Shown here: in pieces, positions 1-64,000 of the stretch
Numbering within the stretch: position 1 is the first letter of the stretch
How the letters are laid out: each line of letters opens with the position of its first letter
Assembly (NCBI GenBank): GCA_903813345.2
Contig: CAIIXF020000007.1
Span: forward strand, 9,305,730-9,369,729
Direction: 5' to 3'
From: Owenia fusiformis
Taxonomy: Eukaryota; Annelida; Polychaeta; Sabellida; Oweniidae
DNA: 64,000 bases
Notes under the pieces: model-generated
What the model was told of the DNA's origin: nothing
Seen by the model: only the letters and a program-made list of their open reading frames with translations
Databases searched by the model: none
Made by a program: the position numbers and the translations under genes

Positions 1-1139
1 TATAAATGTTTTGATGTACAAATTCTATTCAGTTATCAGACTCGGGATTAATGGCTTAGAGAGAGTTATATCGGTGGTTACAATAGATGTCAGACAGACA
101 CTTACTTTTAAACATGAGTATGACATATCGACTATTTATATGTTGATTAACTTACTGATTAACTACCCGAGACCGATTGCACTGTCAACTGGCATACTTG
201 TTGGATTTGAAAAAACTTTTTTTCACTGAAGACCATCTTTTATGACATTGAGATATCCGGAGGAAAAATACTGCCGCAGGGCAGATCTGCCCCCGCTGCC
301 CCTAACCGTCGGTGTAGAGCCAAACCGTAGGGAAAGAGATCAATGGAAAACAGTGACGGATCCAGAAATTAACAAAGGGGCAAATTTTGAGTTTGGAAAC
401 CATAACCAAATATTCGGCCCAAATTATGAAAAATTAAGGCCCTTTTTGATAAATTGGCCAAAAAGGCCTAAAAAGGCTATGGCATTGACTTTTATGGCGA
501 TGCAATTGATTTAATCCTGCATACATGTATGTACTGTTGATTAAATGCAGGATTAAATCAACACATCCTCAGTCGAGTTAGACATATAAAACAATGTTTT
601 ATATGTCTCTGGTTGACATTGTAGGTCATGGGCTTCCAGTTTCAACTAATTGAAAGCCCATGGTTAGGTCAATGGCGTCCTTGCTTCTCAGGAGAACTTA
701 AGGAGTGAGTCTTAAACAAATCACAGAAAGTTAATTGTGTCAAATCCTTTTTGGTCCTTTACGGGGATCAACTATGATCTATACTGAAACGGGCAAAATC
801 CCCATAAAGGACTACTGAAGTGCCAAAAAGGACTTCAACTTCAGAACGGCCAAACCGTGACAGACCCCGGCGGTAAAGAACCACGAAAAGGGATTTTATT
901 CAACTTCACAAGCAAAAAACCGTAAAGGACCAAAGAGGAGTTTATTAACGTCCACGAGTAGATTCATGCGGGAGAGTATCGGTAGAATCCATTTTCAATA
1001 GTAAGAAAAGGGAATATGACCGGACTTTTTGAATTTGGTGAGTACAAAATTGCAGGATTTCGCTATGCCGGATATTTTTATAGTTTCATTTTGATTAATT
1101 GTTCTCGCGAGACTTGAAACGACACTTCCGGGTTTTAAA
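1..1139. other. Upstream flank of the CALML4-like gene
   Basis: I recognise no gene here. Open frames at 11-229 and 242-514 have no recognisable domain and look fortuitous. The stretch holds short inverted repeats at 506-561 and 581-607, and a looser one at about 747-831 (CCTTTTTGG...CCAAAAAGG). At about 950-1010 there is a fragment of a dispersed repeat that recurs near 23.4 kb and 59.0 kb. The promoter and 5' UTR of the CALML4-like gene should lie at the right end, but no TATA box or initiator is convincing. Confidence 0.4.
506..607. repeat. Two adjacent hairpin-forming palindromes
   Basis: The first pair of arms (506-522 and 545-561) is a 17-bp perfect inverted repeat around a 22-bp loop. 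The second (581-607) is a 12-bp perfect palindrome around AAT. A weaker third hairpin follows (CATGGGCTT at about 629 with AAGCCCATG at about 654). They may be a decayed inverted-repeat transposon. Confidence 0.6.
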
Positions 1140-4100
1140 ATGGTAAATATTACTTAGAATCTCTTTTCTGTGTTTGTTTGGGTTTTAGGATTTTTAGATA
1201 CAGTCGAATGAAAATCCAAATGTAATACATATCATATTTATTATTTTGCAGACGCGGTTCTTCAGCCAAACGGACATCGACGGTGAGTATCTATGTTTTG
1301 AATAAAAATCGCCAACGCCCAAAAAAATTATTAATTTTTCAATCAGTCATTTGAAAAGTTCGAAAACAAAAACTTTACTTACTAAGTAGCAAAGTAATAA
1401 GCTTGTCTACAAAAATAGACTTGCATAGCCAAATTACAGCTTCTTTCTGGAAAACAGAGTAATAAGTCTAAACTACATGTAAAGTGGAATGCAAAAATAA
1501 ATCTCAACCCTCAGTTGTCACAAGTTGTCACAATGAGCGAAATTCTAAGTTTCGTGTCTCAAACTCTCCCAAGCGGTAGAAAAATAATTCCTATTGACTT
1601 TAAGTAGCACAATAAATGAATCCAAAGCTATATGCAAATGATGGATACATCCTTACCAAATCGAACGAATGTTTTCATGAATCGCCATGTTTGTGATCCA
1701 AGGAGGATTGACTCCCAGAATGCAACATCAGGTAACCTTATTTCCTCGTGAACGGTTTCAAAATGGCAGAACGGCATTTTGAAAGCTGACACGCATCATG
1801 TTGCATTCTGGGAGCCAATCCACATTGCCGCGTAATCCGGCTCCAAAATTACCTCAACATTTGAAGAGTCGGCATTAACATGTGAATTCCACTTCAAATT
1901 TTTAAGTTCTTATTTGTCATTATGTACACAAATTCCACTATATCTGGACTTACTAGGACGGAGCAAATAGAGCACTGAATACACTGAGGTAAGAATTAAT
2001 TACATGTGCGACAGCATGTAATTTCCATAGCTTTTGTAATTCTTTATGGTGAGCACTGTACATCTTTTCTCTTTTTAATTGAGTTGTTATATTCAGTCTG
2101 CCTGTTTCGCAAGGATGACATTTTAATATTGTGATCTAACCTCTAGAACCGCAGGTGCTCCAGGGCTTGTTTAATCTGCCACCCCACCTTGGTGGATTTC
2201 CAACTAACCACCCACCATGCTGGATCTGATTTCAGAACGCTGTGGTTTTTTGAAAAATGTAAAACATAATTGGTCGCTGCTCTGCCTAAACCTTCTTCTA
2301 ACTGATTGAGTGTCAAAATCTGATTATTTAGAATAAATGACAAAAATAATCTTCATTTCATACTGGGACAAAATGTCCTGTTTGCAGAAGTATCCCCTAT
2401 GTCATTGTATGTCTGAAATACAAACGTACAACCTATCGAAATTAACCACCACCTACATGTAGGTGGGGGTGGCAGGTTAAACAAACCCGGTGCTCCACTG
2501 GAAATAAGAGTGGGGCCGCTTGCAACACAGAAAAAAACATTTTTGTTGCAGGCGGCCTCACACCCCCATTCCTGGGAGTACCTGTGTCTAAAGAGTGAGA
2601 GTCCCATTCGTTAGCTAACTCTTGTTTTTTATATTCTAATGAGTCAGGCAGGATGTGAAATAAGTATTACATGTAGGCTGTATGTAAATGGACAGGGTTT
2701 TTATGAACATTTAATACCTTAGAGAGAAATAGTTACATAACTACTTTATCTCTCTAGGGATCATAATACAATAGATGTTTATACACATGTAGTAGTCAAT
2801 GGTTACATAAAACATTGGTTGCAAATATTTGCATGGTTGCCATTGCTATTCCAGGTGGACCAATGTAGGTTCCAAATCGTAGTACAAGCTCATTTAACAC
2901 ATGGAATCATTATCAAAATTTTATTTGGGCATAGGGACCCCAGGATTTGGACCACTGTCTAAATGTAGTTATGACTACATGTATAACATGTTTAAAATAT
3001 CCCTCCTGCCCTCCTTTCAGTGTACTTTTTCTTCATAGTTATACCAGTGAGTTGATTTGTGTACATGGGCTATTAAGTTTTTCTTGAAAGCCCATTGTCA
3101 GGCCAGGCCTATCAGTTGAAAATAGTCTTGAAGGGATTGCTGATTAATGATTGGTAACCATCAAAATGTAACTGCAAAAGTAAGCAATAACAGCACAAAT
3201 CTGCTTTCTCTTTCAGAGTTCAAGGAGTGCTTCTTCCTGTATGCCAAGAACAAGGGGTTTATTTCTACAGAAGAGGACCTCACATTGATCATGAGGTCAT
3301 TGGGTTACAGCCCAACTAAGGATGAGCTCAAACAGTACTTCCAGAAAAATGTAAAAGGTGAGGCAAAGATGTTGAATAATTGAGAATCAATAGTTGCATT
3401 ATTAAATATTGTGTAATTTTCTATGTTTTGAACATTACTTCCAAAAGCATGAACCTGTGCATATTGCTATTTCCTTACTTATGCATTTTCCTGAGCATAT
3501 TTTGTTATCTGATATACATGTACAATGTTATGTTTTTCTTGATGATGAAAACCTGGAGCTTAATTCACAATGCCGAACCTTATGACAAGTCCACCGTTAT
3601 GAATGAATCAATTTGGAACAATAAATGGTTAACAATTAATAATGAAAGTGTCAACTACCCTGATTGGAAAGCTCGAAACATATTTAAAGTAAAAGATTTA
3701 ATAAATGAAAATGGAGATTTTCTAGGATACGAAGAATTCACCCTAAAATATGATATCTTGACACCCTTCGTAACATACTACGGCATAATACACGCAATTC
3801 CACGCTCGTGGAAAACTCTCTTAAAAAACGAAAATGATAATATCAATACACTAGGAGTTGATGACTTACAAATCAAAAATTCAATTATAAATATCAAACA
3901 TATTAGTACCAAAAGAATATATTGGCACATCGTACATTACAAAACAAATTTAAGGAACCCGTAGGAAAACGATATTTCAATGAAAAATTTGACCTGACAG
4001 AACAAGAGTGGAAATCTATTTTTAGACTACCTTTTCAAGTTGCGCGAGAGCCAAAGATCCAAAGTTTCCAATACAAACTACTACTTAACCTCACCCCTTG

Positions 4101-7100
4101 TAACTTATTTCTGTTCAACAGAAAAATTAAAGAGTCTAATCTATGTGATAAATGCAATCGTGGTGCAGTAGAAGACACCCAACACTTCTATATAGAATGC
4201 GCGACAGTCGCGAACTTTTGGAATGAAATATCTGTCCTATTTGACAATATACTTTTGAGAGACCGGGATATATTATTAGGAAAAATAGGCAACCGTGACG
4301 ATCGCGATACAATTCTAAATTATTGTTTGTTATACGCGAAAAACTACATTCACAACTCCAAAATTGGAAACTACGACATTAGTGTGAACGGTTTTAAAAA
4401 TACTTTAAGAAACAAAATTAAAGATGAATTAAAAATATCTACAGAAAACAAAAACCGGCAACTTTTTATCGGGAAATGGAACTCAATACTGAATAAATTA
4501 GACATACCATTTTAATGTTTTGGAGGAACTAACATTACTGACATAGATGATTTAAAACTCATTTCTACAGACGTCCAGAAGATGTATATTGCAAGGGCAG
4601 AGGAGTAATTTGCGATGTGATTGGCACCTGGGAACAACTGTATTATTTTAAATCTATATATTATTAATGAATGGCCAGTGTATTCATAAGATGTAAAGCT
4701 AAGGCGAAGAATAATATGTAATGTAATTGGCACCTATATGCATTCATGTAATATTTTATTTTACTGCCAAAATAAGTATGACACAATTTTTTATGATGGT
4801 AGAGTATGGGTCTACTTCCCTACGAAAAGGAGCGACGACCTTGGGGAAGACGTCTCCTTGAGTAGAGCGGTGGGTCATGTATTCATAAGATGTAAAGCTA
4901 AGGGCGAAGATAAATATGTAATGTAATTGCCACCTATATTCATTCATGAAATGTCTATATCCTTTACGACTATAATGTATAAATACGACGCAAAGTTTTA
5001 TGATGATTGAATGCCGGCTTATCTCTCTACAAAGAGGAGCGCCGACCTTGGGGAAGACGTCTCCTTAAGTAGAGAGATGGGTCATGTTTTCAATGTACTT
5101 TGTGCCGACATCCATCCAACGCGTCCATTATGTACTATGTATTAAATGATTTTATATATTTTTTATCAAATATTATTAATTATCTCCAAGAATGGAGGGA
5201 AAATAAACATAATAATAATTACAACAATGTATCGTTGCACAAACCTGTATTTTATTATTTTATTATTTTTGCTGTCTGTACTGTGTATCTTTATTGCTTT
5301 TTATTCGAAATGAGATGATGTAACTGTTATGTGCCTTAACTCTATATTATCATATTGTCTTTACTATCACCAATGTATACACATGTATGTAAATTTATAG
5401 TGTGGGAAATAAATAATGAATATTAAAAAAAAAAAAAAAAAAAGTTATGTTTTTCTTCACACATTTTGTTATTCTATACATGTTTCATGTTTTCTTTTAC
5501 ACATTGTATTTTACATTCACATTGAGTTATCTTGCATTCATTGTATTATCTGATGCAAATTGTGTTCTCCCATTACACAGTGTGTTCTTGTACATACTTG
5601 TTTATGATATCCCATACTACATGTATACATATTTACACATCATTTTATCCTGCTTATATGTTTACTTAAAAGGCAAGGTTTGTTTACTGTTCACCATGTA
5701 AACTACACTGTACAGTATTCTGCTATATAGTATACATAATGTGTTGTTCATGTTTATTGTGTTCTCTTTATGATGATTCAGTTACTTCAAAATATTCATA
5801 TTGTCTTCTTTGTTTCTAGAGGGCAAGATAGAGTTTGCAACATTCCTTGATATTCTCCACACACACTCCCAGTCTGAGAAATGTCAACAGGAAATTATGG
5901 CAGCCTTTGAATACCATGACAGAAAGAAAACTGGCTATATCCCTGCGGGAGAGCTGAAGCATATGTTGTCCATGTTTGGAGAGCAGCTCAAAACATCTGA
6001 AGGTAAACATGCTCGTTAGACTGTAATATAATTTTAACTCATGATAGAAACGCATTACGATAGGTCTGCCAAAGGTCATGGAAAAAATGTTTGTCTATCA
6101 ATTGTGGACAGGATCCAAAATTACATGACGCAGTATCAACCTCTTGATTACCTGGAATGATGAGATTTTTCGTCACTTCAGGAATGACCTTGAAATCCAG
6201 AGTGACGAGAAAATCTGTCACAAAATTGTTCACTAAAATTACTCTTATTTGAACTATTTTCATCCAATTTAACAAAATATGTTTTAAAATGTATGGAAAT
6301 GATCTCTGCCATCTAAAAAATTCTCTGGTTTCAACTGATTTTAGAACCCGGGATTCAAGAGGTTAAGCAAGGAAAAATAGCTGAAGTCAACGAGAATGTT
6401 ATACTTTACTTATGCAACATGATTTTCAGTAAAATATATATTTTTAGGAGGCAACCTGTCTCACAGCAAGCTTTTTTCCATTTATTACCCTAAGCATTCG
6501 CTATGCACATAATTCATATACTAGATTTTCTAAATTAGGAATTTTTAAACTAATGCAGTTCATGTACAGAGTGTCCTGAAAGTATTAAACTCACAAATAG
6601 AAAAAAGATACGGGTATTTCAAAACTAAAGTGTTTGGCTAAAATTAAAGTTCAGATCAGCATCCTGGAAACAGCTCTGACCTGAATGTGACTGAAAATAT
6701 GTGTGCTATTGTCAAAGATAGAATAGATATTGAGGATGGAAAAGAGAATGATAAAGGCAGATACTCCAAGAAAACTCATCTAAAATGCCTTAAAAAGGTT
6801 TATGAGGATTACAAAATGGTCACCCCTATTTGAAGCATGTTTAAGATCATATCTGAAAAAATGGTGGCTGTTAACATGGCCTAGGGAGACACACCATTTA
6901 TAAATTTGATGTACAATTGCACATTAATTTTGGCCAAACACTAAGTTTTGAAATGCCTGTAACTTTTTCACATTTGAGAGTTGAGCCATGATACTTGGCA
7001 AATTAATGGAACTTTGGATATGCCTTAAAATGATACATGACACATACTATTGGTATATTGGACACTGGTATATGTCTGCCTAGGGGAAGTCCCATACTTT

Positions 7101-8480
7101 TGGGACACCCTTTCCATATGGAATGTTTTGTCGTGAAGAAATCTATTCTAATTGGATGATACAACATTACCCAATTTTTGAGTACAGGTACATACATATG
7201 GCTTGATGAGCAGGTCAAAATAATTTCTTCTCTCTTACATATCATTAAGATCATTAGATATTAATCTGAAATTAAAAAAGCCAGTATATAACTTTACATG
7301 CTATCTGCTAGTAAACTATATTTAAAGTCTTCATACTCTTTCATGTCTATATACTATTAAGATCAAAAGACCTGGGAATATTATCTCTAACACCCACACA
7401 CCCACCAGGAGATTAATTGACTGTCTAATAAGAGTGAGCGTATGGAGGAAAACTAATAAGAATGAGTATGGTATCTGTAAATCCCCAGTTTATTAGATAT
7501 GTGTATTAAAAGTTACTGCCTTGTCATTAGGCATTAGCTTGAAAATCATAATTTCTGAGATATTTTTTTTATTAATTTCCACAACTCAGTGAACTATAGT
7601 ATGATGACAAGGCATGTTTAGTGTTAGAGTCATACAACAATGTTGAGTATTATTCTCAATAATGAAGGTAGAGATTAAAAGGTGGATTGGATCGCGTGGA
7701 TTGGATTTATGTAAAAGGTGGATTGGATCGGGAATCTTCAAAATGTGGAATTTCTTATATAAAAAAAATTCTGTTGATCTCCCTCTAAACAATTTCCCTC
7801 TACAGTATTACAGGTCCCTTTTGAGAATTCAGAACAAAGCAATGACAAATACATACTCCAATTAGTTCATGGACACTCTTAAGTATTTAACCGCTTTCCC
7901 TTGTAAATCAACTTTTGTAAGACATAGATCTTTAGAAAAAGAAAACCTGTCATTCAATTAATGTGTGAATGTTCACAAAACATTTCTGGTATGTTCAGTT
8001 TGGATTGAAAACAGATGATATGGATCTTCAAACCAGTCTGCCTTATGATTTATGGAATGTCTCAAATTACACTTGGAATGGATAAGATCGTGTATCAGAA
8101 AGCGGGTACCAGGTCATCCTTCTAGCCCACCCAAGCAAAATAATATTACATCTATTATTTGACATTGTGCAAGTGAAGAGAGCACCAATCTTCCTAAAGG
8201 GAGATCAATAGAATTTTTTAAAGGAAAATCCATATTTTGAAGATAGCCAATCCAATCCACCTTTTACATGAATCCAATCCACTCGATCCAATCCACCTTT
8301 TAATCTTTACCATAATGAATGCATAATGGACTCTATCTTTGATAATCTGTTTGTGATCTTAGAACTGCTTTACTTCCAGTTGATGCCTTGTTTAGGGAAG
8401 CTAAAGTTAATCCACAGGGACAAGTGAGATATGCAGACATTGTGAATATGCTGATGACACCCATTCCAGACTATAGATGA
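1140..8480 (+). CDS. Calmodulin-like protein, CALML4-type, complete five-exon gene
   Basis: The coding exons are 1140-1142 (ATG only), 1252-1282, 3217-3357, 5820-6002 and 8380-8480, all with GT-AG borders. They join in frame to 459 nt, giving 152 aa plus a TGA stop, essentially the length of vertebrate CALML4 (153 aa). The protein has the four-lobed calmodulin layout: FFSQTDIDEFKECFFLY opens EF-hand 1, GKIEFATFLDIL closes EF-hand 2, KKTGYIPAGELKHML is EF-hand 3, and VDALFREAKVNPQGQVRYAD is EF-hand 4. The loops lack several acidic Ca2+ ligands (NKNKGFIS; KVNPQGQVRY), so Ca2+ binding is probably weak or lost, as in CALML4. CALML4 acts as a myosin light chain in brush-border and hair-cell protrusions; that role is inferred here by homology. 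The intron directly after the ATG is the conserved first-intron position of calmodulin genes and fixes the start. Introns 2 to 4 have been enlarged by transposon insertions. Confidence 0.9.
1704..1821. repeat. Inverted-repeat element in intron 2 of the CALML4-like gene
   Basis: A 24-bp arm starting GGATTGACTCCCAGAATGCA is mirrored at 1798-1821 with a single mismatch, around about 70 bp. It looks like a short fold-back or MITE copy. No target duplication was identified. Confidence 0.6.
2151..2498. repeat. Inverted-repeat element, intron 2 of the CALML4-like gene
   Basis: Imperfect 36-bp arms (2151-2190, starting GCAGGTGCTCCAGGGCTTG, and about 2461-2498) surround about 270 bp of unrecognised sequence. 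Minus-strand open frames across it are short and are explained by the inverted repeat. Confidence 0.5.
3541..4515 (+). pseudogene. LINE ORF2 C-terminal remnant with a frameshift
   Basis: The reading frame runs from the truncation point to about 3950 in one frame, then continues in another frame to the TAA at 4513-4515. The join lies where ...KRIYWHI meets QNKFKEPVGKRYF, so one small indel broke the frame. The second part has the C-terminal cysteine motif of L1-type ORF2 proteins (CDKCNRGAVEDTQHFYIEC, then FW), preceded by EQEWKSIFRLPF. No reverse transcriptase or endonuclease core is present because of the 5' truncation. It is not functional. Confidence 0.82.
3541..5443 (+). mobile_element. 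5'-truncated LINE, L1/Tx1-like, with poly(A) tail and 14-bp target duplication
   Basis: The insert is flanked by perfect 14-bp copies of GTTATGTTTTTCTT at 3527-3540 and 5444-5457, and ends in about 19 A residues. That is the signature of target-primed reverse transcription with 5' truncation. It holds only the C-terminal part of ORF2, then a roughly 0.93-kb 3' UTR with two pairs of diverged internal repeats (about 4680-4740 with 4877-4940, and about 4805-4875 with 5020-5088). It lies in intron 3 of the CALML4-like gene, in the same orientation. The assignment to L1/Tx1 rests on the C-terminal zinc-knuckle type, the poly(A) tail and the target duplication. Confidence 0.88.
6567..7115. mobile_element. 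Decayed Tc1/mariner-type element with a transposase C-terminal fragment
   Basis: The left end (AGTGTCCTGAAAGTAT near 6569) mirrors the right end (ATACTTTTGGGACACCC, 7094-7110). Inner arms of about 80 bp (about 6576-6655 and 6920-7000) are also mirrored. Between them, 6654 to about 6830 (+) reads HPGNSSDLNVTENMCAIVKDR, which matches the PDLNPIENLW...K block near the last catalytic residue of Tc1-type transposases. The rest of the transposase is missing, so this is an internally deleted, non-autonomous relic in intron 4 of the CALML4-like gene. Exact ends are uncertain. Confidence 0.65.
7667..8311. mobile_element. Inverted-repeat DNA transposon (MITE family 1, copy 1), 8-bp target duplication
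   Basis: Terminal inverted repeats of about 75 bp begin GGTARAGATTAAAAGGTGGA and contain the word GGATTGGAT three times. The 645-bp element is flanked by perfect 8-bp duplications ATAATGAA (7659-7666 and 8312-8319). It has no transposase. A second copy in opposite internal orientation is at 20691-21564. An 8-bp duplication suits hAT, P or Merlin elements; I cannot choose between them. Confidence 0.85.
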
Positions 8481-8800
8481 TACAAATATATACATGTATA
8501 TACAGCAAATGTACTATTTATATACAAATATGGAACTGATACAACGATACAGTGTATTTCTACATCCATTCCAGACTAAAGATGATACAACATTATATAC
8601 TACATCATCGATATAAATGTACTATTTATAGAAAGGAGTCAAATCTGATGGTGATAAAATTATATATTATGCAGCTCTTCCATACTCTAAATGATACAAC
8701 GATATATACTAGTTTATATAGATAACTCAAAAATGGAGTTGATAATATGATATATTCATCCCTTCTATAATAGATGGATGCTTCAACGAAATATGATAAC
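8461..8800 (+). repeat. Tandem repeat of about 108 bp starting inside the last CALML4-like exon
   Basis: The words CCATTCCAGACTATAGATGATACAA (end of the coding region), CCATTCCAGACTAAAGATGATACAA (8569) and CTTCCATACTCTAAATGATACAA (about 8677) recur every 107-108 bp. A weaker fourth copy is at about 8758. The first unit contains the last codons and the TGA stop, so the 3' UTR appears to have grown by duplication of the C-terminal codons. Confidence 0.7.
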
Positions 8801-10519
8801 ATGTCTCAGGTTTTATATGATATAGCTATACACTACCACTGATTCTTAATACGGCAATACGATATGACATCGACGAGTGCGACTTGATGATGCATCAATA
8901 TACTGTAATGAGAGGCATTCATTCCTGCCTGTAGCCCTGTAAAAAAGAAGTGATAGGGCATTTGTAGCACAGTTTTTCACAATAGATGGAAAACCAAGGA
9001 GAGGTGTTAACCTTGTATATGACATTTATATGTAAATGTAATTTAGGTGCAATGTAGAAACATGGAAGTTAAGTACATGTAACCTACAAGTTACTGAATA
9101 TGTGATGTTAAAAGACATACCTACTTATCGCTGTTCTAAGGACATTGCACACATATAGCATGTACATTATGCACAAGTTTGGTTTAATTAAGATATCAGG
9201 AACATATCATAGTGTCAAACACATTGTTCCAAACACAATCAACAGAGAATTCTTTGGTCACTTGCTTTGGTATAGTGATGAGGTTATTCCCAGCTTTCAG
9301 GATTGAGACCGTGTGCTTTCAAGCTCCAAAGAATCAAACTTCAAATATGCTTCACATTTATAAGGGTCATGTATAGTTGACCTCTTGATTTTGTCATTGA
9401 CTTTCTTCACCAGAAGCCTCTTATCTTGATTTGAGGTGATTTGAAAACTATATTTATTCAAATCTGATCAGCCCTATCAGTACAGAAACTGGTCTTTAAG
9501 CCCCTATGAATGTACATGTAGATCCATGATTTCTTTTATAATATTATCAAATTATATGTGTTGGCGTGTAGCTAAGATGTGGCAGATGCATATTTCATCT
9601 CCAAATGAATAACCTTTTATGCATGCCCTCTTATCATATTAATGGGAGTAAACCATTAAGTTGAAGAGGAAGTGTACGTATTATAATATAACATTATACA
9701 TCCGGGTAGATTTCAAGTGAATTCAACGACATTGATGCCTATTTTACTTCATTCAAATGTGGTGAACCATATTTTATTTTGTCAAAGAAACCCAAATAGA
9801 GTGTTTTCACATTAAATTGTATTCGTTTTAAATTATCTATAGGATGGTACTCTTTTCAAGTTGTCTAATCAAAAATAAGAATAAATTGGTTTACACACAC
9901 AGATACATATGCATGTAGATAAATATATGCCTAAAGAAAGATCATTATTGTAACTTATGTTGAAGCTATGCAATAACAATAGTATACTGTTATTTATAAT
10001 TAAAAGTAGCTATGTTCATTATTTTGTTAATTTGATAGTAACAATGAAGTATGATAATTGTTCTATCCATTAAACTGTTTGATATGGCATTGATAAAGTC
10101 AGCCATGTCCGAGACCGTGTATTATTATTTATTCAAACATGACCGTGCTCTATTCGAATTTCTCAACCAATCAGAATGCAGCATAGCCAATATAGAACGT
10201 TCTCTAATTCTCCATAGATGCACGACCATGCTCTATTCAATCTGCAATTTGCATTGTTTTGACTGACGTCACATCTCAGCTGCACATCTGGGGCTCTGTC
10301 CGGGGATAGCTGTTCTTTTTTACTCCCTCCGTAACTATTTTATTTTATCAACACCCCATGTTTGCATACACCGTATAAATCTAAAACGGGGAGTAAAATA
10401 GAACAGCCCAAACAAATTCTAAAATTTTTCCGGCCGACTTCAGAATCTTGACAGCATGCGTATTCTTCCTTCATGCCCGTTCCACAGACACGGCTTTTAC
10501 TAATTTTTATGTTTGAATC

Positions 10520-10678
10520 GGAATAAATAATGATAGGCCATTCAATATGGTGAAATTCAGCACTCGTTGGACAGAATGTTAGTACAAATGCACTCACCTT
10601 CGGTTCGTGCTTTGTACAACATTCTGTCCAACTCGTGCTGAATTTCACCATATTGAATGGCCTATCATTATTTATTCC
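10520..10678. repeat. Long near-perfect hairpin
   Basis: Arms of about 65 bp (10520-10587 and 10612-10678) are almost perfectly complementary around a loop of about 25 bp. The outer sequence is GGAATAAATAATGATAGGCC and its complement. Minus-strand and plus-strand open frames across it mirror each other and should not be called genes. Confidence 0.85.
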
Positions 10679-11035
10679 TTAAATGTTGACCAAGTTCTTG
10701 CCTTAAAGGGAACGCTCTCGTTCAGTTACCAAGTCATAACTCAAATGCAATGTCTTGAAAAATTTTCAAGTTTTGAATTCCCAACTTATTCTGTGAAATA
10801 AGATATTTTAGTGCTTCAAACTATAAAATATCCTTATCATATATGCTCTGAAATTGCTCAGAATGCACCAAATCATGTTCAATTTTCAAAATGTAGGTAG
10901 TTTTGCAATTAGCTGCTTTGAGGGGGCTTTTGACAATCAATTGCTTGCTATGTATAAAGCTGTTTTGCACAAATGCGAATGCGATATCTATACTAGACAT
11001 CACTCCTGTTAGAACAGTTACATATACTTTTTTGT

Positions 11036-11630
11036 ATTACTCCACCGAACGAAGTTCAATGAGGACGTAGAGAATCAACTATTTGTCCAAAGAATCAAAT
11101 TAAATCTACCTACATGGTGTAGATATTCAAATGTTAGTCTGTATTTATCTATGTGTAAATATTGTATGCTTCTGTTGCTCTTTAACAAAACATGTGGGAC
11201 AGTGTATTTACTATTTATATATTACAAGACATCCGTTCGTTTGTTCGGGCCAATTGCCAAAAGTACCACCGATTGATTTCGTTCAAATATAAGCTTAGGC
11301 CTTTTGGGTTCAGGACTTCTGCTCAAGTGGAGGAATTATCAATCTGGCTGCTCAATTCAAAATGGCCACCATTTTTCGTAAAAATATGATCTTTGATAAC
11401 TCAAAGACCAGTTGGCGGATTTGGTTCAAATTTTGATTAGACATAGAGCCTCTGCTCAAGGAGAAATTTTCAAGATGGCCGCTTAATTTCAAAATAGCGG
11501 CCATTTTACATTAAAATATGATTTTGATGCCAAAATACTGGTAATGGGATTTGCTTCGAATTGTATACACTATAGGTCAATACTAACTTGGGGGCAAAAG
11601 ACCTCTGCTCAAGAAGGAGTTCCAAATATA
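11036..11630 (+). mobile_element. AAAATGGCCGCC-type repetitive element, copy 1
   Basis: It begins with a CTCCACCGAACGAAGTTC-like end and continues with blocks of the form CAAAATGGCCACCATTTTTCG plus 'ctctgctcaag'. The same arrangement recurs at about 14565-15230 (+) and 51005-51765 (-). There is no coding capacity, and the ends are approximate. Confidence 0.5.
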
Positions 11631-12822
11631 CCTGGTATATACATGTATATATGACCATGATTTGTTTTTAAGATATATTTATTTATTTACAATAAAGAAT
11701 AATGTAGATCCCTTCAGTTGCCCGAGGACATTATAGAAGGGTACATGAGAAAATAACAAATACAATATTATTGTGAATATATAATTAAGGTCAATGGGTT
11801 GACGCACTTGAGGTTGGCTATGGGGTGGGAATATTATTGGCATAGACTATGTTCAACGCTGAATGTAACTGGCCACCATTTCCCAGGATTTTATATGCCA
11901 ATGCTACTGTTGTGTCCACAATGACTAGAAATCAAATAAAATTTGTTTTTTCGTAGGGATTTTCTACTCCGGCGAATAGTTGCAGTTTTCTATTCTTAAC
12001 CAAGTTAAATGCGTAATAACCCCCTATGTGGTATATGGTGTCCATCTTAAATCTAGAACTTGTTTTAACAATACAGTCGCGATGATTATTAGAATGAAAA
12101 ATGTCTCGTTTGTGACTTAGAAAACTTTGTTCATCAAAAACATTCAACAAAATGCTCGAGCGTTTACACTGTAAGTTTCAGGTTTATTTTTACCAGTTCT
12201 AATAGGATATTGGTGCAAAATTAAGGAAAGGCTTGGATTTTGTTGCTTGGGTAGACGTTTGCGGTCAGTCTTTTAACTTACACATTTTTAAGCTATTTCG
12301 GTCAACACGTTTAACAATACACGCGAAGATAAAATACGCAATTTATTGGAATTTTTCTGCACGAAAATAGGAACATAATCGGTAGTCATAGGTAAACCAC
12401 AATACGATACGCCTGTAAAAATACAATTTAGATACAAATCGCCAAACAATGTTGATAAATATCCGTTCATTGTAAGCATTTTTCACCGTTGTAAACCACT
12501 CTTTTTGAATATGATTATCTCTATCGGATTGAGAATGGCCCTGTTTACTTATAGGAATACACTCCACTTTCCTTTACTTTATCAAAAAGTAGCTCAGTGC
12601 GTTTTTTACACCCCGCCAAGCATATCTAGGTGACTCCTAGTTATTAATTGTTCACCGTTAAAAGAATTATACGTGATGGAGATACCAATTTTGATAGTAC
12701 CACGTTTACGATTTACTGTTAACAGTTTCGTATGAATATGACAAATACAGGGTGTGGATAATACACGAACATCGACAACATATGATGATACTAAACGGGT
12801 CATCTACGCATCAATATCAACA

Positions 12823-13192
12823 ATGGCGACAATGATTGTCCGAACTTGTTTGCTGATGTTGGTCGGAACACATGGAAATCCAGATATTGATTTCAAATCA
12901 ATTAAGTTTAACATTAATCAACAACTTTCAATTTCTCACACGTTTAATCTTACATCATTTCCCAACTTTAGCAGATACACGGATGATAATCAAGATAGAT
13001 TAAAACAGAACGATTTGGATATCTTACACAATATACAAGCACAAACTCTTAAAATCTCAAATACACTTGGGAACTACATTCCATCAGTTTATGCCACCAA
13101 ATCCACTCGTGGACAAGAGCCAAAGTCTCTCCATGGATCCGGGCGGGATAGTTACTTTATACATCCTATCAGAGAAAAAAGGCATACACCTG
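12823..13192 (+). CDS. Gene A exon 1: signal peptide and propeptide with furin-like site
   Basis: The ATG at 12823 opens MATMIVRTCLLMLVGTHGNP, a signal peptide of about 18 residues. An upstream in-frame codon at 12754 is not preferred, because the gene B paralogue aligns at this Met (STMA in both). About 95 polar residues follow, including a block shared with gene B (SNTLGNYIPS). The exon ends with IREKRHTPG, where REKR fits the furin consensus RXKR. The mature protein would then start with the Ig domains. The donor is TG|GTGAGT at 13193, phase 1. Confidence 0.83.
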
Positions 13193-16100
13193 GTGAGTAA
13201 TGAGATTATTTTGGTTCTAAATAAGTTGATCTAAAAGTTGGACCACGAGGGCCCAGTAGCGCATGGCTCGAAAATAGCCATCAAAGTAAACAAAACGTTT
13301 TTGATATATTTATGAAAAGCGTCCAGTAGTGGCGATCTGATTCTGATGCCAAAATGATTGACATTCCTGATTTCCTTCGAGGTACCCTACCCTCTACAAA
13401 TCCTTTCGAAACCCTGTTAGTGAGCGAATGAATGTGTGGAGTCGGTTCTATTGATGTGCATGTACAAGCGAAACTTTATCGTTTGAGATGTAACGGCAAT
13501 TAATACAATTCCGAATTTAGAACTTTAGTATTCACTGGTGATCCACTCGAACAGATAGTTCAGAAAACAACGGAATCGTCGATTTAATCTCACTTAAAAA
13601 GAAGTTAAGATCTGCACTTTTAACCGTTTATGTAACTTAAGTGAGGAATTAAATCGACGATTCTGTTATCTTCTGAGCTATTTTTTCGCAAACATGTACC
13701 TTTTATAAAAGATATGATACTGCTACACGTTTGTGAGAAAAAATGTCGTGGGGATTCTGCCTACAACGAGCGAAATAAGCAAAAAACAAAAATCGTACCT
13801 TCGACGTTCCGACATTTTGTTACCGAAACGATCGAACCGTTTTGGTAACCAGCGTAATCGAGCGGATCACCAGTGGAATTCGCATATCATGATCGTATAA
13901 CTAAATGGGGAATAAACCCAAGTGTGATTTAAACGTTGCAAATAGACTTCATGTTTTAACATTCAGCTTGTTTATCCAAGGGAAACAATGCAAGGCATTA
14001 ATTTTCAATAAATGTGATACCGTTTGACTCCCCTCAAATTAATAGGTGAATCTTAATATATCTAACTCTCAATTCAAAGCTGATCTCTACAACTTATCGC
14101 ACTTCCCTTACGGTTACAAAAATATCATCGAGGGTGATACGTTTTCCCTGAGAGACTTGAGTAACTGAGAAGTCATTAAAATTAGGACGTTTGTAACAAA
14201 TCACAGGCGCTGACATTTTGCATGCTAATGCCTTGTTTTTCTTATTATGCCCCGTGCTACTTCTCAAAACGAATAACCTTAAAGCAAACTATTTATTTGG
14301 GTACTCGGGGCATGCACCAGGAAGAGAGGAAATTTTGCTGGTAGTTCATAAGTTTCCAGTAAAATCGTGGATTATTTTTGTAAAAAGCGAAATAAAATCT
14401 TGGCCAATGTGCCATTATATCAATATATTACTCATGAATTTTTTTCTTTGGAGTGCAAGTACATTTTACAAAACATTTTCATTCAAATTCTGTTCATTCA
14501 GCCATTTGTCTTTATTTCTCGTTATTGTTTGGGTTTGATTTTTTGTCACGTCGGTGAGAAAATAATACATAATTATCCCACCAAACTAAGTTCGAGGGAA
14601 TATAGAAAATCCGATCGTTCGTTCGTTCGTCCGTTCGTTTGTCTCGGCAATAACTCAAATGTCGATTGGCGGATTTATATTTTATAGGCTTAAATGCTTT
14701 ATTGGCGTTGGACCTCTGCTCGAAAATGAGTTTTTAATGTGGCCGTTCAATTTAAATTGGCCGCCATTTTCGAAGATATTTTCAAGATGTCCACCAAAGT
14801 ACAAAATGGCCATCATTTTTCGTAAAAATGTCATATTTTGATGGATTTGGCTCATATTTTATATGTTAATGCTGGGCAAAGGAGCTCTGCTCAAAAATAA
14901 ATTCTCAAGATGGCAGCTGGATTTCAAAATGGCCGCTATTTTTGTAAAAAAATATAATCTCTTATAACTTCTAGTGGACGGATTCGGTTGAAATTTCATA
15001 TGCTGATAATTAGGGACAATGAGCTCTGTTCAAGAAGAAATTTTCAAGATGTCCGCTATTTATCAAAACATAATTTGTTTGTTGTTTTTGGATTCTACAT
15101 TAAGAAAACATTTTTTGGTGATTGAATCCAAACAGAAATTCCATTGTTATACCTCCAAAATTGACATTGGCGACCATTACATTTTTAGAGAATTTTGTCG
15201 AGACTCATTGGTAAAACAAGGAACATAACCTTAAATCCTATTGCAAATTGGAGCGACACTATACAAGTAATAGCTCCATAAAGGATTTTTCCTGGAGAAA
15301 AATGGCTGTCATTTTGAAAATAGTTGAATTAGTGGTCATAGGATTTTATCTTGATAATGCAACTTATAACAGGAAAAAACGAGCCACTATTGTTGACAGA
15401 CAGACGGACACCTCGTCTTGTTGTCGTTGTAAATTACATTTAACGCTATGTTACTTCCAGTTTCGAAACTTATGGAGGGGGGGGGTGTCGCCATTCGTAC
15501 TAATTGGAAATGTTTCATTAATTATTATAAATACATACATGTACTTTGTTATCAATTTATTTAGAGGCACACGATAGAGTGAGTGTTGTTGGCGGAGAAC
15601 TAGAGACTGTGATTCTGGAGTGTCCAGTTGATCCAAATAAAGTCCAAGATGTTAGGTGGTTTAAAGATCTTCTTACATTTGGGGTAACACAATTAACACT
15701 GAATGCTAATATTACTGCGAGTGCAGGGCCATATGGCAAGTTTAAATATGAAGTGAATGGAAAATTTAGTCTTCAAGTTAAAGATGTCAACAAAGGGGAT
15801 GCTGGACGCTACTGGTGTATAAATGGAGATACTAATGAGACCATCCATGATGCATTCCTCATTATCCTGAGTAAGTTCATTGATTTTGCCGGGACCTGCT
15901 ATCGATTCTACTCTTACTATCCATCTTGTAAAAATGAATTGGTATTGCCTAAATATTAGATTACTCTCTCATTTTATGTCTGTTCTCCCTGATACCCAAC
16001 TGGCAAGAGTCAGATATTTCAGAATTAGTTAATAACAGTAACAGTACGTGAGCGTACAAGGCTCCAACTTATCCCAATATCTGTTTCCATATACGTTTAA

Positions 16101-19100
16101 TTTTACGTCTATATTTACCAGGAAATATGTCATAAATATTCAGAGAAGAACATCACTATGAAACATTGATACACTACCGTGAACATGTGGATCTACACTG
16201 GAAGTGTCGGATAAAAAAAAAGAATAATATTTTGATGACCATTACGTTAATATAGTCAAAGCGATGAACCCTAGTAAAGAACCCGTGAAAATGCATGAAT
16301 TCAACTACACTTACAAAAATGATCCATTTAAACGTGTTTTAAACCATATCCTTGGTCATTCATTACATATTAAAAATGTTCTTTGAGTATCAAATATGTG
16401 TTACAATACATATTACACAGAGTCATTGGCAGCAGCCAAATGTTGAGATGAGGTTCATCCTCAATCTCAACATTTATTTAATCAATAACACCAATTTCCC
16501 TTCTTTGTATTTTGGGAGACCCATTTTAGACAATTTAAAGAGAGCTGGAAATTGACAGCTCATTGGAATGTAGCATTCCTCATAATACAGAGTCGGTTCT
16601 ATCTGATTCTATTTTCATACCCTACGTTTTTTGTATATTTAGGAAAGGTGAAATGTCCAGAAACCCCACAACGAATTCTAAAAGGTCAAACTTTAGATTT
16701 AAAATGTGGCACAAACTTTTGGGGAGCTAGAGATGAATCTTACTTCCCAACAGTAAAATGGATTGATAATGGCAATCCTGTTACATCGAAAATTAGCATT
16801 GAAACAAACCAATCAACAGCAATATATACGTATACAGCAGATGACCTAGGGGCGTCTGTAGCTACGTGTTCCGTAAGCGTTACCCATGGTCTTCTTCAAG
16901 AGACAGAGCTATGCAAAATTGAATTTCAAGTTACAGGTATTAAACTAGTTTATGTAAAATGAGGCACATGTGTTTCAGTTAAGACTTTTTTCACATGCTA
17001 AGGGAATTTCAATGCGAGGCAGAGTGACCCCAAGAAGTTGACCCAATATTTCTGAAATAACATTTGTATATTATCCATAAGATCTTATATTCATTCTCTG
17101 CAAATGTTACTGAAAGTTGGTTTTATCATATTATAGATTATGCTGACAATATATGGGTATCAACAAACTCATCTACTATTGGCTCAGACATTTATACAAT
17201 AAAAGAGGGATTTTTGAGCAATCGGAAGCCAGTTTACACCAGCAATAGAGGTCTATACCTGTTCGCCATGTGCATTGATGGACAGGATATTTGGTACATT
17301 AGTAATACCTTTCCCCCTGATCCCGATGTGTATCTTGTAAAGACGGAAACAAGTGAAAACATTCCTGTTGGCATAACGACATCATGGTCAACTGCAGATG
17401 TCGCTCTTGTCGATGTTGACATACAGCCTTATTTATTTGGTAAGACTATTTTTGAAATTCTGACATGTTTTGAGTGTTAAGATTAGATTAATAGTTATCA
17501 TTACTAATATGATTTCTAAACTTTCAGATACGATACCATGCGATAGTGTTTTTGTGTCAGGACCGAACGATCCAAGTTTGCTGGGCCTTTATTTCTTATC
17601 AAATAAGTTTTCCAATGGTAGGCCTGTTTACACGCATGAACATGACAAAGGATATATCTACCACACATCTGAATACTGGTACATAGGGGAGGATATCAAT
17701 GATGTACCTGGTATCTATAGAGTTGCTTCTTTCGCTGGTACGCCATATACCATTACTGAAACATGGAATAGTACAACCGATATCAATGTGCAATGCCTGC
17801 AAGGTAATAGATTGCTTAAAAATATATGTCACTTTATTTGTTCAATCTACTGTTGCTGTGCAGTTTAGAAATATCATAAAGTAAAAATCTATGTTCACTG
17901 GGGACCAACCGGACACGATGACAGTTTATTACAGACATTTTACTTTGACTTCATTTGCCTTGCAAAATGAGGACATGCTAACTGGTTGGCCAATCTCACT
18001 GTCTAATATTCTAGAAATCATGTGCGCGAATAATACGTACCAAATTAAGCGCGACATTTGAACGCACGGGGTACAGTACAACACGGGGGTGATGCACTTT
18101 AAACAATCTGATGTTCCCGTCGTTTCAGAAAGACCTGTTCTAATTTCTAAATATTTTTATATGTGGCAATGATTTATTAATATCCTAGACAGTGAACTTC
18201 ACGGTGAATTTCATAGTTAAACCTACACAAACTCCAAAATGTAGTATACGGTATAACGCGCGGGTGAGAACGGTGTACGCAATTCCAATTCCTAATTGTA
18301 CCTAACCCCCCTATCACACCAAACTAGTTTTTACCCGTTTTTGCCAGTCCTACGAAAGTGTCGTAAAACAGGCTCAATCTGGCTGTGGTCGGGATATATG
18401 TCTAAAATTATTAGCTACTTCGTTCATAAACAGTCTTCAATACGTCCATCTCATTCGCAGTTCGTTCAGGTCGCACCACGTCGGTGTGCAACGTAGTATA
18501 TACCGACCCTTAGTCTAGAAGGTCATCATGACCTGATTACAGAACGGTATGGTCGCCATCGAATTTTGAATCGATTCAAAATTCTAAATCACCTACCCCG
18601 TCCGGGAAACTCCATGAAGTTCGTAAACAGACCGTAGGACGTTGTAGCTACGTTCATTCAGTTCGCACACAGTTTAAAACCGATTCGGCAACGTTTTGAC
18701 GATCACCAGAAAATTTTGAGCATGCTCTAAGTGCTGGAGGACCTACTCGTTCTAGTAGTTTCATGAAGTTTGTAAACAGCTCCCAAACGGTTCTTAGTGG
18801 GTTCTTAGTACGTCAAATCCGTTCGTGCACAGTTTAAGCCCGTTTTCGAGAACGTAGTGAGAACTAGTTTGGTGTGATAGTAGGGTTACCGTTACCACGC
18901 GTCATACCTTACACTACAATTTGAGATTGTGTAGGTTTAACTATGAAATTCACCATTAACTATGAAATTCTGATGATGTTTGAATTTTGAAAACCTTTAT
19001 AATTTTGACCAACTTATTCTATTTTTGAAGCAACAACGACATGTAGTAGTATTAGCCTGGCTGGTGTACGGACGCCGATCATTGAAAATATGTATGCTGG

Positions 19101-22100
19101 TCTGTATGAAGCAACTGGCACAATCAACAATCGCGCTTCCTACAAGCATAAAACTAAGGACTACTACGTTTATTTTGTTCCCATTGAATACTGGATCTTG
19201 GCTGATGCTCCCTATGGGGCTGTCATTGTCAACATACTTGCAAGATCAGCCTCAGTTCAAATAGATGTAACTACTATCATGGGGTGGAGATTTGACGATG
19301 GTTTTATTAACTCTGACGAAGAAGTTGCATCCTTCCAATGCAAACCATGTGAGACTTTTCTCTGAATCACTGTAAAACCAATCTCTTAATAAATATTCCG
19401 TTATTTATTTTAAGAATGATTGTAGAACGACGACTAAAGCATTTTTATGTGAATATACCTTTTATCTCATTTATAGCTACACCTTCATGTGACAAGCTTC
19501 ACTTGACAGCGGATATAGATCCAGATCAGCTGCCGTCACAGACGGAGTGGTTCGGTATCTACACTCTCACAAATGAAACATCAGATGGTCGTCCAGTGTA
19601 TACATTGGATGAACCCGGTGCCGTTCAGCGTACCGTAAAGCTGTACCACGTAACAACATCATTGTCAAGTTACTGGTTCCTAAGTGAATCAGTAGTTGAC
19701 ACAGAACCCTACATTCGGATAAGAGATGGTGCATTCTACCCAGAGTTGATTAATCCAGGCAGTTTGCGAGAGGAGTTGAATAATTCTACTTGGATCGAGA
19801 TGCCTACATTGAAATTTCTCTGCTTTAAAGGTTTTGACATTTTTTTATTTGCACTACTACTGGGGCAAACCAAATATTTCTTTAGCAACAACATTTTAGA
19901 TTTCAGATAATATGATAAAATAGTTTTGAAATGTTTAAAATCAATAAAGGTATGTTTTGTTTGCTGATGTTGCAGAACGAGATCCATGCAAGACCCTCTA
20001 TTTGGATTCAACGACTCACATGCCAGCAGGCGTACTAACATCTGGGGCAAACATATTTGGTTTTTGGATATTAAACGAAACACAGACATATAACAATCGA
20101 CCCGTATACCACCATGAATTATTTACTAGTCTATATCTATACAGAGTTCACCCTGTAAAATGGGTGATACGTTTTGACAACCCTGTAAATGTTCCTGTTG
20201 ACAGTCCGCCAAATAATACGCTTGGATTGATCACAGATCAAAGCATATATCCAGAAGATATAAAAGCTCCGATAAGTATCAATCTGACAGGAAGTCATAG
20301 CGAATGGCCTGGAGCAGCATTCTCATGTTTTTCTGGTAGAGAGTTTATACATATACATCATAAAATCCTGCCATATGTTTTACAACCATGACTTATCTTC
20401 TTCTAATAATAATGTACTCTAAAACCATAAAACGACATTTTTAATATTGTCAATTCTTTTAAAGTATTTTTATTTAGCAATACTTAAAAATCAATTACCC
20501 AACGAGAGGTTGGTATTATATCCAAATTGTTCACTTGGTCAATAGTGTGTGGTATTGTGCGGTATTCATAATTTCGACCAAATTAATGTCTCGAGTAAAT
20601 CATAACATATTCTTTTTCTCCCATTGGTCGACATTTCCTGTTTGGTCTATACTGATTTAATTCATAGAGCTAATGGAAAGTCATCAGATAAGAAAATATT
20701 AAAAGGTAGATTGGATCGAGTGAATTGGATTCATGTAAAAGGTGAATTGGATTTTTTTTAGACCTCGCTTTAAGAAGATTGGTGCTCTCCTCCCGTCCAC
20801 AATGTCAAATAATTGATGTAGTATTATTTTGTCGCTTGGATGGGCTAGACGGGTGACATGTTACACACTTTCTGATGTACAATCTTATTTATTCCAAGAG
20901 TGATTTTAGGCAATTATTAGGCAAACGAAGAGTCAGATCATCTGTTTTCGATCCAAACGGAACATAGCAGAAATGTTTTGGGAACATCCACAGCACAGTC
21001 AATTTGAATGGTAGCCTTTATATACAGACCTATGTTTATTATACCTTACATATGGTTCAGTGGGGCAGTGAATAGCAGGTTAAAAGTACCAAAGGGAAAA
21101 TTGGTTGGCATTAATATATTGTTATGTTGTCATCATGCATAATACATATATCAAGGCCACACCTCTGGTGCCATCGTGTGCTTTTGATTTACCTTGCTAG
21201 CAATTGATTTCAACGCTTGGTACAATATAGTCCTATTGTATAGATCAATTTATTTGCGTTTTTTAACTCATCATCAAGTATGTGCATAAAACAGCACACG
21301 TGGTAGAAAACAGACACATTTCTTCAAAAAATTAAAGTTTCGATGAGGAAATACTTGTGACACTTGACGTGTTTTGAATAGATTTATTTTGAAGGGAAGG
21401 AATTTAGTGACAGATATCTATTAGTATTCAAATACACAAATGAATTTACTTGAATACCTAATCTGTTCAGTATTATATGATTCCATATTTTGCAGAATCA
21501 CAATCCAATCCACATTTTACATGGATCGAATCTATCCGATCCAATCCACCTTTTAATCTTGACCATCAGATTATGACATATACTTATAATCGTTCATATT
21601 GGGAAATATCAGATTAATAATAATTTAGTAGAGATCTTACCACATTAAACTTCTAACTATCAAATGCAAATTGCACATTGTCGTTTATGATAGTACTATT
21701 AATTTTGTTATTTTGTTCTTTTCTTAGTTTCAAGAGCCTGTAATGAGTTAAGTATCAGTGGAATCAGTACTGATTCACAATTGGTAATCTTCAACGGTCT
21801 TTACACAAAGAAAGATTCAGAGTACAATTATCGTCCCTACTATGAGCACCATGAATCTTCGGGTAATCAACGGTTACTGGTATTTCGTTGGAGCTACTGG
21901 AACTCTCCTCCAGCTGCTACGTGGCAACTGTTGTTTCATGGTGGTTTGGCAAATTATGTATACGAATTTATCTATGACCCACTTAACATTCGGTTTGATT
22001 GGGCAGATCAGCCGACTATGGAAATAGTTTGTGTAGATGGTAAGCACTTTATAATCTGAAATCAATCGGTCTAATAGCTATACATAAATAAAAATGTTAG

Positions 22101-23634
22101 TATATTTAAGCTGATAAGGCGACCTTTAATTTACCATATTCAGTGATATTTATAATAGTATTTTATTATAGTATTGCAATGAAGCCATCATATCGATAAT
22201 TGTCAAACGTATGCATTTGCAGAACTCTCCGTGGTCAATGCTACACAACCAAAGCTAGTTGTGAAAACTACAGAATGTAAGTAGGCTGTAATTACCTCGA
22301 GTGTTTTTTGCATTGTTTATACCTTTAAAGTAAATGGCTGAATGGCAAAAACCTGATTATTTCGTTATGATTCTAGATTGTCGTGAGCTATACTTATCTG
22401 GCAAGTATGGGACTGTCGATTATACTCCGAACGCTATCCGTTGGTATGGTTACTATTTCCTCAACAATGAAACGGACGAGAGCCCAGTTTATATTCACGA
22501 GTCTGACATGAGAGCTCTGAAACACGGTGCGAACGATACCTGGGAAATTGCAATGGTAGACAACCTCGCAGGAAGCACGGGGGAGCTATCAGTCATTGAT
22601 GCAGCTATATCTCCAGATTTGATACAAAGTGTTCTCTGGAATGATGGAACTCAAGATGTCATCTCTAAAATGACATGCGTTAACTGTAAGTGTTTAGACT
22701 AGACTAAGACATGTCGATCTTTTAGAACGGAACAAGTAGATCTGTTCCATATATTATAATAGGTGATATATGTTAAACCTAGTTTAATGGTCTCGTTAAA
22801 TGTTTATTTTTTAGACATAGACGAATATCTGTGTACAATGATGCTCCTTGATGACATATCTGATGAGGGATTTACGTACCTGCGCGGTCTTTACACAACT
22901 ACTGATACGAAACGACTCAACCATAGACCTGTGTATCAATGGACAGGGGCAATTCCTGGAGGGCCACAACCAAATACTAACCAAGAATCGTTGTATCTAT
23001 ATTTCTTGTCCGCTACATCAGAATGGGTAATTGACACTACACTAGAAGACGAGGAGGATGGCGTTATCTGTAAAGTGGTTGATCCGGTGGATGATCCAAC
23101 ACTCATATCAAGAAAATGGAACTGTCTCGATACTGCTACGAATACCACAGTTCCCGTTGAGCTGATTCAGTTTGTCTATCACAATGGAGGTATATTGAGC
23201 CGGAAATTGTTCTAAAAAGGAAAAGCAAGCCTAATACTGTTTAATTAAGTCTATAAACCTACTCTTACTATTGACAATGGCGTAGCCTCATATACACATG
23301 ACGTACTCTCAAATTGAGAGAAACGGTTTTTTTTATATATATATTTAGCACTATTTAGCACGCTACGCCACTGTTTGAGAATAAATTCTAGCAATATTGT
23401 TCCACATGTATGTACTTGTTGAGAATCGAACTCAAGTTGATTGGATCTCAACAAGTAGAGTCATGTGGAATAGAATTGGTAGAACCCATTTTCAATAGTA
23501 AGAATAGGGGTTCTTAAACGGGACATTTAAGCTGAACTAAGGCATTTTGAAAAAAATTTACACACTGCTATTACCTCTATTTCATTCAGTATTATTAGCT
23601 CACATGGTGAGCTTTTGCAATCACTCACTTGTCC

Positions 23635-23677
<43 letters not shown>

Positions 23678-26600
23678 CGTCTGTCCGTCTGTCCGTCCGT
23701 CCGTCCGTCCGTCCGTCCGTCCGTCCGTCTGTCTGTCAACAATAGTGGCACGTTTTAAAACCTCTGTCGATAGGATTCCTGTTTTAAGTTATTTCTGTTC
23801 AACATCAATGCAGAAAACTCCCCTATGACTCCTGGTTCAAAAGCTCGCCTATTTTCAAAATGGCCGTCACTTTTGTCTCGCGAAATTCACTTTAGACCCA
23901 TTTCCTAGCTTTGCAAATAATTTCAGGTGTCCTTCATAGTAAAAATCTATGTCAATGTAAAGGGTAGATATATGAAATAATTTTGTTACAAAAAATCAGC
24001 GAAAAATTATATCCATTTTTTTATTTTCAGCCATTTTAGTTAACATTGATTTGTCTATCTGACTCGCGAAATCCACTTTCCGTCAATAACAGTGGCACGT
24101 TCTAAAACCTCTGTCGATAAGATTCCTGTTTTAAGTTATTTCTGTTCAACATCAATACAGAAAACGCCCCTATGACTCCTGGTTCAAAAGCTCGCCTATT
24201 ATCAAAATGGCCGCCATTTTTGTATGCGAAATTCACTTTTGACCCATTTCCTAGCTTTACAAATAATTTCAAGTGGCCTACATTGTAAAAATCCATGTCA
24301 ATGTAAAGAGTAGATGTATGAAATAATTTTTTTGCGAAAAATTATATCCATTTTTTTATTTTCAGCCATTTTAGTTAACATTTATTTGTCCATTTGTCTC
24401 GCAAAATCCACTTTTGGACCATTTACCTTCAACCCTCTGTCGATAGGATTCCAGTTTTAAGTTAATTTTGTTCAACATCAATACAAAAACCTCTCCTATG
24501 ACTCTTGGTTCAAAAGCTCGTCTATTTTCAAAATGGTCGCCATTCTTGTTTCGCGAAAAGAGTAGTTGTATGAAATAATTTTGTTACAAAAAATCGGCAA
24601 AATATTATATCCGTTTTTTTATTTTCAGCTATTTTAGTTAACATTGATTTGTCCATCTGTCTCTCGAAATCCTCTTTTGGACAATTTGCTTAAAACCTCT
24701 GTAGATAGGATTCCAGTTTCAAGTTATTTTGTTCAACATCAATACAAAAAACTCCCCTATGACTCCTGGTTCAAAAGCTTACCTGATTTCAAAATGGTCG
24801 CCATTTTTGTCTCGCGAAATTCATGTCACTGTAAAGAGTAGTTGTATGAAATAATTTTGTTACAAATAATTTGCAAAAAATTATATCCGTTTTTTCTCAG
24901 CCATTTTACTTAACATCGATTTGTCCATCTGTCTCTCAGTCAGTCCAAAATAGGGGCAAGTGGCTTGAAATAATCATGTTACAAAAAAATCAGCAAAAAA
25001 TTATATCCTTTTTTCTGTCACCATGTGAGCCCAGTACCCAAGGTACTAATTTTATTTAGGAACGACTGATCGCCATATATCTTTTGCAAAGTTTGTTCAT
25101 AAACGATAACATTTTTCACATTCACAAGCACAAGTATTCCGTATCTATTACATAATATTATATTATGAATTTTAGAATTCCCGGAAACAACTGTCATTCC
25201 CGAGGTGACATCAGAGATGACAACAGTCATTACCATCCAACCATCAACATATGCAGAATTAGGTTTGAGCCTGTTACAGTAATCATATTCAATTTGGCAA
25301 TGGATAAAGTTGTAATATATCAGTGTAAAGTGAATAAATACGTTGTCAAACATCTTTGAAACATTGACAACTCTTACTCTTTAGCTATATCACTTTGTTT
25401 TTGAGATTTCTCCTTTTTAACGTTGTTTAACATTTGAAAATGCAATATAGTTCTAGCATCCACTTACAGCATGTTTAACACTGGCTTTATCGAGATGACG
25501 TGTTGTAGCAAAACTGGTCATGGGTGCTTTAAGTATAGATATGTAATGTCAATAGGAGAGGCTATGTGTGTTTTCCATTTATTGTGTTGATAAGTGTGCT
25601 TTTTGTACATGTCCGCATGTAGTCCTATTGTCGTTTCTATCTGTTCGTTAATATGTTTGTTGGTATTGGTGATTGTCTCGTTTGCCTTCCACATTGTGTC
25701 CACTCTTTTATCGTATGTCTCTTGTCTCGTTTACATTTTTGTAAATACGTCTTCGTGCGTCTTTATCTCTTACAGATAGTTATTCATTATATTTATAAGT
25801 TTCATCTGCCTAGAGAACAACAAAGCCTGTCTCATATGGACTCAGTATGGACCACACACACTTGCCATAAGGTCAGTGATTCGTTATTAGTTCTATACTG
25901 TCTAGATACTATGTTAACCCGTTTCTATCATCGCATTTAATGTTTCTTAGGGGAGGCATCAAAAGATCAATGTCTGATAGAAAACTAAATAAATCTAGTT
26001 TGGGGGGGAGGGGGTCAAAGCTATTTCAGTTTGCTATCCGACAAATTTCAACATTTAAATTTTTCGCAATTTCGACTCGAAATGCCTTGGAATTGTTTAA
26101 AAATAAAGACTTTACCAGCTGCCTTCTTCACCAAGATGCATACAACATGGAATATTATGCCTATTGTTGTTGGCACATGTTTTAAGAATCATGAATAAGT
26201 TATAGTACTGGCCCCATGAAAGTCCAAATTGAGTCGCTAAAACATGTGAAAAGTATGCGATCAACTTTCATTGTATTTAGTTTTGAGGGGGAGGGGGGGG
26301 TCCAACTCAAAACTAGATTTATTTAGTTTCCTATCAGACATTGAACTTTTGATGCCTCCCCTTAGTATACATGACCTGATTTTGTTTATTTGATGACACA
26401 TTATCGCATTTTTGATATTTAGGAATATCGCCAACAAAATATGTTGTATTCTGGGCATTAGTTTTATGAGTTTTTTTAAATGTAGTATATAACACATCCG
26501 GGACGAGGAAGTCTTACTGCGTTGAATTCATGCATCGATGCTCTTTTATATTTGAGCGATGCATGATATGATGCGAAGTAATCTCTACCCAACATAACTG

Positions 26601-29600
26601 TACTAATGATTCTTTCATAGCACAATCTGTATTACATAAACGTTGTTTAATTTATGTATTTTAGTTATGCTTTTAATCATAACATCTGCAGATGAAAGAG
26701 TATTTAAGGCGTATTTGGATTGTATCTTTATTGTATGTTGTTTTCGTCTCTCAGTTGTCTATTTCATTGTCAAAGGAATCATGATTATCCTGTATTTTAG
26801 ATGTTGTGTTGCATGTTTTCATGTATCTAGAATCATAGCTCTACGTTTAAACCCAACGGATGCAGTAAGTAGAACTAAACATATACCTATGTTGTTTGAT
26901 GCAACAAATAATGAACTAATTTTCAGTATTGTTCTATATGAATTAATGTTCTATTTAGAATACATCACTATTTTCAGCAAGTTAGTTTAGTAGTATAACA
27001 TTTGTATGTGTACCATAACATAAACCCATACAGATACTTTAGTGAATAGACTACACAAAATATAATTTTAGTCTAACAGAACTATTAATACTAAATGAAT
27101 CGGTCTCCTCCAAAGCCGATTGTGTTAACGTTTCAAAGATCGACAACACCCTCGGTCATAATATGCTGGCCAATTAACGATATATGATGAAATTGTAGAG
27201 TCAACAACGATGGGGACGGATTCAACATCAATGAGCCCAGCAATGCGGCACAGAGACACCACATTGATTCATTCGACAGGTACATTTTTTTTAAAGGATT
27301 TTTCAGCTGCCCTTATTCAAATATAAAATAAAAACTTGTTTTCCTGAGTGTGTCGTTGTCGATTAAAAAGATGGCAGTATAAATAGATGCCAATTATTCC
27401 CGTATTTCTCCGTCCAAATAACCAATCTTAACAATTTCAATGTACATTAACGTTTAATTGACAATTATTGAAGAGACTGTCTCAGATTGTTTTATCCCCT
27501 TCCATATATAAAACCTGAGTTAGGTTGAGTGTATAATGGGCTCGTTGATTATTTTAGAGACAATAAAAACAACGGCAACAGATGCATCATCAGTTTATAC
27601 CACGGCTTATCATGAAGAAGGAAACACAACACTGGCCCATCCGACAACATCAACGTCTGTTAAGCAAGGTGAATGTGTGGTTTCATAAACATTTATTAAT
27701 TTCTGCATTGTATACACTGAAACAAATTTGGTTTACATCAAATAAAAAGACATGATTGCTTTCAAATTATTGTAGAGTCAACAACGGTAACAGATGCCTC
27801 ATCAGCTATCACGTCGGTGAATTTCGAAGAAGGGAACACAACCTCAACCCAATCGGCCACATCACCGTCTGTTTACCAAGGTATATTCAAGATTTCATCA
27901 ACTTTTATTGATTTAAGAATTATGTACATCTAAGCAAAAGGAGTTAACATAATATAATTTAAGACATGGTCGATTTCAAATTATTGTAGATTCAACAACG
28001 GCAACAAATGTACCATCAGTTGTAACCACGGTTCATCATGAAGAGGAGAACACAACATTGACCTATTCGACTACATCACTGTCTGTAAACCAAGGTACAT
28101 TTACGATTTTATAAACATTTATTAATTTATGAATTAAGTACATTTTAATAGTTGCAAATTGAGTTTACATTTCATCATATATTTAAGACATGGACGATTT
28201 CAAATAATTGTAGAGTCAACAACGGCAACAAATGTACCATCAGTTGTAACCACGGTTCATCATGAAGAGGAGAACACAACATTGACCCATTCGACTTCAT
28301 CACTGTCTGTAAACCAAGGTACATTTACGATTTTATAAACATTTATTAATTCATGAATTAAGTACATTTAAACAAATTGAGTTTAAATTTCATCATATAT
28401 TTAAGACATGGACGATTTCAAATAATTGTAGAGTCAACAACGGCAACAAATGTACCATCAGTTGTAACCACGGTTCAGCATGAAGATGAGAACACAACAT
28501 TGACCCATTCGACGACATCAGTGTCTGTTAACCAAGGTACATTTACGATTTAATAAACATTTATTAATTTATGAATTAAGTACATTAAAACAATTGCAAA
28601 TTGATTTTACATTTCATTATATATTTAAGACATTACGATTTTAAATAATTGTAGAGTCAACAACGGCAACAAATTCACCATCAGTTGTAACCACGGTTCA
28701 TCATGAAGATGAGAACACATCATTGACCCATTCGACTACATCACTCTCTGTAAACCAAGGTACATTTACGATTTAATAAACATTTATTAATTTATGAATT
28801 AAGTACATTAAAACAATTGCAAATTGATTTTACATTTCATTATATATTTAAGACATTACGATTTTAAATAATTGTAGAGTCAACAACGGCAACAAATGTA
28901 CCATCAGTTGTAACCACGGTTCAGCATGAAGAGAACACAACATTGACCCATTCAACTACATCGGTGTCTGTTAACCAAGGTACATTCACGATCTATAAAC
29001 ATTTATTAATTTATGAATTTATTACAAGGGTTGTTCAAAATGTTTTGCACAAATATATGTAATTATGAGAATAATGAACCTATCTTGTATCAAGTTGGTA
29101 GGTATGTGCCCCCATCTTATTCCCTTACACTGTCAAGGTTTAATGTGCATACGTCTTCTACTTAACATTCTATGGTTGCTATAATAATCAATACGACGAT
29201 GCAATGGTCCATATCATTTTGTAAAAAAACTAATAATATTTAAAGAACATTGTTACTAATCATGCAAAATTTACTTACATAAACTGTCATCTTCCCCCTG
29301 CTATAACCAATTTGGAAGCGCCCAATTTAACTGAATCACGTGATCTAAGTATGCGCAATGACTTACACATGATTTCTGTCGCAGTGTTACGACGGCCAAT
29401 CAGATTGCGAGTTCTTAATCGGGGATGATTTCTGTCTCAGTGTTACGACAGCCAATCAGACTGCGAGTTCTTAATCAGGGAAATGGTAACTGCTTATCGC
29501 AGGGGTAAAAAGAAAGAATATATTCTGGATTTTGAAGCCCTGCGATCGGAGGATGATAAACTGTCAACGTAGGTTTGAACTATATCTAGTTTTGTTCTCG

Positions 29601-31730
29601 TGACAAAAGTGAATCTTATATCAATATTTCCCATCTTGTTTTCTTTGATCATGCCAAAGAATGACAGTTAACATACTCTTCAAACATCTTGAAAAAATCA
29701 CCTGATTTTATGACGTTATGGGTCGAAATAATAAGGTTGAAGCAGAAAACATTGATAGAATACATGAGAAAAAATTGGTAAACCGTACTACAGACGATCA
29801 TGCATTCATGCATTAATACATATTGCATATAATGACTCCAATTGGCATTGTGAAGTATTCCAAGATGGAATTAGAAGGAAGGGACAATGTACTGATTGAG
29901 ATTACTAAAAAGAAAAACTACATATTAAGTACTACATGTATATATTTAGATCTAATATAAATTAGTTATAACACAACTTGACTAACAGCTGAAAGAACAA
30001 AGATTGACCGAACCATTTCAGCCTAAATCAAGGCATTCCTAAAATCAATTCAATTTAATAACGTCTTATGTACCATGGGCCCATGGGTTCACATTTTAAA
30101 GTCAATATCTCAGGAAGTGGTCCTGAAATTTCATATTTGCTTGTAAGAAGGGTGATACTATATCTGTATCAAATTTCATGTAAAAACGATAAAATCTCTT
30201 CTCTTGAGAAGCTTTCGTGCAGAACCTTTCGAACGACCCTAATACATTTAAACGAAGTGAGTTTAAATTGCATCATATATTTAAGACATGGACGATTTCA
30301 AATAATTGTAGAGTCCAAAACGGCAACAAATGTACCATCAGTTGTAACCACGGTTCATCATGAAGAGGAGAACACAACATTGACCTATTCGACTACATCA
30401 CTGTCTGTAAACCAAGGTACATTTACGATTTTATAAACATTTATTAATTTATGAATTAAGTACATTTAAACAAATTGAGTTTACATTTCATCATATATTT
30501 AAGACATGGACGATTTCAAATTATAGTAGAGTCAACAACGGCAACAAATGTACCATCAGTTGTAACCACGGTTCATCATGAAGATGAGAACACAACATTG
30601 ACCCATTCGACTACATCACTCTCTGTAAACCAAGGTACATTTACGATTTTATAAACATTAATTAATTTATGAATTAAGTACATTTTAACAATTGCAAATT
30701 GAGTTTACATTTCATCATATATTTAAGACATGGACGATTTCAAATTATAGTAGAGTCAACAACGGCAACAAATGTACCATCAGTTGTAACCACGGTACAT
30801 CTTGAGGAGGAGAACACAACATTGACCCATTCAACTACATCGGTGTCTGTTAACCAAGGTACATTTTGACTTGATATACATTTATTAGCTCAAGTTGTAT
30901 ACTATTATTACTGACTGGTCTTAATCCTTGATGTTCCATTTGTGTGTTAGTGTGTTTGACATATTGATAGTGCCTCGTAATGGAAAGATGTCACCTTTAT
31001 TGAGTAAAAATGAATTAAAAATCATATTCAGGGTTTGCGATTAAGTAGTAATAAGGAAAACGTAATTGAAGTGAGAGGTACCTATCGACACTTTTGACGC
31101 ATTATGCATGTCGTCGATTGTCAGCATTGACATTTTATTTTACACTCTGATGTAACTCACGGCTAAATATAGCCTATCGTAACGATACGACTTATTTAGA
31201 AGATTCATTGCAACATTATGTCATCTATTGTTAATGTTCTAATTTTAGGGATGTCCGACTCTTCCCTGTTTGGTGCAATTATAGCATCATTGTTATGCAC
31301 CGCCATACTTATCGCAGTGATTGTGTTTTGTATATTGAGGATAAGAAGAAAAGAGAGACTTTACTCAGATGAGACAAGCTCTTCTGTGTCAAGCACATAT
31401 CAAAAAGGTCTACATAATGGATTATATGAAAACAGAATCAATCAATTTATTGACATGGATCGGGTTGTCGATCATGGATATATAAGTACCTCCTCAAGAG
31501 ATGATTTTGTCATGCATATCCCAAAACTAATACCCACTTATAACAGTGGCAGTTTAGTAAGAATAGCACCCGGAACATTACCATACCAACTTTTTGACCA
31601 CGATAGAACAAGTAGATATTCAAATCATGATTCTAACAGAGGATACGCGTCCGAGTATGATTACGATTTAACCAATACAAGAACGAAGAAGTACAGAACG
31701 CCACATTCCGATGGATATTTAACAACTTAA
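12823..31730 (+). CDS. Receptor gene A: Ig-like and eight-module type I membrane protein
   Basis: There are 25 exons: 12823-13192, 15565-15870, 16643-16936, 17137-17439, 17528-17803, 19031-19348, 19477-19830, 19976-20335, 21728-22039, 22223-22276, 22377-22685, 22815-23189, 25176-25262, 27199-27279, 27558-27668, 27776-27880, 27990-28094, 28214-28318, 28432-28536, 28655-28759, 28878-28979, 30312-30416, 30530-30634, 30754-30858, 31249-31730. They total 5334 nt, 1777 aa. Every intron is phase 1, which supports each border. In order the protein has a signal peptide, a propeptide with REKR, an Ig V-like and a second Ig-like domain, eight related modules, an 11-exon Thr-rich stalk, a transmembrane helix and a tail of about 125 residues. 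This is a cell-surface receptor or adhesion molecule; the ligand is unknown. Gene B, directly downstream, is its tandem paralogue. I do not recognise a named family, and the exon model has not been tested with transcripts. Confidence 0.85.
13531..13879. repeat. Inverted-repeat element in gene A intron 1
   Basis: Outer arms TTCACTGGTGATCCACTCGA and TCGAGCGGATCACCAGTGGAA bracket a 349-bp unit. It contains a further hairpin (about 13561-13670) with arms around GAATCGTCGATTTAAT. It appears to be a small fold-back transposon copy with no coding capacity. Confidence 0.6.
14565..15230 (+). mobile_element. AAAATGGCCGCC-type repetitive element, copy 2
   Basis: It starts ATCCCACCAAACTAAGTTCGAG, followed by CGTTC tandem words (14612-14640) and blocks of 'caaaatggccgctatttttgt' with 'gctctgctcaa'. 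It lies in gene A intron 1 and shares its start with the copy at 51.0-51.8 kb, which is in reverse. No transposase is visible; the right end is uncertain. Confidence 0.55.
15565..16936 (+). CDS. Gene A exons 2-3: two Ig-like domains
   Basis: Exon 2 (15565-15870) encodes an Ig V-type fold: LECPV gives the B-strand Cys, VRWFKD the C-strand Trp, and DAGRYWC the F-strand Y-x-C. Exon 3 (16643-16936) encodes a second Ig-like domain with LKCG, VKWID and ATCSVSV, plus an extra Cys pair (KCPETP and ELCKIEF) that may staple the domain ends. Sequons NIT, NET and NQS suggest glycosylation. Each domain is one phase 1-1 exon, as is usual in Ig-superfamily genes. Confidence 0.85.
17137..23189 (+). CDS. Gene A exons 4-12: eight repeats of an unassigned extracellular module
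   Basis: Exons 4, 5, 6, 7, 8, 9, 11 and 12 each encode one module of about 90-125 residues; exon 10 (22223-22276) is an 18-residue linker. A typical module starts near a Cys, then has G-[LIF]-Y, an N-x-R-P-V-Y-x-H core, an aromatic strand (YLYR, YIYH, YVYF), a Trp-x-[IL] (YWYIG, YWILA, KWVIR, EWVID) and a final Cys. The core reads NRKPVY, NGRPVY, NNRASY, SDGRPVY, NNRPVY, NYRPYY, ESPVY and NHRPVY in order. Modules 2-7 have the Cys pair; module 1 has only one internal Cys. The pattern indicates a folded disulfide-bonded beta domain, but I do not assign a Pfam family. The donor of exon 7 (GTTTTG) is weak. Confidence 0.8.
18203..18954. mobile_element. Fold-back element of about 750 bp in gene A intron 5
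   Basis: The ends are mirrored: a perfect 28-bp stretch starting GGTGAATTTCATAGTTAAAC at 18203 and its complement ending at 18954. More diverged pairing continues inward through CACCAAACTAGT (about 18318 and 18867). Gene B intron 5 is only about 300 bp and lacks it, so it inserted after the gene duplication or was lost from B. Confidence 0.7.
20691..21564. mobile_element. MITE family 1, copy 2, in gene A intron 8
   Basis: It has the same terminal repeats as the element at 7667-8311 (TTAAAAGGTRGATTGGATCG and complement) and shared internal sequence in reverse orientation, such as AAGATTGGTGCTCTC at about 20776. It is 874 bp long. The flanks are ATCAGATA (20683-20690) and ATCAGATT (21565-21572), a 7/8 match that supports an 8-bp target duplication. 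Gene B has no copy in the matching intron. Confidence 0.8.
23386..23520. repeat. Dispersed hairpin repeat (family 2), copy in gene A intron 12
   Basis: Arms of about 37 bp (CTAGCAATATTGTTCCACAT at about 23386, and its complement to about 23497) form a hairpin, followed by CCCATTTTCAATAGTAAG. Related fragments occur at about 950-1010 (+) and about 58985-59100 (-). Confidence 0.6.
23598..25030 (+). mobile_element. Satellite-like element with TCTG/TCCG microsatellite, gene A intron 12
   Basis: It is bracketed by GCTCACATGGTGAGC (23598-23612) and the complementary CACCATGTGAGC near 25019-25030. A (TCTG)n/(TCCG)n microsatellite covers 23631-23738. Four diverged units of roughly 260-350 bp follow, each starting AACCCTCTGTCGATAGGATTCC-like (23761, 24108, 24434, 24696) and containing CAAAATGGCCGCCATTTTTG. 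It has no coding capacity. Confidence 0.7.
25176..25262 (+). CDS. Gene A exon 13: start of the Thr-rich stalk
   Basis: This 87-nt phase 1-1 exon encodes EFPETTVIPEVTSEMTTVIT and nine more residues, rich in Thr and acidic residues and likely O-glycosylated. The gene B counterpart is 52899-53021 (123 nt). It links the module region to the repeated stalk exons. Confidence 0.72.
25945..26366. repeat. Inverted-repeat element, gene A intron 13
   Basis: Arms of about 55 bp starting TTAGGGGAGGCATCAAAAG (25947) and its complement (to 26365) surround about 310 bp, with G-runs just inside both arms. It is a short non-coding DNA element. A separate stretch just outside it (about 26520-26590) is shared with gene B at 53790-53845. 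Confidence 0.6.
27199..30858 (+). CDS. Gene A exons 14-24: tandem stalk exons
   Basis: Eleven phase 1-1 exons encode Thr/Ser-rich 26-37 residue units with a recurring pattern of ESTTATNVPSVVTT and then ENTTLTHSTTS. Each of the last ten carries one NTT or NTS sequon. Exons 16-24 are 105 nt (102 nt in exon 21), spaced 214-224 nt start to start. The introns are also near-identical (GTACATTTACGATTT... to ...AATTGTAG), so whole exon+intron units were amplified. The product should be an extended, heavily glycosylated mucin-like stalk between the modules and the membrane. A mariner-type insertion lies between exons 21 and 22. Confidence 0.83.
29022..30242. mobile_element. Mariner-type element, 1.2 kb, splitting the stalk-exon array
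   Basis: The ends are mirrored: TTACAAGGGTTGTTCAAAAT (left) and the complement of TTAGGGTCGTTCGAAAGG (right), both followed by GTTYTGCAC. It is flanked by TA at 29020-29021 and 30243-30244. The length is typical of mariner elements, but no transposase frame survives. Inside, a 57-bp tandem duplication (about 29367 and 29424, GTGTTACGACRGCCAATCAG) is visible. Removing it restores a stalk intron matching its neighbours. Confidence 0.75.
31249..31730 (+). CDS. Gene A exon 25: transmembrane helix and cytoplasmic tail
   Basis: After acceptor TTTTAG (31248) the exon encodes a short linker, a hydrophobic helix of about 24 residues (FGAIIASLLCTAILIAVIVF...IL) and a basic stop-transfer sequence RIRRKER. 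A tail of about 125 residues follows to the TAA at 31728-31730. The tail has at least 12 Tyr, including YENR (fits pYxN, the Grb2-SH2 consensus), YQLF (YxxPhi sorting type) and EYDYDL. I find no ITAM or ITIM. A possible poly(A) signal AATAAA is at 31759-31764. Confidence 0.85.
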
Positions 31731-31758
31731 GTTAATAAGAAAAGTAACATGATAGATA

Positions 31759-31764
31759 AATAAA
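31759..31764 (+). promoter_or_regulatory. Possible polyadenylation signal of gene A
   Basis: AATAAA lies 29 nt after the gene A stop codon, directly followed by A-rich sequence. Further AATAAA words occur near 32024, so the true 3' end is uncertain. Confidence 0.4.
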
Positions 31765-32772
31765 AAAAAAATAAAAAAAAGACTGGGGTAAGAATGACAT
31801 ATTATAATACTTGAATTATGAAATCAATATCAATGTATAAAATTATATATATATGGACCATCTACATATTGGTTTAACTGTTATATTTTTGCTACATCTG
31901 AACAGACGGATTATCTTATATTGAAACATTGATAATATGTGATATTGTATGTAGACGCACCTTACGTTATAAATAAGATAATTGAGTGCTGCTTTTTGAA
32001 AAGCATATGTCTAAATAATAAGAATAAAATAGTGTTAATAAATGTACAATCAAATATTTCACAATTTCTTATAATAATTAGCTTTTTTATAAATTCATCT
32101 ACATTACTTAAAATACAGTAATGTATGACTATAGCTTAATGGTATTTTGATCTAATTACAAATAGTTTTGCTATTGTAATGCTACATTTTGTTTAGGGTT
32201 TAATTAGAAAATATTAAACCCTTACTGAAGTTAACAAACAATGAGGGTTTCCTTAATTTGCAGTGATATTTGTGGACGTATTCAGCTTACATTTCAGAAT
32301 CATAACTAAGCTATACCCTATAAAGAAAATCAAAGAATGATAAAAGAAGTGATGGCAAAAAAAGATTTTCTGTCACTGTAATTAGGATTTAAGTCTAGAC
32401 TTTACCTGCTAACCTGCGGTAATGTTTCCCTTTATATACCAACCGGCATTGTTGTTTTGGAAACTGAAAATACCTTAATTTATAGACAAGACATCTCACT
32501 TTCACTGAAAGGCATTCGCTTGTTATTTTACAAAAAAAGAATTTACAATTCACCGAGCATGACATTCGCTCCAATGTAATTTAGACTTTGTTAAAAACAA
32601 TTTTATCTGATGGAGATATTCAGTGATGAGCCCTTTTATTAATAAAATAGGAAAATCCTTTTATCCTTGTGAAAGTTCATATGTCACATAGGGTGTGGAT
32701 GATACCGATGGATACCTGGAGATCAGTAGCATGTGTGTAAGTTCGCGGATGAACTGCGTGGCATTATCCACG
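31765..32772. other. Intergenic region between receptor genes A and B
   Basis: About 1 kb, very AT-rich, with no recognisable gene or element. The right end should hold the gene B promoter. GGGTGTGGATGATAC at 32690 is shared with the gene A upstream region. Confidence 0.5.
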
Positions 32773-33139
32773 ATGGCACAAGCAATCGCTGTTATAGTCT
32801 TGCTGTTATTAGGAACACACGGAAATCCAAATATTGATTCTAAATCCACCTGGCCGGGAATCAATCAGCGGCATTCTAAGACGTATTATCCATTGCCGAA
32901 TCTTTCTAGAATTGATACAATTACGGAGAACGATCAGGCTGAAATTGTAAAAAATGGGAAAACTACGCTATATGATGTACGCGCACAAACGACTCGTGTC
33001 TCAAATACTCTTGGGAATTACATCCCTTCAGGATGTACCACCGGATCACCCTGCAGAATTCCAGATCCAGCCTTTTTCAATGAGTATAGTTCAGGTATTC
33101 ACGCCAAAGGGACTCTCAGGGAGAAGAGGGATACATCTG
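32773..33139 (+). CDS. Gene B exon 1: signal peptide and propeptide with REKR
   Basis: Its start is MAQAIAVIVLLLLGTHGNPN, a clear signal peptide that shares GTHGNP and then SNTLGNYIPS with gene A. An in-frame Met eight codons upstream (32749) is possible but less conserved. The exon ends TLREKRDTSG, keeping the furin-type REKR. A Cys pair (SGCTTGSPCR) absent from gene A is present. The donor is at 33140. Confidence 0.82.
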
Positions 33140-36100
33140 GTAAGTGAAACTGGTCGCATCTAGCATTCTTTTAAGATATGATAATTAAATGTCATTTCCA
33201 GTGATGCATATAGCATTATTTACAATCATAAAAACCATAGGCATCATAGAAAGAAGTCAAAACGAAATCTTATTATCTCTAGATTATGCTCGATTTTGTA
33301 AAATTTCTCTCCTGCTTGTTGCAAGAATTTCACATATCGTGGAGCATATGATAAAAAAGTTCTGCTTAATTTTTGTGCAAAAACATTACTTTTTGAGAAT
33401 ATTGTCACCCTGAAATATTATTTTGGTGTACTGTTACCTCTCCTCGATGACGCCGAATATATTTTCTTTATCTAAGGGCCATATGTTCAAGTATACGAAA
33501 TGAGGACAGACTTAATACGTGTGTATTATACGTTAAAAAGTTAATGTTTACCATTAAATTGTTCATACGAGGGTCACTTTTAAAGCAAACATTTTCAATA
33601 AACAAAAGGTGTATTATGACTTTGACATATAGTAGCGATACAAAAGAAACTTGATTCACGCCAAATGATAATAAATTGTTATAAAAATGTTAAACTACCG
33701 AATAATACATCACCAAGGGATATACTTAAGGTTAAAAGTTTACTAACACACCCTTTCTTTAATTCATTTCTTAAAACACGAACGTTACCATAGAAAACAA
33801 GCAAAACATGGTCACGTACACATCTATGTCTTAGACATTTTATTTAACAAGCTAGTTTGATACAAATAACATATAATGAGTCTTTTTAACAGGAATAAAG
33901 ATAAAAATTAAGGGGTCTTCAAATTATAGGATAGCATACATGTACCTGTCAAGTAAAATAATGAAAATCGGGATATTCATTTTTTTAAATCGGGAGAAGT
34001 CGGGATATTTAAAAAAAAATGGGGTGAAAAGCATGATATTTTTAAGAAAAATCGGGAGAAAATCGGGATTTCTATACAAAATCGGGAGAAATTAGGAGTT
34101 TACAATGAAAATTGGGAGAAAATCGGTATTGATTTGGATAATCGGGAGAAAATCGGTAGTTCACAATAAAATTCAGGAGGAAATCGGGGTTAACATAGAC
34201 AAATTGATAAATACGTTTTCTAATTGCATTTGGGCCATTTGCCATCTTTGTTTATTAATATATTCATGAGACATCATCTACATTAAACCAATTATGTAAT
34301 CTGCATCTAGTCCTCACACAATCAATTATCTTTGTGATAAAGCATACGTGTTTGTGTTATACACGAAGTCAAAGAATACTGTCAATAAAAACGTATCTAT
34401 TCGTTCAGTACGCTGTATTGAATATCTCAGTCTCTGAATGATCGATTAAATAAAATTCTGGTTTCAAATAGTTTAAAGAAGATTAAATAAGCAAACGGTA
34501 TGTGTAGTAAGCTATTTCGTTTTATCACAAAAATGAGTCTCAAAAATGCTAAAAAAATCGGAATGTATCATTAACAAATCGGGAGTTTTGAACGCAAAAT
34601 CGGGATATTTCATGAAAAAAATCGGGATATTTAACGAAAAATTGGAATATTTTCTTAAAATCGGGATAAAAATCGGGATTTTGAAAAAATAAATCGGGAT
34701 GAGCAATAAAAAATCGGGCATTTGAGGGGTGAGGGATAGATGGATAAACATAAGAAGCTGACGCGGTTCGGACAAATGACATATAGATTCAATTTAGAAA
34801 AGATTAATACAGCCCTTACTGAAATAATGTTTCACAACAATAAATAAATCGATAATACCAATATTGAGAACGAGGCTGATAAAAAAATGTAGCAAAAAAT
34901 GTAGCTCCGCAATATTTCTCGATTTTGGACTATTCCAGGCTTCAGATACCGAGTTATTGCACATAATTGGATATAGGAACTCCTTGAGGATACAACGCAC
35001 CCTTCTAAGTGAGTTATTCTGTGAAAGAAGGATTGTAATATTGACATAAACTTTTTTTCTAAATCTTCCATACACGGATTTCGTCGCCATTTTTTCCTTG
35101 GCCCGTCCCTGTGTATTATTTGCATCTTGAACACTTAGTCTACATGTTACGCTGCTGAAAAATCTGATTATACATGTTCAGGGCCTTTCACACCACAGCC
35201 ATGCAAGAATTTCCCGCCATTTGACGTGTGGCCCTTCCCCGTGTATAACTCGCTGATTGAACACTTAGTGTATAAGTACGCGCTGATAATAGACTAGTTA
35301 TACATCTTTGGAGCCCTACTCGCTCTATTCTTACCTAGCAAGGTTGCGACAACCTCGGAATTGTATGTTTTGATTTGAGCGACGCAAAACAGCAGATCTT
35401 TTACCAGAATCTGATACAATGCCACTTTCTACCAAAGTGCATGTGCCTGCAGATATAGAAATTGATGACGATTCCACAAATGATAGTGACAATTGTATGG
35501 AATCAACTAGTGGTGATTTTCTCAGTGATTATGATGACTTTAATCCCACCCCAATAGCTACCCAGACCGAAAATGATATCATTAATGAAATTAAAGAATT
35601 GTGTTCCGGTGCAGACAAAGCGTTATTCATTAAAAGACTATGCGACCACCAAGATGTTGACGGATTAGTTCATTCCAGAGATGCTTTATTTGATTATGCA
35701 CGAATCAATCGCAGCAATGCCATGCCACCAGGTGCGCTTATTCGTCGTCTACCCAGTAGGAAAAACAAACAAACAAGCACTTCTGTTAAAGAAAAGCTGG
35801 CATGTGATATATATCATCTTTTCCATTTCATCAATGGAGCTTCTAACCTGTCGGATATTAAGACACTGTTAAATCCTAAGGCAAAGACAAACAGAAAATC
35901 AGTTGTTCACAACCCTATCGATGATACAATGAGACACAAAAACAGTGATGACCAACTAGCAATTATACTCAAAAACGTTCTTGAACTCAAATCTAACGTT
36001 GCAACTGAAATCAATGAACTCAAGGCTGAAATCGCAAAGTCTACAAAATCAAAAGTAAAAGAACTCAATAATGTAATTGAAATAAAGCAGAATGAACTTA

Positions 36101-39100
36101 ACAGATGCAAGGATAGCGAACAGAAGTTAAAAAATGACTTAAAGATAGCGAAGGCAAAAATCAATGATCAACAAACAGACATAAACAAACTCACAACAGA
36201 TATCAATGAAACAAAAACAAAGCTGTTAAAGCAAATCCAGACAATACAAAACAAAGTAAGCGCATTGGAAAAGTCCTCTTCTCGCAGTGTAGCTATCACA
36301 ATGAATCAAGAGCAACTTCCAAGCTCAAACAACGATAATGTGCAAGATAGGTCCAGGTCTTTAAGTGGCCCCCCAAATACAAGCGGTAGCTTGAATAACA
36401 CATCAGCTGTACCCACAAGTGTGTGGGGAATACCCTTAAATCCTCCCACTGTACCCACTGGAGCCAACAAATGTTCTGCTTCAAGTACAAAGGATATTTC
36501 CAATGTTCCCGCTACGCCCATTACGCTTAGTGCTTCTAGCACATGCAGCGCACCAACTGCTACCTGTACTTCTGCAGTTAAAACCAATAGTGGGGCAGTC
36601 ACCTGTAGCGCATCCGATGTTTCTATTGAATGCAGTGCATCTCATACACCCACCATGTCCCAAGCAGCTACTAGCAAGAACACAAGCATCGCACGCAATA
36701 TTCCTGTAAGGTGTAGTGCACCAAAATCTACTTATTTAAGCAATGCACGTGACACAGCTACGCGCACTACATCGTCCGCTGGTACCGACAGGACAAGTAC
36801 CGATATTCGACAATCTCAGATGTGGCCCCATCGCCAAGCCATAACAAAAGCTAACTTGGATGCTGATAATGCCAGTTGCAATAGTGATGATGACTTTGTC
36901 GGAGTACGTGTGCGTAGAACACGAACAAAAAAGATTGTTCTTGCTCATGTCAAATCACAACCATACAACACGCTTCGAAAGCACCTTGTTAATTATGCAC
37001 TTAAAGGGGGTGTTACTGTCACTGGTTTTAAGGTTATGTCAAGGAAAACATCATTCAATGGAGAATGGCTACTAATACGAGTAAATGTTTTAGCCAGTCA
37101 TTACGCAAAAGCACTGAATGAACATTTCTGGCCGACCTTAATCGAATCCAGACCGTATGTTTCTCATTTTGAATATGAGCAAAAGAGAACACAAAATGCT
37201 CAGGAAGGTGATTCTCAGTATTACAATAAAGGCAACATCAGTCAGTCTGACGAGGATTGGGACAACGACCAATACCAAGATGACTTGTACCAAGGATCTA
37301 TGTATTGCCTATGAACCTGTCCTTATATCTGATACTGCATATTTTTATCTACATTACTATGTCACTAAATGACAAGTCACTCAGCGTCATGACTTGGAAT
37401 TGTAAGGGTATAATGTATGGTAGTCCTTTTCTTACGAACATTCTGCCCAACTATCATATTGTTACCTTAACTGAGCATTGGTTGTACCCAGACAATTTAA
37501 GTTTTCTAAACACTCTTGATTTGAATTATGATTCACATGGTATATCACAAAAAGACCTTTCCGTCGATGACGCTGTGCGAAGAGGTCATGGTGGCATAGC
37601 AATACTGTACAATAAATCTCTCATTGTGCGAAACAAAATTAGCATTGAAGACAGAATATGTGGCATAGAAATTGTAACAGAGGGTAACTGCAGTTTGTTC
37701 ATATTTGCTGTATACATGCCTTCGGCAAATCATCCAATAAATGAATATATTGACTGGATAGATCATCTGTATAGTCTCTATTGCACTTATTCGTCTTTGG
37801 GAACAATCATGTTTACCGGTGACTTCAACGGTCACCTCGGTTCGAAAAGTGGACCTAGATGTGATTTGGCAAATGACCGGGGACTATTGCTAGAAAAATG
37901 GGTCTTTGATTCAAACCTTTTAGCCGTTAATGCTCAAAATCTTACAACGGGCCCCAAACACACATTTTTTCGCAATAATGCCTCGTCATGCGTCGATTAT
38001 TTATTTGTACCTACAAACAAGTTCGATATCATAGAACAATGTAGAGTTATTGATGATCATCCACACAATGTGTCTGATCACCACCCAGTTATAATGAATG
38101 TTAATATGTCACTACCACTAAGTCTAATCGACTATTCTTGCGAGGCTAGGAATATACCTAGATGGCGCAAAGCCACTTTTACACAGAAACAATTATTCTC
38201 CAATGATGTTAAAACTCAATTGTCACAAATAACAAGTACTGCCGATTTCACCACAATTAGTGGCCTAGATTCAGCTGTTCGTGCTCTTGCTGATACTCTT
38301 GTCAATGCCAGCAGCAAACACATTCCGAGATCCCGGTTCCGGAAATACTTAAAGCCCTTTTGGAATAAAGGAGATTTAAAAATCCTTCATGCAGAAATGC
38401 GGACTGCGCGTGTTGCTTGGATACAAGCCGGAAGACCACGTGGTCTCGATCACGATTCTTTTCTTAAGTACAAACTTAAAAAGAGACATTTTAGAAGACA
38501 TATGAGAAAGCTCAAATTAGAATACGAAAATGAGCAAATTTTACAGTTTCAAACTGCTGCTGAATGTGACAGCGCCCTTTTTTATAAGATGTTAAACAGT
38601 CATAAGGCTAAAGGTAGGAAACCGTGTGGTCATGAACTCAGACTTGGCACTGAAATTATACGCGATCCAGATCAAATTCGGGAATTATGGGCTTGCCATT
38701 TTGAAACACTTGGTACAGAATTATCCATGCCACATTTCGATGACAATTTCAAGAATCTCATTGATCACGAGCATCCTTATTTAATGACACAGTCGCTCTC
38801 TAATAATGACGGCATATTCGAAAATCCAATAACCGTATCCGAAATTGAACAAAGCATTGCTACCTTTTCAAATAACAAGTCTCCTGGTTATGATCTTGTG
38901 ACAATCGAGCATCTTAAGTACAGTAGCTCTGACGTATTACATTTTCTTAATAAGGTTTTTAATGCAATGATAAGCATGTGCAAAGTTCCACAAAGCTTCA
39001 AAATAGGTATTATGATCTCCTTGTTTAAGGGAAAGGGCAAAGATCCTATGGATAGAGACAACTTTAGAGGTCTTACTTTGACGTCTTGTATTTTTAAGGT

Positions 39101-42100
39101 CTGGGAAAGAATTTTCACAAACAGAACTATACCAATATTGAAGCTTCAAGGGTGTCCACACAATCTGCAATTTGCATACCAAGAAGGCGCGTGTAGCCAA
39201 TTCGCAGTGTTTGTCCTTAAGGAACTTATTCAATTTTACTCTGAGAGAGAGAGCTTACTGTACATTGCTTTTTTAGATAACCAAAAGGCCTATGATTTGT
39301 TGTGGCGGAAGGGCCTGTTTCACAAACTATTTAATCTGGGGCTAAATGGTAAAAGTTGGCGTTTAATTGTCGATAGTTATGAAAATACCACTTCCAGAGT
39401 ACTTTATAATGGAAAGTACTCTAGAGAATTTCAAATTACACAGGGAGTAGGTCAAGGTCGAGTCAGTAGTGCACTCTGGTTCCTGGTGTACATTAATGCT
39501 CTTATTGAAGAACTATGCGATACAGGCTTGGGTGCAATAATAGGTGATATGCGCATCCCTGCAGTACTGGTGGCTGATGACACCACAATTATTGGCACAA
39601 CTCCAGATGAGCTCCAAAAATTATTAAATAGTGTATCAAAATATAGCTCAAAATGGAGAATGTCATATCATTCTGGTCAGAACAGCAAAAGTAAAATCAT
39701 CACTTTTAATGAAAGTACTAAACATTTCAGAGACAGTCAAGGAATGCGCATGTGGCACTTGCAAGATGATATTGTACCTGAAACCAGAACGCAGTGCTAC
39801 GCTGGAAACACACTTGATGCTCAATTAACTGACATTGAAGCAATGCAACAAGCTAAGCGTAAAATGCTCAACATTTTTTACTCCATCAAACCTATTGGTA
39901 TTGGCAAAGGTGGCATTAACCCCCTTGTTGCCGTTAAGCTATTAAAAACAATTGTGTTTCCCGCTGCCATGTTCGGCTGCGAGTTATGGACAACATCCAA
40001 TGTAGAACTACACGCACTTAACGTTACCATTCGAAAAATTGCAAAAATAATGCAAGGATTTGAGCAAAACGTCTCATCGGAAGTTGTCCTCTCTACGCTC
40101 GGTTTACTGTCAATTGAGAGTTATATAGATAGAGCAAAGGTGTTGTTTTTCGATAGACTATGCAGAGCAACTCATGTTTTCACAAAACAATTGTTTCTAT
40201 ATAGACTCTCCTCATTTTTAGTTCAGAAAAATGAAATCTGTAACGGTCTTATTAAAGACGTCATGTCAATGGAGTATGACTATGTACAGGAGTCAATTCA
40301 AGACTTTCTCAGATCTGGCCAACTTATGACCAAAGTAAAATTTAAAATGATGTGTACTAATCAAATAAAATTAAATGAAGAAACAAAATGGCGTGCCCGA
40401 GTAAATGCGGATGATTCATTATCATTATTTTCGAATGTACAATTGTCAATAGAACCTTCGGTTTTATGGACACTTGGTCAAAAGGCTACCGAGCAACTTT
40501 GGGAATTAGCCCACATATTGTATTTGACCACACCTGCAAGATTTAGGTTATATCAATGTAAACGTTGCAAAGATTTTACTGGCTCGATAGTCACACATTT
40601 CATGAAATGTGGTGAACTTATAAATGAAAAGAATGATTTCATTGAAAACTATATTTTCAACTCTCTGTCAGTAGAGAATTGTGTCAAATTACTCGACATG
40701 GAGGAAAATATAGTCTTAGAAACAATACTTGGCAGCAGAGTTGACTTTCAACTCGATGATACTCAATTTACCGAGTTCATTCTTTCGTGTGCAAGGGGCT
40801 TAGCACACATAGACATTTTCTTTAAATCATGCTAATTCAATGCGCGTATATATGTTTTATATGAATAGGTGTAAATAGATACTTACTATGAAATGCTGCG
40901 ATAATTGCAGAACTACTTTGTAATATGTAAATTTTAAAGTTGTTTTTGTTCTATAAATTTGTAAATCTTCTTATAAGGAGGAAATAAAGATACAATACAA
41001 TACAATACATGCAGGGTGACCTCATAAAATGCAATCTATATATACGCTTTCCCTGCATCGAATCTGTATCGCCTGTATTACAGGCAAAAGACAAAATTGA
41101 AACTAAACGTCAAATCGAGGTTTTTAATTAGTTTGATGCGAGGGCACAAAATTGAGGGCTGTCGAATACTGTCATGTTTGTCACGTTACATTTTATAAGA
41201 GTCGTGCCTTGTAGGTACATATGATGAAGTGAGTGTAGTTGGCGGGGAACTAGAGACTGCGATTCTGGAGTGTCCAGTTGATGTAGATGACGTCCAAAAT
41301 GTTAGTTGGTTTAAAGATCTTCCGATATTTGGGGTAACGCAATTAACACTGAATGCTAATATCACTGCTAGTAAAGAGCCGTATGACGAGTCTAAATATA
41401 GAGTAAATGGAACATTTAGTCTTCAAGTTAAAGATGTCAACAAAGGGGATGCTGGACGCTACTGGTGTATAAATGGAGATACCAATGAGACCATCCATGA
41501 TGCATACCTCACTATAATCAGTAAGTATTATTTTTCATGGCGCCCAACTACCAAAACATTTTAGTTATCAGTTATCGGAGCAGATTTACTGCCCTAAAGT
41601 CCTTCAAAATGTTAGAAATGTCAATTTGATTTTTATTATTTGAAGATCGTTATTCATCGGCTCAATGACCACCAATTGTCTACTGCTAGGAATTTCCCCA
41701 AATATAGAAACGTTCATCAATATCTTTTAAATATAACAGTTACATATTTCCACATGTCTAATATGGACCATTTTTCGGGGCATTAGTCCAATCATGTACA
41801 CAATACTTGCAGTACTTGCAGGCTAAAAAATGGCTGAAACTGGTAAAATAAACATGTCATCTAAAAAGTGTATACTTAGCATAGCTATTTAGAGTGTAAA
41901 ACACATGCACCCAAAGATAGAATCCATCCATATGCTATTGATTCATCTGGTTGTAGGATATAGGACATGTCCACAAACTCCTCAACAAATCCTAAAAGGC
42001 CAGGAGTTTGAATTAGAATGCGGCACAAGTTTTTGGGGACCTAGAGATGAGTCTTACTTCCCCACAATAAAATGGTATAAACACGACGATGATGCCACAT

Positions 42101-45100
42101 CCACATTTTCAAATGAGATTAGCGATCATGCAAACCAATCAATAGCAACGTACACTGATACGGCAGACAAAGTCGCGACATCTATAGCAACTTGTACAAT
42201 TAGCGTACCTAGCGGACTTGTAGAGACACAGATATGCACCGTTGAACTTGAAGTGACAGGTATACGAGTAATTCAACCTCATCTTAAGCTATCTGGTCAA
42301 AACACCAACGAAAGAGTCCTATTACTTTGGTAGCCAAGAATAGTTCAACTTAAAAGTATTTTTGTCATTTTAGAATATGCTGATACAATATGGATATCAA
42401 CAGAATTATCTTCAATAGACTCTGGCATTTATACATTAAAAGATGACTTCTTGAGCAATCGTAAACCAGTCTACACAAGCAGTAGTGGTTTTTCTTTGTT
42501 CTCCATGTGTCTTGATGGTCAGGCAATGTGGTACATCAGCGATAAATTTCCCCCTGATACCAATATGTACCACGTGAGAACAGAAACGAGTGAAAAAGTC
42601 CCCGTGGATATCACAACGTACTGGACAAATCCGACTGGTTCCATTGTCGATGTTAACATATACCCCTATTTATTTGGTAAGAGCATTTCTTTGTTAATGT
42701 ACATATGTTTACTTTGTCATGCTTCAATGTATGTGGCATTCTATATAATGACACACAGTTTTGTTACATTTTAGACACAATACCATGTGATACTGTTTTC
42801 GTCTCAGGGCCAAATGATCGCCGTTTGTTGGGCCTTTATTTCTTATCAAATAAGTTTTCCAATGGTAGGCCTCTTTACACACATGAACAGAACAAGTGGT
42901 ATATGTACCACAAATCTGAATACTGGCACATAGGGGAGGATATCAATGATGTTTCTGGTATCTATAGTGTTGCTTCTTTCGCTGGCACACCCGATACCAT
43001 AACTGAAACATGGAATAGTACAACCAATATCGAAGTACAGTGCCTGCAAGGTAAAACATTGCTTTTAATGAATTACTTAAAGTATGTCAGTGTGTTTAGA
43101 GTACGCCATAACATCTGAGTTTTGGGATTATTTCTTGTGTAAAGTATCAACCTAATATAAGTTAACATAAAAAGTCGAGGGGACTATTTAATTTTCGAAA
43201 TGATTTTTTATATGACATTATTTGTCATATTTTGAAACTGGTTGGATTTCAAATGTGGTTCATACAGAATTGTTTTAATCATTTTATAATATCTACTTTT
43301 GTTTGTGTAATTAGAATGCTTTATACTGGCATTGGCTAATTTCTATTTTAGAGGCGACACCGACATGTTCTTATATTAGCCTGACTGGTGTACAGACGCC
43401 AATCATAGCTACAAAGTACGCTGGTGTGTATGAAACAATGGGCACCGTCAATAATCGCGCTTCCTACAAACATAACACAGAGGATTACTATATATACTAT
43501 GTTCCTTTTGACCATTGGATCTTGGCTGATGGCTCCAATGGGGCTGACAATGCAAACATACTCGCCATATCAGCTTCCGTTGATATACATGTAACTACAA
43601 TCACTGGATGGATATTTAAAGATGGTAACATGAGTCATAACGAAGACGTTGCATCTTTCCAATGCAAACCATGTAAGTCTTATGTAAAACTGAATATTTT
43701 AACGTTATAACATTTACACTCATATGTACAACGATTGTACAACATTGACAAATGTATTTCCATATGGGCAGCATATATTCATGTTTTCTAGCTACGCCTC
43801 CGTGTGACAGGCTTCACTTGACATCGGATATAAATCCAGATCGGCCGCCATCTCAGACAGAGTGGTTCGGTATCTACACTCTCACAAATGAAACATCAGA
43901 TGGTCGCCCAGTGTACACGTTGGATGAACCCGGTAGCGTTCAGCGTACCGTAAAGCTGTACCACGTAACAACACCATTGTCGAGTTATTGGTTCCTAAGT
44001 GAGTCAGTAGGTGATACAGAACCCTACATTCGGATAAGAGATGGTGCATTCTACCCAGAGTTGATTAATCCAGGCAGTCTACGAGAGGAGTTGAATAATT
44101 CTAACTGGGCTGAAATATCTACGTTGAGATTTCTCTGCTTTAAAGGTACTTCAAAGCAACCGCAAGCGTATGCTACAAAATGATTAAAAATATTTATCAT
44201 TAATATCACATGCAACAGTTTTAAATGCATATAAAAAGAATTTTGTGAATGTAAATTATTATGATTTTTGTTACAGAGCATGACCCATGCAAGACCCTCT
44301 ATTTAGACTCGTCGACTTATATGCCACCAGGCGTACTTACATCTGAGACAAATATATTTGGGCTTTGGATATTAGACGAAACACAAACATATAACAATCG
44401 ACCTGTATACCACCATCAATTACATAGCAGCCTATATCTGTTCAAGATGAACCCTATAGGATGGGTGCTGCATTTCAAAAGCCCTGCTAGCATTCTCGAT
44501 GACAGTCAGCAAATGAATCCACTTGCATTGATCACAGATCAAAGTATCTATCCAGAAGATATAACAGCTCCGATACGTATCAATCAGGTTGAATGGCCTG
44601 GAGCAGCATTCTCATGTTTTTCTGGTAGTATATCAATATAATATTTCATAATAACTGAAACTACAATGACATATAAGGACAGAATCATATCAGAAACCCA
44701 AAAATTCGTTCCGTTGCTATCTTTTAAAGAGTAATCGGTATGTAAAAAGACTTACGAATGCGCACTTTTTGACGAAAACTATTCTCAACAAATCTTACAT
44801 ATTATATTTCATATTATTATAATAGTTCGACTATATCATTTTCTATATTCGTTTAATCTGTGATATAACCACTTCTCGCATGATTAATCAACACCAATGT
44901 TGAATCTTACTATTCTTCTGTGCAGAAAACGTACATTGCTAATTGACTAATATCAGTTTTCTTCTGATAGTTTCAACTGCTTGCAATGAGATAAGTATCA
45001 GTGGGATCAATACCTCACCGTTTGAAGTATTCAATGGACTTTATTCGAAGATTGTACTTGGAACAGTGCCTCGTCCCTCCTATCAGTTAACCGATTCTGA

Positions 45101-48100
45101 TAACAACCGGCTTACACTGACGTTTGGGTGGCAATGGGCGCAGGATTCTTCCCGAAGATTGATTCCTGCATGGCAACTGTATTATAATGTACAACTCGCA
45201 AACTATGTATACGAAGTTGTTGTCGACCCAGTCAACATTCGATTCAATTGGACATACACACCAATGATGAAAATAACTTGTGTTGATGGTAAGTGCATCT
45301 ACTAGCAATGTGAAAGGTATGATGGCCCAACATAGCCATTTGAAAACAGTTTGTAAAAATATCAAAATAGATTGGTCCATTGTAGATTTTGGAGGACCTT
45401 TATTAAGTGTATTGTAAGTTTACATGTAGTTTATAGGCACTTTTGGCGGATTTTTTGACAGAGGCTCTTAACACTGTAAAATCCTAATGTTTCGACATCG
45501 AATTCTTTTCAAGTTTCTGCATCAAATCAACAACAAAACGACAGCAAAGTCGGTGTATGTTTTAGTTGAAAACAGTTCAGATTATTTATTTTATTCATTT
45601 TTCATATTATTCATTAACAGCTCACATACTCGATCTTACTTGACGGGACGGAACAAGTCATACACCCTTTTTCCTGATAACTTTTTCAATTCTCAATAAT
45701 TTTTCATGAAATTTTCACTAGATAAGCATTTCTAACATACGAAATATTTATTTTAACTCATTATCAAACTCGTTTTAATTATAGCTTTTCAAAACTGATG
45801 GCAATATTCTGATAAGATGCCAGTTTTGCGTCTTTTGTTAGGAAATGATAAAATAAAATATCATATTTTTCTCTTTTGAATAAGTATCGTCTTTATTCCA
45901 ATCAAAATCATATTTTCTCCATATATGATTTCTCAACATGTGACATAAACAGTTTCATTTGTTACCCTATTTAAATAGGGTCTGCCCATTGGTCTTACTT
46001 CTAATGCAAATTGAATTTAAACTCGATAATTTCTCCTATGTCTGCCTTGGATAGCTGTTAGACAGACAGTATGTCCCATGTTTTACTCGATTTAAACATC
46101 ATATCAAATAACTTGAATTGAATATGTCTCATTTGTTATATTTGATACAAGCTTAATTTAGGGATTGCATCTTGAATTCTGATCTACCATGTGGCATCAA
46201 TAATACATACTTTCCGTTCAAGAGATACACTTTGGCTACATAAAGATATTAGGGCAAGAAATTGAAATATTTTAGGTAAAATGGTAAGGAGCAGACAGAT
46301 ATTAGATTGCACAACTATCCCTTAAGAAAAAAGCCATGGTAACCATGGTATTCCATGGTGCGCCCATGGTAATCCATGGTTTTCCATGGAAATTCATGGT
46401 TTTCCATGTTATTTTCCATGGAAATTCATGGACGCCCATGGTAATCTTCCATGGATATTTACCATGATTTTCCGTGGTAATTGTTGGTTTGGTAATTGGT
46501 TTTTAATGGATGTGTCATGGAGATGTAAAATCAACAATTTTGGTAGGATTTGTATTTACCAAAATCTCCAAAATGAATGTTTTGATGATATATCCCAGTT
46601 AGACTGAGACTTATCATTGAGAAAAAAGGGTGGACATTTCATTTTGAAGGTATAGCAAGAACATTCATTGAATGTTAGACTCAGCTTACAAATGAGAAAA
46701 TATGTGAAACAGCAGAGCAGAGAGTAGGCCACAAGATTTCAAAAACAATTGTGCAAAGGTCTTTTGTGTAGATCAAGACTAGATAGAGATTGCTTATTTT
46801 TTAGGCCAAACACTTCTTTCCTTTGAAAAAGATTAAGTCAAACTAGCCCAAGCTCTGTTTTATTTCAATACTTTCTTTAATTTTCAGTTTTAAAAATCAA
46901 TATGAAGTAATTTAAGAAATAAATAACTCATTTTCTTAAATTACATTTCGTACATTTGAGAATACAATCAAAAACCATGGTTTCTTTCTTTGAAGTTGAG
47001 AAAACTGCAATCAAAAGCCATGGAAGACGGTTGATTGCAATCGAAAGCCATGCTTTTCCATGGTTATTTCTTTGATGTTTTGGAAAGTGCAATCAAAAGC
47101 CATGGTTTTCCATGATTATTCTTTTGATCTTTTGAAAGTCCATGGTTTTCCATGGGCTATTTGTTTGGTCTTTTGGAAGCAGAAAAATGAATAATACATT
47201 ATGTTTCTAAATGAACTTCTCCAAATTAAGTCCCATTCAACTTTTATAAGCGTATTATCTGAAAAAATCCACAGAAAAGTATATACTTTTACAGAATTTT
47301 GACATGAAATTGAGATGGGGGATTAAACACAAGCCTATGGCTGCAAACTGAAATGTTATACCTAAGTGATAAATATTCAATTTGTCTATGTAAGAATATT
47401 ATATTTAAAAAGAAGTTGCATGAAGGAAGGGGAGGGGGTTAACAACACCATTTGGCTTAAAACATGAAACATAGTATAAGTAATTAAAATTGATTTGTCT
47501 TTGAATAGGAATAAATAATCAATTGCATTATTTTTAAATATTTGGTTGCCATTATTCTATGTTAATTAGGTGTCTTAACTCTCAAATTAATGTCAAAAGA
47601 TAAATCTCTTTACAACAGATTATAAGAGTTCATTTGCATAATTCTTAAATATTCTGATCTAATTGTTATTATATATGATAATCTTACTCTTTCTAATGCT
47701 CCCTCTTCAGTAATTATTATTGTCTGTGAGTGTAGACAGTGCAAGTCAAAAACTCATTGTTGATCAAATAAAACCAAATAGGATTTACTCCAAGTAAAAA
47801 TGTTTATTCAGTCTGCAATAAGGGAATCCAGTGAGCTGATTTTGTCACTTATTTTGTCTTTTTTTACATAAGTGCCAAAGTTAAATGATAGCAAATCCCA
47901 GCAAACAAATTATTACTTTTAATTGTGGGGTCAAATCAGCAATTAAAAAAATATTAAGTAAACAGTTCTTTGTCATATGACACTATGTACAGAATGTACT
48001 AAACATATATTCAGATTGTAAAAACATGGTTGTATTTCAGGCCTGAAACCAGCTTTTGTCAAGAAGGTTGACTTTCTCAAAGATTTTGGGGTGGGGGGGG

Positions 48101-51100
48101 TGTCATATTATTTTATTTATGATTAATGAGACTAATTCTCAATCCAGCTTGGATTCATTCGTTAAAATATTGATTCAATTTTGAAGATTTTGGTAAAAAC
48201 AAAACCTGCCAAAATTGTTGATTTTACAACTCAAGTGTCATGGTAAAAACATGGCATGTTCATGAAAAAACAATTACCAAACCACCAATTAACACGGAAA
48301 ATCATGGTAAATATCCATGGAAGATTACCATGGGTATCCATGAATTTCCATGGAAAATACCATGAAAAACCATGAATTTCCATGGAAAACCATGGATTAC
48401 CATGGACGCACCATGGAATACCATGGTTACCATGGCTTTTTTCTTAAGGGATCTTTAATTGATTATACAGAATTTATATCATTCTATTATTCCATTTTTA
48501 ACTAATAAATTATGTGAAATACATGAGTGAAAATGCATGTACATACACTCCCCTCCATAAGCTTGGCAACCTTTTTTCCCCCATTGAACTACGTGTTAAA
48601 GCCTCTTTACCTTTGAATTTATATTTACTTTACTTTACTTATTTAACCGGCGATGAAATAACAATGGAAACGTAACTTGACTTTATTTCCAATCCTTCCA
48701 AATTTTCTCAATTTTTTCCTCAATTACAATAGGTCGAAAATTGATGATAAATTTGATGAATTTTTTTGAAAATCGTCATTCCCATGTAATCCAATGGGAA
48801 ATGAAGGGTTCGGGGCAAATCAGAAATCAGGATATCTTTTCAGTAAAAGATTCAGCAAAAAATATTTTTATATAGAAAATTGAATTGTCTTACTTTTTTG
48901 AACACTAATTGTTTAGTTTATTTGATGAATATTAAAGTCACAGCGCTTCAAAGTCATTTTTGAAAATAATTTTTCGCCTCCTGTGTTATTTCAATGGGAG
49001 AGGTTTTTTGAAAAACAATTTTGACTTTAAAGCCCTATAACTTGGTTGAACCTGAAGAAACATATCAATTTTTTAAAGTTAGCAAATTCAATTGCCTGCC
49101 TAACTCGTATTTTTTGCAAGGACTCGGACGGATGGATATTCTGTCATATGACTTGCGGCAAACCTACCATTTCGCATTGGTTAACATGGGAATGTCGATT
49201 TTCAAAAATTCATCAAATTTATCATCAATTTACGACCTATTGTAATTGAGGGAAAAAATTGAGAAAATTTGGAGGTATTGGAATTAAAGTCAAATTACGT
49301 TTCCATCAATAGTATAAGTATTTTCATCGCAGGTTAACTTTTATATACCTCCTGGTGTCAGTATTTATAATCTATTCTTTTTCTATATAACTTTTTCTAA
49401 ATAAATAAGTATTATTTTCTTACAGAACTGATCGTGAATGTTACGGGCCAAGATAGAGACAAATATGCTGCATTTTTGTCGAATAGTTAGTACTTATTTT
49501 TCCTTGATATCAATTTGTTTTTACAAAAAACGAACGTTAACGTATCATGATCATGTGTTTTTGGATAAAAATCATAAGATTGAATTCAGGATACATGTCG
49601 TTATTCTTTACACCATATATGCACTGTTATTAATGTTCTAGATTGTCATACGCTCTACTTATCTGGCGAGTATTGGGCTGTCGATTATACCCGAAACGCT
49701 ATCCGTTGGTATGGTTACTATTTCCTCAAAAATGACTCAGATGTAAGCCCAGTTTACACTCACGAGTCTACGATGAGAGCTCTGAAGCGTGGTGCAAATA
49801 ACACCTGGGAGATCACGAAGGTTGAAGACCACACAGGAGAAACGAGGGAGCTATCAGTCATTGACGCAGCTCGATCTCCAGATTTAATACAAAATGTTCT
49901 TTATAATGATGGGACTGAAAATGTTGTTTCTAGGATAATTTGCGTTCCCTGTGAGTTCTACTGTATTTAAATTAAACGTATATTGCAACTATAAAAAATG
50001 ACAAACTGGACGTATTATCTAAAAGCTCTTGTACTTCTTGGTTGAAGATTCTTCCATGCTAAAAAGTCTGCATTGTGAAGTCCAGTTATTTGTTTTATCA
50101 TACTACTATATTTATGTATATTTTACATTATTTCTCTAGACATCGATGAATATACATGTGCCACATTACTTCTCGATGACGTATCTGACGAGAGATTTGC
50201 ATACTTAAACGGAATCTACACCACCACGGATACTACACGGCTCAATCACAGACCTGTATACCAATGGACCAGAGATATAAATGGAGACACGTCCGACCAG
50301 GAATCGTTATTTCTGTATTTTTTGTCCAGTACATCAGAATGGGTGATTGGCACTACACTAGGAGACGAAGAGGATGGCGTTATTTGTAAAGTGGTTGATC
50401 CTGTCGATGATCCAACGCTCATATCAAGAAAATGGAACTGTTTCGATACTGCTACGAATTCTACAGTTCCTGTTGAGCAGTTGCAGTTCCTTTATCATGA
50501 TGGAGGTACTTATATTCATACATCACATTTCATTATCAAATCCAGTCCCTAGAGTTTGTTCAAATTCATACTACGACAAATATATCTATATTAGGTCCAA
50601 AAAATGGGACATTCGTATTTCAAAAATAAATATTGTTTTTCTTGATGAAAACATGTCATATTATATACCAGTGGATGGGGTATGGTATTTACTTATCTTT
50701 AATTTGGTATATCATAAATTCAAAAATATTTGTCAACCAGCGTCCATAATATAAATTACATCATTTTAGTTCTCAAACGGGTTTTCCAAAACTTGCAAAA
50801 CCAAGTTTTTTATCAACTTTATTTACACAAACAGACGTTCAATATGTCGACATTTTGATCAATTATAGCCCTCAATTTTGGCATAAACTGGTCAAAAACA
50901 CCATTGATGAGATTATGAATTCCATTTCTCAACAAGTCTATCCTTAACTAGATAAACAGCAACTCCACGGAGTAGCAAATCCCACCGACCAAAACATATT
51001 TTGATTATTGTTGGCCATCCTTAAAATTCCTTTTTGAGCATAGCTTGTTTGTCCCTATGAAAATGGTGGCCATTTTGAAATTCAGCCGCCATCTTTTAAA

Positions 51101-54100
51101 TTCTTTCTTGAAGAAATTTAATTTATCCCTAGGCATCATCATATAAAATGTTAACCAACTCCGTTCACTGGTATTTGAGTTATCAAAGATTACGTTTTTA
51201 CGAAAAATGGCCGCCATTTTGATATTAAGCAGCCATTTTTAAAATCTCCTCTAAAATCTCCTCTAAAGCATAGCTCCTTTGTTCCTAAGCATCAGCACAT
51301 AACATTTGAATCAAATCTGTCAACTAGTGTTTGAGTTGTCAAAGATTATGTTTTTTTTTACATAAAATGGCCGCCATTTTGAAATTTCTTGAACAAATCT
51401 ATTTTGTCCCTAGGCTTCAGCATTTAAAATTTGAACCAAATGGTCGCCATTTTTATATTTAGCAGCCATTTTGAAAATCTCTTCAACGGCATACCTCCAT
51501 TATCCCTAAGCATCAGCATATAAAATTTGAACCGAATACGTTCAATAGTATTCGAGTTATCAAAGATTATATTATTTACGAATTGAATTTAGCGGCCATA
51601 TTGAAAATTCCTTATCGAACAGAGGTTCTACCCCCGTAAGGCATAAGCCTTTAAAATTAGAATTAAATCTGTCAACTGGTATTTGAGTTATCGCCCGGTA
51701 AAAACAGACGATCGTACGGACGGACCGCTTTCCTATATCCCCCTCGAACTTCGTTCGGTGGGATAATAAGGGACTGACTGATGAGATGTGAGGGGTTCAT
51801 GGTAAACCAATTATGTAAGTTATTCGAATACGTGGTAGTCGCAGACATTGACATCACATTATCCAATTATGTTGTTTTAGACCATCCTGATATGAGCTCA
51901 TTCTCGAATCATTACATTTTCCAACAAGATTGGGCGCCAAGCAATATATCTCACAAGAGTGTCAAATGTTTAAGGAAAAATGTGCTTAGATTCATTCCGC
52001 CTAATCACTGCCTCCCTCAGATCACCCAATCACCAAACCCCAACGTCAGCTACTACCACGTATTGGGAGAACTAAAGAATTGGTGTACCATGAGGTCATT
52101 CTCGAATCATTACATTTTCCAACAAGATGGGGCTCCAAGCAATATATCTCACAAGAGTGTCAAATGTTTAAGGGAAAATATGCTTAGATTCATTCCATCT
52201 AATCACTGCCTCCCCCTGATTACCCGATCACCCAACGTCAGCTTCTACCACGTATTGGGAGAACTAAAGAATTGGTGTACCATGAGCTCATTCTCGAATC
52301 ATTACATTTATATATCTCACTGGAGTGTCAAATGTTTAAGGGAAAATGTGCTTAGATTTACTAGGCCTAATCGCTGCCTCCTCCAGATTACCTTATCACC
52401 CAACGTCAGCTACTATCACATATTGGGAGAACTAAAGAATTGGTGTAACAGGAATCCTTTACATCTATCCAGTCTCTTAAGGACATAATTCAATTATTGA
52501 GAAGTGAAATTAATTGTCTCAACAGCATATCAATGATGCTATTGGCCAGCTTAGACCAAAATTGAGGGCTACAATTGATCAAAATGGTGGACAAATTGAA
52601 CGGCGTCTGTTTATGCAAATAAAGCTGACAATAAAACTTAGTTTTTGCAAGTTTTGGAAAACCCATTCTAAACGAAAATGACGTAATTTATATTATGGAC
52701 GCTGGTTGACAGATATTATAATAAATTTGAACTTATGATATACCAAATTAAAGATAAGTGAATTCCTCATCCACTGGTATATAATATGACATGTTTTCAT
52801 CAAAATATTAATATTTGTTTTTGAAGTACGAGTGTCCCATTTTTTGACCACATTGTATACACTTATGTATGTCTCTAACAAAAACGAACATTTCTTAGAT
52901 TTCCCAGATACATCTACCGTCCTATCAACAGAGTCCATAATAATGACAACAGAGATGGCCACTGATGTAACCAGTCAACCAACAGATAGATGGACAACTG
53001 ACTTTTATGAAGCAGGATTAGGTTTGCGATTAATCTTGATCATTTCGTGTTTATACCAACAATAATGTTAACATTATATTACTTTTATTAGACCAGTTTA
53101 TCTTATATTATTTTTTATTAAATCATGAAGTTAAGAGACACAATATAATATGATATGCAAGAGCATAGTACAGATCACTTTTAAAACGCATTGGCTGCCC
53201 AGTGTTCTTTGAAGAAATTATGTTTGACAAACACTGTCTCTTTTTGAACATTGCAGTGCCTCAGGTTTTGGTTATTACTTGACTGTTCTTTTTTGTTACT
53301 TATTCATTCAATTTTATAATTGCAATTACTTGTTTTTATCAAGCATTTTACAAAAAATTATAACTAGGGGTGGAGAATACCATACTACTAGCCGTCAACA
53401 ATGAAATACATCAAAATGTATTTCCTCAAAACTGGTGGTGGTGCTTTAACCTCATTAAATTATATTTATTCCAAAATTGAATGACGAATTGCGTGAGTAT
53501 ACAGAACTAATAATCCAAACATTCCAGTTGGATATTAAACGGACAATTCGGTAAGTAACATTACATTTATTTAAAATTAAGAGATTGTGTGTTATTCTGT
53601 GTGAGTATATGTGTGAGGGTATGAGTGTTTGAATACCTTTGATACATTAAACGTGTGAACTTGATAATTACATATGAATGTATGCTTACCCTATGTATGC
53701 TTATTCTTTTCTATAGGCATGAGTATTATTGCATTTTATTCATTTCAGTGTATATTTTAGGACTTGGGGTGTCTGGCTGCGTTATTTAAAATGCATCTGT
53801 GCTCTTTTATATTTGAGTGATGCATGATATAATGCGAGACAATCTACGGTCATCATATCCAGCATATATATTGTATATATAAATGTATTGTCATACCTTT
53901 AGTAATTAGGGGGTTGTCCCATTGTTTAATTATATAATTAATCTATCATACATATATATAAGTAATCTATTTTCATTAGAATATAATTTAAGATCAAAAG
54001 TACTAGTTAAGTATCGTAATGATATCGTAATTAATTTGAATGCTATTTTATATATTCACTTTAGTTGCATATTTTAGCATTGGTATTGTTGACAACCTGG

Positions 54101-54487
54101 GGCGTAAGTGTACCATAACATTATGTAATGCATTTTGATACTTCAAATTGCAAATGATTAACAAAACTTTGAAGTTCCCTATACAGTATATACTTTGTTA
54201 TAGTTTAAAGAGAACATTGATCAGCATTTGCTTATCATAAGATATCCAGCAATAATTCACACCTCCCCGATCATTTATGAAAAATTGTTTCTATTCCGTG
54301 CATCCCGATATTCATATTTTAAGAGTGTGATCTTATACATTTCCTCTTTTTGTAGAGTCGAAAACAATGGCGCTGAAGATACAGCAGCAGTTCACATCAC
54401 ATAACTCCATGACGGAGCCAGAGAATGGATCACATCCATTCTCACATCGCCGCGTATTCACGAATATACAGTTCAGTATACGTTCAG
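32773..54487 (+). CDS. Receptor gene B: tandem paralogue of gene A, 3' end not found
   Basis: Exons supported by splice signals, phase and homology to gene A are 32773-33139, 41215-41520, 41957-42259, 42374-42676, 42775-43050, 43352-43672, 43792-44145, 44277-44624, 44971-45288, 49426-49485, 49642-49950, 50140-50505, 52899-53021 and 54356-54487. All are phase 1; joined they give about 1295 codons. The order (signal and propeptide, two Ig-like domains, modules 1-6, linker, modules 7-8, stalk) is identical to gene A, and several exons have the same length (306, 303, 276, 354 and 309 nt). No frameshift or internal stop was seen, so it looks functional to this point. A transmembrane exon like that of gene A was not found before the SLC5 gene at 57171. 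Gene B may therefore be secreted, use a diverged last exon, or be 3'-truncated. Confidence 0.8.
33960..34720 (+). repeat. Two clusters of dispersed AAATCGGGA words
   Basis: From about 33965 to 34195 and again from about 34556 to 34720 the sequence repeats AAATCGGGA-like words, nearly all in the same orientation and spaced irregularly at about 12-35 bp, separated by A/T runs. About 360 bp of plain AT-rich sequence lies between. It is in gene B intron 1, upstream of the LINE. Minus-strand open frames (PDF repeats) are a by-product. Confidence 0.65.
35079..35312 (+). repeat. LINE 5' UTR tandem units
   Basis: Two copies of a unit of about 125 bp start CGCCATTTTTTCC (about 35085) and CGCCATTTGACG (about 35214). 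They share GTGTATWAYT, TGAACACTTAGT and GCTGAWAA...TTATACAT. Their position directly upstream of ORF1 suggests promoter monomers, as in other LINEs with repeated 5' UTRs. Confidence 0.6.
35419..37314 (+). CDS. LINE ORF1 protein, 631 aa
   Basis: Retrotransposon ORF1 proteins bind element RNA and form the RNP. Here there is an acidic N-terminus (residues 1-60), a basic patch (PSRKNKQTS) and a region from about 185 to 290 predicted as a long coiled coil (EINELKAEIAKSTKSKVKEL and onward). A Ser/Thr/Pro-rich linker follows with repeated CSA words (about 345-440). A C-terminal folded region, from about residue 500 (TKKIVLAHVKSQ) to about 585 (VSHFEYE), is possibly an RRM-like nucleic-acid-binding domain. 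No CCHC zinc knuckle is seen. The frame is uninterrupted. The stop overlaps the ORF2 start. Confidence 0.8.
   Translation: MPLSTKVHVPADIEIDDDSTNDSDNCMESTSGDFLSDYDDFNPTPIATQTENDIINEIKELCSGADKALFIKRLCDHQDVDGLVHSRDALFDYARINRSNAMPPGALIRRLPSRKNKQTSTSVKEKLACDIYHLFHFINGASNLSDIKTLLNPKAKTNRKSVVHNPIDDTMRHKNSDDQLAIILKNVLELKSNVATEINELKAEIAKSTKSKVKELNNVIEIKQNELNRCKDSEQKLKNDLKIAKAKINDQQTDINKLTTDINETKTKLLKQIQTIQNKVSALEKSSSRSVAITMNQEQLPSSNNDNVQDRSRSLSGPPNTSGSLNNTSAVPTSVWGIPLNPPTVPTGANKCSASSTKDISNVPATPITLSASSTCSAPTATCTSAVKTNSGAVTCSASDVSIECSASHTPTMSQAATSKNTSIARNIPVRCSAPKSTYLSNARDTATRTTSSAGTDRTSTDIRQSQMWPHRQAITKANLDADNASCNSDDDFVGVRVRRTRTKKIVLAHVKSQPYNTLRKHLVNYALKGGVTVTGFKVMSRKTSFNGEWLLIRVNVLASHYAKALNEHFWPTLIESRPYVSHFEYEQKRTQNAQEGDSQYYNKGNISQSDEDWDNDQYQDDLYQGSMYCL
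37311..40835 (+). CDS. LINE ORF2: AP-type endonuclease and reverse transcriptase, about 1174 aa
   Basis: The N-terminal endonuclease shows TWNCKG, LTEHW, GDFNGH (about residue 169), CVDYLFVP and SDHHP (about 254), the catalytic series of APE-type endonucleases. The reverse transcriptase has LFKGKGKDP and NFRGLTL, AFLDNQKAYD (about 653), QGVGQGRVSSALWF and the catalytic VADD (about 753). VADD differs from the usual [FY]ADD in its first residue, but both aspartates are intact. A C-terminal Cys/His motif (CKRCKDF...HFMKC) lies near residue 1085. The enzyme nicks target DNA and copies its own RNA there. The first ATG (37311) overlaps the ORF1 stop; a second Met at 37359 is another possible start. 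Confidence 0.9.
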   Translation: MNLSLYLILHIFIYITMSLNDKSLSVMTWNCKGIMYGSPFLTNILPNYHIVTLTEHWLYPDNLSFLNTLDLNYDSHGISQKDLSVDDAVRRGHGGIAILYNKSLIVRNKISIEDRICGIEIVTEGNCSLFIFAVYMPSANHPINEYIDWIDHLYSLYCTYSSLGTIMFTGDFNGHLGSKSGPRCDLANDRGLLLEKWVFDSNLLAVNAQNLTTGPKHTFFRNNASSCVDYLFVPTNKFDIIEQCRVIDDHPHNVSDHHPVIMNVNMSLPLSLIDYSCEARNIPRWRKATFTQKQLFSNDVKTQLSQITSTADFTTISGLDSAVRALADTLVNASSKHIPRSRFRKYLKPFWNKGDLKILHAEMRTARVAWIQAGRPRGLDHDSFLKYKLKKRHFRRHMRKLKLEYENEQILQFQTAAECDSALFYKMLNSHKAKGRKPCGHELRLGTEIIRDPDQIRELWACHFETLGTELSMPHFDDNFKNLIDHEHPYLMTQSLSNNDGIFENPITVSEIEQSIATFSNNKSPGYDLVTIEHLKYSSSDVLHFLNKVFNAMISMCKVPQSFKIGIMISLFKGKGKDPMDRDNFRGLTLTSCIFKVWERIFTNRTIPILKLQGCPHNLQFAYQEGACSQFAVFVLKELIQFYSERESLLYIAFLDNQKAYDLLWRKGLFHKLFNLGLNGKSWRLIVDSYENTTSRVLYNGKYSREFQITQGVGQGRVSSALWFLVYINALIEELCDTGLGAIIGDMRIPAVLVADDTTIIGTTPDELQKLLNSVSKYSSKWRMSYHSGQNSKSKIITFNESTKHFRDSQGMRMWHLQDDIVPETRTQCYAGNTLDAQLTDIEAMQQAKRKMLNIFYSIKPIGIGKGGINPLVAVKLLKTIVFPAAMFGCELWTTSNVELHALNVTIRKIAKIMQGFEQNVSSEVVLSTLGLLSIESYIDRAKVLFFDRLCRATHVFTKQLFLYRLSSFLVQKNEICNGLIKDVMSMEYDYVQESIQDFLRSGQLMTKVKFKMMCTNQIKLNEETKWRARVNADDSLSLFSNVQLSIEPSVLWTLGQKATEQLWELAHILYLTTPARFRLYQCKRCKDFTGSIVTHFMKCGELINEKNDFIENYIFNSLSVENCVKLLDMEENIVLETILGSRVDFQLDDTQFTEFILSCARGLAHIDIFFKSC
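41215..42259 (+). CDS. Gene B exons 2-3: two Ig-like domains
   Basis: Exon 2 (41215-41520) has LECPV, VSWFKD and DAGRYWC. Exon 3 (41957-42259) has LECG, IKWYKH and ATCTISV. Both keep the canonical Ig Cys and Trp residues and are very close to gene A; the second half of exon 2 (FSLQVKDVNKGDAGRYWC) is identical in protein. Exon 3 is three codons longer than in gene A. Confidence 0.85.
42374..50505 (+). CDS. Gene B exons 4-12: eight modules and linker
   Basis: The modules lie in exons 42374-42676, 42775-43050, 43352-43672, 43792-44145, 44277-44624, 44971-45288, 49642-49950 and 50140-50505, with a 20-residue linker exon at 49426-49485. The core motif appears as NRKPVY, NGRPLY, NNRASY, SDGRPVY, NNRPVY, VPRPSY, VSPVY and NHRPVY. 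The match to gene A is module-for-module, so the eight-module array predates the gene duplication. The linker exon uses donor ATA|GTTAGT and has diverged strongly. Confidence 0.8.
46319..48450. mobile_element. 2.1-kb fold-back element with CCATGG-rich arms, gene B intron 9
   Basis: Arms of about 190 bp (46319-46510 and 48255-48450) begin CCCTTAAGAAAAAAGCCATG and are made of many CCATGG or near-CCATGG words. They are complementary almost throughout. The interior has a second group of CCATGG repeats (46975-47160, GCAATCAAAAGCCATGG units) and no ORF. Flanks show no clear target duplication. Gene A intron 9 is only about 180 bp and lacks it. Confidence 0.8.
48647..49333. mobile_element. Inverted-repeat element with TTAA target duplication, gene B intron 9
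   Basis: The element is flanked by TTAA at 48643-48646 and 49334-49337. Its ends are CCGGCGATGAAA and the complement of CCTGCGATGAAAA, and arms of about 160 bp around TGGAAACGTAAYTTGACTTT are mirrored. TTAA duplication is the hallmark of piggyBac and Kolobok superfamilies. The open frames at 49021-49249 have no transposase motifs, so it is non-autonomous. Confidence 0.75.
51005..51765 (-). mobile_element. AAAATGGCCGCC-type repetitive element, copy 3
   Basis: It is the reverse orientation of the copy at 14565-15230. Its start (TATCCCACCGAACGAAGTTC on the - strand) lies near 51765. Repeated blocks of AAAATGGCCGCCATTTT follow. It is nested in the 50593-52849 element and has no coding capacity. 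Confidence 0.6.
51781..52488 (+). pseudogene. Open frame with three tandem transposase catalytic fragments, 235 codons
   Basis: Units of 198 and 192 nt (restarting at 51901, 52099 and 52291 at TTCTCGAATC) each encode FSNHYIFQQDGAPSNISHKS, then LRFIPPNHCLPQITQSPNVS, then YHVLGELKNWC. FQQDGAP is the block around the second catalytic Asp of Tc1/mariner transposases, and SPNVSYYH is a diverged form of the block that holds the third. Unit 3 has lost QQDGAP. The DNA-binding part and the first catalytic Asp are absent, so it cannot be an active transposase. All three units stay in one frame without stops. Confidence 0.65.
52899..54487 (+). CDS. Gene B exons 13-14: stalk region
   Basis: Exon 13 (52899-53021) encodes a Thr/Ser-rich stretch and shares its start (FPDTSTV against FPETTVI) and end with gene A exon 13. 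Exon 14 (54356-54487) is a 132-nt phase 1-1 open exon starting ESKTM, aligned by position with gene A exon 14 (ESTTM), but its later residues are not Thr-rich. No amplified stalk-exon array is present. Exon 14 is the less certain of the two. Confidence 0.55.
53022..54355 (+). other. Gene B intron 13
   Basis: AT-rich, with no stalk-type exon detected. A block at about 53790-53845 (GTGCTCTTTTATATTTGAGT) matches gene A intron 13 at about 26535-26590, showing that intron sequence as well as exons survives from the duplication. Confidence 0.55.
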
Positions 54488-57167
54488 GTATATGTTAGTG
54501 TACTAGCTATAGTACTTACAAAATTAAAACACGTTTTCTTTTAGATACATCTGTATGTATGTATATATTTTAAACACGTTGTGTTGTCTTGATTAACACC
54601 ATTGTAGTCCAACCCTTCGTTATTTTCGGAATTACAGGTCAATCGTTGAAGGAATCAATACTTGCCCAATGATGTCGAGAACTAGATTCGGTTGTGCTAG
54701 CTTGCTCTATGATAGGTCCCGTCTATGAGTGCCCATGAAGGTATGCACGCGTATGGAGCTTGCTGTTTATAGTTCTAAAAGTGACGGGATTAGCATTTGG
54801 TAACGTTTTAAGACAACCAGTATATTCAACTATTTATTGTGTAAACAAGTCGAAATGTCATATTTTATCCATAACACTCAATTATTTGTTTTATTCGTCT
54901 TGTTTCGTTCTCAGTTCCAGGTTTGTTCGACCGTGCCTTGATTGATTATATTGTATTGTGCAATTAATATATACTGATCAAACCGTTAGCTCAGTAGACA
55001 TAATTAAAGATGACAGACGACACTACTCAGGTTACATAACTGTGTTTTTACCTACCTGCTTCTCTGCATAGCATGAAAAGGTCGAACATCCCCTTATTAC
55101 CTTTAACGCGGGAAGCAGAACCAACATTATGGGATGCCATCTAGAGCGCTAGCTGTGGTATAATCCTATTCAAATGCACAAAAATAGTTCAGTTCCTGTA
55201 TCATCTAGGATATATTATAGAACTGACCATGATAGAAGATATTAAGACGACCATCTATATAAACAGATAATAAACATTTTGGTGAAACGAAAGCTAAAAT
55301 CCGAGGACTGCTTACTGGCTTCAGAACACTACAACATTCCAATTAGTTTTTAACAACCGGCTAGTCTACGGAGAATCTACATGTACCTTTACATGCACGT
55401 GTATTATACATGGTTCTCATTATACTGCCCTAGAAGTCACCTTTTCAAAACAAATCAAATTTTCAAGTCGATGAACACTTTTTAAACCCACATTTATAGA
55501 TGTAAAGGATGAGTCAGGGAATGGGTCCGGATATCGACTATTAGAAAATATTCAGAATTGTGATGTCTGAAAAACAAACTCAATCACACATATTATTAAA
55601 CCTCGATATCCAATCCTTCTTCTGAGAGTCACAGAATATCAATTTGTAACACAGTTTATGAGGAATATTGGCATCAAAGACATTTGAAAAAATTCAAGAG
55701 CAAATACTAAATGAATAATTTATCCAAAAAGTTTGAAACATATCTTTCAAAACATTGCTCATTCTCTTTGTATAGACATTGAATGGTATTTCTTGATTAG
55801 TGAATTGGTGTTTATCTGGGTAACCAAGGGATTACTGTTACCGAGCAACCAATATTGACACTTCAATTATGTTGGTGGAGTTGTTAATATTTCTACAAAA
55901 TTCATGCTGAGCACAGCTTTATGGTTTCAATTTTATAATCTCTATATATGACCCTGATGTTGAACAATCAGAATCAATGAAACCACAAAGCTGTGCTCAA
56001 TGTGAAAATTAAAAGTGAAGCGACTTTTCTTCTGATATTTCCTTCATCAAAGGGCAGCCACCATCTTGGTTTTCCCCATTCAAATCAAACTGGCGGGAAA
56101 TTCAAAAGTTTGAAAAAATTTAAAAACCTAAAAGATATCTCAAAAAATTATTTTCTTTTCAATTCTTCATGTATCTTTAAGTTATTTCTACTTTGTATGT
56201 CATACATGTTGCCATTGGTGTTTTTCTATGGTAAAGACTATTTGTATTTTGTTAGGATACTTATTTTAACTCTCGGCAGGAGGTTCATTATGCATCAAAA
56301 CTAAGGGAAATGTGCATATAACTAGAACTTTACAGTAATAAAAAGCATATTTTGCTAACTCTTTAGTGAGGGACCAAAAGGGCATATATCCTGACTCATT
56401 CTTTACATGTAGATTTGAAATATGCTATCACTTTTACTAAATTTTGAATCATTTAATGACGGTCGAATTTTCTTGGATGCTTTTTTTGAACTACCTATAT
56501 GAGACTGGATTTTATCTATCCCACATCATTTGAGACTGAATGCTTTATCTTTTATGAGTATAGTATCTACAACTATTTTTGATGTTATGAGTATTGGCTA
56601 TCAATTTTCCCGTATTGTGTTTGTGATGACTTATCATTGAATGAATGCAATATCCATTTGTGTTCTGTTCCTGGATTGTGAAATTGGTTCTCGATTAGAG
56701 AGGGTGGCTGTTAGACATCATCTCTGTTCAGGCTAGACCCATATTTAAGGATATACAAATGTATTGTGTAATTATTATGTTCTATTTTCTTTATTGCAGT
56801 TTTCCACTTAGAGTTTGGTCCTTTCCCTTTCGCATTTGTTCTTAGATATTTTTATGGATCATGTTTTGTTATTGATAACATCCCCTCCACTCTAAATTAA
56901 AATAATTCAAATTCGAAATATCAAACTTTTATAACATCACATATTGTAAACAAAGATAACGGAATGTTAAGTGCGTCCTTTTCTTACACAACGTAAATGA
57001 CCTTTCAGTTGGAGAAGTAAACTTGTAAAGTCGAAGATAAATCGGTCACAATGATAATATACCATATTTATTGCCTGTCGTCTCAATAAAGATAATTCCA
57101 TTGTGTAAACGTAATCAGGAAGCAGTTAGTTGGTAGAGTTTTAGCTCATAACAACTTTTAATTCTAG
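54488..57167. other. Region between gene B exon 14 and the SLC5-like gene
   Basis: No gene is recognised. The missing 3' end of gene B and the promoter and 5' UTR exon of the SLC5 gene should lie here. I scanned acceptor sites for a transmembrane exon like that of gene A and found none. An inverted-repeat element occupies about 55497-56415. Confidence 0.5.
55497..56415. repeat. Inverted-repeat element
   Basis: The ends TATAGATGTAAAGGATGAGTCAGG (55497) and the complement of CTACATGTAAAGAATGAGTCAGG (56390-56415) are mirrored over about 25 bp. The interior has no recognisable coding sequence; the frame at 55993-56304 has no domain. Confidence 0.5.
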
Positions 57168-57170
57168 AAA

Positions 57171-60100
57171 ATGGGGCTGGAAGGAATTACACGCTTTGGT
57201 ATTGCAGATTATGTCATATTTGCTATATTTATTATTGCATCGCTTGGAATAGGAGTTTATTATGCTTTAAGTGGGGGTCGTCAGCAGACAACGAAGGAAT
57301 ACCTTACAGCAGATAAGCAACTGAAAATTATCCCTACAGCTTTGTCTTTGCTGGTCTCCTTCCAGTCAGCTATTATGATCCTAGGCTACCCAGCAGAAAT
57401 GTATATGCGTGGAGCCCAGATATATGTAGGTAATATCGGACTGCTCATTGGAACCATTCTCACAACAAGGCTCTGGGTGCCATTGTTTTACAAACTTCAA
57501 ATCACAAGCACATTTGAGGTAAGATGGTTCCTTATTGTTCATTTGAACTTATAATTATTATTTAAAATATGCCAAAGGGAAAGGACGAAAAGTGTTTCCT
57601 AGCACACAAAATATAACTTCTAAGTGTACACCAGTCATAAGGAAAACAGCAATCCTAAACCATAATCCATCGTGAAAAAACAATGCCCCCCCCCATTATC
57701 ACAATCCAGGACCATAACATTTTTCAATCCTGGAAAATGTATAGGTCGATGAGCCAACAATTTTATGTATTGTGTCTCTAGACATTACCTCGTATTTTGC
57801 TCTTAATATTTCAGTACTTGCATATGCGGTTTGACTCTGTTGCTGTTCGAAAACTTGGCTCTGTGTTTGGAATCGTTTCAACGGTATGGTCCTATGTTAT
57901 TTTATATCAAAATAAACAGTTATTTCTAATAGTATTTCTATAATATATCCACAAATTGAAAAAACAACTGAAAAAAAATTGAAAAAATAATTTGAAAAAT
58001 AATTTGAAAAAATACATTAATTTAGTATTTAAAAAAATAAAAAGATAATTAAGAAAATAGAAAACTCCACTCGGTATAGGATAAAGCAGTTATTTACGGT
58101 CCGTTTGGATATGGGGTTTATTCCTCGTGAGATATGCACATCTACCTTCAGTCCTTATGGTCCCTCGGGTTGTCTGGATAAACCCCGGGCGTATCCAAAA
58201 CCTCCGAAAACATAACCGTTATATTTGCAGAACAATACAGGGCGTCCACAAAAAGTACACCGAACTTTAAAACTAAATTATTACCACCTTGCCGGGCCAG
58301 TTCTAGGGGTTTTAGTGCTAGTTTAGAAGGCGTTTATTTTACTATATCGACCTGAGAAATGTGTGACGTCATAGTGGTGGTCCATATGGACCGGTCTAGA
58401 ATATATTCTGGACCGGCAATTTTCCCCGGGATATTAGATATCGTTCAATGCGTAAGATTTTCTTGCTGTTTCAGTCCTGGTCGTTAGCGGTGGTAATAAT
58501 ACTAATAAAGTCATATCTGCGAGCAATATAGTGAAATATTGGACCTTGGGCCTTCGGCCCTCGGTCCAATATTTCACTATATTGCCCTTTGAAATGACGT
58601 TATTGTACTATTACTAGAATCCTGGGAAATATTTTGAAATATAAAGGTAACAGCAAAAAATTATAATTCGTCCTCCATCAAATGGTACCTAGATCATTAT
58701 GTAACTGTCATGTATGACTGAACAATCATGACACTTATGAGAGGTAGTAAAATTAGTGCTGTGGCAAGTTATTTTCCTTGGTGGCAATTGATATGTTATT
58801 CGCTTAGTTTTATTTTTCTGTTACTTTATTTTAGAGGACAGGCCTTTAATAATGGACTGGACTGGGGCCTGAGTGACTCTGTTATCTGTGAAAAGGTTTG
58901 GAAAATAAGGTTAACTGACTCAAAAATAGGTCTGCAAACATGGTTCAACTGACACCTGAGCAGTAGAGCCAAAAAAGTACTAAAAAGCAAGTCCAAATGT
59001 ACTTTTTAAGAACCACTATTCTTACTAAGGAAAATGGATTCTAGCAATACTGTCCCACATCAATGTACTTGTTGAGGCTCAATCAACTTGAGTACCTCCG
59101 AGAAAATGAGGATTTTAGCAAGCGTGTACCGACTTTACATGGGGCTATAATTGACTTCAGAGCTGCATATCACCATGTAGAAGTTTCATTACTGTCCAAT
59201 AAGCTCTTGGGATCCACTTTTTCGAGAGGGAGGTAGAAACAAAAAACGTTATAGAAAATTATTATACAAAGTGTGAGGAACATAGAACAAGTTTGAATTT
59301 GAACATGCATAATGTTTTGAACACAAAAAAATCATCCACTGTGTCAATCGCACTTAAATGCTAACTTGGCACTGTGCTGATTTCATGTATACTACTTTTC
59401 ATAGAAGTCATGATTGCTCAGTCATCCATGAAGTTACATAATGATCTAGGTACCAGTTGATGGAGGACAAACTAGGCTTTTTACTGTTACATTTGAATTT
59501 TTTTAAATTGATCAGTATCCTTTCTATTCTACTATCCTAAGTTGGGTGTACTATTGTGTGGACGCCCTGGAGACCAAAATGCAATCAATGAACAGTAATC
59601 GGGTCTTATCATTGAAAATAGTGAATTATTACAAACACAGACATATATAGAATTGTCCATAGATTGGTACAGCTGACACTCATTTCATTTCACGAATCAT
59701 CCAATACCTGTTTTTATTCCATAGTTAGCATGATATTCATTGGATAACATGTCAAAATAAAAGCGATATTTTTGTAATCAGTGGTAAAATATGATATTTT
59801 TGACAAATTTTCACTTAACTATAGCATACGGTGTTTAAGCCTTGACATACGGCGCCGTATGCTGTGAATTATGGATTTTTGCTACTTCAGACTCAAAACG
59901 AGGCTTAGTGTCAACATCGCCGGATCGTTTGGAAATTTGAATTAAATCACTTAATTTCCGACGATTTTGATGATGACATTAACTATGGAATAAAAAGAAC
60001 ATCCTATGATTTACTCGTGTTACGCTCCCTCGTGCAGATATCATAATATCCATTTGTGGATAAAAATCATATCACACATAAATCATAGGATATCCTCTAT

Positions 60101-63033
60101 ATATAATGTTTATTTAATTTATTTATCTCTGACATGACTATATAGGTAACATATATGGGAACAGCTACGTTTGCACCATCTACAGCTCTTGAAGCAGGTA
60201 TAATTATAATTTTCAATGATGTCACATCCAAGAATTTGCATACGCGAGCTATTGAATGATATAATTATAATTTGAAGTTGAAAGTAAATATGAACTCAGG
60301 CCCGTAGCCAGGATTTGCCAAGGGGGGGTTCACTTTTTGGAAAATTCCAGGGGGGTTCACTTTTGACAATTTGGGTCCAAAAAGGGCCAAAATCACTTAA
60401 AAAGTGCTCAAAATGGTGAAAAACTGCATGATTTTGAAAGAATTTTTGGCCAGGGGGGGTTCGCCCGAACCATGCGAACCCCCCCTGGCTACGGGCCTGG
60501 AACTACTAACCATACACTTAGACTAATGTAAATTTAAATTGAAAAGTTATGATTTATATTACATATATGTGTTTCAAGTTACTGGTTTCCCTGTCTGGGC
60601 GTCTATATTGGTCACTGCGAGCGTTGGAACTATATACACATCCATAGTAAGTTTATCTTTGTCACGTAAATATATATTATGGCGTCAATATTACTTGGTC
60701 CAGGAGTTGCACAACAACATGCTGTGTTGATAATAAGATGACGCGACAGCTCTGATGTTATGACTTTTATAAGAATTTCCTTCCTTCAATTATTATTTTT
60801 TAGCCCTTCCCTTCTTTACTGTTTTCGTACATGATACACATGTTCATCAGTAGTCAGTACTTTGCATTTAAACGTCTGTGCTTTAGGTAGAAGTTCACTG
60901 TCTATTGCACTGTCAGTTCGCACTTCATAAATCCCTCTCTCGCAAAAGCTCTCTATGGACGAGAATCTAAGACAGAAGTCAACCTTCAGAATGAAAACTC
61001 AATGGAACAGTATTATATCCAGATTCAGAAGTTTTCACTCAGAGTGGGGTAGCGGGTTCGAATCCCGGCTTGCTTCGATAATTTTGTTTTCAATTTATTT
61101 ATTTCCAATGTCATTCTTTTGAAACCACACTCTATTTTCTTGATACCTTTCTTATGACACATAATTATATTTATTACGTTTTGACCTTTGTTTGGCAATT
61201 TTGGTCATTTTATACGATGGAATGGCATAACTATTTATTTCAATTAAGTTAATCATTTTTCTCAAGATAGGGACGGTGAATTTCTAAATGTTTTTATAAA
61301 CACATTTGTTGTCCCATAGAATGATTACAGTTAAAGTGTGTGCCAAAGTTTAAAACTGCGAAGGCGCACCGCTCTCGCTAAACTATATAAAGAGATTACC
61401 AGGTACACGATTCAGAGGTAAGCCAGGAAGGCGAACGATCTTCGTCTCGTGATGATTTCCCATATAATCGTAACCAGGGAAGTTTCACAATTGAAATTGA
61501 AAATTACTATTAGATATACTTTGTAGATGTTATTTATGAAGCTGTTTAGTGTTTGCATCAATCAAATGGCTCAGGGAATTGTATTGTATGTAGTACACAC
61601 ATAAATAGTGTACATTATACAGTACTTGAATAGCCTGGTTTACATAATATTGAAGGGCATGCTGATTACATGCACACGAGTACATGAATGAAGGCCTAAT
61701 ATTGATATACGTAGCTTGCATACCTAAATAAAAAATAAACTCTTCTAATCCCCTAATGTAAACACGGCGGTATACGTAGCCCGATTTATCGGGGACTTTA
61801 AGAGAATCTGAATATTTTTAACTAATTGAAATGTGTTTTCCCATTGATTGCAATGTATTCTCATTCGCATATCTTTCACCTAATTTTTTCTTAAGAAAAT
61901 CTGAATTGTAGAAAAAAAGTCGATCGACATTGAAAAAGTGCAAAGATTGAACAAAGGACACACTATTTCAATAATAAAATGCCATATTTAATGGGCCACT
62001 TCAATGTTTTAGCATATCAAAAATATTTTGAAACATTAGTGATGTCACTAAGGTACCAACAACTTTTTGAAAAAATTAAAAAAAAAAATTCGATGTCAAT
62101 CTTTTCTAAATATGTTAGACTTTCATAAAAACCCAATGTTGATTGTCTAACCAGATTAAAAGGAAGAATAAGTTATGTTTTAGATATCATTGTACCATTG
62201 GTTTCTATGAGAACTAAAATTTTGAAATGCATTTTTCTCAGAACCATTTTCATGCACTGATAAGTTCATTTCTCGCTTATTTATAAACCAATTTTCTTAA
62301 TTTTTTCGGCAAAAACATGGGAGGATGAATGCTATACATTGGTATGAATTGTGGCTAATTAGAAGATATGAGTGACCTCTAAAAGTTGGTTTTAAATAAA
62401 TTCACAAATTTTGGAACAAAAAGTCTATCAAAAACCACTTTTTGAAATTAAAAAAAAAAGTTTCACATATCACACTTTGATAACATTGGGTAAGACTACA
62501 ATGTAAGCCAAAGTGGTTTAAACTTTATATGGGGCCTTTAATACGGTAAATATTCCTATGATTGCAAGTAATAATGCATTCGCCAAATGTTTTCACAACT
62601 TTAAGGTTTATCAACCCTGTATTTCTGACCTAAATACCAGCTACCAAGTCATACCAATATGTAAACGTATGTGTTTGTAGGGAGGAATGAAGGCAGTCAT
62701 ATGGACGGATGTTTTCCAATCGGTCATCATGTTAGGTGGTATTCTGACAATTGTTGTCATGGTAATATGAATACGCAATCCATTTCTTTATCTGAAAGCA
62801 GACAATAATCTTTATACAACCTATTCTAGTAAGCAAACGGGAAAACGAAATAGAGCTGAAATAGAGGGAAATATGATCACCCGACATCAACCTGTAGTTG
62901 TATGTAAAAATCTAAATTGTAATAATGGTATATGTAAATTGTTTTATTTTCACAAACAGGGCATTATCAGAATTGGGAGTGTTTCTAAAGTATTTGAGAT
63001 TTGCCAAGAACACAATCGACTCAATTTATTCGA
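57171..63033 (+). CDS. SLC5-family sodium/solute symporter, 5' part, runs off the window
   Basis: The exons are 57171-57518, 57815-57883, 60146-60197, 60579-60646, 62681-62761 and 62960-63033, with compatible phases 0, 0, 1, 0, 0 and 2. The ATG lies 3 nt after an acceptor (TTCTAG, 57162-57167), so a non-coding exon precedes it. The protein starts DYVIFAIFIIASLGIGVYYA (TM1), then TALSLLVSFQSAIMILGYPAEMY (TM2 region, with the Na+-site Ser/Ala context), ITSTFEYLHMRF, VTYMGTATFAPSTALEAVTG and GGMKAVIWTDVFQ, all hallmark SLC5 segments. It resembles the SLC5A5/A6/A8/A12 branch (iodide, multivitamin, monocarboxylate) rather than the glucose transporters; the substrate cannot be told. About 230 residues are present of a usual 600 or so; the rest lies beyond 64000. 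No link to the receptor genes is implied. Confidence 0.88.
58523..58585. repeat. Perfect hairpin in SLC5 intron 2
   Basis: GCAATATAGTGAAATATTGG and its exact complement form long arms around CCTTGGGCCTTCGGCCCTCGG. The flanking 30 bp on each side also pair imperfectly. Confidence 0.8.
58646..59490. mobile_element. Inverted-repeat element in SLC5 intron 2
   Basis: Arms of about 80 bp (GTCCTCCATCAAATGGTACC at 58670 and its complement near 59465) extend outward to GTAACAG...CTGTTAC. It contains a reverse fragment of the dispersed hairpin repeat (58985-59100). It has no transposase. Confidence 0.7.
59691..60019. repeat. Inverted-repeat element in SLC5 intron 2
   Basis: Arms of about 38 bp share TTTTTATTCCATAGTTA (left) with its complement (right) and outer CACGA. 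The interior is non-coding. Confidence 0.5.
60297..60499. mobile_element. 203-bp MITE with CAGGCCCGTAGCCAGG termini
   Basis: The terminal inverted repeats CAGGCCCGTAGCCAGG and CCTGGCTACGGGCCTG are perfect over 16 bp. It is flanked on both sides by GAACT (60292-60296 and 60500-60504). Inside it, G-runs on the left and C-runs on the right extend the pairing. It lies in SLC5 intron 3. The superfamily is uncertain: CAGG termini recall hAT, but the visible duplication is 5 bp. Confidence 0.75.
60647..62680 (+). other. SLC5 intron 4
   Basis: About 2 kb without a recognisable gene. A T-arm-like GGTTCGAATCC occurs at about 61049 without a tRNA around it. The rest is AT-rich, with no clear inverted repeats. 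Confidence 0.5.
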
Positions 63034-63239
63034 GTAAGTTAACTCCTCATTTTTTCAATATAATAAAGACACTTTTAATGAATAACATGTTTAATTGTGA
63101 GTAGACGGACATATAGGCCATCACTTCACCCCAAAATTTAGGTTATCGGTACCAAGTTAGGGGAATAAGCCTAATTGTGATTTTTGGCAAGGTAAATACC
63201 TCTAGAGTAAGAAATTATGTGATAGCATTGCAGAAGTGG

Positions 63240-64000
63240 CAGCTAAATGGGTGTTATCACCCATTTTTCAAAATGGCCGCCGGTGCGCTTGCTACCAAAT
63301 AAAAGAAGTTATATCTAAGGATACTGAGAGACAAAAGCAGTGATTTTGAGGTCTATTTCGGGGTTTTAGGGGTCAAAGATTTCATTTAAGTCAAAATCTA
63401 AGTCACCAAAGAATTTGAAATCCAAGATGGCCGCCAAAATGGATGTCAAAACAAATATGTCACTATTGATATAAGCTCAAAAAGCTCAAAGAACGGTTAA
63501 AAAGTGACTTTGGAGACCATGAAAAGGTTTTAGAGGCTAGGGATTTTATTTTTGTCTAAATCTAAGTAATCAAAGAACTACTTTACATAGAAATCCAAAA
63601 TGGCCACCAAAATGGATGTCAAAATGAATACGTAACTACTTATGTAAACTTAAAAACGGTTGCTTTTGCAGATCATGATAAGGTTTTAGACGTTAAGGAT
63701 TCCATTCATGTGTAAATTGAAGTGATTAAAGAATACCTTTATATAGAAATCTAAAATGGCTGCAAAAATGAATTTATATGCACATAGAAAAATTAGAATA
63801 TTATAGATATCGGAGACTGGGTTTCAGGAGAAAATGGTTTCAATTTACTAGCCTTTACCTAAGTTATCTTAACCTTTCCTCATATTAAAATCCAAAATTG
63901 TCACCAAACTGGCTGCCAAAATAAATTATCAGATTCACATGGAGCATGACTCAACCATCTAACCTATTTCCTTTATTGCCATCTTGAAGTTCACAGGCTG
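63240..64000 (+). repeat. Diverged tandem units with AAAATGGCCGCC words at the window end
   Basis: Units starting TCCAAGATGGCCGCCAAAAT (63421), TCCAAAATGGCCACCAAAAT (63594), TCTAAAATGGCTGCAAAAAT (about 63750) and TCCAAAATTGTCACCAAACT (63891) recur at 140-173 bp, with a shared 'aaggttttaga' block between. Non-coding, inside an SLC5 intron. Confidence 0.6.

What the first reader, a model, noticed from the sequence alone, without database searches (positions are those of the whole stretch)
12823..54487. Tandem pair of large multi-domain receptors of an unrecognised architecture
Two adjacent genes encode the same order: signal peptide, furin-type propeptide, two Ig-like domains, eight copies of an unassigned module, and a Thr-rich stalk (plus a transmembrane helix and tail in gene A). 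Exon lengths and phases match one-to-one, so this is a tandem duplication of a whole receptor. I know of no named family with this order. Duplicated, module-rich Ig receptors in invertebrates are often recognition or immune molecules, but that role is inference.
Basis: partly seen in the sequence, partly recalled or inferred. Interest (0 to 1): 0.85.

Follow-up and report, generated by a model that had tools for sequence, protein, structure and literature searches.

The report
Tandem Ig receptors with unnamed modules
Two neighbouring animal genes encode large cell-surface or secreted proteins made of two immunoglobulin domains and eight copies of a module that the family libraries searched here do not name; a closely related eight-module array lies on another chromosome behind a different head, so recognition heads seem to have been swapped on a shared body.

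Summary
Gene A (12823-31730) reads as 24 exons and 1,759 aa in one frame, all introns GT-AG and phase 1: signal/pro-segment ending REKR, two Ig domains, eight ~100-aa modules, a 407-aa Thr/Ser stalk with a tandem exon array, a transmembrane helix and a 130-aa tail with 12 tyrosines. Gene B (from 32773) matches through module 8 and the first stalk exon; no second transmembrane/tail exon was found, so its end is open.

The module gave no convincing Pfam, NCBIfam or PDB-sequence match. A confident AlphaFold model (pLDDT 89) had no PDB fold match but resembles giant-virus proteins. About 120 module-like places in 23 clusters occur in this genome.

Most likely modular recognition/adhesion proteins. 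Ligand, expression and an immune role are untested. New architecture of a known kind of molecule.

The parts
12823..13192 (+). gene A exon 1: signal peptide, pro-segment, REKR site
   Evidence: homologous to B exon 1 (1.2e-13)
15565..15870 (+). gene A Ig1
   Evidence: V-set 4e-6 on the exon alone; Ig_3 3.4e-9
16643..16936 (+). gene A Ig2 (weak Ig match)
17137..17439 (+). gene A module 1
17528..17803 (+). gene A module 2 (structure predicted)
19031..19348 (+). gene A module 3
19477..19830 (+). gene A module 4
19976..20335 (+). gene A module 5
21728..22039 (+). gene A module 6
22377..22685 (+). gene A module 7
22815..23189 (+). gene A module 8
25176..25262 (+). gene A first stalk exon S1
   Evidence: donor ATTAG|GT also in B and C9
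27199..27279 (+). gene A stalk exon S2
27558..30858 (+). gene A tandem stalk-exon array: ten phase-1 exons of 34-37 residues starting 27558, 27776, 27990, 28214, 28432, 28655, 28878, 30312, 30530, 30754
   Evidence: the last eight are 86-97% identical over 195 bases including intron, the first two 62-76%
31249..31730 (+). gene A transmembrane helix and 130-aa tail, stop
   Evidence: single strong hit in the genome
32773..33139 (+). gene B exon 1: signal peptide, pro-segment, REKR site
41215..41520 (+). gene B Ig1
41957..42259 (+). gene B Ig2
42374..42676 (+). gene B module 1
42775..43050 (+). gene B module 2
43352..43672 (+). gene B module 3
43792..44145 (+). gene B module 4
44277..44624 (+). 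gene B module 5
44971..45288 (+). gene B module 6 (most diverged)
49642..49950 (+). gene B module 7
50140..50505 (+). gene B module 8
52899..53065 (+). gene B first stalk exon S1; donor after 53021, or read on to the stop at 53063-53065

Best explanation
A and B are members of a recent family of large modular extracellular recognition/adhesion proteins. A signal/pro exon carries an RxKR site where a furin-type protease probably removes the pro-segment. Two Ig domains form the outer head, the eight repeated beta modules form a long binding or spacer body, and a Thr/Ser-rich, probably O-glycosylated stalk holds it off the membrane. In A a transmembrane helix and a tyrosine-rich tail (two YxN motifs, the Grb2-SH2 type as I recall it) probably pass a signal inward; B is probably a secreted or differently anchored companion. 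All exons are symmetric phase 1, so heads, modules and stalk units can be gained, lost or swapped in frame, which the genome shows: the same eight-module order on C9 with sushi exons upstream, and exon-by-exon mosaicism among A, B and C9. Shown: exon structure, domain order, module family, the C9 array, the mosaic pattern, a single A tail. Inferred: cleavage, glycosylation, signalling, ligand binding, and that the C9 sushi exons are spliced to its modules.
For: Open 24-exon frame. One-to-one exons in B. Purifying average, dN/dS 0.30 A-B over the modules. C9 array of modules 1-8 in the same order; in the tree 7 of 8 positions group A, B and C9 together with support, position 2 unresolved. Five sushi-like ORFs upstream on C9 (the one tested is Sushi 1.5e-11), phase-1 borders as for module 1. 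REKR in both window genes although exon 1 is only 41% identical; RxKR first exons also at C7 13.69 Mb and twice on C4. Mosaic test and A-C9 intron stretches that still align at about 80%.
Against: No transcripts: no junction is proven. Ig2 is a weak match. The A tail has no ITAM- or ITIM-like motif by the expressions used. No exon-1, Ig, stalk or tail homologue at the C9 locus pieces examined. Unequal rates could mimic part of the mosaic signal. Average dN/dS below 1 does not suggest an arms race, though it cannot exclude one at some sites. Modules also occur in genes with long Thr-rich stretches and EGF, so a mucin-like structural role is open.
Confidence: 0.6

Rival explanations
1. Mucin-like structural or barrier glycoproteins: the modules and Thr-rich stalks build a cuticle, tube or epithelial coat, and the Ig domains only mediate assembly. 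Recognition of non-self plays no part.
For: Module genes in this genome carry long Thr-rich stretches (L001, L003, L004, L014); the second C9 array ends in a Thr-rich stretch, a SEA-like stretch (0.001, below the curated cut-off), EGF_CA (2e-9) and a hydrophobic stretch seen by eye.
Against: A has a 130-aa tail with 12 tyrosines, unusual for a purely structural coat; the Ig heads are private to A and B as a combination with modules in the search made.
Confidence: 0.25
2. Immune or self/non-self receptors in the strict sense: A is a polymorphic, pathogen- or allo-recognition receptor and B its decoy or secreted partner.
For: Ig heads, tandem genes, head exchange and exon mosaicism, tyrosine-rich tail, a stalk array whose last eight units are 86-97% identical and so young. 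This is a sub-case of the best explanation.
Against: No expression or population data; dN/dS 0.26-0.30 on average over modules; no ITAM/ITIM-like motif.
Confidence: 0.3
3. Neural or developmental adhesion receptors (contactin/Robo-like role) with a lineage-specific module body.
For: Ig2's weak PDB neighbours are contactins, neurofascin, Robo and MuSK (best 0.053).
Against: Those scores are not significant; no FN3 or kinase match was seen in the exons scanned; the family is recent and lineage-expanded.
Confidence: 0.12
4. Not two full genes: B is a decaying copy, or the exon chain is spurious.
For: B lacks a found transmembrane/tail exon, has a LINE in intron 1, and a diverged module 6 (48% to A).
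Against: All 11 shared exons of B are open with intact borders and constrained (dN/dS 0.35 over all shared exons).
Confidence: 0.08

Closest known systems
FREPs of snails (one or two IgSF domains plus a fibrinogen domain; PMC7588048, abstract and outline seen)
   Same: Ig domains at the head, joined to a second recognition-type domain, multigene in an invertebrate
   Different: No fibrinogen domain found in the exons scanned; here eight unnamed modules, a Thr/Ser stalk and, in A, a transmembrane tail. FREPs are secreted (recalled).
Hydractinia Alr allorecognition receptors (PMC3276163 and PMC11999971, search listing only; features recalled)
   Same: Tandem genes for transmembrane Ig-domain receptors in an invertebrate
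   Different: Alr ectodomains are V-set-like repeats; here one V-set-like and one weak Ig domain followed by eight unnamed modules; no ITAM/ITIM-like motif in the A tail by the expressions used
Membrane mucins with SEA-EGF-TM ends (recalled)
   Same: Thr-rich stalks; the second C9 array ends SEA-like / EGF_CA / hydrophobic stretch
   Different: A has neither SEA nor EGF in the exons found; its stalk is an array of short duplicated exons
Domain of giant viruses and other viral contigs with the motif VNGxY...NG(K/R)PxY
   Same: Predicted fold match to M2 (Clandestinovirus A0A8F8PN15, prob 1.00, TM 0.69, E 2.3e-3); the IMG/VR domain is predicted with seven strands in the same order; profile match 86% and 73%
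   Different: Viral forms lack the framing cysteines; the IMG/VR set was fetched by a motif, which biases the profile match; A0A8F8PN15 is not among the 50 shown rows for the IMG/VR model

Membership tests
Immunoglobulin superfamily | Ig fold with the Cys-Cys-Trp pattern | tested here: met
   Ig1 passes Pfam cut-offs in A and B; Ig2 only weak
FREP | C-terminal fibrinogen domain after Ig | tested here: not met
   No fibrinogen match for the exons scanned: 10 A stretches, 16 modules, both Ig heads
Alr-type immunoreceptor | ITAM or ITIM in the cytoplasmic tail | tested here: not met
   Regular expressions on the 130-aa tail found none; two YxN motifs only
Alr-type immunoreceptor | High allelic polymorphism governing fusion/rejection | not testable with these tools
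   One assembly only
Membrane mucin | SEA domain next to the membrane | tested here: not met
   For gene A: no SEA in the TM exon; a SEA-like stretch exists only at the C9 locus (0.001)
Any Pfam-A family for the module | Match over the curated cut-off | tested here: not met
   0 families for 16 window modules at E<=1; for 18 modules of A2 seven stray families, one member each, best Img2 0.0094; NCBIfam one stray, 0.057
Kelch-like repeat | Beta-propeller blade | tested here: inconclusive
   The viral-domain profile A3 hits designed SAKe proteins (8.5e-7 summed over six repeats, each repeat i-E 8.2 or worse); window-module profiles do not and Foldseek finds no PDB match for M2 (best E 3.9)

The most novel reading that the evidence does not exclude
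The module is an unnamed beta domain shared by giant viruses, other viruses and animals, amplified in this lineage to about 120 copies and used as the interchangeable body of a recognition repertoire: Ig or sushi heads are exchanged on the same eight-module body between chromosomes, with exon-wise conversion still going on, and A is its signalling receptor with B as soluble partner.
Probability: 0.25. Interest if true: 0.85.

Novelty: new variant of a known kind. Interest (0 to 1): 0.6.

Why it matters
If right, this is a recent, still readable case of receptor building by exon shuffling: introns of A and the C9 gene still align, heads differ, and the module has no entry in the libraries used here and no fold match in the PDB by Foldseek. 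It would give a name-worthy extracellular domain, and a system in which head-swapping, conversion between chromosomes and stalk-length change can be measured between individuals.

Tried and rejected
Kelch identity of the module: one significant profile hit that rests on six sub-threshold repeats of designed proteins; not accepted, not fully excluded. Stray PDB profile hits YxbC 0.21, IsdC 0.18: chance level. NGRPVYxHE pattern scans: 11 GTDB and 4 IMG/VR stretches; by HMM only weak hits (L028 0.0036 and 0.0012, L030 0.011) and the peptides are not modules: no prokaryote carrier shown, one motif only. tblastn in phage records: none for the viral domain, one non-significant for the animal module (0.6). 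PHROGs: one weak hit 0.013. Species: the COX1 family search found nothing in G000; size (498.3 Mb) and chromosome-size contigs numbered up to C12 are compatible with Owenia fusiformis (505.8 Mb, 12 scaffolds; passages of PMC9977687) but this is a guess. Literature for a named family: ('NGRPVY'), 87 returned none; one search listed three papers on other families (listing only). That is all the search for print there was. A counterpart of the A tail in B: none; hydrophobic open stretches downstream of B exist at 53643, 53668, 54574 and 55981 and were not followed.

Dropped rows:'s 53 rows 7 Ig-only rows were left out of the module count. The count merges starts within 150 bases; split exons (module 8 on C4) may count twice, and candidate lists are capped. 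A3 has 6 rows from 5 of the 8 contigs; L034 and L037 look alike but were left out, L036 does not look like the domain.
Full report
The window lies on contig C7 (9305730-9369729) of a 498-Mb animal-sized genome of 525 contigs. Gene A and gene B were rebuilt from stop-to-stop frames, A-versus-B tblastn and shared splice borders. The corrected join of A gives 24 exons and 1,759 residues with one terminal stop; all introns are GT-AG and phase 1. An earlier join with two wrong borders contained stops. The stalk exons were found under a phase-1 filter, so only the other exons test the phase claim freely.

Anatomy of A: exon 1 with a hydrophobic start and REKR near its end; Ig1 (clear), Ig2 (weak); modules M1-M8; a 407-residue stalk, 42% Thr+Ser; one transmembrane helix; a 130-residue tail with 12 Tyr, two YxN motifs and no ITAM/ITIM-like motif by regular expression; 26 sequons in the ectodomain. 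The stalk holds S1, S2 and ten short exons; the last eight units are 86-97% identical over 195 bases including intron, the first two only 62-76%.

Gene B has the same 11 exons up to M8 plus S1. Five of 11 lengths are identical, six differ by multiples of three. The S1 donor ATTAG|GT is the same in A, B and the C9 gene, which argues that S1 is spliced on; but no tail exon was found for B, and reading S1 on gives a stop and a 1,245-residue product. B's anchoring is unresolved.

The module: about 100 residues, one exon each, with a C at each end in most copies, G.Y, N.RPVY, YLY, W.I and a late W. Pfam gave nothing for the 16 window modules at E<=1 and only single stray hits for 18 wider modules, best 0.0094; NCBIfam one stray at 0.057; PDB sequence profiles best 0.21 and 0.18. 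AlphaFold2 on the 16 window modules gave pLDDT 89.2 and pTM 0.82, seven strands. Foldseek: PDB best E 3.9, i.e. no match; viral library best Clandestinovirus A0A8F8PN15, E 2.3e-3, prob 1.00, TM 0.69, then an Aureococcus virus calpain-like protein, prob 0.98, none at E<=0.001. A second structural library was not available, so a missed PDB relative is possible.

Spread outside animals: a motif scan of IMG/VR returned eight contigs. Among 630 open frames one (L033) matched the module HMMs, E 1.7e-4 and 2e-5. Six domain stretches from five contigs (A3) matched the animal profiles at 86% and 73%; both figures are helped by the motif used for fetching. Their model (pLDDT 87.4, pTM 0.78) has seven strands in the same order; its viral Foldseek list shares some targets with M2's (A0A5B8IHW8, A0A2P0VNZ8, A0A7U3MP12_2) but at low probability, and the best M2 target is not among the 50 rows shown of 259. 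I call the link probable, not proven. Against it: the A3 profile also hits designed Kelch-like proteins.

Spread in this genome: three single-sequence searches give about 120 distinct places in 23 clusters on eight contigs (lists capped, split exons may count twice). Companions seen: EGF (C11), long Thr-rich stretches, sushi (C9).

The C9 locus: modules M1-M8 in the same order. In a tree of 77 modules the A, B and C9 copies of positions 1, 3, 4, 5, 6, 7 and 8 group together with support; position 2 is unresolved; columns are few and some branches long. Upstream are five near-identical sushi-like frames, one tested (Sushi 1.5e-11), with phase-1 borders. Neither exon 1, Ig, S1 nor tail of A was found in the pieces fetched. 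Further down come modules of type 4, 5, 6, Thr-rich sequence, a SEA-like stretch (0.001, below cut-off), EGF_CA and a hydrophobic stretch; whether this is one gene or two is not known.

Mosaic: NG86 dS per exon between A and B runs from 0.197 (Ig1) to 1.307 (exon 1); over modules A-B is 0.585, A-C9 0.577, B-C9 0.842, dN/dS 0.30, 0.30, 0.26. Site counts for A=B, A=C9, B=C9 are heterogeneous among the eight modules (chi2 116.8, p 2.6e-18; third positions p 3.3e-7; without M6 p 2.2e-7). A is nearer B in M2 (59 v 16) and M4 (42 v 17), and M8 (46 v 27); nearer C9 in M3 (39 v 18), M5 (37 v 25), M6 (88 v 19); M1 and M7 are even. Flanking introns agree in part (downstream of M4 83% v 54%, upstream of M5 80% v 51% in favour of C9; upstream of M4 64% v 54% in favour of B), many others are near background. 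Conversion or exon exchange is the simplest reading; unequal rates cannot be wholly excluded.

First exons: a scan of 22 fetched loci plus the window for a signal-like start, RxKR and a phase-1 donor returned three places, B, C4 (L005) and C7 13.69 Mb (L007); it missed A, and a further C4 case (L006) was seen by eye in the frame list. The L005 exon lies before M7-like exons, between module clusters. The pro exon itself is found only in A and B by sequence; the Ig pair has ~30% relatives elsewhere, e.g. C181 and C4 9.646 Mb.

Verdict: a real pair of genes, an architecture for which I found no named family in the searches made, with an unnamed module. Recognition/adhesion is the best explanation; immune function is possible but unsupported by direct data.

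Noticed in passing
window 35374-40835: LINE with two open ORFs in intron 1 of gene B (RVT_1 9.4e-17, Exo_endo_phos 7.2e-10 in the second).
   Followed up: partly
window 57168-57554: Exon of a sodium:solute symporter-like gene just downstream (SSF 2.4e-4, slightly below cut-off).
   Followed up: no
window 26530-26584 and 53791-53845: 55-base block 87% identical at matching places 3' of A and B S1; the B frame has a stop, so probably non-coding.
   Followed up: no
G000 C12 18.49-18.74 Mb (L039, L040): Module hits with identical scores repeat at about 97 and 78 kb, suggesting large tandem segmental copies.
   Followed up: no
G000 C4 16.103-16.114 Mb (L005, L006): Modules of type 5-8 occur twice in tandem, module 8 split by an intron, with two mutually similar signal/pro/RxRR or RxKR exons.
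   Followed up: partly
G000 C181:19819 and C4:9646221: Single-exon two-Ig open frames about 30% identical to the A head.
   Followed up: no
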